From Chondrosia reniformis (taxonomy: Eukaryota > Porifera > Demospongiae > Chondrillida > Chondrillidae), in NCBI GenBank assembly GCA_947172415.1, contig OX359197.1, positions 62,001 to 126,000 of the forward strand: DNA of 64,000 bases, given 5' to 3'. Made by a program: the position numbers and the translations under genes. The notes under the pieces were generated by a model. That model searched no databases and had not been told where the DNA came from. It saw only the letters and a program-made list of their open reading frames with translations. Below are positions 1 to 64,000 of the stretch, piece by piece (position 1 is the first letter of the stretch; every line of letters begins with the position of its first letter).

Positions 1-1589
1 CATCTTTCCAATTGACAGAGTTACAGCACTAAATGTACATTAGATTCTGCTATACAAATTTAATGTATGGTGAGAGATAGGGCAAATATGAGTGAACATC
101 AAAATTTTTAAAACTCTTTGGATATGCTTTAAGGATGTCTGTGAATGCTGACAGCAAGTTTCAGCTCCACATCTTTCCAATTGACAGAGTTACAGCACTA
201 AATGTACATTAGATTCTGCTATACAAATTTAATGTATCGTGAGAGATAGGGCAAAAATGAATGAACATCAAAATTTGTAAAACTCTTTGGGTATGTTTTA
301 TGGATGTCTGTGAATGCTGACAGCAAGTTTCAGCTTCACATCTTTCCAATTGACAGAGTTACAGCACTAAATGTACATTAGATTCTGCTATACAAATTTA
401 ATGTACGTATGGTGAGAGATAGGGCAAATATGAGTGAACATCAAAATTTGTAAAACTCTTTGGATATGCTTTAAGGATGTCTGTGAATGCTGACAGCAAG
501 TTTCAGCTCCACATCTTTCCAATTGACAGAGTTACAGCACTAAATGTACATTAGACTCTGCTATACAAATTTAATGTATGGTGAGAGATAGGGCAAATAT
601 GAGTGAACATCAAAATTTGTAAAACTCTTTGGATATGCTTTAAGGATGTCTGTGAATGCTGACAGCAAGTTTCAGCTTCACATCTTTCCAATTGACAGAG
701 TTACAGCACTAAATGTACATTAGATTCTGCTATACAAATTTAATGTATGGTGAGAGATAGGGCAAATATGAGTGAACATCAAAATTTGTAAAACTCTTTG
801 GATATGTTTTATGGATGTCTGTGAATGCTGACAGCAAGTTTCAGCTTCACATCTTTCCAATTGACAGAGGTACAGCACTAAATGTACATTAGATTCTGCT
901 ATACAAATTTAATGTATGGTGAGAGATAGGGCAAATATGAGTGAACATCAAAATTTGTAAAACTCTTTGGGTATGTTTTATGGATGTCTGTGAATGCTGA
1001 CAGCAAGTTTCAGCTCCACATCTTTCCAATTGACAGAGTTACAGCACTAAATGTACATTAGATTCTGCTATACAAATTTAATGTATGGTGAGAGATAGGG
1101 CAAATATGAGTGAACATCAAAATTTGTAAAACTCTTTGGATATGTTTTATGGATGTCTGTGAATGCTGACAGCCAGTTTCAGCTTCACATCTTTCCAATT
1201 GACAGAGTTACAGCACTAAATGTACATTAGAATCTGCTATACAAATTTAATGTATGGTGAGAGATAGGGCAAATATGAGTGAACATCAAAATTTGTAAAA
1301 CTCTTTGGGTATGTTTTATGGATGTCTGTGAATGCTGACAGCCAGTTTCAGCTTCACATCTTTCTAATTGACAGAGTTACAGCACTTAATGTACATTAGA
1401 TTCTGCTATACAAATTTAAAGTATGGTGAGATATAGGACAAATATGAGTGAACATCAAAATTTGTAAAACTCTTTGGATATGCTTTAAGGATGTCTGTGA
1501 ATGCTGACAACAAGTTTCAGCTCCACATCTTTCCAATTGACAGAGTTAAAGCACTAAATGTACATTAGATTCTTGTTTAGAAATTTAAT
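1..1589. repeat. 169-bp satellite array, block 1
   Basis: About nine head-to-tail copies of a 169-bp unit. The landmark CATCTTTCCAATTGACAG recurs at 1, 170, 339 and so on. One variant carries a 4-bp ACGT insertion (GTACGTATGG), giving a 173-bp unit. Copies differ by a few substitutions. The array runs off the left edge. No protein is encoded and no spacer variation of CRISPR type is present. It is a classical eukaryotic satellite. Confidence 0.97.
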
Positions 1590-2225
1590 GTACGGGAGTT
1601 TCGTAATAATATAAATGGCCGACCTAGAGAAGGGAATATTGAAAATACGTTACTGTTATATGAATATTTGAATGACAAGAACGCTTTTAAAGATTTTAAT
1701 GCACGTGGATATTCACTCTGTAATACTTGATTGTTTTGAAGTAGTATCTGTCCATATTATAATATATGAATGTCGCGAAAGTGAAAAATCGCCAATCGAC
1801 TGCTAAAGAAACTCCAAAGGAAAAAAATTGGACCATACCGAACGCTACCATCCACGACGCTCAGAGGCCGGGATCGGTGGTAACGCTCTGCCGAGTTGAG
1901 CTTTGGGTGTCACTTGCGTGAGAAGAACCAGTTCTTCTCGATATGGCCGACTCATATGAATCCTAAGATATCAGATGCCAATCCCACATTACGTGGAACC
2001 CCCCCGAAATCCGGATTATTGGTGAGCACGTCTCTATGGCACCAACCGATTAGGAGACAGCTTCAGAGTCTAAGCGCTACCAACCTCTATGGGAACCGCA
2101 ACCACCATAGAGATGTGTCCAGGTAGGCCTACTATTATAAGGTTTTATCCTCTATTTAAATAAAGTAATTGCCTATGAAAACGCTTGTGGTTGGCGAATA
2201 TTCAATACTTTAGAATAGGGTATTT
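1590..2225. repeat. Non-satellite segment embedded in satellite, copy A
   Basis: A unique-looking segment of about 640 bp that interrupts the satellite and recurs almost unchanged at 4950-5582. Entry from the satellite is at the same point in both copies (after TTAGATTCT). Short reading frames occur, including a 51-codon frame at 1766-1921 starting MNVAKVKNRQS and a 76-codon frame at 1896-2126, but I recognise no family. A perfect 9-bp inverted repeat (GAGAAGAAC-CA-GTTCTTCTC) is at 1920-1939. A second stem pairs CACGTCTCTATGG near 2027 with CCATAGAGATGTG near 2103. It could be a degenerate mobile element, a structured RNA gene, or simply part of the higher-order satellite. Confidence 0.8.
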
Positions 2226-2317
2226 TTGGATCTGCAGTAACTCGGGTATCCTTTTTTGAAATTTTACAAAACTAGCAGGATATACTGTATAGCTATATGT
2301 GCATACAGCCAAGAGGT

Positions 2318-4945
2318 TTCAGCTTCATATCTTTCCAATTGACAGAGTTACGGCACTAAATGTAGATTAGATTCTGCTATACAAATTTAATGTACGTATG
2401 GTGAGAGATAGGGCAAATATGAGTGAACATCAAAATTTGTAAAACTCTTTGGATATGCTTTATGTATGTCTGTGAATGCTAACACCAAATTTCAGCTTCA
2501 CATCTTTCCAATTGACAGAGTTACAGCACTAAATGTACATTAGATTCATATATACAAATTTAATGTATGGTGAGAGATAGGGCAAATATGAGTGAACATC
2601 AAAATTTGTAAAACTCTTTGGATATGCTTTATGGATGTCTGTGAATGCTGACAGGAAGTTTCAGCTTCGCATCTTTCCAATTGACAGAGTTACAGCACTA
2701 AATGTACATTAGATTCTTATATACAAATTTAATGTACGTATGGTGAGAGATAGGGCAAATATGATTGAACATCAAAATTTGTAAAACTCTTTGGATATAT
2801 TTTATGGATGTCTGTGAATGCTGACAGCAAGTTTCAGCTTCACATCTTTCCAATTGACAGAGTTACAGCACTAAATGTACATTAGATTCTGCTATACAAA
2901 TTTAATATACGTATAGTGAGAGATAGGGCAAATATGAGTGAACATCAAAATTTTTAAAACTCTTTGGATATGCTTTATGTATGTCTGTGAATGCTAAAAC
3001 CAAGTTTCAGCTTCACATCTTTCCAATTGACAGAGTTACAGCACTAAATGTACATTAGATTCTTGTATACAAATTTATTGTATGGTGAGAGATATGGCAA
3101 ATATGAGTGAACATCAAAATTTGTAAAACTCTTTGGATATGCTTTAAGGATGTCTGTGAATGCTGACAGCAAGTTTCAGCTCCACATCTTTCCAATTGAC
3201 AGAGTTACAGCACTAAATGTACATTAGATTCTGCTATACAAATTTAATGTATGGTGAGAGATAGGGCAAATATGAGTGAACATAAAAATTTGTAAAACTC
3301 TTTGGATATGCTTTAAGGATGTCTGTGAATGCTGACAGCAAGTTTCAGCTTCACATCTTTCCAATTGACAGAGTTACAGCACTAAATGTACATTAGATTC
3401 TGCTATACAAATTTAATGTATGGTGAGAGATATGGCAAATATGAGTGAACATCAAAATTTGTAAAACTCTTTGGATATGCTTTAAGGATGTCTGTGAATG
3501 CTGACAGCAAGTTTCAGCTCCACATCTTTCCAATTGACAGAGTTACAGCACTAAATGTACATTAGATTCTGCTATACAAATTTAATGTATGGTGAGAGAT
3601 AGGGCAAATATGAGTGAACATAAAAATTTGTAAAACTCTTTGGATATGCTTTAAGGATGTCTGTGAATGCTGACAGCAAGTTTCAGCTTCACATCTTTCC
3701 AATTGACAGAGTTACAGCACTTAATGTACATTAGATTCTGCTATACAAATTTAATCTATGGTGAGAGATAGGGCAAATATGAGTGAACATCAAAATTTGT
3801 AAAACTCTTTGGATATGCTTTATGTATGTCTGTGAATGCTAAAACCAAGTTTCAGCTTCACATCTTTCCAATTGACAGAGTTACAGCACTAAATGTACAT
3901 TAGATTCATATATACAAATTTATTGTATGGTGAGAGATAGGGCAAATATGAGTGAACATAAAAATTTGTAAAACTCTTTGGATATGCTTTATGTATGTCT
4001 GTGAATGCTAAAACCAAGTTTCAGCTTCACATCTTTCCAATTGACAGAGTTACAGAACTAAATGTACATTAGATTCTTGTATACAAATTTATTGTATGGT
4101 GAGAGATAGGGCAAATATGAGTGAACATCAAAATTTGTAAAACTCTTTGGATATGCTTTAAGGATATCTGTGAATGCTGACAGCAAGTTTCAGCTCCACA
4201 TCTTTCCAATTGACAGAGTTACAGCACTAAATGTACATTAGATTCTGCTATACAAATTTAATGTATGGTGAGAGATAGGGCAAATATGAGTGAACATCAA
4301 AATTTGTAAAACTCTTTGGATATATTTTATGGATGTCTGTGAATGCTGACAGCAAGTTTCAGCTTCACATCTTTCCAATTGACAGAGTTACAGCACTAAA
4401 TGTACATTAGATTCTGCTATACAAATTTAATATACGTATAGTGAGAGATAGGGCAAATATGAGTGAACATCAAAATTTTTAAAACTCTTTGGATATGCTT
4501 TATGTATGTCTGTGAATGCTAAAACCAAGTTTCAGCTTCACATCTTTCCAATTGACAGAGTTACAGCACTTAATGTACATTAGATTCTGCTATACAAATT
4601 TAATTTACGTATGGTGAGAGATAGGGCAAATATGATTGAACATAAAAATTTGTAAAACTCTTTGGATATGTTTTATGGATGTCTGTGAATGCTGACAGCC
4701 AGTTTCAGCTTCACATCTTTCTAATTGACAGAGTTACAGCACTAAATGTACATTAAATTCTTATATACAAATTTAATGTATGGTGAGAGATAGGGCAAAT
4801 ATGAGTGAACATCAAAATTTGTAAAACTCTTTGGATATGCTTTATGTATGTCTGTGAATGCTGACAGCAAGGTTCAGCTCCACATCTTTCCAATTGACAG
4901 AGTTACAGCACTAAATGTACATTAGATTCTTGTTTAGAAATTTAA
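2318..4945. repeat. 169-bp satellite array, block 2
   Basis: The same satellite family resumes after segment A and runs for about fifteen units. It is more heterogeneous than block 1: several units carry ATTCATATATAC or ATTCTTGTATAC in place of ATTCTGCTATAC, and TAAAACCAAG in place of TGACAGCAAG. Some of these variants recur at intervals, as in a higher-order repeat. Confidence 0.96.
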
Positions 4946-5582
4946 TGTACGGGAGTTTCGTAATAATATAAATGGCCGACCTAGAGAAGGGAATATTGAA
5001 AATACGTTACTGTTATTTGAATATTTGAATGACGAGAACGCTTTTAAAGATTTTAATGCACGTGGATATTCACTCTGTAATACTTGATTGTTTTGAAGTA
5101 GTATCTGTCCATATTATAATATATGGATGTCGCTAAAGTGAAAAATCGTCAATCGACTGCTAAAGAAACTCCAAAGGAAAAAAATTGGACCATACCGAAC
5201 GCTACCATCCACGACGCTCAGAGGCCGGGATCGGTGGTAACGCTCTGCCGAGTTGAGCTTTGGGTGTCACTTGCGTGAGAAGAACCAGTTCTTCTCGATA
5301 TGGCCGACTCATATGAATCCTAAGATATCAGATGCCAATCCCACATTACGTGGAACCCCCCCGAAATCCGGATTATTGGTGAGCACGTCTCTATGGCACC
5401 AACCGATTAGGAGACAGCTTCAGAGTCTAAGCGCTACCAACCCCTATGGGAACCGCAACCACCATAGAGATGTGTCCAGGTAGGCCTACTTTATAAGGTT
5501 TTGCGCTTCTATTTAAACAACAAAATTTCAAAAGGAAACGATTGTGGTTGGCGCTATTCCATACTTAAGAATAGGGTATTTA
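4946..5582. repeat. Non-satellite segment, copy B
   Basis: A direct copy of the segment at 1590-2225, offset by 3357 bp. I counted about six substitutions over the first 540 bp. Similarity then decays after GTCCAGGTAGGCCTACT and is lost near 5582. The hairpin GAGAAGAAC-CA-GTTCTTCTC and the reading frames are retained. Unlike copy A, it is not followed by more satellite. Confidence 0.85.
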
Positions 5583-6246
5583 CGAGAAAAATGTAGTCAA
5601 ATTATATCAAGTTAATTCGGGATCAGTGCATCGTTCCAAGCCATTTTAAAGGTATATTCAGTATTTGTGGTTCATCTAGAAACTGGGAAAAATGGATAGA
5701 ATCCTGTTAGTGTCTTGATTGGCGGAGGAGAACGACTTTTCTGGTCCCATGTAGAAACGATTTTAGCGAGAGGTGTTCCGATATGAACGTAAACTAGTAT
5801 AACCAGCCACACTCAATCCCAATTGCTGTAATAGCATAATGGCTACCTGCCTCTATATTAAGACCTTATGATAGCTGCGTTCTGGACTGTCCCTGCGTGT
5901 TTCTAGTTGTCCAATTCATGTCAAATCATTTTAACTTGGTATGCCGATAATTTCCATAATAGTATCGCACGATATAAATGCTACACCATTAAAGGTCGTA
6001 TATATAGTAGAAATTTAATGTATATTAAGTGCTGTAACTCTTCCAAATGAAGAGATATGAATCTGAAACTCTATTTCATTAACTTTGTGTAGTACAGATG
6101 TCATAATGGACATGTATACTTGTACTACAAGCATTTGTTTATCTAAATACTCACATACGTATGTCCATTTGCAATATAGTAACGTTTTGTATTGTTATTG
6201 AACATTACAATAAATTTGAAAAAGATACAGTTTCAATTCTCAAGAG
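5583..6246. other. Satellite-to-gene boundary region
   Basis: AT-rich DNA with no recognisable gene. Positions 6005-6076 resemble an inverted, diverged fragment of the satellite: AAGTGCTGTAACTCTTCCAA is close to the reverse complement of the satellite's TTCCAATTGACAGAGTTACAGCACT. I see nothing else here. Confidence 0.6.
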
Positions 6247-7441
6247 TTAGAACTTTTGAAATTGCTTCTTTGCTCCTTTAGCTTTCTGCACCTTTAAGAC
6301 ATTGAACCTGACAGTTTTGCTAAGTGGTCGACACTGCCCAACTACCACCAAATCTCCAAGAGCTAAGTCTCTACACACAAATTGAAACACACACATGTCA
6401 ATTGAGAACAGACACATTAACCCTTAATGCCTGCACCTTACAGTTATCACAAATCTGTTATGACCAAAAGGGCACTTTCTATTAAACATTTGAAATACAC
6501 TTCTTCTGTGTTTATTAACAGAAACTACTTGAGTGGCTTTGAGTACTAACACTCTAACATTTCCAAGCTTATCTTACTGTTACCTAGTTCCAGAATGATA
6601 TCAGATCAGGTGCTTGTAGTGTAGTACAATACTACTCACCATTTGTATCTAGTCTTATGCTATGTACTTTAACGACAGAAGCACAGTAGTAAAGCTTTAT
6701 GTTTCTTACAGTTTATCCAAGCACCCTCCAACCTCAAGCTACTTTCTGCAGTAGTTTTACTCACCTAAAACAAGGCGAACAGTGAACTGATAGATTCTTG
6801 TGTCTCTTCTCAAATCTGTTGTACTTTTTGATGTAATGGAGATAATCTCTTCTAATAACAATCGTCCTCTTCATCTTCATCGACTGAATTACACCCGTGA
6901 GAATCCGCCCTCTGATGCTAACATTACCAGTGAACGGACACTTCTTATCGATATAGGTACCCTCACTTGCCTATAAAATAGCATCAACAGTAACTACATT
7001 AAGCTAAAATGGAGGTTGAAATAGTTGTGGTCAAATACAATCATAAAACGTTGTTGGACATTTAAGTAATATTTAGCAGTTTCTAAAGTATCCCTAATCC
7101 GATAAGAGTGACATTGTACCAAACTACATAGAAATCGTCTAATTTCCATAGAAACTTGAATTGGAGGATAGCATTGGACGTGATTGTGGTGAATCATACT
7201 CTATCGGGCAGGTATATCTCACCTCTCTTGGTGTCTTGAAGCCCAGCCCAACGTTTCGTACAAATCGCGGTTCTTTCTTGGGTCCTTGACCGACAATGTA
7301 TTTCTTTTTATTCAAGAAGATACCACGCTGCTTCTGAAAGGCTTTCTCTGTCTACATTCAGTTAAGAGTAATACATAACCATGCTATGCCGTCTTAAATT
7401 AGATTTCTACAAAGAATCTTCAAGCTTACCTGATCAGCCAT
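6247..7441 (-). CDS. RPS11: Small ribosomal subunit protein uS17 (RPS11)
   Basis: A component of the 40S ribosomal subunit. Four coding exons on the minus strand join in frame: 7430-7441 (ATGGCTGATCAG), 7223-7351, 6765-6970 and 6247-6370. The product starts [12 protein letters not shown] and contains [61 protein letters not shown] and [15 protein letters not shown], and ends KKQFQKF. These are the conserved blocks of eukaryotic RPS11, and its length of about 155 residues is normal. The tiny four-codon first exon is typical of ribosomal-protein genes. Upstream, TTGCGCATGCG near 7472-7482 resembles an NRF1 site, and the start context AAAATGGCTG is YY1-like. Confidence 0.96.
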
Positions 7442-7716
7442 TTTACTACACGTGCGCTCTACCGAAATAATAACGTGCGGTTGCGCATGCGTAGTTCATA
7501 ACTAATATTTTGCAAATGGCGGCGTTTGGGAGCTAAAATTAACTAAGCATTTCTATCGATCTTTATGATTTTTGATGATACATAAATAGGGGTGTTAAAT
7601 CGTTAAGATTACGTCTGTACATAAGTCCAAAAAGCGGGCAAGTAATTCTAGTTGCCACTATTATTTAAATTTTTATTTTCACATATTTTAATATAAATTT
7701 CAAAACAGCAAATTTA
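7442..7716. promoter_or_regulatory. RPS11 upstream region with NRF1-like and YY1-like words
   Basis: The spacer between the RPS11 start and the mannosidase 3' end. It contains CACGTGCGCTC, TTGCGCATGCG (NRF1-like palindrome, about 7472-7482) and CAAATGGCGGCG (YY1-like, about 7512). No TATA box is evident. The assignment rests on motif resemblance only. Confidence 0.4.
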
Positions 7717-10700
7717 TTATTTGAAGTGTAAAAGGAACGTTTCCATTTCCATGGGTTTAATGTTTGCAGTCCGCTGTTCTGTTCCGTAAGTGTAAAGAGC
7801 TGAAAAACTGGTCTTTTCAATTCGTAGTACATTATTACCAAACATTTGCTGAAGATTGACTTGTCCATTGGTGAGTTTGCAGTAGGTGGGAGGGGCCAGG
7901 TGACAGGCCACACCCTTACGATGCAGGACAGCAGCCACTTCCTGTGTGTTACCATGGTGATGTGTCCTTAATGTGACCAGGTGCATATCACAGGGGAGTG
8001 GCTGCAGCAACTGGAGAGACGTTTTCATCTTGTTGACAGCACTTGAAGTGTGACCCAAAGAGAAGACTTGTAGAGGGTGAGCAAGCATCATTGAGGTGGA
8101 GTGGGACAGGGGAGAAGGGTAGGACAGGTCCTTGGTGTTCTAGAGGTACCAAGTGAGGTCATGTGACAGTCATGTGACAGAAATAGAATTTATATTCACA
8201 TACAGGTTTGTTGGTTGCAAAGGGTTCCACTAGAAGTCTAAAAGTGGATCTAGTGTTCATATTGTCCTTGATGCCTTGAGACAAACCTCTGTTGTCATCC
8301 TGCATCAGCCTCCGATCCAGCATCACCTCCAACCAGCCTGTCAGAAAACAGTCCAGTTAATGAGTGGGCAATAAATGGGGTGGCAAGTGGGCGGAACTAA
8401 TGATGGGTGTGGAAAGTGGGCGGAACTAATGATGGGTGTGGAAAGTGGGCAAAACTAATGATGGGTGTGGAAAGTGGGCGGAACTAATGATGGGTGTGGA
8501 AAGTGGGCGGAACTAATGATGGGTGTGGAAAGTGGGCGGAACTAATGATGGGTGTGGAAAGTGGGCGGAACTAATGATGGGTGTGGCAGATGGTATTACC
8601 TTGCTGCAGAGATGCTACTCCTAGAGGTTGTCCAGTATGAAGACTCATTCTTACACTGTCGTCCTCCAGCTGGGCAAGTGAGGGCAGTGGATAAAAGTTC
8701 CCTTGAAGTGGTAGCTTGGCTTGCGTTCTGCGTTGTACCATCTCCATAAGAGGATGAGTCAACATTACGTCACTACACTAACTACATGGTGTCCGACAAC
8801 TTACATGAAAACCATTAAGGTCAGTGTGAAAGATTCCATTTTTGTTTTCTATGTTGGTCTTGAATCTCATGGCTACCTCCTGCAAGGAGACAGCACATGG
8901 GAGGATCAAGGGAAGATGCATCAAAGGAATGGAAGAACACACTTTATTGATTTCCTGACTAATGTCTACTTCATTAGTTATGTGCAGGGAAGAGCTGGCT
9001 GCTCCAGGAATAGTTTCCATGGTTACGGTATGATAAATGTCCTTGTGGATAAAGCAGTGCATCTCTTTAACCTAACACCAAAAGTCACATGATGATCACA
9101 TGACCATATACAACTTCATGATGATCACATGACCATATACAACTTCATGATGATCACATGACCATATACAACTTCATGATGATCACACGACCATGAAAAA
9201 TCTAAGATACCATTTTCCTACATGCTATGCCTATTCTGTAAAAGAGCCTATAGGGGAACTAAGCCTGAAGAGAGCTTTGGATGAAGATACAGGAGTATTT
9301 TCTTCCTTCTTTTCCCTTCTCTCATCTTCTTCTCCACTGGGTCAGACAGCTGTTTCTGGGAATTCCACCCTTCATCAGTGATCCTGGGAGTCTTTGTCTT
9401 TATCTTTATCTTGATCTTCTGTGAATCCTTGGCCCATGTACAACTTCACAAGTCACATGATGATCACATGACCATGTACACTCACCAGTGGTCCTGTTAC
9501 AACTCTAAATGGATAATTGTGATTATTAACAACACTCGTTGCGTGTCCGTCTGGCAGAAACAGATAGGCACCACTCCTATCTCGACCAGTGGTAGTGCCA
9601 TACATAACAAAGTCTGTATCCATGGAAACGCTAACTTTACCCACTGTAATCTTTTGCAGTAGACCATTCTTTCCACTAAATTCTGCGTTCAATGTATCAG
9701 TTACCATAGAAACCACTTGAGGATTTTTGTTATCAGTTTGATGAAAAGAGACACCAAAATGGTCGACCATTTTCTTTTGATGCGTTACCATGGTAGTAGG
9801 CATGTGAGCCAAGTGGATCTCAGCTAATGTACAATGAGTGGTCTTCGAAGGGACTACCTGATATGTCTCTAGTGCCACTCCCGACAACACAGAGGGAAAT
9901 ACAAGTTCAAACTGGCCAGATTCATATACTGATTTGTCTTGACTCCATACTGGATTGATCTGGCATGGTATTGCTTCTCCGTTGCCATTGACAACAGAGA
10001 GCAATACTGTGTTGACCCTCAATCTCACCAAATCAATTCTGTTTACTGCAAGTGAGTTATAGACCATCACACTCCTATAAAATGACACATACACTCCACT
10101 GTAGGCCACTGGGCACAGATAAGAGCACAGGCACTTAAATAAGAGCCTATCCGACCACTGACCTTGACTGGTCCACTTGAAGCAGATTGAGTTTGGGGAG
10201 ACTGTTGTGAGATGCTCTCAATTCATTAAAGTTCAGAGTGACATCAGCTGCCTCATCGCCACTCAAAAGTGCTCGAGCAGACACTCCCATCACCTCTTCT
10301 GCCGCTCTCAAAGCATCTAGCACTCTGAGGGAAACACACACATCACATGACTTCAGATCCAATACTTCCTGTCATGTGACCTACTTCCTGCCATAATCAA
10401 TAACCACTCGATCCTTGGCAGTGCCCGTGATTCCATCGTGATGTTGAAAGAGGCCGAGGTTGCGCCTTGCGACTACCAACTTGTTGTAGATGCTTGTGGG
10501 TGGAGCTACGCCCGCAGCAACTGTCATTGAGTAGAGTATGTCAGCTGATCTACAAAGCACACCAGATGTGAGTTAGCACTTGGTCATGTGATGGTCACAT
10601 GATCAACTGTACCGCAATCTAGTCTCCATTACACGGTCAAACCTCTTGTAGAACGGACGTGTAGTGTAGTATCCACTCCAGTAGTGATCATCTCTATGGA

Positions 10701-13680
10701 ATAGCAGTGGGAGGAAGAGGGGTGTGGTCAGTGGGAGGGAGAGGGGTGTGGTCAGTGGGTGGGGCAAGGCTGGGGCATTACCTGTCAGAGTATGTGTAAA
10801 AGTCTCCACTTAAAGATGGAAAGTCCGGCACTGACTCACTGCCAGAAACACCTAACCAACATACAATAGCTAATTCACTACATGATATTAGGAATAGGTC
10901 AACAACCTTTGCTCTTGCGCAATGCATCAAAATAATCTGAGAGAGTGCCAAAGTGCATCTAAAACAAATTAAAATGTCACATGATAGTCACATGACCAAT
11001 TGGACCGCAGATGTACACACTTGGGTGTGGTAGGATGGGCGACTATTGACATGATCCATAATGGTCTTGTAGTAAGAGTATTGCGCGTCCACCTCACTAG
11101 CCACATCGTATCTAAAGTCGTCTCCAAGTGGCACCAGGAGCACGTTTGTCCTAAAGAGCTGTGCCTTCTTTTTGTATTGGTCGAGGAGAAGCTTTGACCT
11201 CTCTGCCACATTGCTGGAGGTAATCTCCTGCGGAGGGGTTCTCCAGGGACAAGAGACTTTCAGTTTGAGGGAAGGAAGACGTTTGAAGTCAAACTGGCAG
11301 CAAACCTACAGATACAATGTATTACAGCTAGTTTGATAGACTCTATTTGTGCACACATGTTGCCATGGTTACCTTAGGATCTGGCCCACAGGTATGGGGT
11401 ATGTCGTAGGAATAAAATGGCATCATGTGACAGAGCATGTCAGTACTGCCGTCTTGGTCTGTAGGGCAGGGAGGCATATAGATATACATTGGAAGGGGCG
11501 AGGTCTATATCATTAAGGGGTGTGGTCTATATTAAGGGGCGTGGTCTATATTAAGGGGCGTGGTCTATATCATTAAGGGATGTGGCTAAAGACCTACCCC
11601 ACTCCTGTCTCCACATAAATTCAAGGTTGGTATCTTTGGCAAGCTTCTTTTTGATGTTGTAATGGACTCTTTGGATCAGCATGTTCTCCAATCCCAGACC
11701 TTTCAACAAGTAGGCCATTGTGGGGGTGTGGCCAAAGGGATCAATAGCCCATCCAGAACGGGGTTTTACTCCTTAATTAAATGTAAATAGAGTATTCAAT
11801 ACATTTTTCCTACATGCTATATCTACTTTAGAGTAAAATCTATATATGGGAAATGAGAGCTTTAGACGAGGATACAAGAGTTTCCTCATTCTACTTCTCT
11901 TCTTCTCCACTGGGACAGACAGCTGTTTCTGGAAATTCCACCCTTCACCAGTGACCCTGGGAATCTTCGTGAATCCAATGCATTGAATACACATCCATCA
12001 TCTGTGAGTATGTACCTGGAAGGTGCTCCTTCATCCACCAGTGACCCTCGATCAGCTGGTCTAGCATGGCATAATAGTGAGTGTTTGCTTCGTCGTTCAT
12101 GACCCACCCTCCAGTGACTATCTCAAGTTGTCCATCAGACAGTAACCTGTAGAGGGAGGGAGGGGGTGGTTGAGTGGGTGCTAGGGAGGGGGTGGTTGAG
12201 TGGGTGTTAGGGAGGGTGGTTGAGTGGGTGTTAGGGAGGGGGTGGTTGAGTGGGTGTTAGGGAGGGGGTGGTTGAGTGGGTGTTAGGGAGGGGGTGGTTG
12301 AGTGGGTGTTAGGGAGGGGGTGGTTGAGTGGGTGTTAGGGAGGGGGTGGTTGAGTGGGTGTTAGGGAGGAGGTGGTTGAGTGGGTGTTAGGGAGGAGGTG
12401 GTTGAGTGGGTGTTAGGGAGGAGGTGGTTGAGTGGGTGTTAGGGAGGAGGTGGTTGAGTGGGTGTTAGGGAGGAGGTGGTTGAGTGGGTGTTAGGGAGGA
12501 GGTGGTTGAGTGGGTGTTAGGGAGGAGGTGGTTGAGTGGGTGTTAGGGAGGAGGTGGTTGAGTGGGTGTTAGGGAGGAGGTGGTTAGGGATGCATAACTA
12601 ACTCCTTAAACAGTTGTTTCTGTGCTTCCTGTTGTTCCTGCCACCAAAGGTGGAGGAATGATATTTCTGCATAAATAAATTTTCTATTTTTGTCTTGACT
12701 CAAACTTTTGACTATATTGTTGAATATATTCCGTGTCTGTTTGTTATAATACTCCTCATACGTGACCAGCCACCCGGGGTCATTGTGGGAATGGGGCACC
12801 ACAAACACCTAATTGGAGGAAGGAGACACGCCCACTTTTCCATGACACACCCAACAAATCAAGATCCCATCCCAAAGATACACTCACTTTTGACATTAAA
12901 GTTATTTGTAGACACTACCTATAAGTGGTCGCTTGTCAACACTCACTTGAAGTGGATCTGACTGAAAGTCCTGCTCCGAGTAAGTAATGTCAAATCCCTG
13001 CTTCCAGACTCCTCCGTTGATGTTGTCAAAGGGTAGCTGGTCCATCAAATCCACCATTTTGATGTCTGTTTTACTGTTGGGTGGTCTACTGCTGAACTGA
13101 CACTCGGGGAGGTGAAACAAGTTAGGGAAAGTCCCTTCCTCAAAGGTGACCTTTACCTCCTTCCCTGCCACATCCACCTGAACCTGCTCCACCCCCTGGG
13201 GGTCAGGTATGGGCGTGGTTACCTCAGATATGACTGACAGCTCTGAGCGGACAGTCGTGGGCAGGACACGTGATTTGGTACTCCTCCGGCTAGCGGAAGT
13301 TACCTAACCGAAAGTGGACATCACATCTCATACAATGCACCTCTCACTACCAAACTACATGTAATGAATAACGAGCAAGACCATTAAGTGTACACTTAAA
13401 ATTGGCCAATTCCATAATCAAATTGGAAATACAAGAAGCCGAAATACAGTACAGTAAAAGGACGTGTTTCATCAAGCCATAGCTAGGTTCCAATGGACCG
13501 CTGGCGTACCGGCGTTGTACGTAGTCTACCGACTTTGGCTAGCGATCCCTCTTCAACATCGGACAAACTGTGTCTCAACAGAACGATGCTGCATATAAAG
13601 AAGACAGCTAAAAGGACGATACAGTATCTTCGAAGGACGAGCTTTCGTAAGTAAAACTTGCATAATTGTCCGCACACCAT
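7717..13680 (-). CDS. MAN2A1: Golgi alpha-mannosidase II (GH38)
   Basis: A type II Golgi membrane glycosidase that trims mannose from GlcNAcMan5GlcNAc2 during N-glycan maturation. Exon 1 (13510-13680) gives a short cytosolic tail, then a hydrophobic anchor ([14 protein letters not shown], about residues 20-35) and the start of a stem. Exon 2 (12947-13303) ends [12 protein letters not shown] and leads into exon 3 (12603-12808) with the catalytic block PHSHNDPGW. Later exons carry [37 protein letters not shown] (the nucleophile Asp region), [51 protein letters not shown] and a C-terminal [11 protein letters not shown]. The order matches MAN2A1/MAN2A2; which paralogue cannot be told. There are about 20 exons. 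Introns hold several minisatellites and two hammerhead-bearing repeats. Its start is 50 bp from the WDR7 start on the other strand. Confidence 0.95.
8384..8590. repeat. 29-bp minisatellite in mannosidase intron
   Basis: About seven copies of a 29-bp unit around AAGTGGGCGGAACTAATGATG, in the intron after the exon encoding [13 protein letters not shown]. Confidence 0.9.
9079..9192. repeat. 29-bp minisatellite built on ATCACATGA
   Basis: About four copies of a 29-bp unit containing TGATGATCACATGACCATAT, in a mannosidase intron. Each unit carries the TCACATGA word that is frequent elsewhere in the window. Confidence 0.85.
9205..9440 (-). mobile_element. Dispersed hammerhead-bearing element, copy 1
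   Basis: A near-complete copy of the roughly 220-bp dispersed family, in a mannosidase intron. On the plus strand it reads from AGATACCATTTTCCTACATGC through GAGCTTTGGATGAAGATAC and CCACTGGGTCAGACAGCTG to AATCCTTGGCCCATGT. The sense strand, defined by its ribozyme, is minus. It matches the copy at 54372-54592 along nearly its whole length. Confidence 0.85.
9338..9388 (-). ncRNA. Type-I hammerhead ribozyme, copy 1
   Basis: On the minus strand, CTGATGA (9378-9372) is followed by a 15-nt helix II segment (GGG...CCC), then GAAA (9356-9353), the self-complementary CAGCTG (9352-9347) forming a very short helix III, and TC, with predicted cleavage between 9345 and 9344. Helix I pairs GGATCA before the core with TGACCC after the cleavage site, with one mismatch. 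All core residues are intact. A weak point is an A-A pair where the 10.1-11.1 G-C is usual. Confidence 0.7.
11508..11582. repeat. Short GGGGCGTGGTCTATATTAA minisatellite
   Basis: About three to four copies of a unit of roughly 20-25 bp in a mannosidase intron. Nothing else is seen in it. Confidence 0.8.
11796..11985 (-). mobile_element. Dispersed hammerhead-bearing element, copy 2
   Basis: A copy of the same family in another mannosidase intron: TTTTTCCTACATGCTATATC, TTTAGACGAGGATACAAGAG, then CCACTGGGACAGACAGCTG and ACCCTGGGAATCTTCGTGAA. It is diverged from copy 1 by scattered substitutions and small indels. Confidence 0.82.
11912..11960 (-). ncRNA. Hammerhead ribozyme, copy 2 (core mutated)
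   Basis: The minus strand has CTGGTGA (11951-11945) where CTGATGA is expected, so the invariant A6 is changed to G. Helix II, GAAA (11929-11926), CAGCTG and TC are retained. In helix I, the 1.4 position is C-G rather than the C-A of copies 1 and 10, while 1.3 has become U-U. It is probably inactive. Confidence 0.6.
12160..12588. repeat. 26-bp minisatellite in mannosidase intron
   Basis: About sixteen copies of a 26-bp G-rich unit, GGAGGGGGTGGTTGAGTGGG plus TGTTA. An AGGAGG variant has spread through the second half of the array. It sits between the exon with PHSHNDPGW and the next coding exon and abuts the splice donor. Confidence 0.95.
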
Positions 13681-13730
13681 TTTAAATTAAGGACACTTTC
13701 CTTGTAGTTCATTGATCCCAACAAAAGAAA
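13681..13730. promoter_or_regulatory. Bidirectional promoter, mannosidase/WDR7
   Basis: Only 50 bp separate the two divergent start codons. The plus-strand start reads GAAAATGGCGTCA and the minus-strand start TAAAATGGTG; both resemble the YY1 site AAnATGGCGGC. There is no TATA box. Confidence 0.5.
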
Positions 13731-16700
13731 ATGGCGTCAGGAGGAGCGAGCGTTCCAATCGTGTTTTGGGGCTCAAAACCTCCCAGCCACGAAATCACTT
13801 GTATTTGTCTGTGTAACAGATCCGATCTGATCGCCACCGGATCAAAGTCGGGACAAGTGTGCTTGTGGACGTTGGAGCGCGACCAGGAGGGATTGAGAGT
13901 GAGTTATATCTCTTTCCAAGATATTGCGGTCGATCCGCTTCCTACTAACCGAACGAGCCGCATCCTTGGTCCGTAGATCATTCCGTACATGCTTCTCTTC
14001 TCGGAGCACTCCGAAGTGCTATCTCTCTCGCCAGTCAAACCGGCCACCTCCGGAGACTCGTACAAACTGGCAGTGCTCAGCAGCAATGGGTAGGTGGGCG
14101 GGGACTAGTAGAGTGGGCGTGGCTGGGAGACTGTATATGTACTGTATATACGTATCTATTGTATTCATGTACTATACATATGTACTGTATATATGTACTG
14201 TATATATGTACATTTTGAAGTTTGCACTAGTGAGCTCTTTAGGTAATACCTGACTGCTCATGAGAAGTGGGAAAGAGGCAGTTAAACAGTTGAGTGGTTG
14301 GAGCATTTGATTGTTGCATTCTGCAGAACTGTCAGATTGTGGGACATGAAGGAGAAGGTTTGCCTCCGACACTGCACACTGCCGGGACAGCATAAGGCAA
14401 TGAAAGTATTTGAGCGATGGAGCGTGTCCGGCTCACTGCTGGTGGTCTACGGGCAGTACTCTGACATATTCCTTGTAACTATTACCAACTTGAAGGTATG
14501 GTCATGTGACAGCCATGTGATTATCATGTGACCTTGGTGCCTGCATTGTGTAGTTGGTCTACATTCTCAAGTCTGACCACTCACCAAATTGGATTGAGCA
14601 CTGCTGCTTTCTGCCCAACGTGGAGCACAGAGACGCTCTCCTAGCGACCGCAACTGATGGCAATATCAAAGTCTGGTGTCTACCCCCGTCTCAGCATGGA
14701 ACAGTGAGAATGCCTCCTAATCACTCAGGCTTGTTAGTATTGACTGTTCTCTGTTTCTTGTAGAATGTAGAAGAGCTTATTGAAGACTCGTCCAAGGGTT
14801 TCGATATCAAGAATGTAGTGTCCCTGACATCGCATGCATCCAAAGGATTCAGTCGTGTTTTGGCAGTCACACAACAAATGTGGATAGTATTTGAGGCTAC
14901 TGGCGGCCATCTTAGGCCTCTCTATAGTGAAAATAATATTATGGAAATGTTAAAAGGAGGAGACTTTGTTACTATGGAAACAGTTATAATTTGGGGAGAA
15001 GTGAGTTTCATTGTCCCAATATTCTATGCCCATATATGGTGTTTCACCCTCTTGTAATAGGATGGGGCCGCCTTTCTGCACCAGTTGCCTCCTCCAACAT
15101 TAGAGGCATCACCTGCTGAGGAGGCCCCTCTAATTAAGAAACTAGTAGTTAGTAGGGAAAGCCCCTGTAGATCCCATCTTGTATATAATGTCATTGGAGG
15201 CTCTACAGAAGACATTCTTCTTGTGGGCGGGGACGAGACTGGAAGGTAGGCATGGCAAATGAGATATCACTCCCTTACATTACAGAACACTCATTCTGTA
15301 GGTTGCTGTTTTGGGATATCAAATGTGAGTCAAGGGGAAGAGGAGAGAAGGAGTGTGTTCCCTTAATTACAGGGGCTCTCTCAGACTCCTGGTCCCACCC
15401 AGTCAAGTCGCCTGGACTCTCTGACACGTTGGTATGGCCAGCCATTTTGTGTATTTCAGCCAGTTTGATGTGTAAAGGTTTACTACATAGTTTCCTCAAG
15501 GGGAAGTCCCTCCCATGACCTGCGCCATCCACTTGGACTCCATTGGTAGACTGGTCTGTGGACACGAGGATGGAACTGTTGTAATGTTCTACCCCTCACA
15601 GGCCGCCACTGTACTACTGCTGTCGCCACGGAGATTTACAGCTGGTGAGCTGAACCCAATATCTTGAGCTGCTACATGTCACATGACTGTCATGTGACCT
15701 TGCAGGTTGGCCTCAGCATTGCATACTTAAGAAGCACGTTGGAAGAGTCAATACATTCCTCTATCCAAATGCATTTGGTGATCGCTATGACAACAAGTTG
15801 CTTCTCTCAGGGGGAGAGGATTTTACTGTCAGGTTGTGGAATCTGTATGCTGGTTGCCTAGTAACCACTTATTCAGTCCATGGTGGTCCAGTAGTTGATT
15901 TGATGGCTGTTCCAAAAGATTTATCAGTTAGTTGGGGAATCCCCAAATACCCACTGGTTGACTGTGTCTTCTCACTTATGCAGCTTCGCTATCAGAACTG
16001 CGTGTGTTCAATTGGTCTCGATCACTCGGTAGCCATTTTGGCCCTTCAGGAGCGCAACTGTGTCTTCCTGGCCTCCTGTCATGATGCGCCAGTGGAGACA
16101 GTCAGGTGGAGACCCTATGAAGACTTCCTTATCGTAGGCTGTAATAATAGTAAAGTGTATGTTTGGCAGCTTGAAACAGGTGAGGACACACCCACTTGAG
16201 ACACACCCACTTGTGACACACTCACTTGAGATACACCCACTTGAGACACACTCACTTGAGACACACCCACTTGAGACACACCCACTTGTAACACACCCAC
16301 TTGTGACACACCCACTTTGTGTCTAAAGGTACACTGGATCGCTGCATCGATGGAGCAACTGGTGAAGTGGTGCTGAAGCACTCCATCCAATCACCTCAAG
16401 TCAGTACAGATCAGACACAACCCACTGCTCTAAAAGTGGTCAACCTTCATCCACTACCCACTGACCCCATCATTCAGGTAGGCCCCAACTGACCCCATCA
16501 TTCAGGTAGGCCCCAACTGACCCCATCATTCAGGTAGGCCCCAACTGACCCCATCATTCAGGTAGGCCCAACTGACCCCATCATTCAGGTAGGCCCAACT
16601 GACCCCATCATTCAGGTAGGCCCAACTGACCCCATCATTCAGGTAGGCCCAACTGACCCCATCATTCAGGTAGGCCCCAACTGACCCCATCATTCAGGTA

Positions 16701-19217
16701 GGCCCCAACTGACCCCATCATTCAGGTAGGCCCCAACTGACCCTTTCCCTACCCCTCCCCCAGGTGCTGCTGTTCAACCCGCAGGTTATTATCAACCTGC
16801 TGTCAAAGGCTCCAGAGCTCCTGGCAAAGCCACATCAGAAGCAGCGACAGCAGATACAGAAAGGATTCCGCCAGTACCTTCACGCTCGCAAGCAGTTTAC
16901 AGAAGTGTCAGTCCCGGGGAAAGTCCCTGATAAGATGAGTGACGTTGACAAAGAAATTGCCAAAGAAAAGATGGGAGAGAAAATGGCCGCCCACAAGGAT
17001 GACCAGCTGCAGGGGGAGTGGCCAAAACAAATTATAAACATTGTTCGACTGCTCCTGTCCTGTCTGCATGCATGGCAGGCGGACAACAACCTTGACAAGG
17101 ACCTGGAAAAGAGAGTAGGTCTCCTCAAACCAGTCCATCCCATTTCCTTTGGAATGATGAGCAGAGGCAACATTCTCTCTCTGGTCCTCCCCGGTTGGGG
17201 GCAGAAGAGGGCTCCCCCTAGGCCTGGTCCCGCAAAGAGGGTGGGGCTGACCACACCCCTACAGCTGCCCCTACAGCTGCCTAGGATGTCCAGCATAGAG
17301 TTCTTTGACATCCACGACCTTCGCTGGCACTTGGCACAGCTCCTGACCACGCAGCACCTGCTGACGGTGGTGTCCATATCAAACACTTTGATGAACCACA
17401 TCAAAGGAGCTCAGTTGCTGGCCAGTTCAGCTAGCGAGATGGACCCGCTGGGCGATGACAGTGATGAGGAGGACAAGGATGAAGGAACAAGGGACAACTT
17501 GCTGAGAGCTTGCTGGAGCCAGGTCACTGCCCTGCACTGCGTCATGCTGCCAGAGAAACAGGGAAAGCAGTTCAAGTCTCCAAATTTGACTCTTTTGGCA
17601 GAAAAGTATCCCGATAAGTGTGTGGAGGTAAGCTGATCATGTGACAGTCACATGGTCTCCCACTCTTAGTCATGTTGCACCCTTTTGCAGGTACGTGAGG
17701 CAGCCCAGGCTCTCCTCCAATCAGAATTGAGGAGGGTCGGACCGGATGGTCGTGCCAAGCTGATTCACCAGTGGTCCCGTAAGTTGCCCTCTCAAGCTCC
17801 TGTCTCACCCAAAACACCTGTGGTCGAGGAACCTACTGAAGTGGTCACTGACAACCTGGACCAGCCCACCTCCCAGGCCACGCCTCTCCAGCAGTACACT
17901 GCCCTGATCATACTTGGGGTGATAGGAGCCGAATTCTGTCGCCATACCAACAAGAAAGGCTCAGATGTCAATGTGATGGATTCGGGCGTTGCTAGGCAGG
18001 TTGCTAAGGCACTCCAGGCAGTCATATTAGACAGGCCCCAGGCCTCCCTCTCCCTGGCAACCAGCTGGAGGCGGTCGGCAGTGGATCTGATGGGCAGAGG
18101 GTTTCACCTGTGGTCCAATCACGTGACTATCAGTCGCATCCTCAGTGGCCTACTGGAGCTCTGCCTCCTCGCTCCTCTCTCCAAGAAGACTAACGGCAGT
18201 AGCAAGGTGTCACTCTCCAATCAGATGATGGGGCTGGCTGCTCGGAAGGCTCTTAGTCTGATGGTGATAAGTGCCCCCAGGCTGCTAATTGACACACTGG
18301 CCAAAGAAGTGCTGTGCTTCCTTCAGTCCACCCACACCATGCACTACCCCCACTCCACCCTCCACCCTGTGCCTGTTGGCATAGCAACGCCTCAGCCGAC
18401 CAGTGGGATCACCATGGGAGGGGAGGACCTGCTGTTGAACTCGAAAAATGAAATTCTCTCTCTCCTGGAGACTGCAGTGGACAAGTCTCATCAAGACGTC
18501 TCCCTCATGCTGGTTGATGTGGTAGACATTTTGTTGTTTTGCATATCACCGGATCAGCTTAAAAAGGATAAGAATTTGTTTGAATTGATTCCAATTTTTA
18601 AAAGGTAAGTTTGAGAACCTTAATCTAGAATGCAGTTTAGTTGCTGATACAGCAATATTTGGTAGTAAATGTAGTTCCTATTTCACTTGAAATGTATTAT
18701 TTGTATATGCAGACTTACAAGTCACGTGAGCTATTCCCCTCGCAGCAGAAAGTTGGCTGTTGGATCTAAAGTTGGCCGGATCCACATTTACGACTTTAGA
18801 CACTTTCACTGCGACTCTGTCAATGCTCACTCCACATCTGTCACAACACTACTTCTCTCAGATGATGGAAAATTACTTGCGTCATACTCTCAAGGGGCCT
18901 CCGCCCTCACAGTATGGCAGGTGAGCCACCCCACCCCCTGTAGGAGAGTGGCCCCACCCCCTGTAGGAGAGCCACCCCACCCCCTGTAGGAGATATACAT
19001 CTATCCCATCCTAATAGATAGAGATACAGTACATCTATCTCACTCCCTGTAGGTTGGGTCAACGATGCTGAATGTTATTAGAACTCAGCCAAAATGTATT
19101 CAGACTTGGCCAGTTGTGACGTCTGGTAAGAGTGTGCATCATTTGGAGTGGCAATCCAACAAGAACGTCATTCTGCATTACGGAGATGGACTGCAGAGCA
19201 AATACTCTATTAATTAA
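13731..19217 (+). CDS. WDR7: WD repeat protein 7 / rabconnectin-3 beta
   Basis: A large WD40 protein that partners DMXL proteins and promotes V-ATPase assembly on endosomes and vesicles. The N-terminus VPIVFWGSKPPSHEITCICL matches the WDR7 start. Further WD repeats include GSKSGQVCLWTL, LISGGEDFTVRLWNLYAG, CVCSIGLDHSVAILALQERN and WRPYEDFLIVGCNNSKVYVW. The middle contains CLHAWQADNNLDKDLEKRVG, WSQVTALHCVMLPEK, VREAAQALLQSELRR and ALIILGVIGAEF, all diagnostic of WDR7. The C-terminal WD repeats end at WQSNKNVILHYGDG and the stop at 19217. Exon/intron junctions I checked are in frame. The exon ending at 16477 is followed by a minisatellite that repeats its own donor site. The 3' end converges on DBR1, leaving 320 bp. 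Confidence 0.95.
16196..16318. repeat. ACACACCCACTTG minisatellite
   Basis: About eight copies of a 14-15-bp unit (GAGACACACCCACTT) in a short WDR7 intron directly after the donor following VWQLETG. Confidence 0.85.
16464..16742 (+). repeat. 27-28-bp minisatellite repeating a splice donor
   Basis: The unit is TGACCCCATCATTCAG followed by GTAGGCCCCAAC. It begins with the last 16 bases of a WDR7 exon and includes the authentic 5' splice site. Ten CAG/GTAGG donors lie at 16478, 16506, 16534, 16562, 16589, 16616, 16643, 16670, 16698 and 16726. The next exon begins VLLFNPQV at about 16764. Use of a downstream donor would add about nine residues per copy, with a frame change for units of 28. Confidence 0.92.
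18918..18992 (+). repeat. Acceptor-like repeats in WDR7 last intron
   Basis: About three copies of CCACCCCCTGTAGGAGA lie upstream of the real acceptor CACTCCCTGTAG/GTTGG at about 19052. Each copy looks like a pyrimidine-rich 3' splice site. Confidence 0.6.
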
Positions 19218-19537
19218 TGCAATTTTGTTATTCTGTATACTGCAAATAATGACTGATTATCTGCGAAGCAACCTTTACGCTGTCAAAACATTTTCATGAG
19301 ACAACAATATGTTAGCATATATCAGAAAGTACTCGCTAATAAGTAAGGATGGTCGAAAAATATTCAATACTTTAATGTACCATATACAGATTGTCAATAC
19401 AATTCTAATTCTAAAACATTATTTGTTGTATATAGAAAAATAGATAAAACTTTTAGAGCTCAATTGCCAGCAAAATTATTAAATGATAAAACATGCGGTA
19501 TTTGTAAGTCTAATTGATTCATCAGAAAGTTAAAAGT
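19218..19537. other. Convergent intergenic region WDR7/DBR1
   Basis: 320 bp of AT-rich DNA between two stop codons. It must hold both 3' UTRs. No gene or repeat is seen. Confidence 0.7.
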
Positions 19538-22238
19538 TTATACATCACTTGACTCTGAAGACTTTGAACGTTTACCTTTCGGTTCCTCTTCTTCAAACTC
19601 CACATCAGATTCTGCAAATTTTGTGATTCTGTATAATACACAGACCAACCCCACCCCTCCCCCTTTGGTCATCACCTTCCCCTCCCCCTTTGGTCATTAC
19701 CTTCCCCTCCCCCTTTGGTCATCACCTTCCCCTCCCCCTTTGGTCATCACCTTCCCCTCCCCCTTTGGTCATCACCTTCCCCTCCCCCTTTGGTCATCAC
19801 CTTCCCCTCCCCCTTTGGTCATCACCTTCCCCTCCCCCTTTGGTCATCACCTTCCCCTCCCCCTTTGGTCATCACCTTCCCCTCCCCCTTTGGTCATCAC
19901 CTTCCCCTCCCCCTTTGGTCATCACCTTCCCCTCCCCCTTTGGTCATCACCTTCCCCTCCCCCTTTGGTCAACCCCACCCCTCCCCCTTTGGTCATCACC
20001 TTCCCCTCCCCCTTTGGTCATCACCTTCCCCTCCCCCTTTGGTCATCACCTTCCCCTCCCCCTTTGGTCAACCCCACCCCTCCCCCTTTGGTCAATCCCA
20101 CTCCCTATTTTAGGCTTATGTAGTCAGGGGCTGCCCCATCCCTCTGGACCTTCCCCCAACCTACCATCTTCTTGGTTATCAAGGTCATCTAGACTGATCT
20201 CGTCAGGGTTAGCTTGAAAAGGTGTTTCCAGAGTAGATGTGGCTTGTGGGAGGGGCTTATATAGCCCAGGATTAAAACCAAATGGATTGCAAATTTCAAG
20301 TCTTGTACAAAACTCGACTGTCTGAGGGTGATCCACCTTTGTCACAGTCTCTGCAATGGACAGAGAGTCACACGTGTCTATACTGCTAGCTAGCATGTCA
20401 TTGGCTGACCTTCCCCCTGCCACGGATTGGAAGGGTCAAATGGAGCTACTGTCATGATAAAGTTTTGAGGAATCTTTCAAAGGAATATTTGTAATTAAAG
20501 GATTTCACTCACTAATAGCTACAGATATACCTACTGTAAAGTTGCCTTGAAATTTATCAAAAATCCATTTCAATTCATCTTCTGTCGGAGTAAAGCTAGT
20601 TCTTCTTGAACCCGAGGATGGTTGCCATGGTGACTTGGCAATGGGGATGTCCCCATTGATGGCTTTAGTCAGTGCCAACCACTGTGGATCGTAACTGAGT
20701 ATTTTGGGGCTGCCTTGGTCGGGGAAATCTAGCACCTATATCACAGGAAGAGCTCATTATGGTTCTGTCAACAACTTTAGACTTACTTTAAGAAACATTC
20801 TCTTTGGCAAACATTTGTCTAGTGCTAGAAAATAGGTACTCTCTGGCTGCGAGTTGCTAGGTGTACAAAGTGGATCCTTTGATGTGGTCAGTGGATCCTT
20901 TGATGTGGCTGGTGGATCCCTCGATGTGGCTGGTGGATCCTCTGATGTCGTCGGTGGATCCTTTGATGTGGTCAGTGGATCCTTTGATGTGGTCAGTGGA
21001 TCCTTTGATGTGGCTGGTGGATCCTCTGACGACCTAGTGTTCTCTCTATGCAGATAAGTTGCCTCAAATTTGACGTGCAAGTGTCCAGCGAACCAGTACT
21101 TGGGTTTCAGATGGTCCATCAGCTCCTTGCCTGCAGGACTGCCCAGTGTCCGGCTCCTAATCTACACAAACAGACCACTCACACGTTATAGAGAGAGTGC
21201 AGATAGTAAATCTGTGGAAATACCTCCTTTTCAAAGTACGGCTTTATCCTAAGCAGCTGCTGAAGGTTGCCATGGTAATATATTTCCAAAGGCCAGTCAT
21301 GTGACATGAAGATATCAATTTGCCCAGTCAACTATATGGAGATAAGTTATACTGAAACAAAGGGAGGGGCTGATGGAGGGAGTGGCTGATGGAGGGAGTG
21401 GGAGGGGCTGATGGAGGGAGTGGCTGATGGAGGGAGTGGGAGGGGCTGATGGAGGGAGGGACTGATGGAGGGAGGGGCTGATGGAGGGAGGGACTGATGG
21501 AGGGAGTGGCTGATGGAGGGAGTGGCTGATGGAGGGAGTGGTTGTTACAAGATTAATACCTGTTTCAGTTTAAACACTTCAAACTCTCTTGTGTGATATG
21601 CACTCTTTATCATATTTCTGGAGAAGGGCAGCCTCTCATAGTGTCCCAGCTCATAGTGATACTCGTTATATATTCCAGACACACCAGCGATCCTCAACCC
21701 CCCAAAGAACACTACTCCCGAGTACCCTAAGTAGTATATGTTGGGGGCTACCCAACCACCGTAGGCTCTGAGGGGGCGGGGAGGGAAAGGGGGCGTGGCA
21801 TGTGAGGGATGGGTGAAGTTGTTGCAGTACCAAAACAGTGATGCTTACAATTCAAGAAGATGATTTGACGCCTCGTGATTTCCTCCAACGAATACAGTCA
21901 ATATGGGAGCCTTTAGTTGACCTGAATAATACTGCACAGCCAGACCTCATTCGACGGAACACGACTCGTAGCCATAGCAACCTACCTTGTAAAAGGACCC
22001 CATTTCCTTGTACTTGTCCGGTACAGACATCATCTCGAGATCCGCTCTGTTCCTGACCGCCTGAAAGTCCCCGCAACACAGCAACAAGTCAATCTTGATT
22101 CCTTCGTTTCGTTCCCTCTCCGTTAGTATCCGATACACCGTCTCCAACTGACCATGCAAGCATCCTTCCACTGCCACCTACAAAATGGACCAAACGTCAG
22201 TCGCTAGCAGGTCAGTAGGGGACCTGCTGTACCTTCAT
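19538..22238 (-). CDS. DBR1: RNA lariat debranching enzyme
   Basis: Hydrolyses the 2'-5' bond of excised intron lariats in the nucleus. Exon 1 is only ATGAAG (22233-22238), spliced to an exon starting [11 protein letters not shown], so the start reads MKVAVEGC. Metal-ligand motifs are present in order: GCLHG (the Cys/His pair), [31 protein letters not shown] and [20 protein letters not shown] and [15 protein letters not shown] follow, then an acidic/basic tail ending SSESSDV at 19538. A 21-bp coding minisatellite (20870-21030) inserts about eight copies of a seven-residue DPxTTSK repeat between the HLHVKF and FLALDKCLP motifs. A small intron of about 60 bp is needed near 20360-20420 to keep frame. 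A 25-bp minisatellite fills the last intron. Confidence 0.95.
19650..20105. repeat. 25-bp minisatellite in last DBR1 intron
   Basis: About eighteen copies of CCTCCCCCTTTGGTCATCAC plus CTTCC, with a few CAACCC variants. The open frames across it are an artefact of the repeat. Confidence 0.95.
20870..21030 (-). repeat. 21-bp coding minisatellite in DBR1
   Basis: About eight copies of GTGGATCCTTTGATGTGGTC on the plus strand, encoding [21 protein letters not shown] on the minus strand. The 21-bp unit preserves the frame. It lies in a loop of the metallophosphoesterase domain that is short in the human enzyme. Confidence 0.92.
21358..21548. repeat. GGCTGATGGAGGGAGTG minisatellite
   Basis: Roughly eleven irregular copies of a 16-20-bp unit in a DBR1 intron. 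Confidence 0.85.
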
Positions 22239-22286
22239 TCTGCTGACTGGGGAAATCCCCTAACATACTCGCCACATGGACTCAAA
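22239..22286. promoter_or_regulatory. Bidirectional promoter, DBR1/WDR43
   Basis: If WDR43 starts at the conserved-looking MAANQL codon (22287), only 48 bp lie between it and the DBR1 start. If WDR43 uses the upstream in-frame ATG at 22185, the two genes overlap antisense across DBR1 exon 1. The WDR43 start context AAAATGGCTGCC is YY1-like, which favours 22287. Confidence 0.5.
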
Positions 22287-24828
22287 ATGGCTGCCAATCA
22301 GCTAGTCTTTTCTGGAGGTGGCGATCTGGCCGCAGTGGCCGAAAGCGGCAAAATAAAGGTATGGAACTCGAACAATAAAACCGTGCAACTGGAACTGGAC
22401 GCGTTAGGCGCAATCAACTGTTTGCGGTTTGCTCCAAAAGCGGACGAATCGCTGTTGGCTGTTGGAAGTGCAAGTGGAGCGACCGTTTTGTACGATCTGA
22501 GGAGAGGAGAAGAAAGTGCGAAGTGGGTGAGTTCTACTTCATCTCAGTTCTGAGCTCTAGTCGTGTTGTGTTAGCTTCAGAAGCAAATGGATGCAGACTA
22601 GTCTGATGAAATCAGACCCTGTTATTGCGCAACGCAGACTGTGTGCATTTCATGTCTCAACGAGCTGGTCCCAACTTTGTGTGTGTAGGAAAGCTCCGTT
22701 AGCGTGACTGCTCTGGAGTGGAGCAGCAAAGGAGACTCTCTGTACATTGGACACGAAGATGGCACCCTGGTCCTTTGGACCTTGGGGGAGGGGGAGGGGC
22801 AGGAGGGGCGGGTCAAGTGAGTGAGATTGTCCCATGTGTGCAAGTGCAGTTAGTCAGTCCTGCTGGACCACAGTTGCCATAGTTACCACAGTTGCCATAG
22901 TTAGGTGCCATAACTATCTGAGCAGCTATCGGTTGTTCTCGGTATACCACTGGTTGTCTTGACACCCGATGAGTCACTTAAGCTGTCTCACATTAGCCAC
23001 TTTCTGGTCACTTGTGAGTGTCTTTGTACATCTCTAATGTGTTTTGGAAAGTGATTCCTCTCTCTTGTAGGAGCTGTAAAGTGGATCAGATCAGTGTCTG
23101 TGCCATCAAGTGCTGTCCCGCCACCAAGTACCTCATCCTCGCCACCAGAAGTGTCCATCTTTTTAGTTTAAAGAAGCAAAAAGCAACTCAGGTGTGCCCA
23201 TATAGGGAATGTGTTGACAAATGTGATGTACCATATAGTGACTGATGGTTGTAGAAATTACTTTTGTGGAGTTAATACTGCTTATTTTCATGTATGTATG
23301 TATGTATGTATGTATGTATGTATGTATGTATGTATGTATGTATGTATGTATGTATGTATGTATGTATGTATGTATGTATGTATGTATGTATGTATGTATG
23401 TATGTATGTATGTATGTATGTATGTATGTATGTATGTATGTATGTATGTATGTAGTATGTATGTATGTATGTATGTATGTATGTATGTAGTATGTATGTA
23501 TGTATGTATGTATGTATGTATGTATGTATGTATGTATGTATGTATGTATGTATTAAGGTTTGTTGGTCCATTTTATGGTGCAGAAATACTCTGGTCATGT
23601 TGGCAAAGTTAACTCTTTACAGTGGATTGACTCCACCCACTTTATGTCTGCTTCCCAGGAAGAGAGAGCCATCCATATATGGTAAGTGTTACCATGGTTA
23701 CAGTTGTAGCATTATATTGGCATTCTATCCCTATATAGGAAGAGGAAGTCTTCTGTTCCCATGGCAACCCTCACATGTCAGAGCAATGTTATATCATGTG
23801 ACAGCCATCTTGATTCAGAAGGAGATGTGTGTAGTGTGGTTGCCATGGGAGACGATGGGTCAGTGAAGGTTTTCAAGTTTCATCTGTCCGACCCACAATC
23901 TCCTTCCGCCTTTTCTCTTCATTTGGTGCAGCAGAGAAAGGTTTGAGGAACCAGACCATGCACGAATGGAGAGTCTGTTATTTAGCTAGTATCTGTTGTG
24001 TGTGTATAGGATGGTCCCATTCCCATTTCTCTACTGGGAATCAGAATGCTTTCTGAGCAAATTCAAGTTGCCTATGGTTTTGCTATTCAACCAACCTTTG
24101 AAAAATTTGTAAGTTTTTTCCTCAATTTTAATGTTGAGAGCCCCACCCACTTTGCCACTCCCACTTTAGCTGACCACATCTGATGAATCCAGTACTGTGG
24201 TAATTAGAGATGTTGAAAGCAACTTATTGTTGCCAGGCAACAAGAGATCAAAGAGTAATTTGATTCCTAACAAGGTTCATGTGTCAGGTTCCAATCCAAA
24301 GAAAAGGAAAGTGGAAAAATCTGAAGTGAGTTTGGGAATTTGAACTGTGTGTATCGCTTGACCAACTCCCTTTGGTGATCCAGCAAAGTTTTGAGGGACT
24401 CTTACACTCTGCCAAACTGAACGCTAAAGAGAGACCCACTACGGAATCAGTTGCACAACTGCTCACACAAGCAGTTCACTCCAGGGACAGCAAGCTACTA
24501 GAGGTACAAGATCACCATTTTCTTACATCCTACATCTACTTTACAGTAAAGGCCTATAGGGAACTAAACCTAGTGAGAGCTTTGGATGAAGATACAAAAG
24601 TCTTCTTCTTCTTCTCAACTGGGCCATATACATACTATATATAATACTTAGGTATATATGTATATACTTAATGATATATGATATGGCAGTCAGGCTATGT
24701 ACCTGGGTGGACGACCTGGTAGCCTTAAGTGGCGATGGTTTATACGTGTCCAGGTATAGCCCTGTGCCCCTTAACCAGAACTGGTTGGCATTTATCTACA
24801 CCTTAATGTATGTACATGCATGGGCACT

Positions 24829-24862
<34 letters not shown>

Positions 24863-25625
24863 TAATAATAATAATAATATATGATGTCTGGTTGTATGCA
24901 CTTAATGTATTGTGTGCTGTTGCAGAGTGGTTTGGCTCGAGTGTCTGGTAAGCAAGTGAAGGTCACAGTTGAGCGACTACCATTGCAGATTATAGTACCC
25001 TTCATGACCCAGGTAACCATGGTTACCCCATAATCTTGAGGTGATGTGGTATTTCCATTTAAATCTGTTTCAGGTGATGGAGAGAATTGAAGCACGTCCC
25101 AATCGTTTCCATGACATGTTGCTATGGATACGTACTTGTCTAAGTACCCATTTAACCTACCTGTCAACTGTTCCCATGGCAATGGAGTCGCTAGGTTACC
25201 TGGAAGAAATGGCTGCACTAAGGCTGGCTGCCCATGAAAGAGCCAGTAGACTTCATGGCAAACTGGAGATTATGTTATCACAAGTCAGTCTCCAATCCAC
25301 CACTCACACAATCCACCACCTCTCTGATCTGCTACTTCTCCACTTGTACAGATTTCCAGTCGAGCAGTTCAGGAGTGCCAAGACATTGTTCCACTTGTAA
25401 CTCATCAAATTGGAGGCAAGTGGTTGTAATATAATCTTCCAGATTAGTATAATAATTGAAGGATTCTCCCCTCTCTCTGAGACAGTAGATGATGAAGGAT
25501 CAAGCACTGAATGGTCTGATCTAGAAGAGGACCAATCAGATTCAGAGGAAACTGACCAATCAGATTCAGACCAATCAGATTCAGAGGAAAACGACCAATC
25601 AAACGAATCAGACAATGCAACTTAA
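22287..25625 (+). CDS. WDR43: WD repeat protein 43 / UTP5
   Basis: A nucleolar t-UTP subcomplex component needed for rRNA transcription and early 18S processing. The N-terminus has a WD repeat (AAVAESGKIKVWNSNN) and further WD repeats include GHEDGTLVLWTL. The C-terminal half has the UTP12-type region: VERLPLQIIVPFMTQVMERI, LLWIRTCLSTHLTYLST and ASRLHGKLEIMLSQ, matching human WDR43. The tail is acidic (SDSEETDQSDSDQSDSEEN), as in WDR43 orthologues, and ends at 25625. An upstream in-frame ATG at 22185 would add 34 residues over the DBR1 first exon. Introns contain a (TATG)n tract and a dispersed repeat copy. WDR43 and SMAD4 converge with 140 bp between stops. Confidence 0.93.
23287..23552. repeat. 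(TATG)n microsatellite
   Basis: About 265 bp of almost pure TATG repeats with two interruptions (GTAGTATG), inside a WDR43 intron. Open frames on both strands are repeat artefacts. Confidence 0.98.
24512..24630 (-). mobile_element. Dispersed element, copy 3 (lacks ribozyme half)
   Basis: CATTTTCTTACATCCTACATC, AAGGCCTATAGGGAACTAAA and GAGCTTTGGATGAAGATAC match the family. It ends at TTCTCAACTGGGCC, just before the ribozyme. It lies in a WDR43 intron. Confidence 0.8.
24833..24881. repeat. (TAA)n microsatellite
   Basis: About 45 bp of TAA repeats in a WDR43 intron. It may be the tail of an old retroelement, but the flanks are not recognisable. Confidence 0.85.
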
Positions 25626-25765
25626 GCTAAACTTGACACTTCATAAAAATTTATATTAAATTGCATGCATAATAACCAATTCTTTGCTAAACCTTACTAA
25701 GTCCAGTTATGAATGTGTGTGCGTGATACAAACGAGAGAGAATGAGTGAAAGAGGGAGTTACAAA

Positions 25766-28700
25766 TTACTGCATACTGGGGACCTGCGACACCTCCTCTT
25801 GGATCTGACTGTCTGACGGCATGGTGTACAGCACGTTATCCAGGAGCTGCAGTGCTCTGTGTAGCTGCACCTCAATCCAGCAGGGCGTCTCCTTGATGCT
25901 CTGCCTCCGGTAGTCTGGGCCCCAACCTTTTACAAAACTGAGTCTCAATATGCATAACCTTCTCAAGTCATCTACTCCAACACCTTTGTTCTGTACAGCA
26001 TTCACTTGGAGAGAGGAGTGGAGCTTGCCTAATATGGAAACAGATGAATCTATTATTATACTAGGTGGGCGTTATGAACTAACTAGTTCAATTGTACAAG
26101 AGATTTGTCCATGTAATCCCAACAAAGTGGTCAACTGGTGAGAAGTAACGAGTACATTTCACCCTTCAGACCTAACAACTACACAATAACATCACCTACC
26201 TAGCATGACTAGACTTAGAGAGAAGAAGAGAAACAAGGACTCCCAGGGTGACTGATAAAGGATTCCAATGCTCTATACCTCTACCATAAGTGAAATAGGT
26301 TGGGAGAACAGTCTTTTAAGTATTTCCTTTAGCTGTATAGTATTGATGCTAACCATATCTTTAGGAAAATGGTACATGTAATTCCAATTGCCGTATAATA
26401 GACGGGGAAGGTTTTATATCATTGATAGTAAAAACACTTGTGGTTGGTTATCACTGGTCTAGGCTGCATGTACCTTGAACAGCAGCCTGCTGTCTCATGG
26501 CTACAGCTGTGGCTGCACTGGCTTGTCTCATCATCTCCTCATGGCAGTAGTACAAATCAAACACCTACGGCAAGCAACACAGAAATAAGTGACTAAACAA
26601 ATAATTATACAACAAACATCAACCGTATTCCCAAATGTAACATGCCTAATTCACGATAACCTCATTTGTATACTGTTGATATCACTAGTTAGGTAGAGTT
26701 ACATGCTCTAATTGTATCAGTCTCCCTTTGACAAGTGCAGGCCAACACACCACGAGAGGTCATTTGGCTGGGGGAGATCCCTGCTCATTAAAAACAGTTC
26801 CTGCTCATCAAAATTACCCAGGGAGATCCCTGTTCATTAAGAGAGACACCTGCTCATCAAATTCCATCTGGGAAATCATTTTTAATTGGTGACTAATTAA
26901 AGGAATATCCTTACAGACTAATTAAAGGAGTATCCTTACAGACTAATTAAAGGAATATCCTTACAGACTAATTAAAGGAATATCCTTACAGACTAATTAA
27001 AGGAGTATCTGTACAGACTAATTAAAGGAATATCCTTACAGACTAATTAAAGGAATATCCTTGCAGTATTCAGCTGTAATGTCAGTCTACAAACCTTTAT
27101 ATAAGCTTTTGGGTAGATCTTGTGGACTGCGTCGCCGGGAGCTCGACCTGCCTGATGGTCCAGAAAGTAGCTCTGTACAAAAACACTATGGTCGCTAAGG
27201 CAACGGATCCACACCTCCCCCTCGTTCTTGGTCTCCAGCTGAATGCCCTTGCCGATGTGAAGACGAGCCCTTTCACTGGCATCCGTGCGGTGGACATTGG
27301 ACAGTCGACCGAGGCAAAACCTATCTCCGCCAGAAGGGTCTACGTAACCATCCACAGTAACTGAGTTCAAGGAGTATGGGACTTTGAAGAGCTCTCCAAC
27401 TTGTGTGTCCATTTCAAAGTAGGAGACAGTGCACCAAAAGTCAGGAGCTATGGAGGGAGGCACGCAGAGAGTAGGCGGGGCACAGGTGGGTAGGACTTGA
27501 AATGTGGTAAGATAGGGGGCAATGGATCAAAGTGTATTTACTTAAGAAAACATTTGAATCAGACAAAATTCATTAAATGGAAAATTGTTTTACATTAATA
27601 CATATCAAGTTAATGTGGTGTGAACAAAGCCATTAAATTTGCATTAAAAGAATACCTTTACCGCAGAAACAGGTCTACTGTATAAACCACATACTTGGGA
27701 GCTATTGATCACCTTGTATGTAGGTAACTCACGTGGTAGCCGTGGTAACGGAGCCTTTGGCATTGTTCTTGCTGTAGTTGGTAGACTGACAATACTTCCA
27801 CTGGCTGCAGAAGAGAGGTCAAAGTGCAAAGGTCACACAAGTTTCCATTTAATGCCCATCATTCACAGCATAGAAACAACAATTACAAGCATCATATATT
27901 ACTGTTGTCATGGTGACCCTTCTACGTCTGGAAGGCTTACTCTGATAGGGTGACTGATGTTGAGGTGTAGGCATCGTCTGCATGGCTGCGTGGGTAGCAG
28001 TAGGGTCAAAGGGATGGAGAGACCCGCCTTGCCAGGACGCTACATGAGAGGGGAGGGGCAGGGATAGTGGGCGGGGTAGGGCAGGGCTAGTGGGTGGAGC
28101 TAGTGGGCAGGGGTAGGGCAGGGCTAGTGGGTGGGGAAGGGGAGGGGCAGAGGGTGGTACTTACGCATGACTCCTGTTGCATGCGACATGTGAGAATTGG
28201 GCATAGTGACGACCATATTGCTAGCTGCAGAGAATATGACGCAAGTACATAGAATATTAAATATATATGGCATGGCATGGTATGTATGTATGAATGTACA
28301 GCATGCATAATCAATAATACATAATATATAGATACATCTCATGAGAGAGGCTTTTGAGTAGGGTAGTGTGATTTGATAAGTAACAGTTGGTAATCCAATA
28401 CTTTTAGATATGAGGTGACGGTGATACTGAAACTAGAGGTGAGGTGTGTTTGGACAAGATCAAAGGCATTGCTTGCTCAGGGAGGAGAACATTTAAGATA
28501 ACTGATAGTACTTCTTTTCAACATTAGGCCTGACAGCACATAACATGAGACCTTAAAAGAGTACAAGTTATAAATACATTTTCATAATGGTCCTCCCTTC
28601 TCTACCATTATGCTCTATTCAGCAGTGTCAAATAACATTATTTTAAAATTAAGGATTCAGTTTTCTGCACTGTGAGCGTTTTTATATGGTGATGACCAAA

Positions 28701-31700
28701 TAAGGCAATTATCAGAACTCATTGACAGCAAACAGGAAGTAATCAAGAACCAAAATATTAGCTCAATTGAGAGTTCAAGGTCCAACATGGCAAATGTCTG
28801 GAGCCTTGGAAGGTACTTTAATTTCCTGACAAGGACAAGCATATCACATTCCTCGGATGACCTTCACACATTCCCTGCATTATCTCTAGGACCTGGACTA
28901 GTCTTAACTAGCACAGTCTTACTCTGTCTAATAAACTTACCAGCTGAAATGACATTATGATCACTCCACACCATCTCAGTCTTTGGAGCATAAGTACCAG
29001 ATGTAGTGACCTTTGTGTCTACAAGGAGAGTGAGTGGGTGAGTGGGAGGATGGATGGATGGATGGATGAGTGGATGGATGGATGGATGGATGGATGGATA
29101 GATAGATGGATGGATGGGTGGATGGATGGATGGATGGGTGGATGGATGGATGGATGGATGGATGGGTGGATGGATGGGTGGATGGATGGATGGATGGATG
29201 GATAGGTAGATGGGTGGATGGATGGATGCCCCACATAGTGTGTAGATGGTTAGAGTTCCTAAATAGGAGTTACAAGCAGTAGCTAATTAACAGCATTGCC
29301 AGACTAGATTAATCTGCAGTACACACAGCTAGTCAGGTGGGAGGCTCTCTTGTCAGTCTGGCTGGCCGGGCTCCGCCCATTGAACATGCCACAAGGTCAA
29401 ATGGGAAGTCATGTAACACCTCTCCATAATCACCAACAACACAGTACCAACAATTGAACAAATAATAAATATAGTAGGCTTTCGATAGGCCACGCCTCCT
29501 AGAATAAACCAGACCTAGCTGGCCACGCCCACCAGACCTAGCTGGCCACGCCCTCTAGTTGGCTACTTGAAATTAAAACATTTTGGCTACTGATTAAACA
29601 TTAACACCAGTTCATTGTACTGAGAGAGCTGTGAGTTCAGACTACCAGAGGACATACACAGACCCTCAGGCACCTCAGACAGCTAATAGCTCACACTTAT
29701 AAAAGACTATCAATTTAATTTATTTAGACAGAATTAGCAGTGAAGCCAGGCAATCTCTCTCACAAGTGGAGAGAGTGAGGCAAATGTCTGCCCATACTGC
29801 TGCAGAGGACACTCAATATGGCTTCCTATTGAGTGGCTATCACATCTCTCACCATACATCTGTAGACACACTTGCCAACTGTACATACATCATCCTCCAG
29901 TGGCCACGCCCCTCCCATGGTTGGCCACGCCCCTCCCACTGAAGGGCATATATATATTTGTACATGGAACAGCAAAGCAGAACTGAGTGGCTTTGACACA
30001 CTCCACACAAGTCTTCTCACAGAACACACTTGTGGAGGGAAGCCACTTTGAGACAGTCAAAGTGGCTGTATCAGTATAAAGACGACAGGTTATGGACAAG
30101 TTGATAGTGACCCTTCAATTTGAGGTGCACATGGAACTGAAGTACATACGTACGTATATTAAACCTTCCCCACTATCCTGCAATGAGGTCAGCCCCTACC
30201 AGTACACTTACCATGCTGGGGGTTCACACATTCAACTGATATGGCTTCAGCAGTACTCTGGTCCAGTACCTGAGGAGCTCCTGTGTGGTGAAGGGTGGGG
30301 CCGGTCCCGCCCACTTCCATTGAACTGGGACCTACAGGAGAGACAAGTGATGATGACTGTCCATCACACGTAGGGGAAACCCCCTGGAAGATAGCAGGTC
30401 CAACAGCACCAACACAGAGGTATGAAAGTCATTATCATTTGGTAAGATAATCATCTCCTTCTGGTTATAACACAATTTCAATTTCACACAAAAAGTAGGT
30501 CTTCCTGAAAGGTTATTTCAACCAAGGAAGTCAGAAGACTGCTCTAAAGTGTTACCCTCTGAAGTGCCATCTGTTGTGAGTGCTTACAGTGTTTATAGTA
30601 ATTTGCAACTCAAGTAAAATGACACATTTTCATTTGTTAATATAAACATTAAACAAGCAGGGTTTCCCTCATTACCAAAAGTTTTCCACTTAATCAATTC
30701 TAAAATATTTAGCATACAAGCAATACTGTCTTAGATGATAAGTATCTCATTGTCTGGATAAGATAGACCTTTCAAAGTCAGCCATTTTACTCTACCTCTC
30801 TAGTGAGGTCTCAAATAGTGGAGAGGCCGTACTTTAGTGAATACAGTCTTACAATAGATGTGTTGCCAAAACTGACCAAAAGAGGTCTGTATGGAAACAC
30901 AATGTTTTGGTAACTGGTACACTGATGAACGTGAGCTCTACTTTACTAACTGTAAAACTGCTTATGATTGTAATCAACAGACACTGGACATTACATGATA
31001 ACTCAACCACATTTTCCTGTAGAAATGGTCGACATATATATAAAGTCCAGACCTAGAGGATTGCTCACCGTGTGACACCACTCTCTCATAGTGGTACGGA
31101 TTGACACACACAAGCTCCGCCTTCAGATCAAATGCATACTGACAAAAGTGCTGATGACGCAATTCATTTTTGTGAAGGTCTGGCCAGCGCCAAATCTTGG
31201 CATACATAACATGGGGAAATCCCTTCCTTCCAGCTACCTAAAGATAAAATGGTTACCATGACAACACTTTAGAATACACAAATGGTCTAATGTGACAACT
31301 TCCTTTCCTAAAATTAATAATTAACTGAATATCAATTAAATGACCTGTAATTATCACATCCGTATATATTGCGGAATCTGATATATTTGTATGAAGAATT
31401 TGAGGATTAGGAGATTGGCTAATGTGATTAGGGATAAACTGGCTGGGATGTATAGACATGACATCATGATCTATTTATAGTACAATGTTACCATGGAGAC
31501 TGTAGATTTTATAAAGATCATTCAACCACTAATAATCCAAACAGGGCATCAGAAAGTGTATTAATTAGTAAACCTGCTGCATCTACCTAATTTGGGCTGC
31601 AGATGAATGATGTAGCTATGAAATGTGATTGACTGATTTGGTGGGTGGAGCGAAGCAGTCACAGCAGAGGAGACAAATGGACACACAACACAACCTCAAA

Positions 31701-32355
31701 CATGCAACAGGTCATCAGTGGCAGCAACAGGGAAATTAACACTCTATAAACAAGGTTTGCAAAAAGATTAACACTTTGAGCCCTTCTCTGACAAGAATAA
31801 AGAGGTCGAGGAGAGAAGAGGCTATCATACGTGTGTGAAGTTAGCATTTTAAAAGATTCAATTATAACAACTGAACTCTCTCTCACACACACACACACAC
31901 AATGTACAATTTGAGAGAAACACATCCTTACACTAGACATTGTACAACATAACACATTTACTCAGAGAAACACTAATCTGACGACACGCGCAAGTTACCT
32001 GTAATCTGCCATCCAGCGTGCGGCCTATTGTGACACATTTACTGGGATGGGCCCCACTGGTAGTAATGGCGTTCACTAGAGCCTCCAGCTCATCTCGTTT
32101 GTCTTTAAGTTTCTTGACCAGCGACTCGATGGCTCGTTTTGCAAAGGGTTCTGATTCGCCTCCCTTCCTGTGGCACATCAAACTGTGCACGATGCTTGCG
32201 CACGCGTCCAGCCCGGCAGGGGAGCTGGTCAAATTAGACCCGGCGTGTCCAGCCGCTTGAATGCCAAAACCCGAGTAGTCGTAGTGTCCATGGGAGATCA
32301 TTCCTGAGACAGGCGGAAGCGCGGAGCTTGGGTAAACCAGACTATGGTTTATCAT
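25766..32355 (-). CDS. SMAD4: Co-Smad, SMAD4
   Basis: The common mediator of TGF-beta/BMP signalling, which joins receptor Smads and enters the nucleus. Exon 31999-32355 holds most of MH1 ([57 protein letters not shown]). Exon 31069-31237 completes it ([32 protein letters not shown]). Several short linker exons follow (30212-30331, about 28940-29018, 28165-28227, about 27950-28040, about 27735-27805). MH2 lies at about 27100-27450 ([74 protein letters not shown]), about 26475-26565, and 25766-26005 ([36 protein letters not shown]). There is no C-terminal SSXS, as expected for a co-Smad. The N-terminus before the MH1 core ([13 protein letters not shown]...) is lineage-specific. The gene faces the secreted-protein gene across 171 bp. 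Confidence 0.97.
26222..26270 (+). mobile_element. Dispersed element, copy 4 (short fragment)
   Basis: GGACTCCCAGGGTGACTGATA and flanks match the 5' part of the element, including a decayed ribozyme core (CTGATAA at 26252-26258). It ends before GAAA. It lies in a SMAD4 intron. Confidence 0.6.
26884..27064. repeat. 25-bp minisatellite in SMAD4 intron
   Basis: Seven copies of GACTAATTAAAGGAATATCC plus TTACA, directly beside the MH2 exon that ends AYIK. Confidence 0.93.
28030..28150. repeat. GGGCAGGGCTAGTGGG minisatellite
   Basis: About five irregular G-rich copies in a SMAD4 linker intron. Confidence 0.75.
29048..29230. repeat. (GGAT)n microsatellite
   Basis: About 180 bp of GGAT repeats with GGGT, AGAT and GAGT variants, in a SMAD4 intron. 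Confidence 0.97.
29240..30210. other. SMAD4 intron without recognised content
   Basis: About 1 kb of intron. Two copies of GGCCACGCCC-type text (29485-29560 and 29900-29940) and no coding exon that I can support. Confidence 0.6.
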
Positions 32356-32526
32356 CTCTCGTGCTCCCGATACAACTCGATTTGCGAGGAGATACTGACT
32401 TTGTTGGTCTCAACTGGTAATATAAATAGTTCTCTCTGTTCAAAATTCGGAAGTGGTCGCCCACGTGATGTCGCTGAGAAGGGGCGGAATTAAACAAAGT
32501 GGGCGTGTTACTGGGAGGGAGACGGA
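32356..32526. promoter_or_regulatory. Bidirectional promoter, SMAD4/secreted protein
   Basis: 171 bp between divergent start codons, containing CCACGTGATGTCG (an E-box CACGTG) and GGGGCGGAATT and GTGGGCGTG (GC-box-like). The plus-strand start context is GGAATGGCGTCC. Confidence 0.45.
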
Positions 32527-35500
32527 ATGGCGTCCTTCTTTTTTCTAACCGTATCTGCACTGTTGGTAGTCACTACTGAAGGAGACCACATCAGAGGCGG
32601 GTATTTAGCGTGGTGGCCGGTGGACGATGCTGGAACGGTTAGTTATGTCAATAAATTCTTCCGCTTTATCCCATGGACTATATATCAGACAGTACTCTAC
32701 GACTCTTTTGGTACAAGTATGGTTCGATGAGCAGCGTCCTCCTGCAGTATGATCCTCCATGAGTGTAATCACGTCTACTGACCGCCAAGTGCCGCTAATT
32801 AGTTTCATTTTGCATTCATTAAGGCAAGCGTTTAATGCAATGAAAATGTAGTCCATTGTAGCATTAATGTAAGATTTTTAACCATTAGAGAGAGGTGTCT
32901 TATTTCTATATATATCGTGTTTCCTACCTGGATAGGTCGAGGTGGTGTTTGAGATGACAGTGAGGAGAGAGGGAGAGAACATCCGATGCAACCAGTTTAA
33001 CTTGGGAGAGCTGCTTATTGAAGGAAGTGTCAGTATCCTAGCAACCGGCCCGGGGCTGGATGGTGTACCGATAGCTCAAACTGATTACGTCTGCACAGGT
33101 TTCAACGTGGAGCAGGGAGTGGTACATGGTCAAGGGTCATTTCAATACACCTTCCCTCAAATTGGAGCTACCTACGACATCAGGTTAGTGCTTATTGCAC
33201 AACACCCATTAGTGTATAAAAAGAACTTCATGTTTGCTGGCTACTCCTATAATGCTTGGCTGGTTATATAGTTTAAACCAGAACTGGACATGTTATTTTA
33301 AACATGTTGTTGGATGTAGAGGAGTTCAGATGTATATATACGTATGTATATGGCAACCGTATCAATGGTACGCAACCTATCCTGTGCTATGCATCAGGAC
33401 ACTATACTTCCAAGCTATTTCCTAGTTTCTCAGAAGTTAAATTAAACACATTACAGCTGTAACATTATTCAATTTATTCCATTTTCAGATAGAAGTGCCT
33501 TAATGCAGTTTATATTGTCTCTATTATTATCAATCTAAGGTCATCTCTTTCCATACACTATAGCAATACTACACTGCTTGTATCACTCTATATTTGACAT
33601 ACAAGGAGAAAGACTGTCCTTAGCAAGTCAACATGACATTATTACATTCACTTGTACAATTCACATCTCCTGGACCTACGTAGTATGTTAGTGTTGAAAT
33701 ACATTACCTTTTGACATTCTAAGTTGTTCACTCCTCAAATGTGTAGTGTCTGTATAAGATTTAAAGTGCTTTAGTTAATAGCCAATAAATTGTCTTTTAC
33801 GTTTATTTAATTTGACTGAAAACTTTCCTTGTCTGTTTAAACATCTAAACATCTCATCTTAAGATGTCTGGTCACCGTTATTTCAAGTAGACAGTTATTC
33901 AAGTAGACAAATATTTCAAGTAGACAGACATTTCAAGTAGACAGACATTTCAAGTAGACAGACATTTCAAGTAGACAAATATTTCAAGTAGACAGTTATT
34001 TCAAGTAGACAGACATTTCAAGTAGACAGACATTTCAAGTAGACAAATATTTCAAGTAGACAGTTATTTCAAGTAGACAGACATTTCAAGTAGACAGACA
34101 TTTAATATAAAAGACAAAGGATTGAAATTTCATTCAACTTTTTAGCTCGTATAAAGACCTCCTATTTATAAGAGTCCTTCTCCTCCCTTCACTAGAGTGG
34201 AAGAGTGCTGCCTCCCAGATTATGCAGACAATTTAAGATTTTCCTTGCAAACCACTGTTGATCTCTCATTGCGCAATGATACTGGAAAAATAAACAATCC
34301 TCCATTAGCATCGTCACCTCTACTGGTGATCCTGAGAGATCGTTGCATAACATCACAAAAGATATTTGCTGTAGACAATGACGGTGATGAAATAAGGTGC
34401 AGGTTTGCTGAGGGGGCGGAGTGTGGAGACAGTGGGTGTGTCCCTAATCCGAATTGGCTTACCCTTGATGAGTCATGTGACCTTACCTTTGACAGACCCC
34501 CTAAAGGAAATTATTATGTAGCATTAATTATGGAGGATTTTCCCCCTGGAAAGGATATGTCTCTTTCAGCAGTTCCACTCACATTTACAGTAAGTAAACT
34601 GTTGATTTATTACTTTTGCAAACCCATGAATCAAGTTCCGCAAAGTTTCTGCTCTACCAACTGTTAATATTGTTCGTTAGCTGATGGTATTATATGATGG
34701 GCTAGACATTGTTAGGTGTCGTTTCCCATATTCATGTGTACAAATACATGTAAACCTGTAGTTCCTACTTCCTCCCAGACCTGTGTGGCCAAACATCACT
34801 GTTGTAGGCTATCACCAGGGATATGATCTAACTGGGAAAACTAGAATATAGGAAACTTCCATTAGACTTGGTTACCAAGCAACACAAGCCTAGGGTCATC
34901 AAGATCTTACTACTGTACACTATAGTGTGATAGAAATAATCCGACCAACCAAGATCAGACTTTGGTCACTTGGTGTCTCCCAGTGATTATTCAATCCCAT
35001 CATAGCCTTTGCACTGTGTAGATGCTAGAGGCACAAGTTTACTACAGTATCCAAGATGATTATATTAATAGTTTACCATTTTGGATTCCTTTTTACAGAT
35101 TGTTGCAAATGGAACAAGTGGACCATGCGACCAGAGACCAACCTTTGACCCCAGTATCACTCTACCCTGCGACACCATTTTGGCTGGGGAGACCTATCAG
35201 AACCAAGTCTTGGTTACACCTACCAACAATACACAGTAGGTACTCTATTATAATTACTTGTGGTTTGATTCTTATCTGTAGTGTCTAATATATTCTTAGG
35301 ATTGCGAACCTTTTTGTTTCAGCTCCAAAAGGATTTAGAAAGACGAGGGAGGACCTCTCAACTGGTCAAACTGTGTTCCATCTAGAATGGACCCCATCTT
35401 CTGAACAGTACAGAACACATGTCATCAGCTACCAAGCAGTGGACAGTAGACAGTCAGTTGCTTATAAAAGTTTATAATTAGCAATCTTTGAATCTTTTAA

Positions 35501-37273
35501 AATGCTAACTTCACATACGTACATATAAACAGCTGTCTGACCCAGTGGAGAAGAAGATGAAAGAAGGAAGAAAAACTCCTGTATCCTCATCCAAAAGCTC
35601 TCTTCAGGTTTAGTTCTCCTATAGGCTCTTTTACAGAATAGGCATATAGCATGTAGGAAAATGGTATCTTAGATTTTTCATATATTATTGTCCATATCTA
35701 AAGCTGTTCCACTGTATGTAGGCAATCTTCAGAAATTAGATACCTCACAATATATGCTGGAGGTAAGCCTATATTCATTTGATTGCATTCTCCAGCCATC
35801 ATCTGTGGGGTATATTAAAGTTGCCCAATTTGTTTTGTTTCCATAGCAACTCCAGTGCTGTTGCAAGAAGCTAGTAATCTGCCAAGCGGGATAGTTCCTT
35901 CTGACAACAGAGAATGGAGCATATCTTTTGATCAGCCTGTAAGTGTCCAGTATCTCTATATATATATCACCATGTCTCTATGATCACCATGGGCCTCTAT
36001 ATATATGTACCATGGACCTCTATATATATATGTACCATGGGCCTCTATATATATATGTACCATGGGCCTCTATATACATGTACCATGGGCCTCTATATAT
36101 ATATGTACCATGGGCCTCTATATATATATGTGCCATGGGCCTCTATATATATATGTGCCATGGGCCTCTATATATATATGTACCATGGGCCTCTATATAT
36201 ATGTACCATGGGCCTCTATATATGTGTACCATGGGTCTCTATATATATATGTACCATGGGCCTCTATATATATGTACCATGGGCCTCTATATATATGTAC
36301 TATGACTGCTGGTATACACTCATGATAATGTATGTGTGTAGATTCAGTTGAGTGCAATACGGAGGCTCATTTACCTCGAGCAGATCTCTCCAGTGAGGGT
36401 CATTGAGGAGATTATTGATGTGTCAACGTCTCCTCTGGTGTCTGTGCAAGCTAACACGCTGCACATTACAACCTCTTCTCCTCTCTCTGCCGGAGCAGTG
36501 TACCAGTTTGTGCTGGAACCAGACCTTGTAGTCCCTTTACTGTCGTGTGCAGACCTTCCAGGACACTCTGGGGTGGACTTTCCCAGCAACTTTGAGTGGC
36601 AGTTTACTGCTGGTGAGTGAGTGTGCATTAGTAACCATGGTGATTATAAAATTATGTGTGTAGAGTGCTTGTATCTTATAGATGGCATTGAAGAGATACA
36701 TTTTAACTGTATGTTTCATTTCTTGTTATATGTAAACATTATATCTGTGTTTATTTATATTTAATAGGTTTCCCCTTGTGCTACCAAAACTGCTCTTCTT
36801 TCTGTCTCTCTGAGATTTGGGAACAAGAACTGTGCATCTTTTATGCTGAACTGAACAAGTGGCTCACTATAGCTAGGCAATGTGGGCTGGACCTACCCAG
36901 TGAGGTGACCCCTATTAATCAAGGCTCCCCAGATGACCAGTGGATGTATGCTCACAGTCTTTGGCAGAACCTTTTAGCTGAATGGCAAGAAGCAACTCAA
37001 CGTGAGCTTGTCAGCATAACTTCAAATAACGAGAACAGCCTTACATCATTACAGGGAAATCCCCTTAATAGTGTGTGGTACGCCTCATTACAATCTTGGA
37101 ATGAAGGCTACCAGTTTTGGATGTCGGAAGTGATAGGCAGAAGACTGACTGAACTGGCAGAGATTACAATATCCAGTGACCCGGATGTCTGGAAAGACAT
37201 TCTGACAAACTGGACTCGAAGTGCTAACAGTTTTGACATGACATATGGTGATCAATGTATAGCGCTAGATTAA
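32527..37273 (+). CDS. Secreted modular extracellular protein
   Basis: Starts with a signal peptide (MASFFFLTVSALLVVTTEGD), then HIRGGYLAWWPVDDAG. Exons from about 32937 to 33183, 34196-34590, 35099-35236, 35300-35456, 35724-35763 and 35847-35940 follow, then about 36342-36613 and 36766-37273. The second and third modules read VILRDRCITSQKIFAVDNDG, PNWLTLDESCDLTFD and YYVALIMEDFPPG. This resembles an invertebrate extracellular family with HFRGGT-type first modules and D-x-DGD-x-RCRWA second modules, for which I know no accepted name. The C-terminal about 165 residues (WQNLLAEWQEATQREL...) are Trp-rich and predicted helical, and I do not recognise them. It probably ends in the secretory space; no transmembrane segment or GPI signal is evident. 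Stop codons of this gene and the LEDGF-like gene are 34 bp apart. Confidence 0.72.
33872..34108. repeat. 17-bp minisatellite ATTTCAAGTAGACAGAC
   Basis: About fourteen copies with a few AATATTTC and GTTATTTC variants, in an intron of the secreted-protein gene. Confidence 0.95.
34591..35098. other. Intron without recognised content
   Basis: About 500 bp between exons of the secreted-protein gene. I see no repeat or RNA. Confidence 0.6.
35528..35690 (+). mobile_element. Dispersed element, copy 5 (5' truncated)
   Basis: Begins at AAACAGCTGTCTGACCCAGTG, so it starts inside the ribozyme core, and runs through TGTATCCTCATCCAAAAGC to TAGGAAAATGGTATCTTAG. It lies in an intron of the secreted-protein gene. 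Confidence 0.82.
35955..36302. repeat. ATATATGTACCATGGGCCTCT minisatellite
   Basis: About fourteen copies of a 21-25-bp unit with a variable AT run, in an intron of the secreted-protein gene. The apparent open frames come from the repeat. Confidence 0.95.
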
Positions 37274-37307
37274 ATTACATTGTAAACATGTATTGTCTTG
37301 TACTGTT

Positions 37308-40300
37308 TCACGGAACAACTTGATCTTGACGTGTCCCACAAGTGACTTCCATATGGTCGTCCAGTGGACCCATTTCCATATGGTCGTCCAGTGATACTGG
37401 CTGTGGTAGTTTCACGTGTGACCCTCCCTCCATGTGACTATCATGTGACCCTCCTTCCATGTGACTCTCATGTGACCCTCCTTCCATGTGACTCTCATGT
37501 GACCCTCCTTCCATGTGACTACCATGTGACCCTCCTTCCATGTGACTCTCATGTGACCCTCCTTCTGTGTGACCAACCTTTGGTTCCGCCCCCCTCTTCT
37601 GTGCCTTTGCCTTGGGAATCATAAACAATCCTTTTAGTTTCTTTAAGACTTCCGCAGCTTTTTTTGAGACCTTGCTACTTCCTCTATATTTACTAGCCTG
37701 CGAAATGAGACCACTTACTGTTAAGTGTAATTGCAAATATACTGTAGCTAGTACCAGATATAAGAGAAATGGATTTGAGATCAATAAATTCTGAATGTTA
37801 TATTTAACTACATGAGAACTCCACTTATTTATGTGGCGCACAAGAATAACTAGTGTCTCATTTTGAATACCTAACAAGTACAACTCCTCACTTGTTGAAC
37901 TGTCTTGACTATGAGAGGAAATCCTTCCACGTCCTCCCTAGTCAGGACCAGCTCCTGCACATCCACAAGTACCCTCACTGCCTGCTTCACATTCTGCACA
38001 GATGTACAGTCAACACAATCTATACTACAGTAGCACTATATATATATATATATATACATATACCTATATATCATAGACTGCCATTATAATAGTATAATAT
38101 GTAGTTTCTATTGTATGCAATGCTTTGTAGTGCTGCCAGTACTGATGTGGACCTGAGGGCGTGATGATGCTGTGAGAGCTTACAGGTGCTGCCTGTCTGA
38201 GTGAGAGAGTTAAGTTGTAGTTCAGGATCTTGAGTGTCTGTTCCAATGAAGCATTCTGAGACACTCTAACAAAATGGTATTCCTTCTCAGTCCTAGACTC
38301 AGCATCTTCTACAGAGCCCGTCTTTGCCTCCTTTATTGGAGCCTTCTTTGTTTCACTTGTTTTGCTTGAAGCAGTCCTTGCTGACTTTCTGTTTGGTATC
38401 TTGAGAGATTGAATCCTTTTGGGACCTCTCTTCACTTTGGAAGAGCCCAAGTCTTTTACACTCTTCTCAGGTATATCTCCCCTTCCACTTGTAGCCACAT
38501 CTCCTGCTGGTGTGGGTGTGTCCATGGTCCCTGTTGGTGTGGGTGTGTCCATGGTCCCTGTTGGTGTGGGTGTGTCCATGGTCCCTGCTGGTGTGGGTGT
38601 GTCCATGGTCCCTGTTGGTGTGGGTGTGTCCATGGCCCCTGTTGGGGTGGGTGTGTCCGTGGTCCCTGCTGGGGTGGGTGTGTCCATGGCCCCTGTTGGT
38701 GTGGGTGTGTCCATGGTCCCTGTTGGTGTGGGTGTGTCCATGGTCCCTGTTGGTGTGGGTGTGTCCATGGTCCCTGTTGGGGTGGGTGTGTCCATGGTCC
38801 CTGCTGGGGTGGGTGTGTCCGTGGTCCCTGCTGGGGTGGGTGTGTCCATGGTCCCTGTTGGTGTGGGTGTGTCCATGGTCCCTGTTGGTGTGGGTGTGTC
38901 CATGGTCCCTGTTGGTGTGGGTGTGTCCATGGTCCCTGTTGGTGTGGGTGTGTCCGTGGTCCCTGTTGGTGTGGGTGTGTTCATGGTCCCTGTTGGTGTG
39001 GGTGTGTCCATGGCCCCTGTTGGTGTGGGTGTGTCTACCTCCATACTCTTTGCTGATGACTCTTCATACTGTGGAGTGGGTGTGGCTTCGTTCAAATTAC
39101 TTTTACAACAAATATACTTTGCTGGAACTGATTCAATAACTGGTGAAAAGTCAGGATTGGAAGGGGGAGTGGCAGATCCACTGGCTGGAGGAACATCAAC
39201 CTTAGAGGGTGTGGCTGGATTGGAAGGGGGAGTGGCAGATCCACTGGCTGGAGGAACATCAACCTTAGAGGGTGTGGCTGGATTGGAAGGGGGAGTGGCA
39301 GATCCACTGGCTGGAGGAACATCAACCTTAGAGGGTGTGGCTGGATTGGAAGGGGGAGTGGCAGATCCACTGGCTGGAGGAACATCAACCTTAGAGGGTG
39401 TGGCTGGATTGGAAGGGGGAGTGGCAGATCCACTGGCAGATTTAGTGATTAGACTGTTCATCTCATTCAGATGTGTGTTCACAGGTGTTGGCTGATTCTG
39501 AAGTGACTCTTGAGACGGATCAAATTCTTCCTTTATTTTTGTTTTCATTCTAGAACGTTTCTCTCTTTTCTTTTCATTTTCATTCTATAAAAGAACAATT
39601 TGGTATGATTAACAATCTTGACACCTGGTTGCCATAGTTACCAGGTGTCCTGGTGATGGCCTATTCTTGCTGTCTTTGCCAAGTGTGAGCTCTAGAAATG
39701 GATCTTCCTCAAGTTCCCACAATCCTTCCATGAAACCTTTTCGATTACAAGCAATTTTGAGTTGTGACTTGTGTTCTTCAAAACTGAACAGAGAGTCTCC
39801 CTTTACGTAGCACCTGAAGGAGAGGAGGAGGGAGGGGTAGGACACCAGGCCTAGGGGAGGAGGGAGGGGAGGGGCGGGACACCAGGGGAGGAAGGAGGGG
39901 AGGGGCGGGACACCAGGGGAGGAGGGAGGGGAGGGGCGGGACACCAGGGGAGGAGGGGAGGGGCGGGACACCAGGGGAGGAGGGGCGGGACACCAGGGAA
40001 GGAGGGAGGGGAGGGGCGGGACACCAGGGAAGGAGGGAGGGGAGGGGCGGGACACCAGGGAAGGAGGGAGGGGAGGGGCGGGACACCAGGGGAGGGAGGA
40101 GGGAGGGGCGGGACACCAGGGAAGGAGGGAGGGGAGGGGCGGGACACCAGGGGAGGGAGGAGGGAGGGGCGGGACACCAGGGGAGGGAGGAGGGAGGGGC
40201 GGGACACCAGGGGAGGGAGGAGGGAGGGGAGGGGCGGGACATGCACCTGTCATGTAGGCCGTAAAGAAAGACTCGAAAACGAGTGTCTTTAATTCCTGTT

Positions 40301-40458
40301 CTGCTTGGTCTTCCAACCTCTTCAATCTGCAAAAATGGGAAAATTAAAATGCACATTAATTAAGTATTTTAATTGGCACTTTTGAGTGCGGTACTCGCCA
40401 TGGCAGGCCAATACGGTTTGCCCTTGAGTCGAACCCAAACGTGGTCCCCGGCTTTCAT
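37308..40458 (-). CDS. LEDGF/HDGF-like chromatin protein (PWWP + IBD)
   Basis: A chromatin tether. Exon 1 (40399-40458, 20 codons) reads MKAGDHVWVRLKGKPYWPAM, the start of a PWWP domain, and is spliced by a GC-AG intron to IEEVGRPSRTG...FRVFLYGLHDR. After a minisatellite intron, YVKGDSLFSFEEHKSQL and KGFMEGLWELEED complete the PWWP fold. A basic stretch (NENEKKREKRSRMKTK) leads to a long low-complexity region: five 21-residue ASGSATPPSNP... repeats and about twenty nine-residue TPTPTGTMD repeats. The C-terminal part matches the integrase-binding domain (TFIIS N-like): LEQTLKILNYNLTLSLRQ, NVKQAVRVLVDVQELVLTRE, then SKYRGSSKVSKKAAEVLKKL. The tail has HESHMEGGS repeats. PWWP plus IBD is the architecture of PSIP1 and HDGFL2. 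Some C-terminal exon limits are approximate. Confidence 0.85.
37420..37566 (-). repeat. 27-bp coding minisatellite (HESHMEGGS)
   Basis: About five copies of CATGTGACTCTCATGTGACC plus CTCCTTC, read on the minus strand as nine-residue ESHMEGGSH repeats at the C-terminus of the LEDGF-like protein. The M-box-like word TCATGTGAC is therefore coding here. Confidence 0.9.
38500..39037 (-). repeat. 27-bp coding minisatellite (TPTPTGTMD)
   Basis: About twenty copies of GTGTGGGTGTGTCCATGGTC plus CCTGTTG, encoding TPTPTGTMD and variants (AGTTD, TGAMD) on the minus strand. The frame is kept throughout. Plus-strand open frames are shadows. Confidence 0.96.
39156..39430 (-). repeat. 63-bp coding repeat (ASGSATPPSNPATPSKVDVPP)
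   Basis: Five nearly identical 63-bp copies beginning GGATTGGAAGGGGGAGTGGC. Each encodes 21 residues on the minus strand. Homogeneity points to recent expansion or gene conversion. Confidence 0.95.
39835..40240. repeat. GGGGCGGGACACCAGGG minisatellite
   Basis: About thirteen copies of a 26-36-bp purine-rich unit in the second intron of the LEDGF-like gene, between the two PWWP exons. Confidence 0.95.
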
Positions 40459-40554
40459 TGTTGATGTAGCGCGCGCCGCGATTTTCAGCTTCCTCTAATA
40501 ATTAAATACGCGGCTATGACGTCATGATGAAGTCATTAAGGACAAGATGACAAG
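40459..40554. promoter_or_regulatory. Bidirectional promoter, LEDGF-like/kinase
   Basis: 96 bp between divergent start codons, with GATGTAGCGCGCGCCGCG and TATGACGTCATGATGAAGTC (a CRE, TGACGTCA, at about 40517). Confidence 0.55.
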
Positions 40555-42792
40555 ATGGAGGTCGTGGAGCTGAATGTCCTCAACACAGCGGTTGCAGATG
40601 ACTTTCAAATTGTTGACGTTATTGGAGTTGGTCAACACGGAATCGTGCTAGCCGCAAAGTGCATGCGTCCAGGTCTTCCGGATGCGGATAAGCTGTATGC
40701 GGTCAAACTGCTATTTACTTTTATGCACGACTTTTCTTCGGTCGTGCGAAACGCGTACGAGAACGAATGGGGGATACTGTCTCGAATTTTGCCGCAAAAG
40801 AACATTGTTCGCTACTGGGCACAGTTTATTAGCGTCATTCCGGACCAGTTTATTAAGCATCTTCCGGAAAATGTCCGCAGCTTTGCAGCGCAGAAGGACA
40901 GGTCCGGCGAGTTTGTCCGTAGAAAAGGCCAATTTGTGGTGTTTGACTATCACCCGAACAACCTCCGCGTGTGGCTGGAGAACAAGGCGGTCCCTCTGCC
41001 CTTTGATCTCCTCTTCAGTCTCGTGCGCCAGCTCTTCGAGGCTGTCCACCATTTGCAGCAGTCCAAAGTGGCCCATTTGGACCTGAAGCTGGACAACATT
41101 TTAGTGAGCAGAGAGGGCCAGCTTTGTCTCTGCGACTTTGGATGTGCTCATCAGTTCAGTGGCAATGACTTTCTCATGGAATATCGCCATGGCAACGTAG
41201 TGGGTGGCAACAAGGCTCATTTAGCCCCGGAAATCCTCACCCAATACAACAAAATGAAAAGTGATCCGTACTTGCAAGAGGAGATTGATTACTCAAAGCA
41301 GGAGGCGTGGGCAGTGGGTGTGTTGGCCTACGAGATGGCAATGGGGCGCCACCCACTTGTGGACTACCCACTTGGTAACACCTCCTCAGGGGGTGTGGTC
41401 ACTTATAAGCACAAAGGCATACCTCTGTTGCCTAGCAACTATCCAAATGCATTCAGATCCATCGTCCATGACCTGCTGCATCCAGACGTGAGGCAGAGAA
41501 TGTGTATCAAGGAAGGCAGAAAACAGCTTCGCCTCTGCTTCCCCGAGAGTGTGGAGAGGAGGGAGATTGAACGACTTTCCGGTCAACTAAAGGCCGTTCG
41601 ACTGGAGAGAGACATTTTTGAAAAGAAGCTGGATCAAGCGACAAAGGAGAGAGACGAAGCTATCACGGAACTGAAGGAATTGAGACAAGAGATAAGAATT
41701 GTTAAAATGAAACATCAGAAATTGGAAAAAGGTATTGTTTAATTATAACTGCTGCAAGTTTAGTGTCAAAGTCACTTTGGTATCAACAAAATATAGTCAA
41801 ATATCCCAGTACAGGCCAGTACATTGTGTGTATACCATATTCTGAATGTGTCAGGCGTCATACGTCTCCCTTCTCAGAGTGTCAGCAGTTGGAGGAGGAG
41901 AAACGAGAAGCTGTTGGAGCCAGTGAGGCTGCCATTGACACGCAGGAAATGCTGAGTCAGCAGATTGACTTGCTACGGAGGGAGAAGAACTTGGCACTAA
42001 AGCAAGTTGAAGATCTTAGAAAGAATGGAACCATTTCGGCAGACATCAGGTGAGCCCTTCTAGTGTGAAGTGTCAGCTTAAATCATTTCACTTCCTGTTT
42101 TCCTCACCTCCTGGTCCTCCACTTCCTGTTTCCTTGACTTCCTGTTTTCCTCACCTCCTGGTCCCCCACTTCCTGTTTCCTTGACTTCCTGTTTTCCTCA
42201 CTTCCTGTCCTTAGGGAATGCATGAGGTGTAAGAGGTTCTATATTGAAAAGGAGAATGGACCTACAGCGTGTGTGTGGCATCAAGGAGTGAGTCATTGCT
42301 ACTGATACATATACAGTCAGCTCAACTTTACTACCTCTTTCTCTCTCGTTTTCTCTCTCAAATGCTTTTCTACTATTTGCTATCAAAAAGCGAGTGAGTT
42401 TACAAACTTGTTTCATTTCTACATATAGTGAATTATAACTTAATTGTTGCTTTTTCTATATTTAATTTTCTTTCTTTTTCCATTTCAACTTCAAATTCCA
42501 CTTTTTTCAAAATTGAACTGTGGACTGACAACAGTACCTTTTTGTAAGTTCATATTACAGCATACATCTGTAGTGCTTCTTACTTCAATTTTCATTTTCA
42601 TTTCCATTTCATATATTTGAAACTGGATTATTATTCCAATAAAAGAATCGAGTAAGTGCGTTTATATACATGTGTGCTCTGCAGTTGATATTGTGAAATC
42701 TCTTGCAGTGGAGCTGCTGTTATAAAAAGGAATCAGAAGCAGTTGGTTGCCAGGCAACACCTCATGTAGATGCTACCACTGGTCAGAGTTAA
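40555..42792 (+). CDS. PINK1-like protein kinase with coiled coil and Cys/His tail
   Basis: The first exon encodes a whole kinase domain: glycine loop GVGQHGIV, AVKLL lysine, HLDLKLDNILV catalytic loop, DFGCAHQF and GGNKAHLAPEIL. IDYSKQEAWAVGVLAYEMAM closely recalls PINK1 (IDYSKADAWAVGAIAYE), as do HPNNLRVWL and GGN before APE. The HRD arginine is Leu. There is no obvious mitochondrial presequence or long N-terminus, so this is a relative rather than PINK1 itself. A coiled coil follows (ERLSGQLKAVRLERDIFEKK; QLEEEKREAVG). The last two exons (about 42215-42289 and 42710-42792) encode a small putative zinc-binding module: CMRCKRF, CVWHQG, WSCCYKK, GC. This module recurs in several invertebrate proteins. 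Exons join in frame. The substrate is unknown. Confidence 0.8.
42075..42210. repeat. CACTTCCTGTTTTCCTC minisatellite
   Basis: About five irregular pyrimidine-rich copies in the intron before the Cys/His exon. Each contains the ETS-like word TTCCTG. Confidence 0.75.
42290..42709. other. Intron of the PINK1-like gene
   Basis: 420 bp of T-rich intron. Nothing further is recognised. Confidence 0.6.
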
Positions 42793-42990
42793 ACTCACCA
42801 GTTGCCATAGTGACTGGTATCTTAGCAACACACAATTGGTGGATAAACAATGTGTATATTTGGACTTTGCATTTGAGAATTTTGAATATTTGTAAATAAT
42901 TAAACAAACAGCTATTTATAACATTACAACATGCCCACTGTACAGCAAATAAGGTGTTGGGGGAATTTGTAATTAGGTACAATTGAAGTG

Positions 42991-44484
42991 TCATGAACAA
43001 CATTTTTTGTGTTCAGAACTGCCACTTTGACTAGTGGATTCCAACTGGACCCTGTTTGACTGTGGGGGGAGGGAGGGGAGAGAGATGTCCATTGAGGTGT
43101 GGTGTTTGTAGCAGTGCAAACAATGACAGCACTATACAAAAGATAACCTACCATTCTCCTCCCTCCAATCAATTCCTTTTTATTCTTTGAAGCACTAATC
43201 AAATCGGCCACAAAGCTCTCAAATGCCTTATATGGAAGGTGATACAAAGTTAGTTTGTGAGCTTTATATTTACCCATGTACAGTTTACACTGATTAAGGG
43301 TCTTACCCTATCCACAAAATCTCCACTTTTAGCGCTAACTTCGAAATTCTTTACTTTATGACACAATGCCAGCTATAGAATTATACAAAAAAACTGAGCA
43401 AACAGTCCAAGGTTAATAACAGGGTTTACCTCATCAGCCTTTAATCTGTTAACTTTCCTTTCACTGGTCAAGTCTGCTTTGTTGCCTAGCAACATAGTGA
43501 CAGGCATATCATCTGGGGAACTCTAATTATTAAATAATAATAGTGTCTGTAACTATGGTAACCAAACCACACGGTACCAGTAAGGTGTATGGGACGTACG
43601 GCCTTGAGGTGTTCCAACCATTTTGGTACCGCTGCAAACGATTTTGGACTAGTTATGTCATAGACAATGACGGCTCCCTATATATGGAAGATACCAATGT
43701 GGTTAACGGGCGGCCATTTTCCAATGCCATGGAAAAAGGGAAAAGATACAATTTTGTGAAACATCATCCAGTGATTGCACATAATTGCATCATTTTAGTA
43801 ACTGTCAATGGAAATGTACAGAAAGTGAATGTCTTCTATTTTCCATATGGCTGACATTTACCACAATAATGGCTTTAAGAACCACCACTTACAGACTTCA
43901 CTAGCATGATCAAGTGCATCAATACTGTGTAATTGGCCTACATTACCCTAACCCTAATTGGCCTACATTAGCTCCTCTGAAGAAGGTGCCACGAATTGAG
44001 TTGAATCTTTCTTGTCCGGCAGTATCCCTGAAATGAGAGTGTTCAGCAATAAATAAATAAATAAACTAGTCTGTATGTATACCAGAATGTTAAGTACACT
44101 TTTTGAAATGTCACTTCTCACCAAATTTTAATGACATATTTTTTACCATCAGAAATGACATTTTTTACTTTAAGATCCACTCCTGCACAGATTACACAGT
44201 GACGTAGGGTGATTAAAGAGAGAGGAGAGGAGAGGGGGACGGAAGGATGATTAAAAAGGGGGTGTGGTATGGAGCGGGGAAGGAGGGCCAGTGGCGATCA
44301 CTCGTCCCTTCCCTCCCAAAGACTGACCTATAGTGCTCATCAAATTGGTCCGAAAGCGGTCTTCCGTGTAGCGAAGAACTAAACTCGTCTTCCCAACGAG
44401 TGCATCGCCAATCAGAACAACCTTAAACACGTCCTCCAACTTCTCTCCGCCTTTAGAATCCTTGAAATCTTGTGATTCTGACAT
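42991..44484 (-). CDS. Rab-family small GTPase
   Basis: Starts MSESQDFKDSKGGEKLED at 44484, then the P-loop GDALVGKTS, RFRTNLMSTIG, VDLKVKNVISDGKKYVIKIW, DTAGQERFNSIRGTFFRGAN, MLLGNKADLTSERKV (G4 NKxD) and VSAKSGDF (G5). The C-terminus ends KKCCS, a prenylatable Rab tail. The subfamily is not clear. The stretch between G3 and G4 (about 35 residues in Rabs) is problematic. The only candidate exon (43896-43940) reads ANYTVLMHLIMLVKS in the frame that splices. An alternative frame gives SIDALDHASEV, which is more Rab-like but does not join. A duplicated GTAGGCCAATTA flanks GGGTTAGGG here, so a small insertion may have damaged or re-spliced this exon. Confidence 0.8.
43543..43857 (+). CDS. Antisense ORF nested in a Rab intron
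   Basis: A 103-codon open frame on the plus strand inside the Rab gene's intron, starting MSVTMVTKPHGTSKVYGTYG and ending VNVFYFPYG. Composition looks protein-like (VIDNDGSLYMEDTNVVNGRP, VKHHPVIAHNCIILVTVNGN), and low-complexity sequence is absent. I do not recognise a family. It may be a nested single-exon gene, a leftover of a mobile element, or chance. Confidence 0.35.
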
Positions 44485-44654
44485 TGTAAATCTGCAAGCA
44501 AAGCATTCGTAAACGTCTAGTACGTCCCGTCCGCTTTGATGCGAAACGCTCACACGCTCACGTAGAATATCGCAAATCGTTACAATTGTTTATAATCATC
44601 GCCCCCTCACCGCTTCCTTCCAACCAAACTGTAGCTCGTCGGGGAAGACAAGCA
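44485..44654. promoter_or_regulatory. Bidirectional promoter, Rab/FECH
   Basis: 170 bp between divergent start codons, C-rich in the middle (CATCGCCCCCTCACCGC). No TATA box. Confidence 0.45.
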
Positions 44655-47195
<2,541 letters not shown>

Positions 47196-47367
47196 ACTCT
47201 TTAGAATGTAATTTGTTATTTGCAATTGTATCAACTAATTAAATATTGGTCGTGACCCGTCTCTCTCTAATTGCATGCAACGCAATTCGGTCAACAATTG
47301 TATACTTTCAAAAGATGCTTTGATAATTAATTGAGCAAGAGTTACATGCAAATTAATACAAATCTCT

Positions 47368-48100
47368 TCAGTGAGGCTTTCTTCTGAACGAACATCCTAT
47401 AAACAATCAAACACAATATTAAGATTTTATACATCAAATAACAGTGAACTAATAGTGTTGCTGAAATCAAATGTAATTAATGGTTATTACAATTATTATA
47501 AGTACAAACTACATTTGTGTAATAATAAAATTTAATAATAATAAAATAAAGAAAGTTAGATTATTATAAATTACATTCACTGTATTTTCCCTCGTTTACT
47601 ACACACAATTGTATGGATTATTCATGTATAGCAGCAATACACTCACCTTCTGTTAACCTAGCTCGTCCTCCCGTGGGCTGACAGAGAACGTAACTACAGC
47701 TGACACACAACACTACGGTCTGCGCATGACTAAACACTGTCGTTATCTTGTAGCAACCTAGTATCGATATTGGAAAGAATTGATCGATAATCGATATCCA
47801 AAAGTGCTGACTAGGCACTATCTTAATACGCACAAGATCACAAAACTTTCAAAGAGCCTTACCTGGACATTTGACGTCCATAAAGTATGAGTTTGGACTC
47901 TGAACGAGTCTCTTCAATTTGTGCTTCCGCCGCTCCGCTTCGGGAGATGGGTGCAATAGATCCACGGCCAGCTACAAGAACCGAGAAGAGACAGTTTATA
48001 TCTTATATTTCAATGATTCTATTTAATTGTCATTCTTGCGGATCTGTCGACCCTTTTCATTTTACTAATCTTACAGACCAGCGCCACGACTTACTGGCAT
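47368..48100 (-). CDS. RPS27: Small ribosomal subunit protein eS27 (RPS27)
   Basis: A 40S subunit protein with a C4 zinc finger. Four small exons on the minus strand join in frame: ATGCCA (48095-48100), 47863-47971, 47647-47757 and 47368-47396. The product is [20 protein letters not shown]..., [50 protein letters not shown] and GCSFRRKPH. That is about 84 residues, the usual length. The zinc ligands CPGC and CVSC are present. No exon is long enough to stand out alone, so the gene is easy to miss. It converges on FECH (172 bp between stops) and diverges from the first proline-rich membrane protein. Confidence 0.95.
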
Positions 48101-48305
48101 TCTGATCTCTCGCAGTCACTACACACAACCTACCAACTACCACGAGGTCAAGAGAATGACTCACGTGCTACAATTCCTTATATAGAGACACCTGATTGCG
48201 CAACCTAGCGAATTCTTTTGGCTGAGTCACGCCCAAGTGAAAGACGCCACTTGTAGACCGAACGTTTACCTTCTAAATTTGTCATTCTTTAACTGCCAAA
48301 GCATA

Positions 48306-48971
48306 ATGAGTGCTCCTTACCCAAGCGACAAGGATAGCTATCCGACCGCTCCTGCTCAGAACGAAGAAAAACCGCCTCCTTATCAGGGAGGACCAAATGA
48401 ATTGCCCTTTCAACCCCCACCGGGCTATCCTCCTCAACAGGGTTATCCTCCTCAACAGGGTTATCCTCCTCAACAGGGTTATCCTCCTCAACAGGGTTAT
48501 CCTCAACAGGGTTATCCTCAACAAGGTTATCCCCCTCAAACTCCTCCCCAGCAGGGTTATCCCCCTCAAACTCCTCCCCAGCAGGGTTATCCCCCTCAAA
48601 CTCCTCCCCAGCAGGGTTATCCCCCTCAACAGACCCAAGTCAGTCAGCAGACTGTTGTTGTTACTCAACAACCTATTGCTACGACAACCCGGGTGTACCA
48701 TTCAGACCAAACTAATCACAGTGGTATTGCCACTGCAGCTCTGGTGCTGTCCATCATTACCTGTTTCTTCTGTGGTGGTAGTCTGCTCCTCTTAATCTGT
48801 GTCCTCCCGGCACTCCTCCTTGCAGTGACTGCCCTGGGCCAGAAGGGACAAGAGCAAAGAAAGAATGCACAACTCAGCATTGGACTGAGCTTTGCTGCCA
48901 TTGTTACCACGGTGATACTGATAGCTGTCATTGTGGGTATTAATGTCAGCAGCTCTTCCTACTACTACTAA
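48306..48971 (+). CDS. Proline-rich PGYPPQ-repeat membrane protein 1
   Basis: A single-exon gene of 221 codons starting [14 protein letters not shown]. The N-terminal half is a cytosolic-type proline/glutamine/tyrosine repeat (GYPPQQ about seven times, then [10 protein letters not shown] three times) including a PPPY motif (a possible WW-domain ligand). It is followed by VVVTQQP and a C-terminal membrane part with a long hydrophobic stretch ([20 protein letters not shown]... to ALLLAVTAL), a polar loop [12 protein letters not shown], and a final transmembrane segment, ending SSSYYY. The layout resembles DUF4190- or CD225-like small membrane proteins, but I cannot assign a family. An upstream in-frame ATG at 48237 is less likely. 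Confidence 0.8.
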
Positions 48972-49171
48972 CCCTCTGAAACAAAACAGCTTATTTTTGT
49001 ATATGTCTAGTGTTCCACAGAAACCTTAAAACCAGTAGCTTGTGAGGTGATATTTGATTGGTCCTTTGACCATTTTGTATTAATCACTTTAATTTTGAAG
49101 TGATCAGTTAACTCTATTTATGTCAACTCGCTGGAATTGTTATTCACAAAGTCTAAGTTTTGCAGACACCA

Positions 49172-49245
49172 TCTCAAATACCATTTTCTTAGAGCAGCAG
49201 TTGAGCCAATAGAGAGCTTTGGATGAAATATAAATCTTTCTTATT
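49172..49245 (-). mobile_element. Dispersed element, copy 7 (degenerate)
   Basis: CAAATACCATTTTCTTAGAG and AGAGAGCTTTGGATGAA match the family. The middle is deleted, and only CATCAGTGACCATAG about 50 bp on recalls the ribozyme. Confidence 0.55.
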
Positions 49246-49321
49246 TTTACAGAAAGTTCATAATTTTCTGTGTGTCCCAACCTCATGCATGCATCAGTGA
49301 CCATAGTATAGTTGAATCCTT

Positions 49322-49347
49322 ATAATAATAATAATAATAATAATAAT
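49322..49347. repeat. (AAT)n microsatellite
   Basis: Eight AAT repeats. They lie on the 3' side of the LINE fragment read on the minus strand, and may be its tail. Confidence 0.8.
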
Positions 49348-49559
49348 GATTGTTTATTATTGTGACATGCCATACAAAGATTAATAAGGATGGCCCAACC
49401 AGTTCAGGTTTATAAGTCACATTACAAAGGAAAGTCATGATAAATAGTACTTGAAAGTTCATTGCTCTTCTGGAATTGACAGCTAGGTATATCTATGTGT
49501 ATAGGGTGGGGGGTGAGAGGTGGGGATGTGCATGCTCTATAAAAATCCATGATAAATAA

Positions 49560-49826
49560 TTAGCTAAGGGATTTGTGCATTAAATACATATCATAAATAA
49601 GATTAGTGATTTGTTTACTAGGATATGATAGAGTAAAAAGGCACTTTTGCAAAGGTGTTAAAGAAAAGAAGTGGGGGTGATAGTTAATGCATTCATTAAA
49701 TAACTTACATCGAAGATTGTTAAAAGTGGGACATGTGATCAAAAAGTGTGTGGTATCCTCAATTTCACCAAGGTTACACAGTCTACAGACCCGGTCCTCC
49801 GGTCCTCCTATATAGGACATTATCAA
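49560..49826 (-). mobile_element. Non-LTR retrotransposon 3'-end fragment
   Basis: An 88-codon minus-strand frame containing DRVCRLCNLGEIEDTTHFLI and TCPTF. The C-x2-C...H-x4-C spacing and the DTTHFL phrase are typical of the C-terminal zinc-knuckle-like end of LINE reverse transcriptase ORFs. Upstream coding sequence is absent, so this is a 5'-truncated, dead copy. The clade cannot be told from so little. Confidence 0.75.
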
Positions 49827-50348
49827 TAGAGGGGCCCCTGTAGATTATACATTTAGAGACATAAAGGTGGCCAGAGTTGCTAGTTGCTTGAGAAGGAATA
49901 TGTGACAGATTTCTCCAGGTTTCTGATCACATACCAATTGTAGCTATCGATTGTGTATTTTTATCTGTAACTATGTTAGAACAGTGAAAATGAAACAGCT
50001 TTCGCTATATACAGGGATGCACACACTATAACATAAACACCGAATCTACATACAAGTGTACGTTGCAACACCAAAAATTCAACTGATCGACATCGATCTT
50101 TACTTCGATTGCTCCGAATGTAAAACCGTTATCTGACAATAAAAACAAACGATTTTTTGTATAATAATTTCTTCAGAAAATATACTTAGTGTCGAATCAT
50201 CGCATATAGCTAAACCGAAACACCCCAATAATGACGCCGAACTGGCCACGCCCTCTTTTTACTAACGTCATTTTTAATTTCCTAATTTATTAGTCACTCT
50301 CTCTCGGAATCTTTGTTCTTCACTTTGTGGTGGTAGTATTTACTTGCA

Positions 50349-50891
50349 ATGGCTACTCCATACCCGAGCGACACAAAGTATTCCATGGCCAGTACTAGTG
50401 ATGTTGGTCAGGATATCGAAAAGCCTCCCCCTTACCAGTTTGAAACTCCTAGTCAGCCTCAGGGCTATCCCCCTCAAAATCCTCCTCAACAGGGTTATCT
50501 TGGAGCCCCTCAAAATCCTCCCCAGCAGGGTTATCCCCCTCAACAGACCCAAGTCAGTCAGCAGACTGTTGTTGTTACTCAACAACCTGTTGCTACGACA
50601 ACCCGGGTGTACCATTCAGACCAAACTGATCACAGTGGTATTGCCACTGCAGCTCTGGTGCTGTCCATCATTACCTGTTTCTTCTGTGGTGGTAGTCTGC
50701 TCCTCTTAATCTGTGTCCTCCCGGCACTCCTCCTTGCAGTGACTGCCCTGGGCCAGAAGGGACAAGAGCAAAGAAAGAATGCACAAGTCAGCATTGGACT
50801 GAGCATTGCTGCCATTGTTACCACGGTGATACTGATAGCAGTCATTGTGGGTATTAATGTCACCAACAGGTCTTATTACTACTACTATTAA
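50349..50891 (+). CDS. Proline-rich membrane protein 2 (paralogue)
   Basis: A single exon of 180 codons starting MATPYPSDTKYSMAS. The N-terminus has a PPPY motif but only two or three GYPPQ/PPQQGY units. From [14 protein letters not shown] onward it is almost identical, also at the DNA level, to paralogue 1 (48630-48960), ending NRSYYYYY. The contrast between a near-identical 3' half and a diverged 5' half suggests gene conversion or a very recent partial duplication. Confidence 0.8.
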   Translation: MATPYPSDTKYSMASTSDVGQDIEKPPPYQFETPSQPQGYPPQNPPQQGYLGAPQNPPQQGYPPQQTQVSQQTVVVTQQPVATTTRVYHSDQTDHSGIATAALVLSIITCFFCGGSLLLLICVLPALLLAVTALGQKGQEQRKNAQVSIGLSIAAIVTTVILIAVIVGINVTNRSYYYYY

Positions 50892-51330
50892 CTAAAAGAC
50901 ATCTTGTGCATTTCCAAACGCAGCTGAAAGGGTACATTTGTGTGAGACAGTGCTTTATGATCCATGGTCCTATAATTGGTGTGCATTTTCTATGGTAATA
51001 TTAACTTTATAGATTCAATAATTTAATACCTACATATTGTGTGATGTTTTAAGATTTGAGCAAGGGATATTAATTTTTAAACACTTGTCGTACGTACATT
51101 TTTCCTGGACCACCATTCGGGCAGAGATACGTATATAACACCTTTGCCGTTGAATTAGAGGGCGGAGTTGATACATACGGCAGATCAGCTTTAGACAGGT
51201 TCCGCCCCTTTTGGGTGAAGTCGGACCACACCCAGGACTGAGACACACTTGATCACTGAGACACGCGTAACTATAATCGGTCGAATCTGTTTAACTTTGT
51301 CTTGGAGTTTACAGTAATTAGAAGATCAAT
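50892..51330. other. Intergenic region, paralogues 2 and 3
   Basis: About 440 bp. AT-rich and then GC-richer near 51150-51270 (GGCGGAGTT, CCGCCCCTTTTGGG), probably the promoter of paralogue 3. No gene is seen. Confidence 0.6.
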
Positions 51331-51939
51331 ATGGCTTATTATTCGCAACAAAATATTCAACAAGGTTACCCTCCTCAACAAGGCTATCCTCCTCAACAAG
51401 GCTATCCTCCCCAACAAGGCTATCCTCCTCAACAAGGCTATCCTCCCCAACAAGGCTATCCTCCCCAACAAGGCTATCCTCCCCAACAAGGCTACCCTCC
51501 CCAACAAAACGCTCCGCCTCCTTACGACCAAAAGGCCGGTCTTCCCGTTCAGACTACAAGCACTGTTGTCGTGACGCAGCAGCCGAGCGTCGCCCCTTCC
51601 GCTGTGGTGCAGCCGTATGGAGAGGACCACAGCGGAAGAGCTAGCGTTGCGCTTATCGTTGCCATACTGTCACTTTTCACAGTCGCCGTTTCGCTACTTC
51701 CACTGATCTGCGTTATCCCGGCCCTGATGCTCGCTATATCAGCAAGGTCCCAGACTGGCTACGAGCAGCGGAAAACTGCCAACAGCAGTTTAGGTCTGAG
51801 TATTGTTGCCGTCTGCTGTACCCTGGTGATTGTGGCCATTGTTTTCGGATCAATCTTTGGAAGAGGGACAGTCTACGTTAGCTCTGGATATTACGGCGGT
51901 GGATATGATTATTACGGCGGTGGATATGATTACTATTGA
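51331..51939 (+). CDS. Proline-rich membrane protein 3 (diverged paralogue)
   Basis: A single exon of 202 codons starting [10 protein letters not shown], followed directly by eight GYPPQQ repeats, [10 protein letters not shown] (again a PPPY motif), VVVTQQP and a membrane part with the same layout as paralogues 1 and 2 ([53 protein letters not shown]). It ends in a Gly/Tyr-rich tail ([14 protein letters not shown]). It is clearly homologous but far more diverged. Confidence 0.8.
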
Positions 51940-52596
51940 CCTCAATAAGGTGGATGGGATGATGACTACGAGAGATTATACACGTATTATATATAACCAT
52001 TGCAGAATTGCCAATATGCAACAGAATAGTATGTATATATTGGTTGGACTCAATTAAGTATACGCTATACAAATCCATTCTTACTATTATATCTATACTA
52101 TTATATATATTCTTACTATTATATCTATATCTTTGCATCTTTACTTTTTGTATGCGATGGGCACATTAGTAAACCTATTGCTGAGAATCGAACTCTGGAC
52201 AGCTGGTTATGACCACCAGTGCTTTCTACATGTAATTACCACAGCAAATCTCTCTTCTCATGCATGGTTCCTCCCACTGAAAGTGGTTCCTTTAACTACA
52301 AAATAGCTAATTAGTTGGCATTCACAGAGCAAACTGATAATTGGAGACCCAACCCACTTCCTGTGGGAGGGGCCAACTTAACCAATTGACGCAATCAACC
52401 ACAGGGAGAGCTGTGTGGGTAAATCTATGAATCTATTAATCAACTAATGTTCAATTGCATCCTGGATATAATACTTCATGACATATAAAAATTCAATCAA
52501 TATAATATCTAGACAGAACCATGCATATTAAATATAATAAACAAGTTGAGTAATCCAAGAGGTGATGGAAAATCATTTACAGTTTTTGTTACTTTG
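51940..52596. other. Intergenic region before HYPK 3' end
   Basis: About 650 bp of AT-rich DNA with TATATCTATAC-type tracts near 52080-52135. Two 3' ends converge here. No gene is recognised. Confidence 0.65.
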
Positions 52597-53780
52597 CTAA
52601 GCAGTTAAGGTACACAAAGTCTTAATTATATCTCCGCCATGAGACTGAAGACTCTTCTCGGCTACAGACTTGGGAATTTCTAGTTCTTTCATCTTAAAAG
52701 GAATAGGGGGAGTGATTATGTGACACATGCAAGTCATCAACTGCTACTAATTAATCACCTAAGGTCTTCATCTATAGTTACATACATAGTTCTTTTCTAA
52801 TAAAATACAAACACAAAATATGTTTTAATATAATATTTTACTAGACGTGAGATTGATAATTCCTTTGGGAGACAAATTGTATGTAAAATGTATCAGCAGG
52901 TTTGATGGAACAAATATACACATGTCATTCAGTGTAACTATGGTTAACTAACTATAAATTCCACATCTTCTTTTCGTATTTTAACTTTAGCTTGTTCCTC
53001 CTGAAATCTGAAAAGAAAAATAAATTACAAGTGAAAAGATCAATTAGTACTACATCTACTCTATATTAAAAGGCCTATAGGGAACTAGACCTAATATAAT
53101 TTGAATGAGAATACAAACATCTTCTCTTTATTCTTCTGCTCCACTGAACACAGTGAAATGGTAACTCGGTCTGACAAATTGGTTTGACTGAAAACTTGTA
53201 AATCTTCTTGTGTCAAGTTCATATGAAATATCTCAGATACCATTTTCCTACATGCTATGCCTATTCTGTAAAAGAGCCTATAGGGGAACTAAACCTGGAG
53301 AGAGCTATGTTACATTTGGAAGCATAAAAAGTATAAAGAGAGTATAAGTATAAAGAGTATTGAGCATACTAAATGTGTTGAATGAGTCAACCTACTTTTT
53401 AGCTTTTGCTTCACGTTGTACATCAATGTTTGAGAAAGCCTACAAGTACCACAAGATAATAAACATGCTTCATCCAAAACCAGTCATTGAATAAATTATT
53501 ATCATATGAGTGAATAAGAAATATATACCGGAAATATGTAAAGATATTAATTTGTACGAATTTGTGTGCCGCTCGTTTGGTACCTCGTGAAATGTGAGGT
53601 GGAATAGTAACTTTAGAAACAAATGTATGTTACCGAACTCAGAAAATATAGATTAATCACTTTTCCTATGTCTCCCTTGATCTCTTTCTCCTCTGCATAG
53701 TCAGTGACTCTCTCTAGACTGGCTGCACTCTCTGTGTCGTGAGTTTTCGGTTGTGACTGAGCTTGGTTTTGAGTCGCCAT
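52597..53780 (-). CDS. HYPK: Huntingtin-interacting protein K homologue
   Basis: A ribosome-associated regulator of the NatA N-terminal acetyltransferase. The first exon reads MATQNQAQSQPKTHDTESAA and SLERVTDYAEEKEIKGDIGKV, the hallmark HYPK N-terminal block. Small exons give AFSNIDVQREAKAKK (about 53395-53440), FQEEQAKVKIRKEDVEFI (about 52950-53005) and MKELEIPKSVAEKSLQSHGG plus DIIKTLCTLTA (52597-52690), the UBA-like C-terminal domain. Length is about 115 residues, as in animals. Two dispersed-element copies sit in an intron. The start is only 27 bp from the HDHD2 start. Confidence 0.92.
53046..53155 (-). mobile_element. Dispersed element, copy 8
   Basis: AAAAGGCCTATAGGGAACTA and flanks match the family, ending TTCTTCTGCTCCACTGAAC. 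The ribozyme half is missing. It lies in a HYPK intron. Confidence 0.7.
53222..53312 (-). mobile_element. Dispersed element, copy 9
   Basis: TCAGATACCATTTTCCTACA and TGTAAAAGAGCCTATAGGGG match copy 1 (9205 onward) closely. It is truncated after GGAGAGAGC. It lies in the same HYPK intron as copy 8. Confidence 0.8.
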
Positions 53781-53807
53781 TTTTATCGTGTTATGCAATA
53801 AGTTAAA
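53781..53807. promoter_or_regulatory. 27-bp HYPK/HDHD2 divergent start region
   Basis: The two ATG codons lie in an inverted arrangement, GCCATTTTTA ... TTAAAATGGC, so each start codon sits in a YY1-like AAAATGGC word. Core promoter and 5' UTRs must overlap the neighbouring coding sequence. Confidence 0.6.
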
Positions 53808-55238
53808 ATGGCCGCTAGAAAAGGCTTGGAAAGTGTACGTGCGATTCTGTTGGATCTGAGCGGTACGCTACACATTGAGGACAGTGCAACACCCGGTGCG
53901 GTGGAAGCTCTTGCGAGGTGAGTTTTATATTTATCTATTCTATATAGTATACTTGTAATTACGAGTTGGCCTACTTCTGAAGGTTAAGAAAATCAGGCTT
54001 TCTTCTAAAGTTTGTGACAAATACCACAAAAGAGTCGCAACGCTTCCTTCTCGAACGTCTGCAGAGAATAGGGTTTGCAGTAAACCAGGAAGAGCTGTAT
54101 TCTACAGTCACTGCAACCAGACAGTACATCTTGCGACACAAACTGAGACCGTTTTTTATGATAAACGATGACGTAATGGAAGATTTCTCCGGCATTGAAA
54201 CTTCAGATCCTAATGCTGTAGTCGTTGGACTCGCTCCAAATGCATTCAACTACTCCACTATGAACAAAGCATTCAAGTGAGTCCATTAATAATATATCAT
54301 CTAGTTTCGGCCATTTACTGTCCCAACTTGGTTCTGTAAATTGGAGAGTTGTGTATATAAGATTATGTATGCATGAGCCAAGGACTCACAAAGATCAAGG
54401 AGAAGACAAAGACTCTCAGGATCACTGATGAAAGGTGGAATTTCCAGAAACAGCTGTCTGACCCAGTGGAGAAGAAGAAAAGTAGAAAGAGAAGACTCTT
54501 GTATCCTCATCCAAACTAGGTTTAGTTTCCTATAGGACTTTACTCTAAAGCAGATGTAGCATGTAAGAAAAATGGTGTGTTAGATTATTCATGTGAATAT
54601 TGTCTGTCAAGTCTGTCTGTTGTACCAGTGTAGCTTGCTGAAGGAAGGGCCGGCAGTTCAGCTGGTTGCTATGCACAAAGGTCGTTACTACCGGCAGGGG
54701 GCGGAGCTCTCTCTTGGACCTGGCCCCTTTGTAGAGGCTCTGGAGTTTGCTACTGGTAAGGAAGCAGTCACAGTAGGCAAACCCAGCTCCCTTTTCTTCA
54801 GAGGTGTCCTTGACCAGTTGGGATGTGCCCCTGAGGAGGCTGTGATGGTTGGAGATGATTGGTGTGATGACATTGAAGGAGCTATGTCAGTCAGTATGAG
54901 AGGTGTCTTGGTACAAACAGGTTAGACTTGTGACGCCTGTAGTCTCTCTCCAAAGGTTTAGATGTAACAGAAAAAAGTTACAGTAGAGCTATTAAGTTTG
55001 AATTCTGACCATTTTCTGGAACATTGATCATATACCCTATATTGATCATATACCCTATATTGAAGATATACCCTATATACATATATTGAATATACAAATA
55101 TATTCATTGTAATTATATATTGTATATTTCTTATAAGGCAAGTATCGTCATGGAGATGAAGACAGAATGAAATTCAAACCAACTCTAGTATGTAAAAACT
55201 TTGCAGAAACTGTTAAACTCCTATTAAATAATAGATAA
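53808..55238 (+). CDS. HDHD2: HAD-superfamily phosphatase HDHD2
   Basis: A haloacid dehalogenase-type phosphatase of subfamily IIA; substrate not firmly known. It starts [20 protein letters not shown] (motif I) LHIED, then [20 protein letters not shown] (motif II), [64 protein letters not shown] (motif III Lys), [17 protein letters not shown] (motif IV) and [14 protein letters not shown]. This is the full domain order and length of human HDHD2. An intron near 54280-54625 contains the best-preserved hammerhead element. Its stop codon is 5 bp from that of the convergent exonuclease gene. Confidence 0.94.
54372..54592 (+). mobile_element. Dispersed hammerhead-bearing element, copy 10 (reference)
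   Basis: The most complete copy in ribozyme-sense orientation: GCATGAGCCAAGGACTCAC, a purine-rich stretch, the ribozyme, CCCAGTGGAGAAGAAG, TTGTATCCTCATCCAAAC, TTTCCTATAGGACTTTAC, GTAGCATGTAAGAAAAATGG and TTAGATTATTCATG. Length is about 220 bp. No terminal inverted repeats or target duplications are evident to the eye. Confidence 0.88.
54413..54468 (+). ncRNA. Type-I hammerhead ribozyme, copy 10
   Basis: CTGATGA at 54425-54431, helix II region 54432-54446 (GG...CC), GAAA at 54447-54450, the self-complementary CAGCTG helix III at 54451-54456, TC at 54457-54458, with predicted cleavage after 54458. Helix I pairs CAGGATCA with TGACCC with one C-A mismatch. The core is intact. The minimal helix III is typical of metazoan type-I hammerheads, some of which work as dimers. 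Confidence 0.72.
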
Positions 55239-55243
55239 AGTTT

Positions 55244-56086
55244 TCAATATTTGATATGTCTTTGTCCCTCCCAGTAACTATCTGACAAAAAGTTACAATC
55301 TCCTTCGGACCTCTTTGAGAGAAGATAGAGGTCCATTGTAGCTCGTGCATCTTCTACAGAATCGTGACCTCTCCTCCCAACTTGAATAGACCTGTTTAAC
55401 AGGAAATAGGACAGCTTTTTCAAGGACGCCTTTTGATTGACTGGAAGGTCAGACATCAGTCTCAACCGTTTGCAGTTTGATGTATCATAAATGAACTGCT
55501 GGGGATGTTTGTACTGCAGTGCACTAAAGTCACCAGCAAGATCGTGACCCACAATTATAGTGTTCTTTAAGATGGTATGGATCTCTGATAGTGCTGAATG
55601 CATCGGGACTGCACCCACCATATGATATGGACGGATTCCACTGTATTTTGTTCTGAAGTTTACAATCTCGCCTTTTGGTCTAATGTATCTGTCATACACA
55701 ATCTGTCCTCTGCAATCGACTATGCTGCATCGAGCTAGCGCTGAACGGTCTTTCGGAGCCACGCCCACCATTTCGCAATCAAGGGCCACCACTCGTCTCG
55801 GTTTGACCGCTAAGGGTGGCTGGGTGACCGGAAGTGGACAACTCCTCGTGCAGCTCTCGGCAACACTTAGCTGACGAGAGTACGGAACTTTAGAAATAGG
55901 ACGACTATTTTGAATTATTGAAACTCTCGAACGCTTTTTAACTCCTCCGTTCTTGACGGATAGCTCCTTCCGTTCAAATCTTTCTCTTTTCTTTGCATCC
56001 ACTACAACCGTTTTTGTTGTCACCGGATCGATGGAATCCCAATAGAACGAACTGCTCGGTACGTTTGACACCATTTTTTGGAACAC
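55244..56086 (-). CDS. DEDDh 3'-5' exonuclease (ISG20L2/AEN/REXO4 type)
   Basis: A single exon of 280 codons starting MFQKMVSNVPSSS (the second Met is possible). A basic N-terminal third (KKRERFERKEL; GVKKRSRV) suggests nuclear or nucleolar import. The catalytic domain has VALDCEMVGV (D, E), ALARCSIVDCRGQIVYDRYI, FRTKYSGIRPYHM, VGHDLAGDFSAL (D), DTSNCKRLRLM and RRGHDSVEDARATMDLYLLS (H, D). These are the five DEDDh residues of the ISG20/REXO4 family, whose members trim rRNA precursors or degrade RNA/DNA. The exact orthologue is undecided. It converges on HDHD2 and diverges from the coronin gene with 191 bp between starts. Confidence 0.85.
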   Translation of the reverse strand: MFQKMVSNVPSSSFYWDSIDPVTTKTVVVDAKKRERFERKELSVKNGGVKKRSRVSIIQNSRPISKVPYSRQLSVAESCTRSCPLPVTQPPLAVKPRRVVALDCEMVGVAPKDRSALARCSIVDCRGQIVYDRYIRPKGEIVNFRTKYSGIRPYHMVGAVPMHSALSEIHTILKNTIIVGHDLAGDFSALQYKHPQQFIYDTSNCKRLRLMSDLPVNQKASLKKLSYFLLNRSIQVGRRGHDSVEDARATMDLYLLSKRSEGDCNFLSDSYWEGQRHIKY

Positions 56087-56277
56087 GTGTGATAGACCAC
56101 GCCTCCTATACCTCTCGACTATGAATATACTTTAAGGAAACCCTTCATGAGAACTCCGCCTTTGCACCAAAATGTCCAAATAAGGAATGGTTTTGTACCA
56201 CTTGTGGTCTGCAATGATTCAATAGGTCCACCATTTTATTCTTCTGTGTCTCCTACTCAGCAGAACAAGGTTCAGGC

Positions 56278-59189
56278 ATGAGCAGTAAATTTGTGCGCGC
56301 CTCAAAGTACCGTCATGTGTTCGGTTCCCCTAACAAGCCGGAGAAGACCTATGTCAGTATCAAGGTCTCCAAGAGCCCTTCTGAGAGCAACATGTGTGCA
56401 GTCAACAGTAAGTTTGTGGCCGTAGTGTTGGAAGCGCAAGGCGGCGGTGCGTTCTTGGTTCTGAAGGAGGACAACGTGAGTGATTAAACGTAATTTCTCT
56501 GTAAAGGTTTCTCCACCTATAGTAGCTAATTGCTTAATTGTGTAGTACGGACGAGTGGACCTTAACCATCCCAAAGTGTGTGGACATACCGGTTTAGTGC
56601 TGGACATTCAGTGGAACCCTTTCGATGAGAACGAGATTGCCTCTTGTTCTGAGGACGCTACAGTCAAGATATGGACTATCCCTGATGGCGGACTGGTGGA
56701 AGACCTGAAAGATCCGAGACTAGATTTGATGGGTCACGAGAAGAAGTCAACTCACGTTCACTGGCATCCCACGGCCTCCAACATTCTGGCGAGCAGTTCC
56801 GCTGATGGAACAATCCTTATATGGAACACTACTGCCGGAGGAGAACCATTATATCGACTGACCCAGCAGGGAGTGAATCCAGAGCTCATCTATTCGTTTT
56901 CCTGGAACTACAATGGTAGTCAGATTGCCTCTACAAGCAAGGACAAGAAATTGAGGCTGTATGATGTGAGGAAGGAGGCCGAGATTCAGACGGCGCCTAC
57001 CCACCACCCGGGTAGCAAGCCCAGTAGAGTAATATTTCTGGGATCCACAAATAAGCTCTTTACCACTGGTTTCAGTAAGATGTCAGAGAGAGGTTTTGCA
57101 CTCTATGATTCAGTAAGTCTCATACGGATTGAATGTACTTACAATCTGATCAAATAGCAATGTGGTTATTTGAAATTTATGAAGAGTAGTGGATCTGTAA
57201 ATCATATGTAATGTTAACGTAACGTTTCTCTTCTGTTCTTCATGTGTACAAATAGAATCCTGTATTTGTGTGTTTCTTTTATTGAAAGCCCTATACAAGT
57301 GCAATTAGGCAAACTTTATCTAAACATTTGATTCAAAGAACAACATACCATTTAACAACTTATTAGCTTAAAGTTTTGTCTGTTGTATGTTTATAATATG
57401 TCTCAGTCAGTTTGTGGGGGAGGTTGTTACCGACTTACCAAATAATTACAAGTTTTGTAGCATGATATATAACTTGTTTTGTTCAATACATTTTAAAGAG
57501 TTATTGTATTGAAAGACAGTAATTTACTATTTATGCATGACTGAAAGTTGATCTACCGTGTGTTATCACACTCCTATCCAATCAAGGATCTCTCTACTCT
57601 CTCTAATACCACTCCTGTCCAATCAAGGATCTCTCTACTCTCTTTAATACCACTCCTATCCAATCAAGGATCTCTCTACTCTCTCTAATACCACTCCTGT
57701 CCAATCAAGGATCTCTCTACTCTCTCTAATACCACTCCTGTCCAATCAAGGATCTCTCTACTCTCTCTAATACCACTCCTGTCCAATCAAGGATCTCTCT
57801 ACTCTCTCTAATACCACTCCTGTCCAATCAAGGATCTCTCTACTCTCTCTAATACCACTCCTGTCCAATCAAGGATCTCTCTACTCTCTCTAATAGGCAA
57901 ATTTGTCAAAGGTACTCTGTTCAGAGAATATTGACAATGGAACTGGAGTTTTATTTCCATTTTGGGATGAAGAGACAAAGATGGTTTACATTGTTGGAAA
58001 GGTTGGTCAATAGAATGTCTGTTTCATAGCTAATGCCAGTTGTGTCAAAGTTGACATCTATTCACTGCCACCCTGTGCTAAATAGTATAGTCATAGCTCT
58101 AGCCCTCTGAATTCAAAGAGGAGTTTTCTATGTCTCTGAATTGACATTCTCTTGTTCATTTGAATGTCAATTGAATGAGATCACAAATAGTCCAGTAAAG
58201 ACTGTATTTGAGAGTGTATAGATCACTTGATCACTTGGTGCATGTTGTCTCTCTTACAGGGTGACACTAATATTAGGTACTATGAAGTGACAAATGAAGA
58301 GCCTTTCGTCTTCTCCTTGAGCATGCACCAAAGCACAGTTTCCGTACGAGGAGTGGGTATCCTTCCCAAGAGGTTGGTAAACGTTCGTGAACACGAGATC
58401 TGCAGGTTTTACAGGGTGGTGCAGACAAAGGGTATAGTAGAGCCTCTCTCAATGATAGTGCCACGGAAGGTAAGCGCTTTGGTTAACAAACTTAACAAAT
58501 TGAGCTGCAACCTTTCAACTTCACACTTTACATCTTTACCAACTCTTTATTCAGTCTGAGATGCTTCAAAAAGATGTCTACCTGCCTTGCTATGCTGGCA
58601 AGCCGTCCATGACAGCTGAAGAGTGGATCGGAGGGGCAAATAAGAATCCCATTTTGATCAATATTGGACTAGATGGCCCAATAGCTGGAACTGAATCTGT
58701 CTCCAAAGTAGACGCTCAACCCAAAGCTGAAAAGGTTGGAGTGTCGGGTGGATCTGAACCAAAGACATTAGAAGATGTGAGGAATGTCTATAGTGGTAGT
58801 CTTTATACAATCTCTGTAGCAGTGACCTATGGGAGTGAGACTAGGTAGTCTTTATACAGTCAACCTCTCTATAGTGGTGACCTATGGGAGTGAGACTAGG
58901 TAGTCTTTATACAGTCAACCTCTCTATAGTGGTGACCTATGGGAGTGAGACTAGGTAGTCTTTATACAGTCCAACCTCTATAGTGGTGACCTATGGGAGT
59001 GAGACTAGGTAGTCTTTATACAGTCAACCTCTCTATAGTGGTGACCTATGGGAGTGAGACTAGGTAGTCTTTATACAGTCAACCTCTCTATAGTGGTGAG
59101 CTATTCCTCCCTCTGTGTAGTTTAAAAAAGTTTATAAGGAGCTTCTTGCTGAAAATGAGAAACTGAAGAAGGAGTTAGGAAGAAAATAA
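56278..59189 (+). CDS. Coronin
   Basis: An actin-filament regulator acting with Arp2/3 and cofilin. Exon 56278-56475 begins MSSKFVRASKYRHVFGSPNK. Exon 56546-57112 holds the beta-propeller (NHPKVCGHTGLVLDIQWNPF, ASCSEDATVKIWTIPDGG, STHVHWHPTASNILASSSAD, KDKKLRLYDVR, TTGFSKMSERGFALYDS). Later exons read NGTGVLFPFWDEETKMVYIV, GDTNIRYYEV, ICRFYRVV, EPLSMIVPRK, DVYLPCYAGKPSMTAEEWIG and NPILINIGL. The last exon is a short coiled coil (FKKVYKELLAENEKLKKELG). This is the type I coronin layout (CORO1/CORO2-like); which vertebrate group is not decided. Introns carry 41-bp and 55-bp minisatellites. Confidence 0.92.
57113..57560. other. Coronin intron, unremarkable part
   Basis: About 450 bp of AT-rich intron upstream of the 41-bp minisatellite. 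Nothing recognised. Confidence 0.6.
57562..57893. repeat. 41-bp minisatellite in coronin intron
   Basis: Eight copies of a 41-bp unit, ACCACTCCTGTCCAATCAAG plus a CTCTCTACTCTC stretch, running up to the next acceptor and supplying its polypyrimidine tract. CCAATCA is a CCAAT-box-like word in each unit. Confidence 0.95.
58820..59096. repeat. 55-bp minisatellite in last coronin intron
   Basis: About five copies of GTGACCTATGGGAGTGAGAC with the following TAGGTAGTCTTTATACAGTC, spaced 55 bp. It runs from just after the donor to just before the acceptor of the last exon. Confidence 0.95.
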
Positions 59190-60071
59190 CTCTCTACAGA
59201 AGTGTGAATAACATAGACATTAAACAGTTAAATAGGTATAATTATTGTTCTAATTATTAGTTGAATTTGAGTGACGTGTAATATTATTCATTAAACTAAT
59301 GTTATATTCATTTATGAAATGATATATCTGGAGTTAAGGAGATTTGCCGGTATATACTGGAGTTGGAGCTTGGAATTGCTTATCATCAGAGCCTTTGCAC
59401 AGCTCAGTGTAATTAACTCCCTTCATTGTGAGCGCTCAGTCTCTTAGACTGTAGCCGCCACCTTCATTTATTATGAAACCACAAGTGTTTCACTAGTGAA
59501 GACAGTCATCCAAACTCACCATTATTGAAGTGTACCACACTGATGAGCCCAAATGAGGGTGAAACAGCTGTCTGTAGTTCTTTGATGAATTTTTCCATCT
59601 TGGATGACTGGGAGGTTAATCACTGGTTGCCAATTTAATAGGTCTTGTCCCCCAGCCAAGATTAAACTGCAGTCATTTGGCTGGTTGGCGTAATATGTTC
59701 CAGTGAATTCTGACTGAATTGGAAACTTAAGAGACAATATGCAGTTTGGTAGAATCACTACAGTCATCAGATGTAGTCAGAAAATATAAAGGTATTATGC
59801 GCCAAATATTAGTTATAGCGCGATTGGTACTGCTAGCTGCTGCATTACGCAAGTAATTACTGATTGACAAGTGCTAATAACATAAATGCCTCGAACGCCG
59901 GAATGTGTCGCGTGGACGAAGTGATTTTATGGCAACCATGGGTATACTATGAATTCTATTAAATAGGTGGTATCCGAAAATATCCTTTGTTTTGTGGTAG
60001 ATATCCGCAAATTTACGGCATATCGGATTGGAAGGCAATGTTTTTATTTCACTTCAATAAGTAGCGTACCG
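59190..60071. other. Intergenic region coronin/DIXDC1-like
   Basis: About 880 bp. It contains the canonical-looking hammerhead at 59537-59580. A minus-strand open frame at 59522-59767 overlaps the ribozyme and has no recognisable domain. The last 200 bp (GCGCCAAATATT, GCGCGATTGG, GTCGCGTGGAC) is the likely promoter of the next gene. Confidence 0.65.
59534..59582 (+). ncRNA. Type-I hammerhead ribozyme, second family
   Basis: CTGATGA at 59540-59546, helix II GCCC-AAATGA-GGGT at 59547-59560 (four pairs, the closing one G-U), GAAA at 59561-59564, self-complementary CAGCTG at 59565-59570, TC at 59571-59572, with predicted cleavage after 59572. Helix I pairs ACA before the core with TGT after cleavage, plus a possible C-G beyond a mismatch. 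Every invariant core base is present. It shares only the ribozyme with the dispersed family; flanks differ. Confidence 0.75.
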
Positions 60072-63000
60072 ATGGCTGCGACCGCGACTACAAAGGACTC
60101 GAGAGAGAAACCATCTCATGGAAAGTACTTGATAAGAAAGGCTGGACCGGAAAAGCACCAAGTAACTACAGCCTTCTTCAATGGTCCTGCCTTGACAAGA
60201 CGCTCCTCTCTCCCTCTCTCTCTCACTACAGCGCCAAGTGGAAGAATACGTTACGTGGGTAAACTCTCATTTGAAGAAGCGAACTGGAGTTCCAGTCATC
60301 TACGATCTACACGCGCTCCAAGACGGGACGACCCTGGTCAATCTCGTGGAGATTCTCAGTAAGCGCAATTCGCTTGACGCTGTACATGACTATGATGTAA
60401 CCATTGACCTTGCGAATATGTATACAATAACAGGGATTTTCAATAAGTTATTTCACTACTCAATACAATACTCCAAGTGTACGTGACGTAGATAGTCGAC
60501 TGTGATTTCATTAATACAGTAAATGTTGTAAAGGTATGCTTGCTAAGGCAGTGCGTGGTAGGATTGCAAAAACACAGAGTTTCATATACTGCATTCCTAA
60601 TTTTCAATGAATTGTGTGTCTATTGATAAGGAGTATCTTAAGGATGAGGCATTTGTCAGATTCCTTATCAGGGCTGGGCTTGTGTGTAAAGAAGTGTGTG
60701 CAAGACCTTTAAAAGACATTCAATGCAGCACAATATGCTGCATTGAAATTAATATACAAACATGTGACTGTCAGTGTATAGTATGAATAGTATATAAGAT
60801 GGCATCAGATAATTATTGTATTTCAACAGTATTCTCGTATTTCACTGCATTGTGAACTTGTTCATAGTCAAGTGTAAGCAAGAGTGATTGAGTGTGTGTA
60901 AATAACATTTCCTCTATGATGAATGGTGTCTGTAAACTTGTGTATGAACCAGTAGTGTTCTCGTTATGGAATGCTGTGCTACGTGACTGGTTCCAACTAT
61001 TACCTCCAAAAGTAATATATTGGTACTCGTCAAGAAATTGAATCTCTGTTTACTTTCAAGTTTGGTTCTGGCTGTGTCTGCTAAAGGTCCAACTACGTAG
61101 AAGGGTCTGGCTGCATGATAACACTGCTATTCATTCACAGGCAAACAGGAGATTGTAGGAGTAGACAGATCTCCCACGAGCCAGAGGAGTAAGAAGAACA
61201 ATATTGACATTGTGTTCAAATTTTTAGAAGCAGAAAACGTTCAGTTACCAGAACACCCTCAGAAAGGTATTTGTATGTGCATTATTATAAATACCAACCA
61301 TCATATAAAACAAGATGGCCGCATGTATACAGTATATTATATACTCATATATGTACATACGTATGTGTAGAGACAATATTATTACATATGAATATTATAT
61401 TGGTAACTCCACATGAACACTATAGAACACCTTATCTCCAAACATTATGGTATATAAAGTTAAGGAATCATAGACTTAAAAACACAATTTCTTTATATTA
61501 GTTACTTGGCAAACCTAGAGTATGTATGGATGGGGATATTGTCCTGTCCCATGTACGTATGTGTACGTATATAGCACTGTGAGATGTACTGTGTCCCACT
61601 GCAGAACTGTACGAAGGCAGTGTTAAAGGACTACTAAGGATAGTGCTGTCTATTGCAGACCACTACAGACCGTGGCAGATTAGGAGGGCTGGAAATGGGA
61701 GACGCCCTACCACTCGCCCCGCCAACCAGCTAGGAAATGGCCGTGACTCTTCCATGTCCTCCCCAAGAATTAACAATTATTCTCCAATCCCTCTTCCCCC
61801 AATTGACTTTCTGTCACAGCAGCAAACTCCTCTCGATGTGGACATCAACCCCACCCCCTCCCCCAGGAGGGAATCTGACCCATATGCAGGCACACATTCC
61901 CATCACTTCTCCAATTACCCAGCTCAGCTAGGGGGAGGCGTGTCTCCATCACCTCACCTCTTTCAGCTCCATCAAGCCATCTCCTCCTCCGACCAGTACC
62001 TTCACCATGGCAACCTATTCAGTCACAGTCACTACCAGGGATCAGACCCTCAAAGTGGACCTTCTCCGACAAGCGAGTTCACCCGGCCTTCCATTGGCTC
62101 CTCCCCTGTGCCATCGAGCCTACCCTCACGCAACATTGCCACGCCCATTTCAGGTGAATCTGTGCATGTGACTGTCATGTGATAATCATGTGACTGCTGT
62201 GTCTCTGTACAGGCTTCACTGGAGTAATGAGTGGTCTACAGAGATATACAGATAGCATGATATCTCCACCCATCACAGGCAGTAGCAGTGGAACAGGCTC
62301 ACCAGCCCCGCCCACCACTGCCCCGCCCCCGGAAACACCACTCCCAACTTTAGACAGTTCATTGTTGGATATCAATCAAGTTAAAGGTCAACTCTTACAA
62401 CTTTATGCCCTAGTAAGGCTCTCCCCTCCTCTCCTCCTCTCCTCTCCCCTCCCCTCCCCTCCTCTCCTCTCCTCTCCTCTCCTCTCCCCTCCTCTCCTCT
62501 CCTCTCCCCTCCCCTCCTCTCCTCTCCCCTCCCCTCCCCTCCCTTGCATCCTCTCCTCTCCTCTCCTCTATTCTCTCTTCTTCATCTCCTATTGTTTAAG
62601 TTGACTTATTTTTGTTGTTCCCTTTGTGTAGTTGCGAGAGAATCCAGACGGCGAGGAAGGTGATCTGATGGAAGTCAAGACCTCTCCCTCCCTCACAGAG
62701 GTCCCTCCACTCCCCTTCACAGACCTGTAGGTTTGTTACCTTTCTGATCTACTCCATTCTGTAGATACTGGGACAAAATGGCAGCAGCTACATGGAGCCT
62801 TTACTGGAAGTGAGATAATATGAATATCATCATGTCATGTGATGGTCACATGGTAGCCATGGTCACCAAATTGGTCCTATGTTGTCTGCTTACAGGAGAC
62901 AGGAGACATTCAGCAGTTGAGAGACGAGTACTCTTCACTTCAAGTGGAGAGTGATGCTCTCCGACGAGATCTAACGGAGAAGGATGAGGTTATTAGGCAA

Positions 63001-64000
63001 CTAAAGTCAGACATCTTGAGGTTGGATTACAAAACAGAGACTGAACGAGAGGAATTGAGGAACTTTGTCTCAGAGAAGCAGCTCGTAATTGAAGAACTTG
63101 ATGTAAGTCAGTGCTCGTTGATCTGTCTAACAAAACTTTATCAAATGCACTTCTCTCAACTTAGCTTCGGGTTCGAGAGAGAGAAGCTATTATTCAAGAG
63201 CAGAATGACAAAATGGAGGATCTGAAAAGAGATTTAGATGAACTGCACCAGAACGAGGTACGTATACTGAGTATATAATGTTGTGTAAAGTAGTCTTTGT
63301 ATGAACCTTTTCGACCAATCAGAGGGCTGTATTTCCAATGGGAGTTGTCCTTGTTAAGATAGGCACCTATTTATTTATTTCATTATTCATTTAGTCTGAA
63401 AAGGCCAGGAAACTAGAGGTATACGAATTAGAAACTAGAGATCTGAAACAAGCACTCTCTCATCAAAGGATTAGTGGGGGCAGCCCCTCCTCAAAAGGGG
63501 CAGTCCCTGAAATGGTATCCACAGAAGCAGAAGTTATTAGACAATCTCTAAACACTTTGAGAAAGGAGAGTGCAAAGTCACAGCAACCTTCTCTGGACAG
63601 TCTTGAGCAGGTCAGTCAGTGTGGTGACCTCCTATGTACCTCTGGTGTCATTCTTTGTTATACGTATGTATGTACATCACTTGTCAGTTGTGTTTGTCCA
63701 TTTGTCAGTTGTGTTTGTCCATTTGTCAGTTGTGTTTGTCCATTTGTCAGTTGTGTTTGTCCATTTGTCAGTTGTGTTTGTCCATTTGTCAGTTGTGTTG
63801 GTCCATTTGTCAGTTGTGTTGGTCCATTTGTCAGTTGTGTTTGTCCATTTGTCAGTTGTGTTTGTCCATTTGTCAGTTGTGTTTGTCCATTTGTCAGTTG
63901 TGTTGGTCCATTTGTCAGTTGTGTTGGTCCATTTGTCAGTTGTGTTTGTCCATTTGTCAGTTGTGTTTGTCCATTTGTCAGTTGTGTTTGTCCATTTGTC
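60072..64000 (+). CDS. DIXDC1: DIXDC1 (Ccd1)-like Wnt pathway protein, 3' end beyond window
   Basis: The first exon encodes MAATATTKDSREKPSHGKYL. Exons at 60232-60358 (QVEEYVTWVNSHLKKRTGVP, DLHALQDGTTLVNLVEIL), 61140-61266 (KQEIVGVDRSPTSQR, NNIDIVFKFLEAENVQLPEH) and 61605 onward (LYEGSVKGLLRIVLSIADHY) form a calponin-homology domain like that of DIXDC1. A Pro/Ser-rich linker follows (to about 62410), then coiled-coil exons (ETGDIQQLRDEYSSLQVESD, REEKL-type heptads at 62896-63257). The exon at about 63394-63610 has SLNTLRKESAKS and SLDSLEQ, matching DIXDC1 just before its coiled-coil end. The DIX domain should lie to the right of the window and cannot be seen. The protein would act downstream of Frizzled with Dishevelled and Axin. 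Confidence 0.82.
60490..61139. other. First large intron of DIXDC1-like gene
   Basis: About 780 bp from the donor at about 60359. I see no exon, repeat or RNA that I can support. Confidence 0.6.
62415..62575. repeat. CTCCTCTCCTCTCCCCT polypyrimidine repeat
   Basis: About 160 bp of CTCCT/CCCCT repeats in a DIXDC1-like intron. Confidence 0.95.
63668..64000. repeat. 21-bp minisatellite, runs off right edge
   Basis: At least fifteen copies of GTCAGTTGTGTTTGTCCATT plus T, with a TTGGTCC variant in some. It lies in a DIXDC1-like intron and continues past the window. Confidence 0.96.

What the first reader, a model, noticed from the sequence alone, without database searches (positions are those of the whole stretch)
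9205..54592. A dispersed ~220-bp element carrying type-I hammerhead ribozymes, a candidate sponge retrozyme family
At least ten full or partial copies (9205, 11796, 24512, 26222, 35528, 45897, 49172, 53046, 53222, 54372) share the same ~220-bp sequence. Where the 5' part is retained it contains CTGATGA, a helix II, GAAA, the self-complementary CAGCTG and the GTC cleavage triplet, with pairing flanks for helix I. Copies 1 and 10 have an intact core, copy 2 has A6 to G, copy 4 has CTGATAA, and copy 5 starts inside the core. Metazoan retrozymes with type-I hammerheads are known as small self-cleaving circular-RNA-producing elements. Nearly all copies here sit in introns, in both orientations, as single units rather than tandem arrays, which is unusual for that class.
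Basis: partly seen in the sequence, partly recalled or inferred. Interest (0 to 1): 0.9.

Follow-up and report, generated by a model that had tools for sequence, protein, structure and literature searches.

The report
Jumping-gene end repeats with ribozymes
The scattered 220-base repeat in this sponge genome is not a free-standing ribozyme element but the broken-off end of a Penelope-type jumping gene that carries a weakened self-cutting RNA motif, while a true ribozyme element lies nearby and bears insertion marks suggesting that Penelope-type machinery moves it.

Summary
The host matches the sponge Chondrosia reniformis. The hammerhead core is present (a descriptor finds copy 1, and nothing in 150 simulated windows), but helix II opens with an A.A mismatch and Rfam scores none of these copies.

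The family is not a retrozyme. Its 3' end is the end of the 655-bp pseudo-LTR (pLTR) of a ~3.5-kb Penelope-like element (PLE) with one 997-codon ORF. The repeats are solo, 5'-truncated pLTR copies: fixed 3' end (TTTTTC^AT), main 5'-end cluster 30 nt below a TATA box, short duplications. Of 60 sampled copies, 44 begin upstream of the ribozyme core and one exactly at the cut site, so templates were mostly uncut.

A true retrozyme lies outside the finding, at 59376-59711. Of 28 family insertions examined, 17 are head-to-head pairs. In the 15 pairs with both ends assignable, exactly one end carries a 44-nt extension. Fourteen of the 17 show 7-14-nt junction repeats. Published PLE insertions look like this, so PLE machinery probably mobilises this retrozyme.

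The parts
9195..9433 (-). Young subfamily A2 pLTR copy, start-site to 3' end; hammerhead core and helices II-III at 9346-9378
11802..11970 (-). Old subfamily A1 copy; core has CTGGTGA
24513..24626 (-). A1 copy, 5'-truncated; begins exactly at the base after the predicted cut site
26223..26261 (+). Probable relic (39 nt, 85%); core CTGATAA
35527..35679 (+). A2 copy, 5'-truncated inside the hammerhead (starts AAACAGCTGTC)
45890..46013 (-). A1 copy, 5'-truncated 5 nt below the predicted cut site
49211..49227 (-). Doubtful: 17-nt exact match only
53050..53146 (-). A1 copy, 5'-truncated 5 nt below the predicted cut site
53225..53309 (-). A2 copy, 5'-truncated
54375..54590 (+). A1 copy, start-site to 3' end; core letters intact, helix II decayed; predicted cut after 54458
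59376..59711 (+). Copy of retrozyme family B (363-nt unit, 85% identity), outside the finding
59540..59571 (+). Hammerhead of the family B copy (descriptor hit); Rfam HH9 22.8 bits at 59525-59591, under its cut-off

Best explanation
The 220-bp family is the 3' part of the pseudo-LTR (pLTR) of a young autonomous Penelope-like element (PLE) whose protein has an N-terminal GIY-YIG-like endonuclease and a reverse transcriptase. The pLTR carries a TATA box, a probable start site 30 nt below it, and then a type-I hammerhead whose cut site lies about 90 nt into the RNA, upstream of the ORF. Inferred mechanism: the PLE protein nicks target DNA at AT and starts reverse transcription inside its RNA at ..TTTTTC^AT. 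Starting at the end of the first pLTR gives the short solo copies, from start site to 3' end; starting at the second pLTR gives body-length copies. The hammerhead core is conserved but its stems are weakened (A.A at the base of helix II). Shown: PLE anatomy, junctions, duplications, core conservation, 5'-end distribution. Inferred: promoter use, nicking, internal initiation, any self-cleavage in vivo.
For: L142 has two identical 655-bp direct repeats (2837-3491, 6338-6992) around a 997-codon ORF (3547-6537), with the hammerhead in each repeat. The protein has a GIY-YIG match at 126-159 (21.9 bits, cut-off 22.6) and 72 homologs; three of the five scanned have GIY-YIG at 90-193 and RVT_1 at 592-827; RT motifs are invariant in 20 aligned sequences. 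46 ORF loci were scored, 9 of them open over 988-996 codons. 3' ends: 1182 exact 30-mers, 0 reversed. 5' ends of 60 sampled copies: 22 in one 7-nt cluster 30 nt below TATATAAGG, 14 at the edge of the fetched stretch or nearly so, 24 elsewhere. 55 of 60 3' flanks begin AT; duplications of 4 nt or more in 21 of 46 against 6.9 after permutation, never reached in 2000. Core intact in 40 of 43 copies that span it.
Against: Rfam gives no hammerhead score for the family. RVT_1 is not found in the ORF itself and is just under the cut-off in the homologs; profile search of solved structures finds no relative. The hammerhead is the best conserved part between subfamilies, but the substitution contrast is not significant once the two sequences are aligned well (4 of 68 against 21 of 150, p 0.11; indel columns 0 against 26). 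A2 prefers a non-hammerhead fold. Only one full PLE locus was read end to end.
Confidence: 0.87

Rival explanations
1. One reading: a free-standing non-autonomous retrozyme family that spreads through self-cleaved circular RNAs.
For: Type-I core with helix III (2 pairs and a palindromic loop) like the retrozymes of the same genome; thousands of first-look candidates.
Against: No tandem units in 72 A2 loci, of which 60 have short flanks; a promoter and an ORF-bearing source element; the 3' end is the pLTR end; 44 of 60 copies begin upstream of the core, so the template was not a cut monomer beginning at the cut site.
Confidence: 0.04
2. The short copies are by now a self-sustaining non-autonomous (SINE-like) family: they are transcribed on their own and borrow the PLE protein, rather than being by-products of PLE RNA.
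For: Short copies are common in the sample (22 of 60 in the start-site cluster) and A1 copies, an old subfamily, show the same anatomy.
Against: Start-site copies lack the TATA box, so most cannot be transcribed from their own promoter; every step is also explained by PLE RNA and internal initiation as in the anole PLE (PMC11167929, main text read).
Confidence: 0.2
3. The hammerhead of the family is a dead relic: core letters by descent, no catalysis in any condition.
For: No Rfam score; A.A at 10.1/11.1 in 42 of 43 copies; A.C mismatch in helix I of A2 and a preferred non-hammerhead fold; templates mostly uncut.
Against: Core intact in 40 of 43 young copies and no indel in the 68-nt region between subfamilies; three of the four differences there keep pairing or lie in a loop. 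An axolotl hammerhead with U.U at the same place still cleaves (PMC7229834, passages). The anole PLE hammerhead is silent without its protein (PMC11167929).
Confidence: 0.4

Closest known systems
Hammerheads in pseudo-LTRs of Penelope-like elements (Cervera and De la Pena 2014, not held; seen through passages of the review PMC7761336)
   Same: Type-I hammerhead inside the pLTR of a PLE; many dispersed copies outside intact elements
   Different: Those are described as minimal, lacking helix III or the loop-loop contacts. Here helix III has 2 pairs and a palindromic loop as in the retrozymes of the same genome, and the base of helix II is A.A
PAc, the Poseidon PLE of Anolis carolinensis (PMC11167929; main text read)
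   Same: Hammerhead near the start of the RNA, AT-rich targets, internal initiation, unprocessed RNA as the main template
   Different: PAc has a C-terminal endonuclease and its initiation site lies in the ORF; here the endonuclease is N-terminal and the site is at the pLTR end
Metazoan non-LTR retrozymes (PMC7229834; abstract, passages and Discussion)
   Same: Family B of this genome: short non-coding unit (363 nt), type-I hammerhead, dimers
   Different: Family A, the finding, is not tandem and belongs to an autonomous element. Family B adds head-to-head pairs, which I found in no paper (0 papers with 'retrozyme' and 'head-to-head')
Penelope elements of Adineta vaga (PMC3846280; passages)
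   Same: Mostly head-to-head inverted ends, optional 31-bp tail on one of them, 8-10-bp duplications, TATA box in the pLTR: the pattern of family B
   Different: There it is the PLE itself; here the pattern is carried by a non-coding retrozyme. Family A does not insert head-to-head
PLE clade with N-terminal GIY-YIG (Naiad/Chlamys; names recalled, no paper seen; one search found none with 'naiad')
   Same: Domain order GIY-YIG then RT
   Different: Clade membership not tested by a tree

Membership tests
Penelope-like element (source of family A) | One ORF with RT and GIY-YIG endonuclease | tested here: met
   ORF of 997 codons in L142; GIY-YIG at 21.9 bits (cut-off 22.6) in the ORF, over the cut-off in three homologs with RVT_1 at 27.9-28.4 bits (cut-off 29.6); RT motifs invariant in alignment. 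Pfam RVT_1 is not reported for the ORF itself.
Penelope-like element (source of family A) | Pseudo-LTRs in (partial) tandem | tested here: met
   655-bp direct repeats, 100% identical, around the ORF in L142; one locus read end to end
Penelope-like element (source of family A) | Target-site duplication, AT-rich target | tested here: met
   21 of 46 with 4 nt or more against 6.9 permuted; 55 of 60 flanks begin AT
Penelope-like element (source of family A) | Inverted (head-to-head) ends, frequent in other PLEs | tested here: not met
   None in 72 A2 loci, 60 of them with short flanks; no close pairs among 46 ORF loci. Not a required feature: one A. vaga family has mostly direct pLTRs only.
Type-I hammerhead ribozyme (family A) | Conserved core CUGANGA..GAAA..UH | tested here: met
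   40 of 43 copies; 482 exact pattern matches, 0 reversed
Type-I hammerhead ribozyme (family A) | Three helices with a good covariance score | tested here: not met
   Helices I and III present, helix II with A.A at its base; no Rfam match; descriptor hit for copy 1 only when that mismatch is allowed
Type-I hammerhead ribozyme (family A) | Self-cleavage | not testable with these tools
   1 of 60 copies begins exactly at +1, 4 of 60 within -6..+3
Metazoan retrozyme (family A) | Tandem units of about 170-400 nt, no protein gene | tested here: not met
   Single units; source element carries an ORF
Metazoan retrozyme (family B) | Short non-coding unit with type-I hammerhead, in dimers or more | tested here: met
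   363-nt unit; 746-nt dimer in L069; RF00163 34.6 bits (cut-off 34) and 31.5 bits for its two hammerheads; 21 of 45 arms longer than one unit
Metazoan retrozyme (family B) | Circular RNA | not testable with these tools
   36 of 45 arms run across the cut site, which asks for a circular or oligomeric template

The most novel reading that the evidence does not exclude
In this sponge, Penelope-type machinery is the missing driver of an animal retrozyme. Circular or oligomeric retrozyme RNA is reverse transcribed from both strands of one target, one strand starting at TTTTTTC^AT and the other at TTATC^AT, 44 nt apart in the unit. This leaves head-to-head pairs with a tail on exactly one end, between junction repeats of 7-14 nt. 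A hammerhead-bearing PLE with N-terminal endonuclease shares the junction signature but inserts singly; PLEs related to the C-terminal-endonuclease kind share the head-to-head habit. PLE and retrozyme hammerheads of one genome would then form one exchangeable pool.
Probability: 0.55. Interest if true: 0.8.

Novelty: new variant of a known kind. Interest (0 to 1): 0.6.

Why it matters
A research paper and a review name PLEs as likely movers of animal retrozymes, and the review says that the repeats show no motif from which the partner could be deduced (PMC7229834 Discussion; PMC7761336 passages). The junctions of family B offer such a sign, because they look like published PLE insertions (PMC3846280 passages), and make the question testable within one genome. 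The family of the finding shows, in about a thousand young copies, that a PLE can keep a hammerhead core while reverse transcription uses mostly uncut RNA, in agreement with the anole PLE in vitro (PMC11167929).

Tried and rejected
Retrozyme or SINE origin of the 220-bp family: dropped when the pLTR and ORF were found. A pile-up of 5' ends at the cut site as proof of cleavage in vivo: three window fragments start at it or 5 nt below it, but the sample of 60 gave 1 exactly at +1 and 4 within -6..+3, a weak excess at most. Selection on the hammerhead region: a first alignment gave a strong contrast, partly from one alignment shift; realigned, substitutions are 4 of 68 against 21 of 150, p 0.11, with indel columns 0 against 26, so I call it conserved, not shown to be selected. 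Head-to-head insertion in family A: none seen. Family C: ends unclear, no TTWTC signature noticed (sequences, comparisons). That the strong RF00163 hits are family B: not supported, since their listed places differ from those; I read eight of the 65 loci (six of family C, two ~80% relatives of B). The family A element as the mover of family B: weakened, since B has longer junction repeats and head-to-head pairs, which fit the PLEs better. The hammerhead-like sequence in L046 is my reading only: Rfam gives no hammerhead there at E<=10. Solved-structure searches of the PLE protein: nothing useful. Not attempted: structure prediction, scans of viral or bacterial collections, the intron claim, a tree of the PLE.
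Full report
WHAT WAS CHECKED. The window is G000:C9:62001-126000 of a 117.38-Mb assembly in 15 contigs. Total length, 14 chromosomes plus mitochondrion and a longest scaffold of 10.41 Mb agree with Chondrosia reniformis, odChoReni1.1 (PMC12181767, abstract and passages). The identification is by numbers, not by a marker gene.

THE REPEAT. Eight of the ten places align clearly, 26222 is a 39-nt relic, 49172 is doubtful. Two subfamilies are present. A1 is old: 39 further scored copies are 83-88% identical to copy 10 and one partial copy is 77% (40 of 3279 candidates scored), and its 31-nt 3' end occurs exactly 23 times. A2 is young: 39 further near-full copies are 95-98% identical to copy 1 (40 of 2081 candidates scored), and its 30-nt 3' end occurs exactly 1182 times, the reversed pattern never.

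THE RIBOZYME MOTIF. A pattern for the core with a GGG/CC helix II has 482 exact genome matches and none reversed. In the 100 listed, by my reading, position 10.1 is A in all and 11.1 is A in 96, T in 3, G in 1. In the 43 of 60 sampled A2 copies that span the motif, the core is intact in 40 and 10.1/11.1 is A.A in 42. A descriptor that allows a mismatch at the base of helix II finds two sites in the window, copy 1 and 59540-59571, and none in 150 first-order Markov windows of the same length. Rfam speaks against the motif: no hammerhead match at gathering, at E<=5, or at E<=10 in 201-nt stretches of L142 and L022. The A1 majority sequence has helices I and II in its best fold; A2 prefers another fold (-14.4 against -7.5 kcal/mol for the hammerhead); but the full hammerhead of family B is also not its own best fold (-18.0 against -11.3), so these energies decide little. 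Between the A1 and A2 majority sequences the 68-nt hammerhead region has 4 substitutions and no indel, the rest 21 substitutions in 150 aligned columns and 26 indel columns; the substitution contrast alone is not significant (p 0.11). Of the four differences, one lies in loop III, one turns U.G into C-G in the outer helix, one turns G.U into A-U in helix I, and one breaks a helix I pair. The motif is conserved; selection is suggested, not shown.

WHERE IT COMES FROM. To sample 5' ends without bias I took 60 of the first 62 listed places of the A2 3' end and mapped where each copy begins (recounted in 89). Fourteen start at reference 3-8, nearly all at the edge of the fetched stretch; 5 at 38-108; 22 at 111-117; 3 at 122-162; 4 at 194-203 (the predicted cut lies after 200); 12 further down. 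The cluster at 111-117 (GCCAAGG) lies 30 nt below TATATAAGG. Followed outward, one long copy (L142, C1:4315200-4322300) shows two identical 655-bp direct repeats, 2837-3491 and 6338-6992, around an ORF of 997 codons (3547-6537), with the hammerhead at 3301-3334 and 6802-6835. The first ATG I see is near 3619. The protein has a GIY-YIG match at 126-159, just under the Pfam cut-off, and 72 homologs. Of five proteins scanned, the three close homologs have GIY-YIG at 90-193 and RVT_1 at 592-827, while the distant P0071 has the reverse order. RT motifs are invariant in an alignment of 20. This is a Penelope-like element with N-terminal endonuclease. Of the 46 scored ORF loci, nine are open over 988-996 codons without a stop, so it is young. 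tblastn found no part of the ORF in the window.

HOW THE 220-BP COPIES ARISE (inferred). RNA starts at GCCAAGG in the first pLTR and meets ..GATTTTTCATG about 240 nt later, at the end of the same pLTR, and again at the end of the second pLTR. Reverse transcription that starts at the first site gives a 240-bp solo copy; from the second it gives the body. The 3' junction is fixed: 55 of 60 flanks begin AT. Duplications of 4 nt or more occur in 21 of 46 copies against 6.9 after permuting flanks, a value no permutation of 2000 reached. The anole PLE starts reverse transcription inside its RNA, prefers AT-rich sites and uses mostly unprocessed RNA, and its hammerhead needs the protein (PMC11167929). 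The sponge copies agree: 44 of 60 begin upstream of the core, one begins exactly at +1. If the ribozyme works, it does not set the 5' end of most templates. A role in trimming tandem PLE transcripts remains possible and unshown.

THE REAL RETROZYME. Outside the finding, 59376-59711 is an 85% copy of a 363-nt non-coding unit with a hammerhead. L069 holds a 746-nt dimer, 99.5% between units, whose two hammerheads score 34.6 and 31.5 bits with RF00163 (cut-off 34). I examined 28 insertions after dropping repeated loci. They are the relatives most similar to the window copy (40 of 815 candidates scored) plus L002, L005 and the window copy, so not a random sample. Seventeen are head-to-head pairs with 3' ends outward. 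Of 45 3' ends, 41 fall at unit positions 12-20 or 330-341, the two places where TTWTCA occurs in the unit; I chose that motif after seeing the ends. In all 15 pairs with both ends at these sites, one end is the first site and the other the second, 44 nt apart. In the other two pairs one end is elsewhere. A shared stretch of at least 8 nt near the two outer junctions is found in 13 of 17 pairs against 6% after permutation; in 14 of 17 it is 7-14 nt. Of 45 arms, 21 are longer than one unit and 36 run across the cut site, so the template was circular or oligomeric; no arm starts at +1 (nearest 184 and 172 for a cut after 180). In Adineta vaga, Penelope insertions are mostly head-to-head, with an optional 31-bp tail on one of the inverted ends and 8-10-bp duplications (PMC3846280 passages). 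The match in arrangement is close. The family A element shares the letters TTTTTC^AT with site 1 of family B, but inserts singly. The genome also holds at least 60 loci related to P0071, a PLE with C-terminal endonuclease (about 30% identity). Among these 60 there are 10 close pairs: 9 head-to-head, 1 tandem, 0 tail-to-tail. A fragment of such a PLE in L046 carries TATAAATAG and a minimal hammerhead-like sequence near 704 (my reading; Rfam finds no hammerhead there).

VERDICT. The interpretation as a retrozyme family does not: the copies are ends of a PLE whose hammerhead core is conserved but weak. Hammerheads in PLE pLTRs are known (PMC7761336 passages), so the finding itself is a new variant of a known kind. 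The by-product, PLE-like insertion marks on a retrozyme, is the part I would follow. Searches for it in print: 'retrozyme' with 'head-to-head', 0 papers; 'Penelope-like' with 'head-to-head', 2, one seen in passages; 'retrozyme' with 'Penelope' since 2020, 9, three seen in parts. For sponge hammerheads, 'hammerhead ribozyme' with 'retrozyme' and 'sponge' gave 6 papers, none with a sponge genome in the title, and no listed paper held 'hammerhead ribozyme' (15 of 760 listed). The library holds open-licence papers only. Against the checked facts I lowered the claim of selection on the hammerhead and raised the odds that it is a relic; the odds of the PLE origin are unchanged.

Noticed in passing
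59376-59711: A copy of a true retrozyme family (363-nt unit, complete hammerhead) outside the finding; relatives insert head-to-head with PLE-like marks.
   Followed up: yes
L001, L003, L004, L006-L008: A second hammerhead family (C) with 39-43-bit RF00163 scores and the same GAAACAGCTGTC half; ends and unit not resolved.
   Followed up: partly
G000:C3:1599837-1600235, C6:3921765-3922163, C6:4724360-4724997, C8:2970648-2970983: RF00163 hits of 37.1 bits lie 354-355 nt apart in tandem, or on opposite strands within 300 nt (minus left, plus right); sequences not read.
   Followed up: no
L046:191-760: Fragment of a PLE with C-terminal-type endonuclease, followed by TATAAATAG and a minimal hammerhead-like sequence near 704; Rfam finds no hammerhead there.
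   Followed up: partly
L142:1-2836 and flanks of family B insertions: ACTAGT-rich satellite: 34 per kb in L142:1-2836; at least 2 per 600 nt in the flanks of 10 of 25 B insertions and of none of 29 A1 and 11 A2 loci.
   Followed up: partly
1-5077: Tandem satellite with 169- and 173-bp units, interrupted near 1721-2223.
   Followed up: no
12111-12656, 19579-20164, 38368-39170, 63615-64000: Minisatellites with units of about 26, 25, 27 and 21 bp.
   Followed up: no
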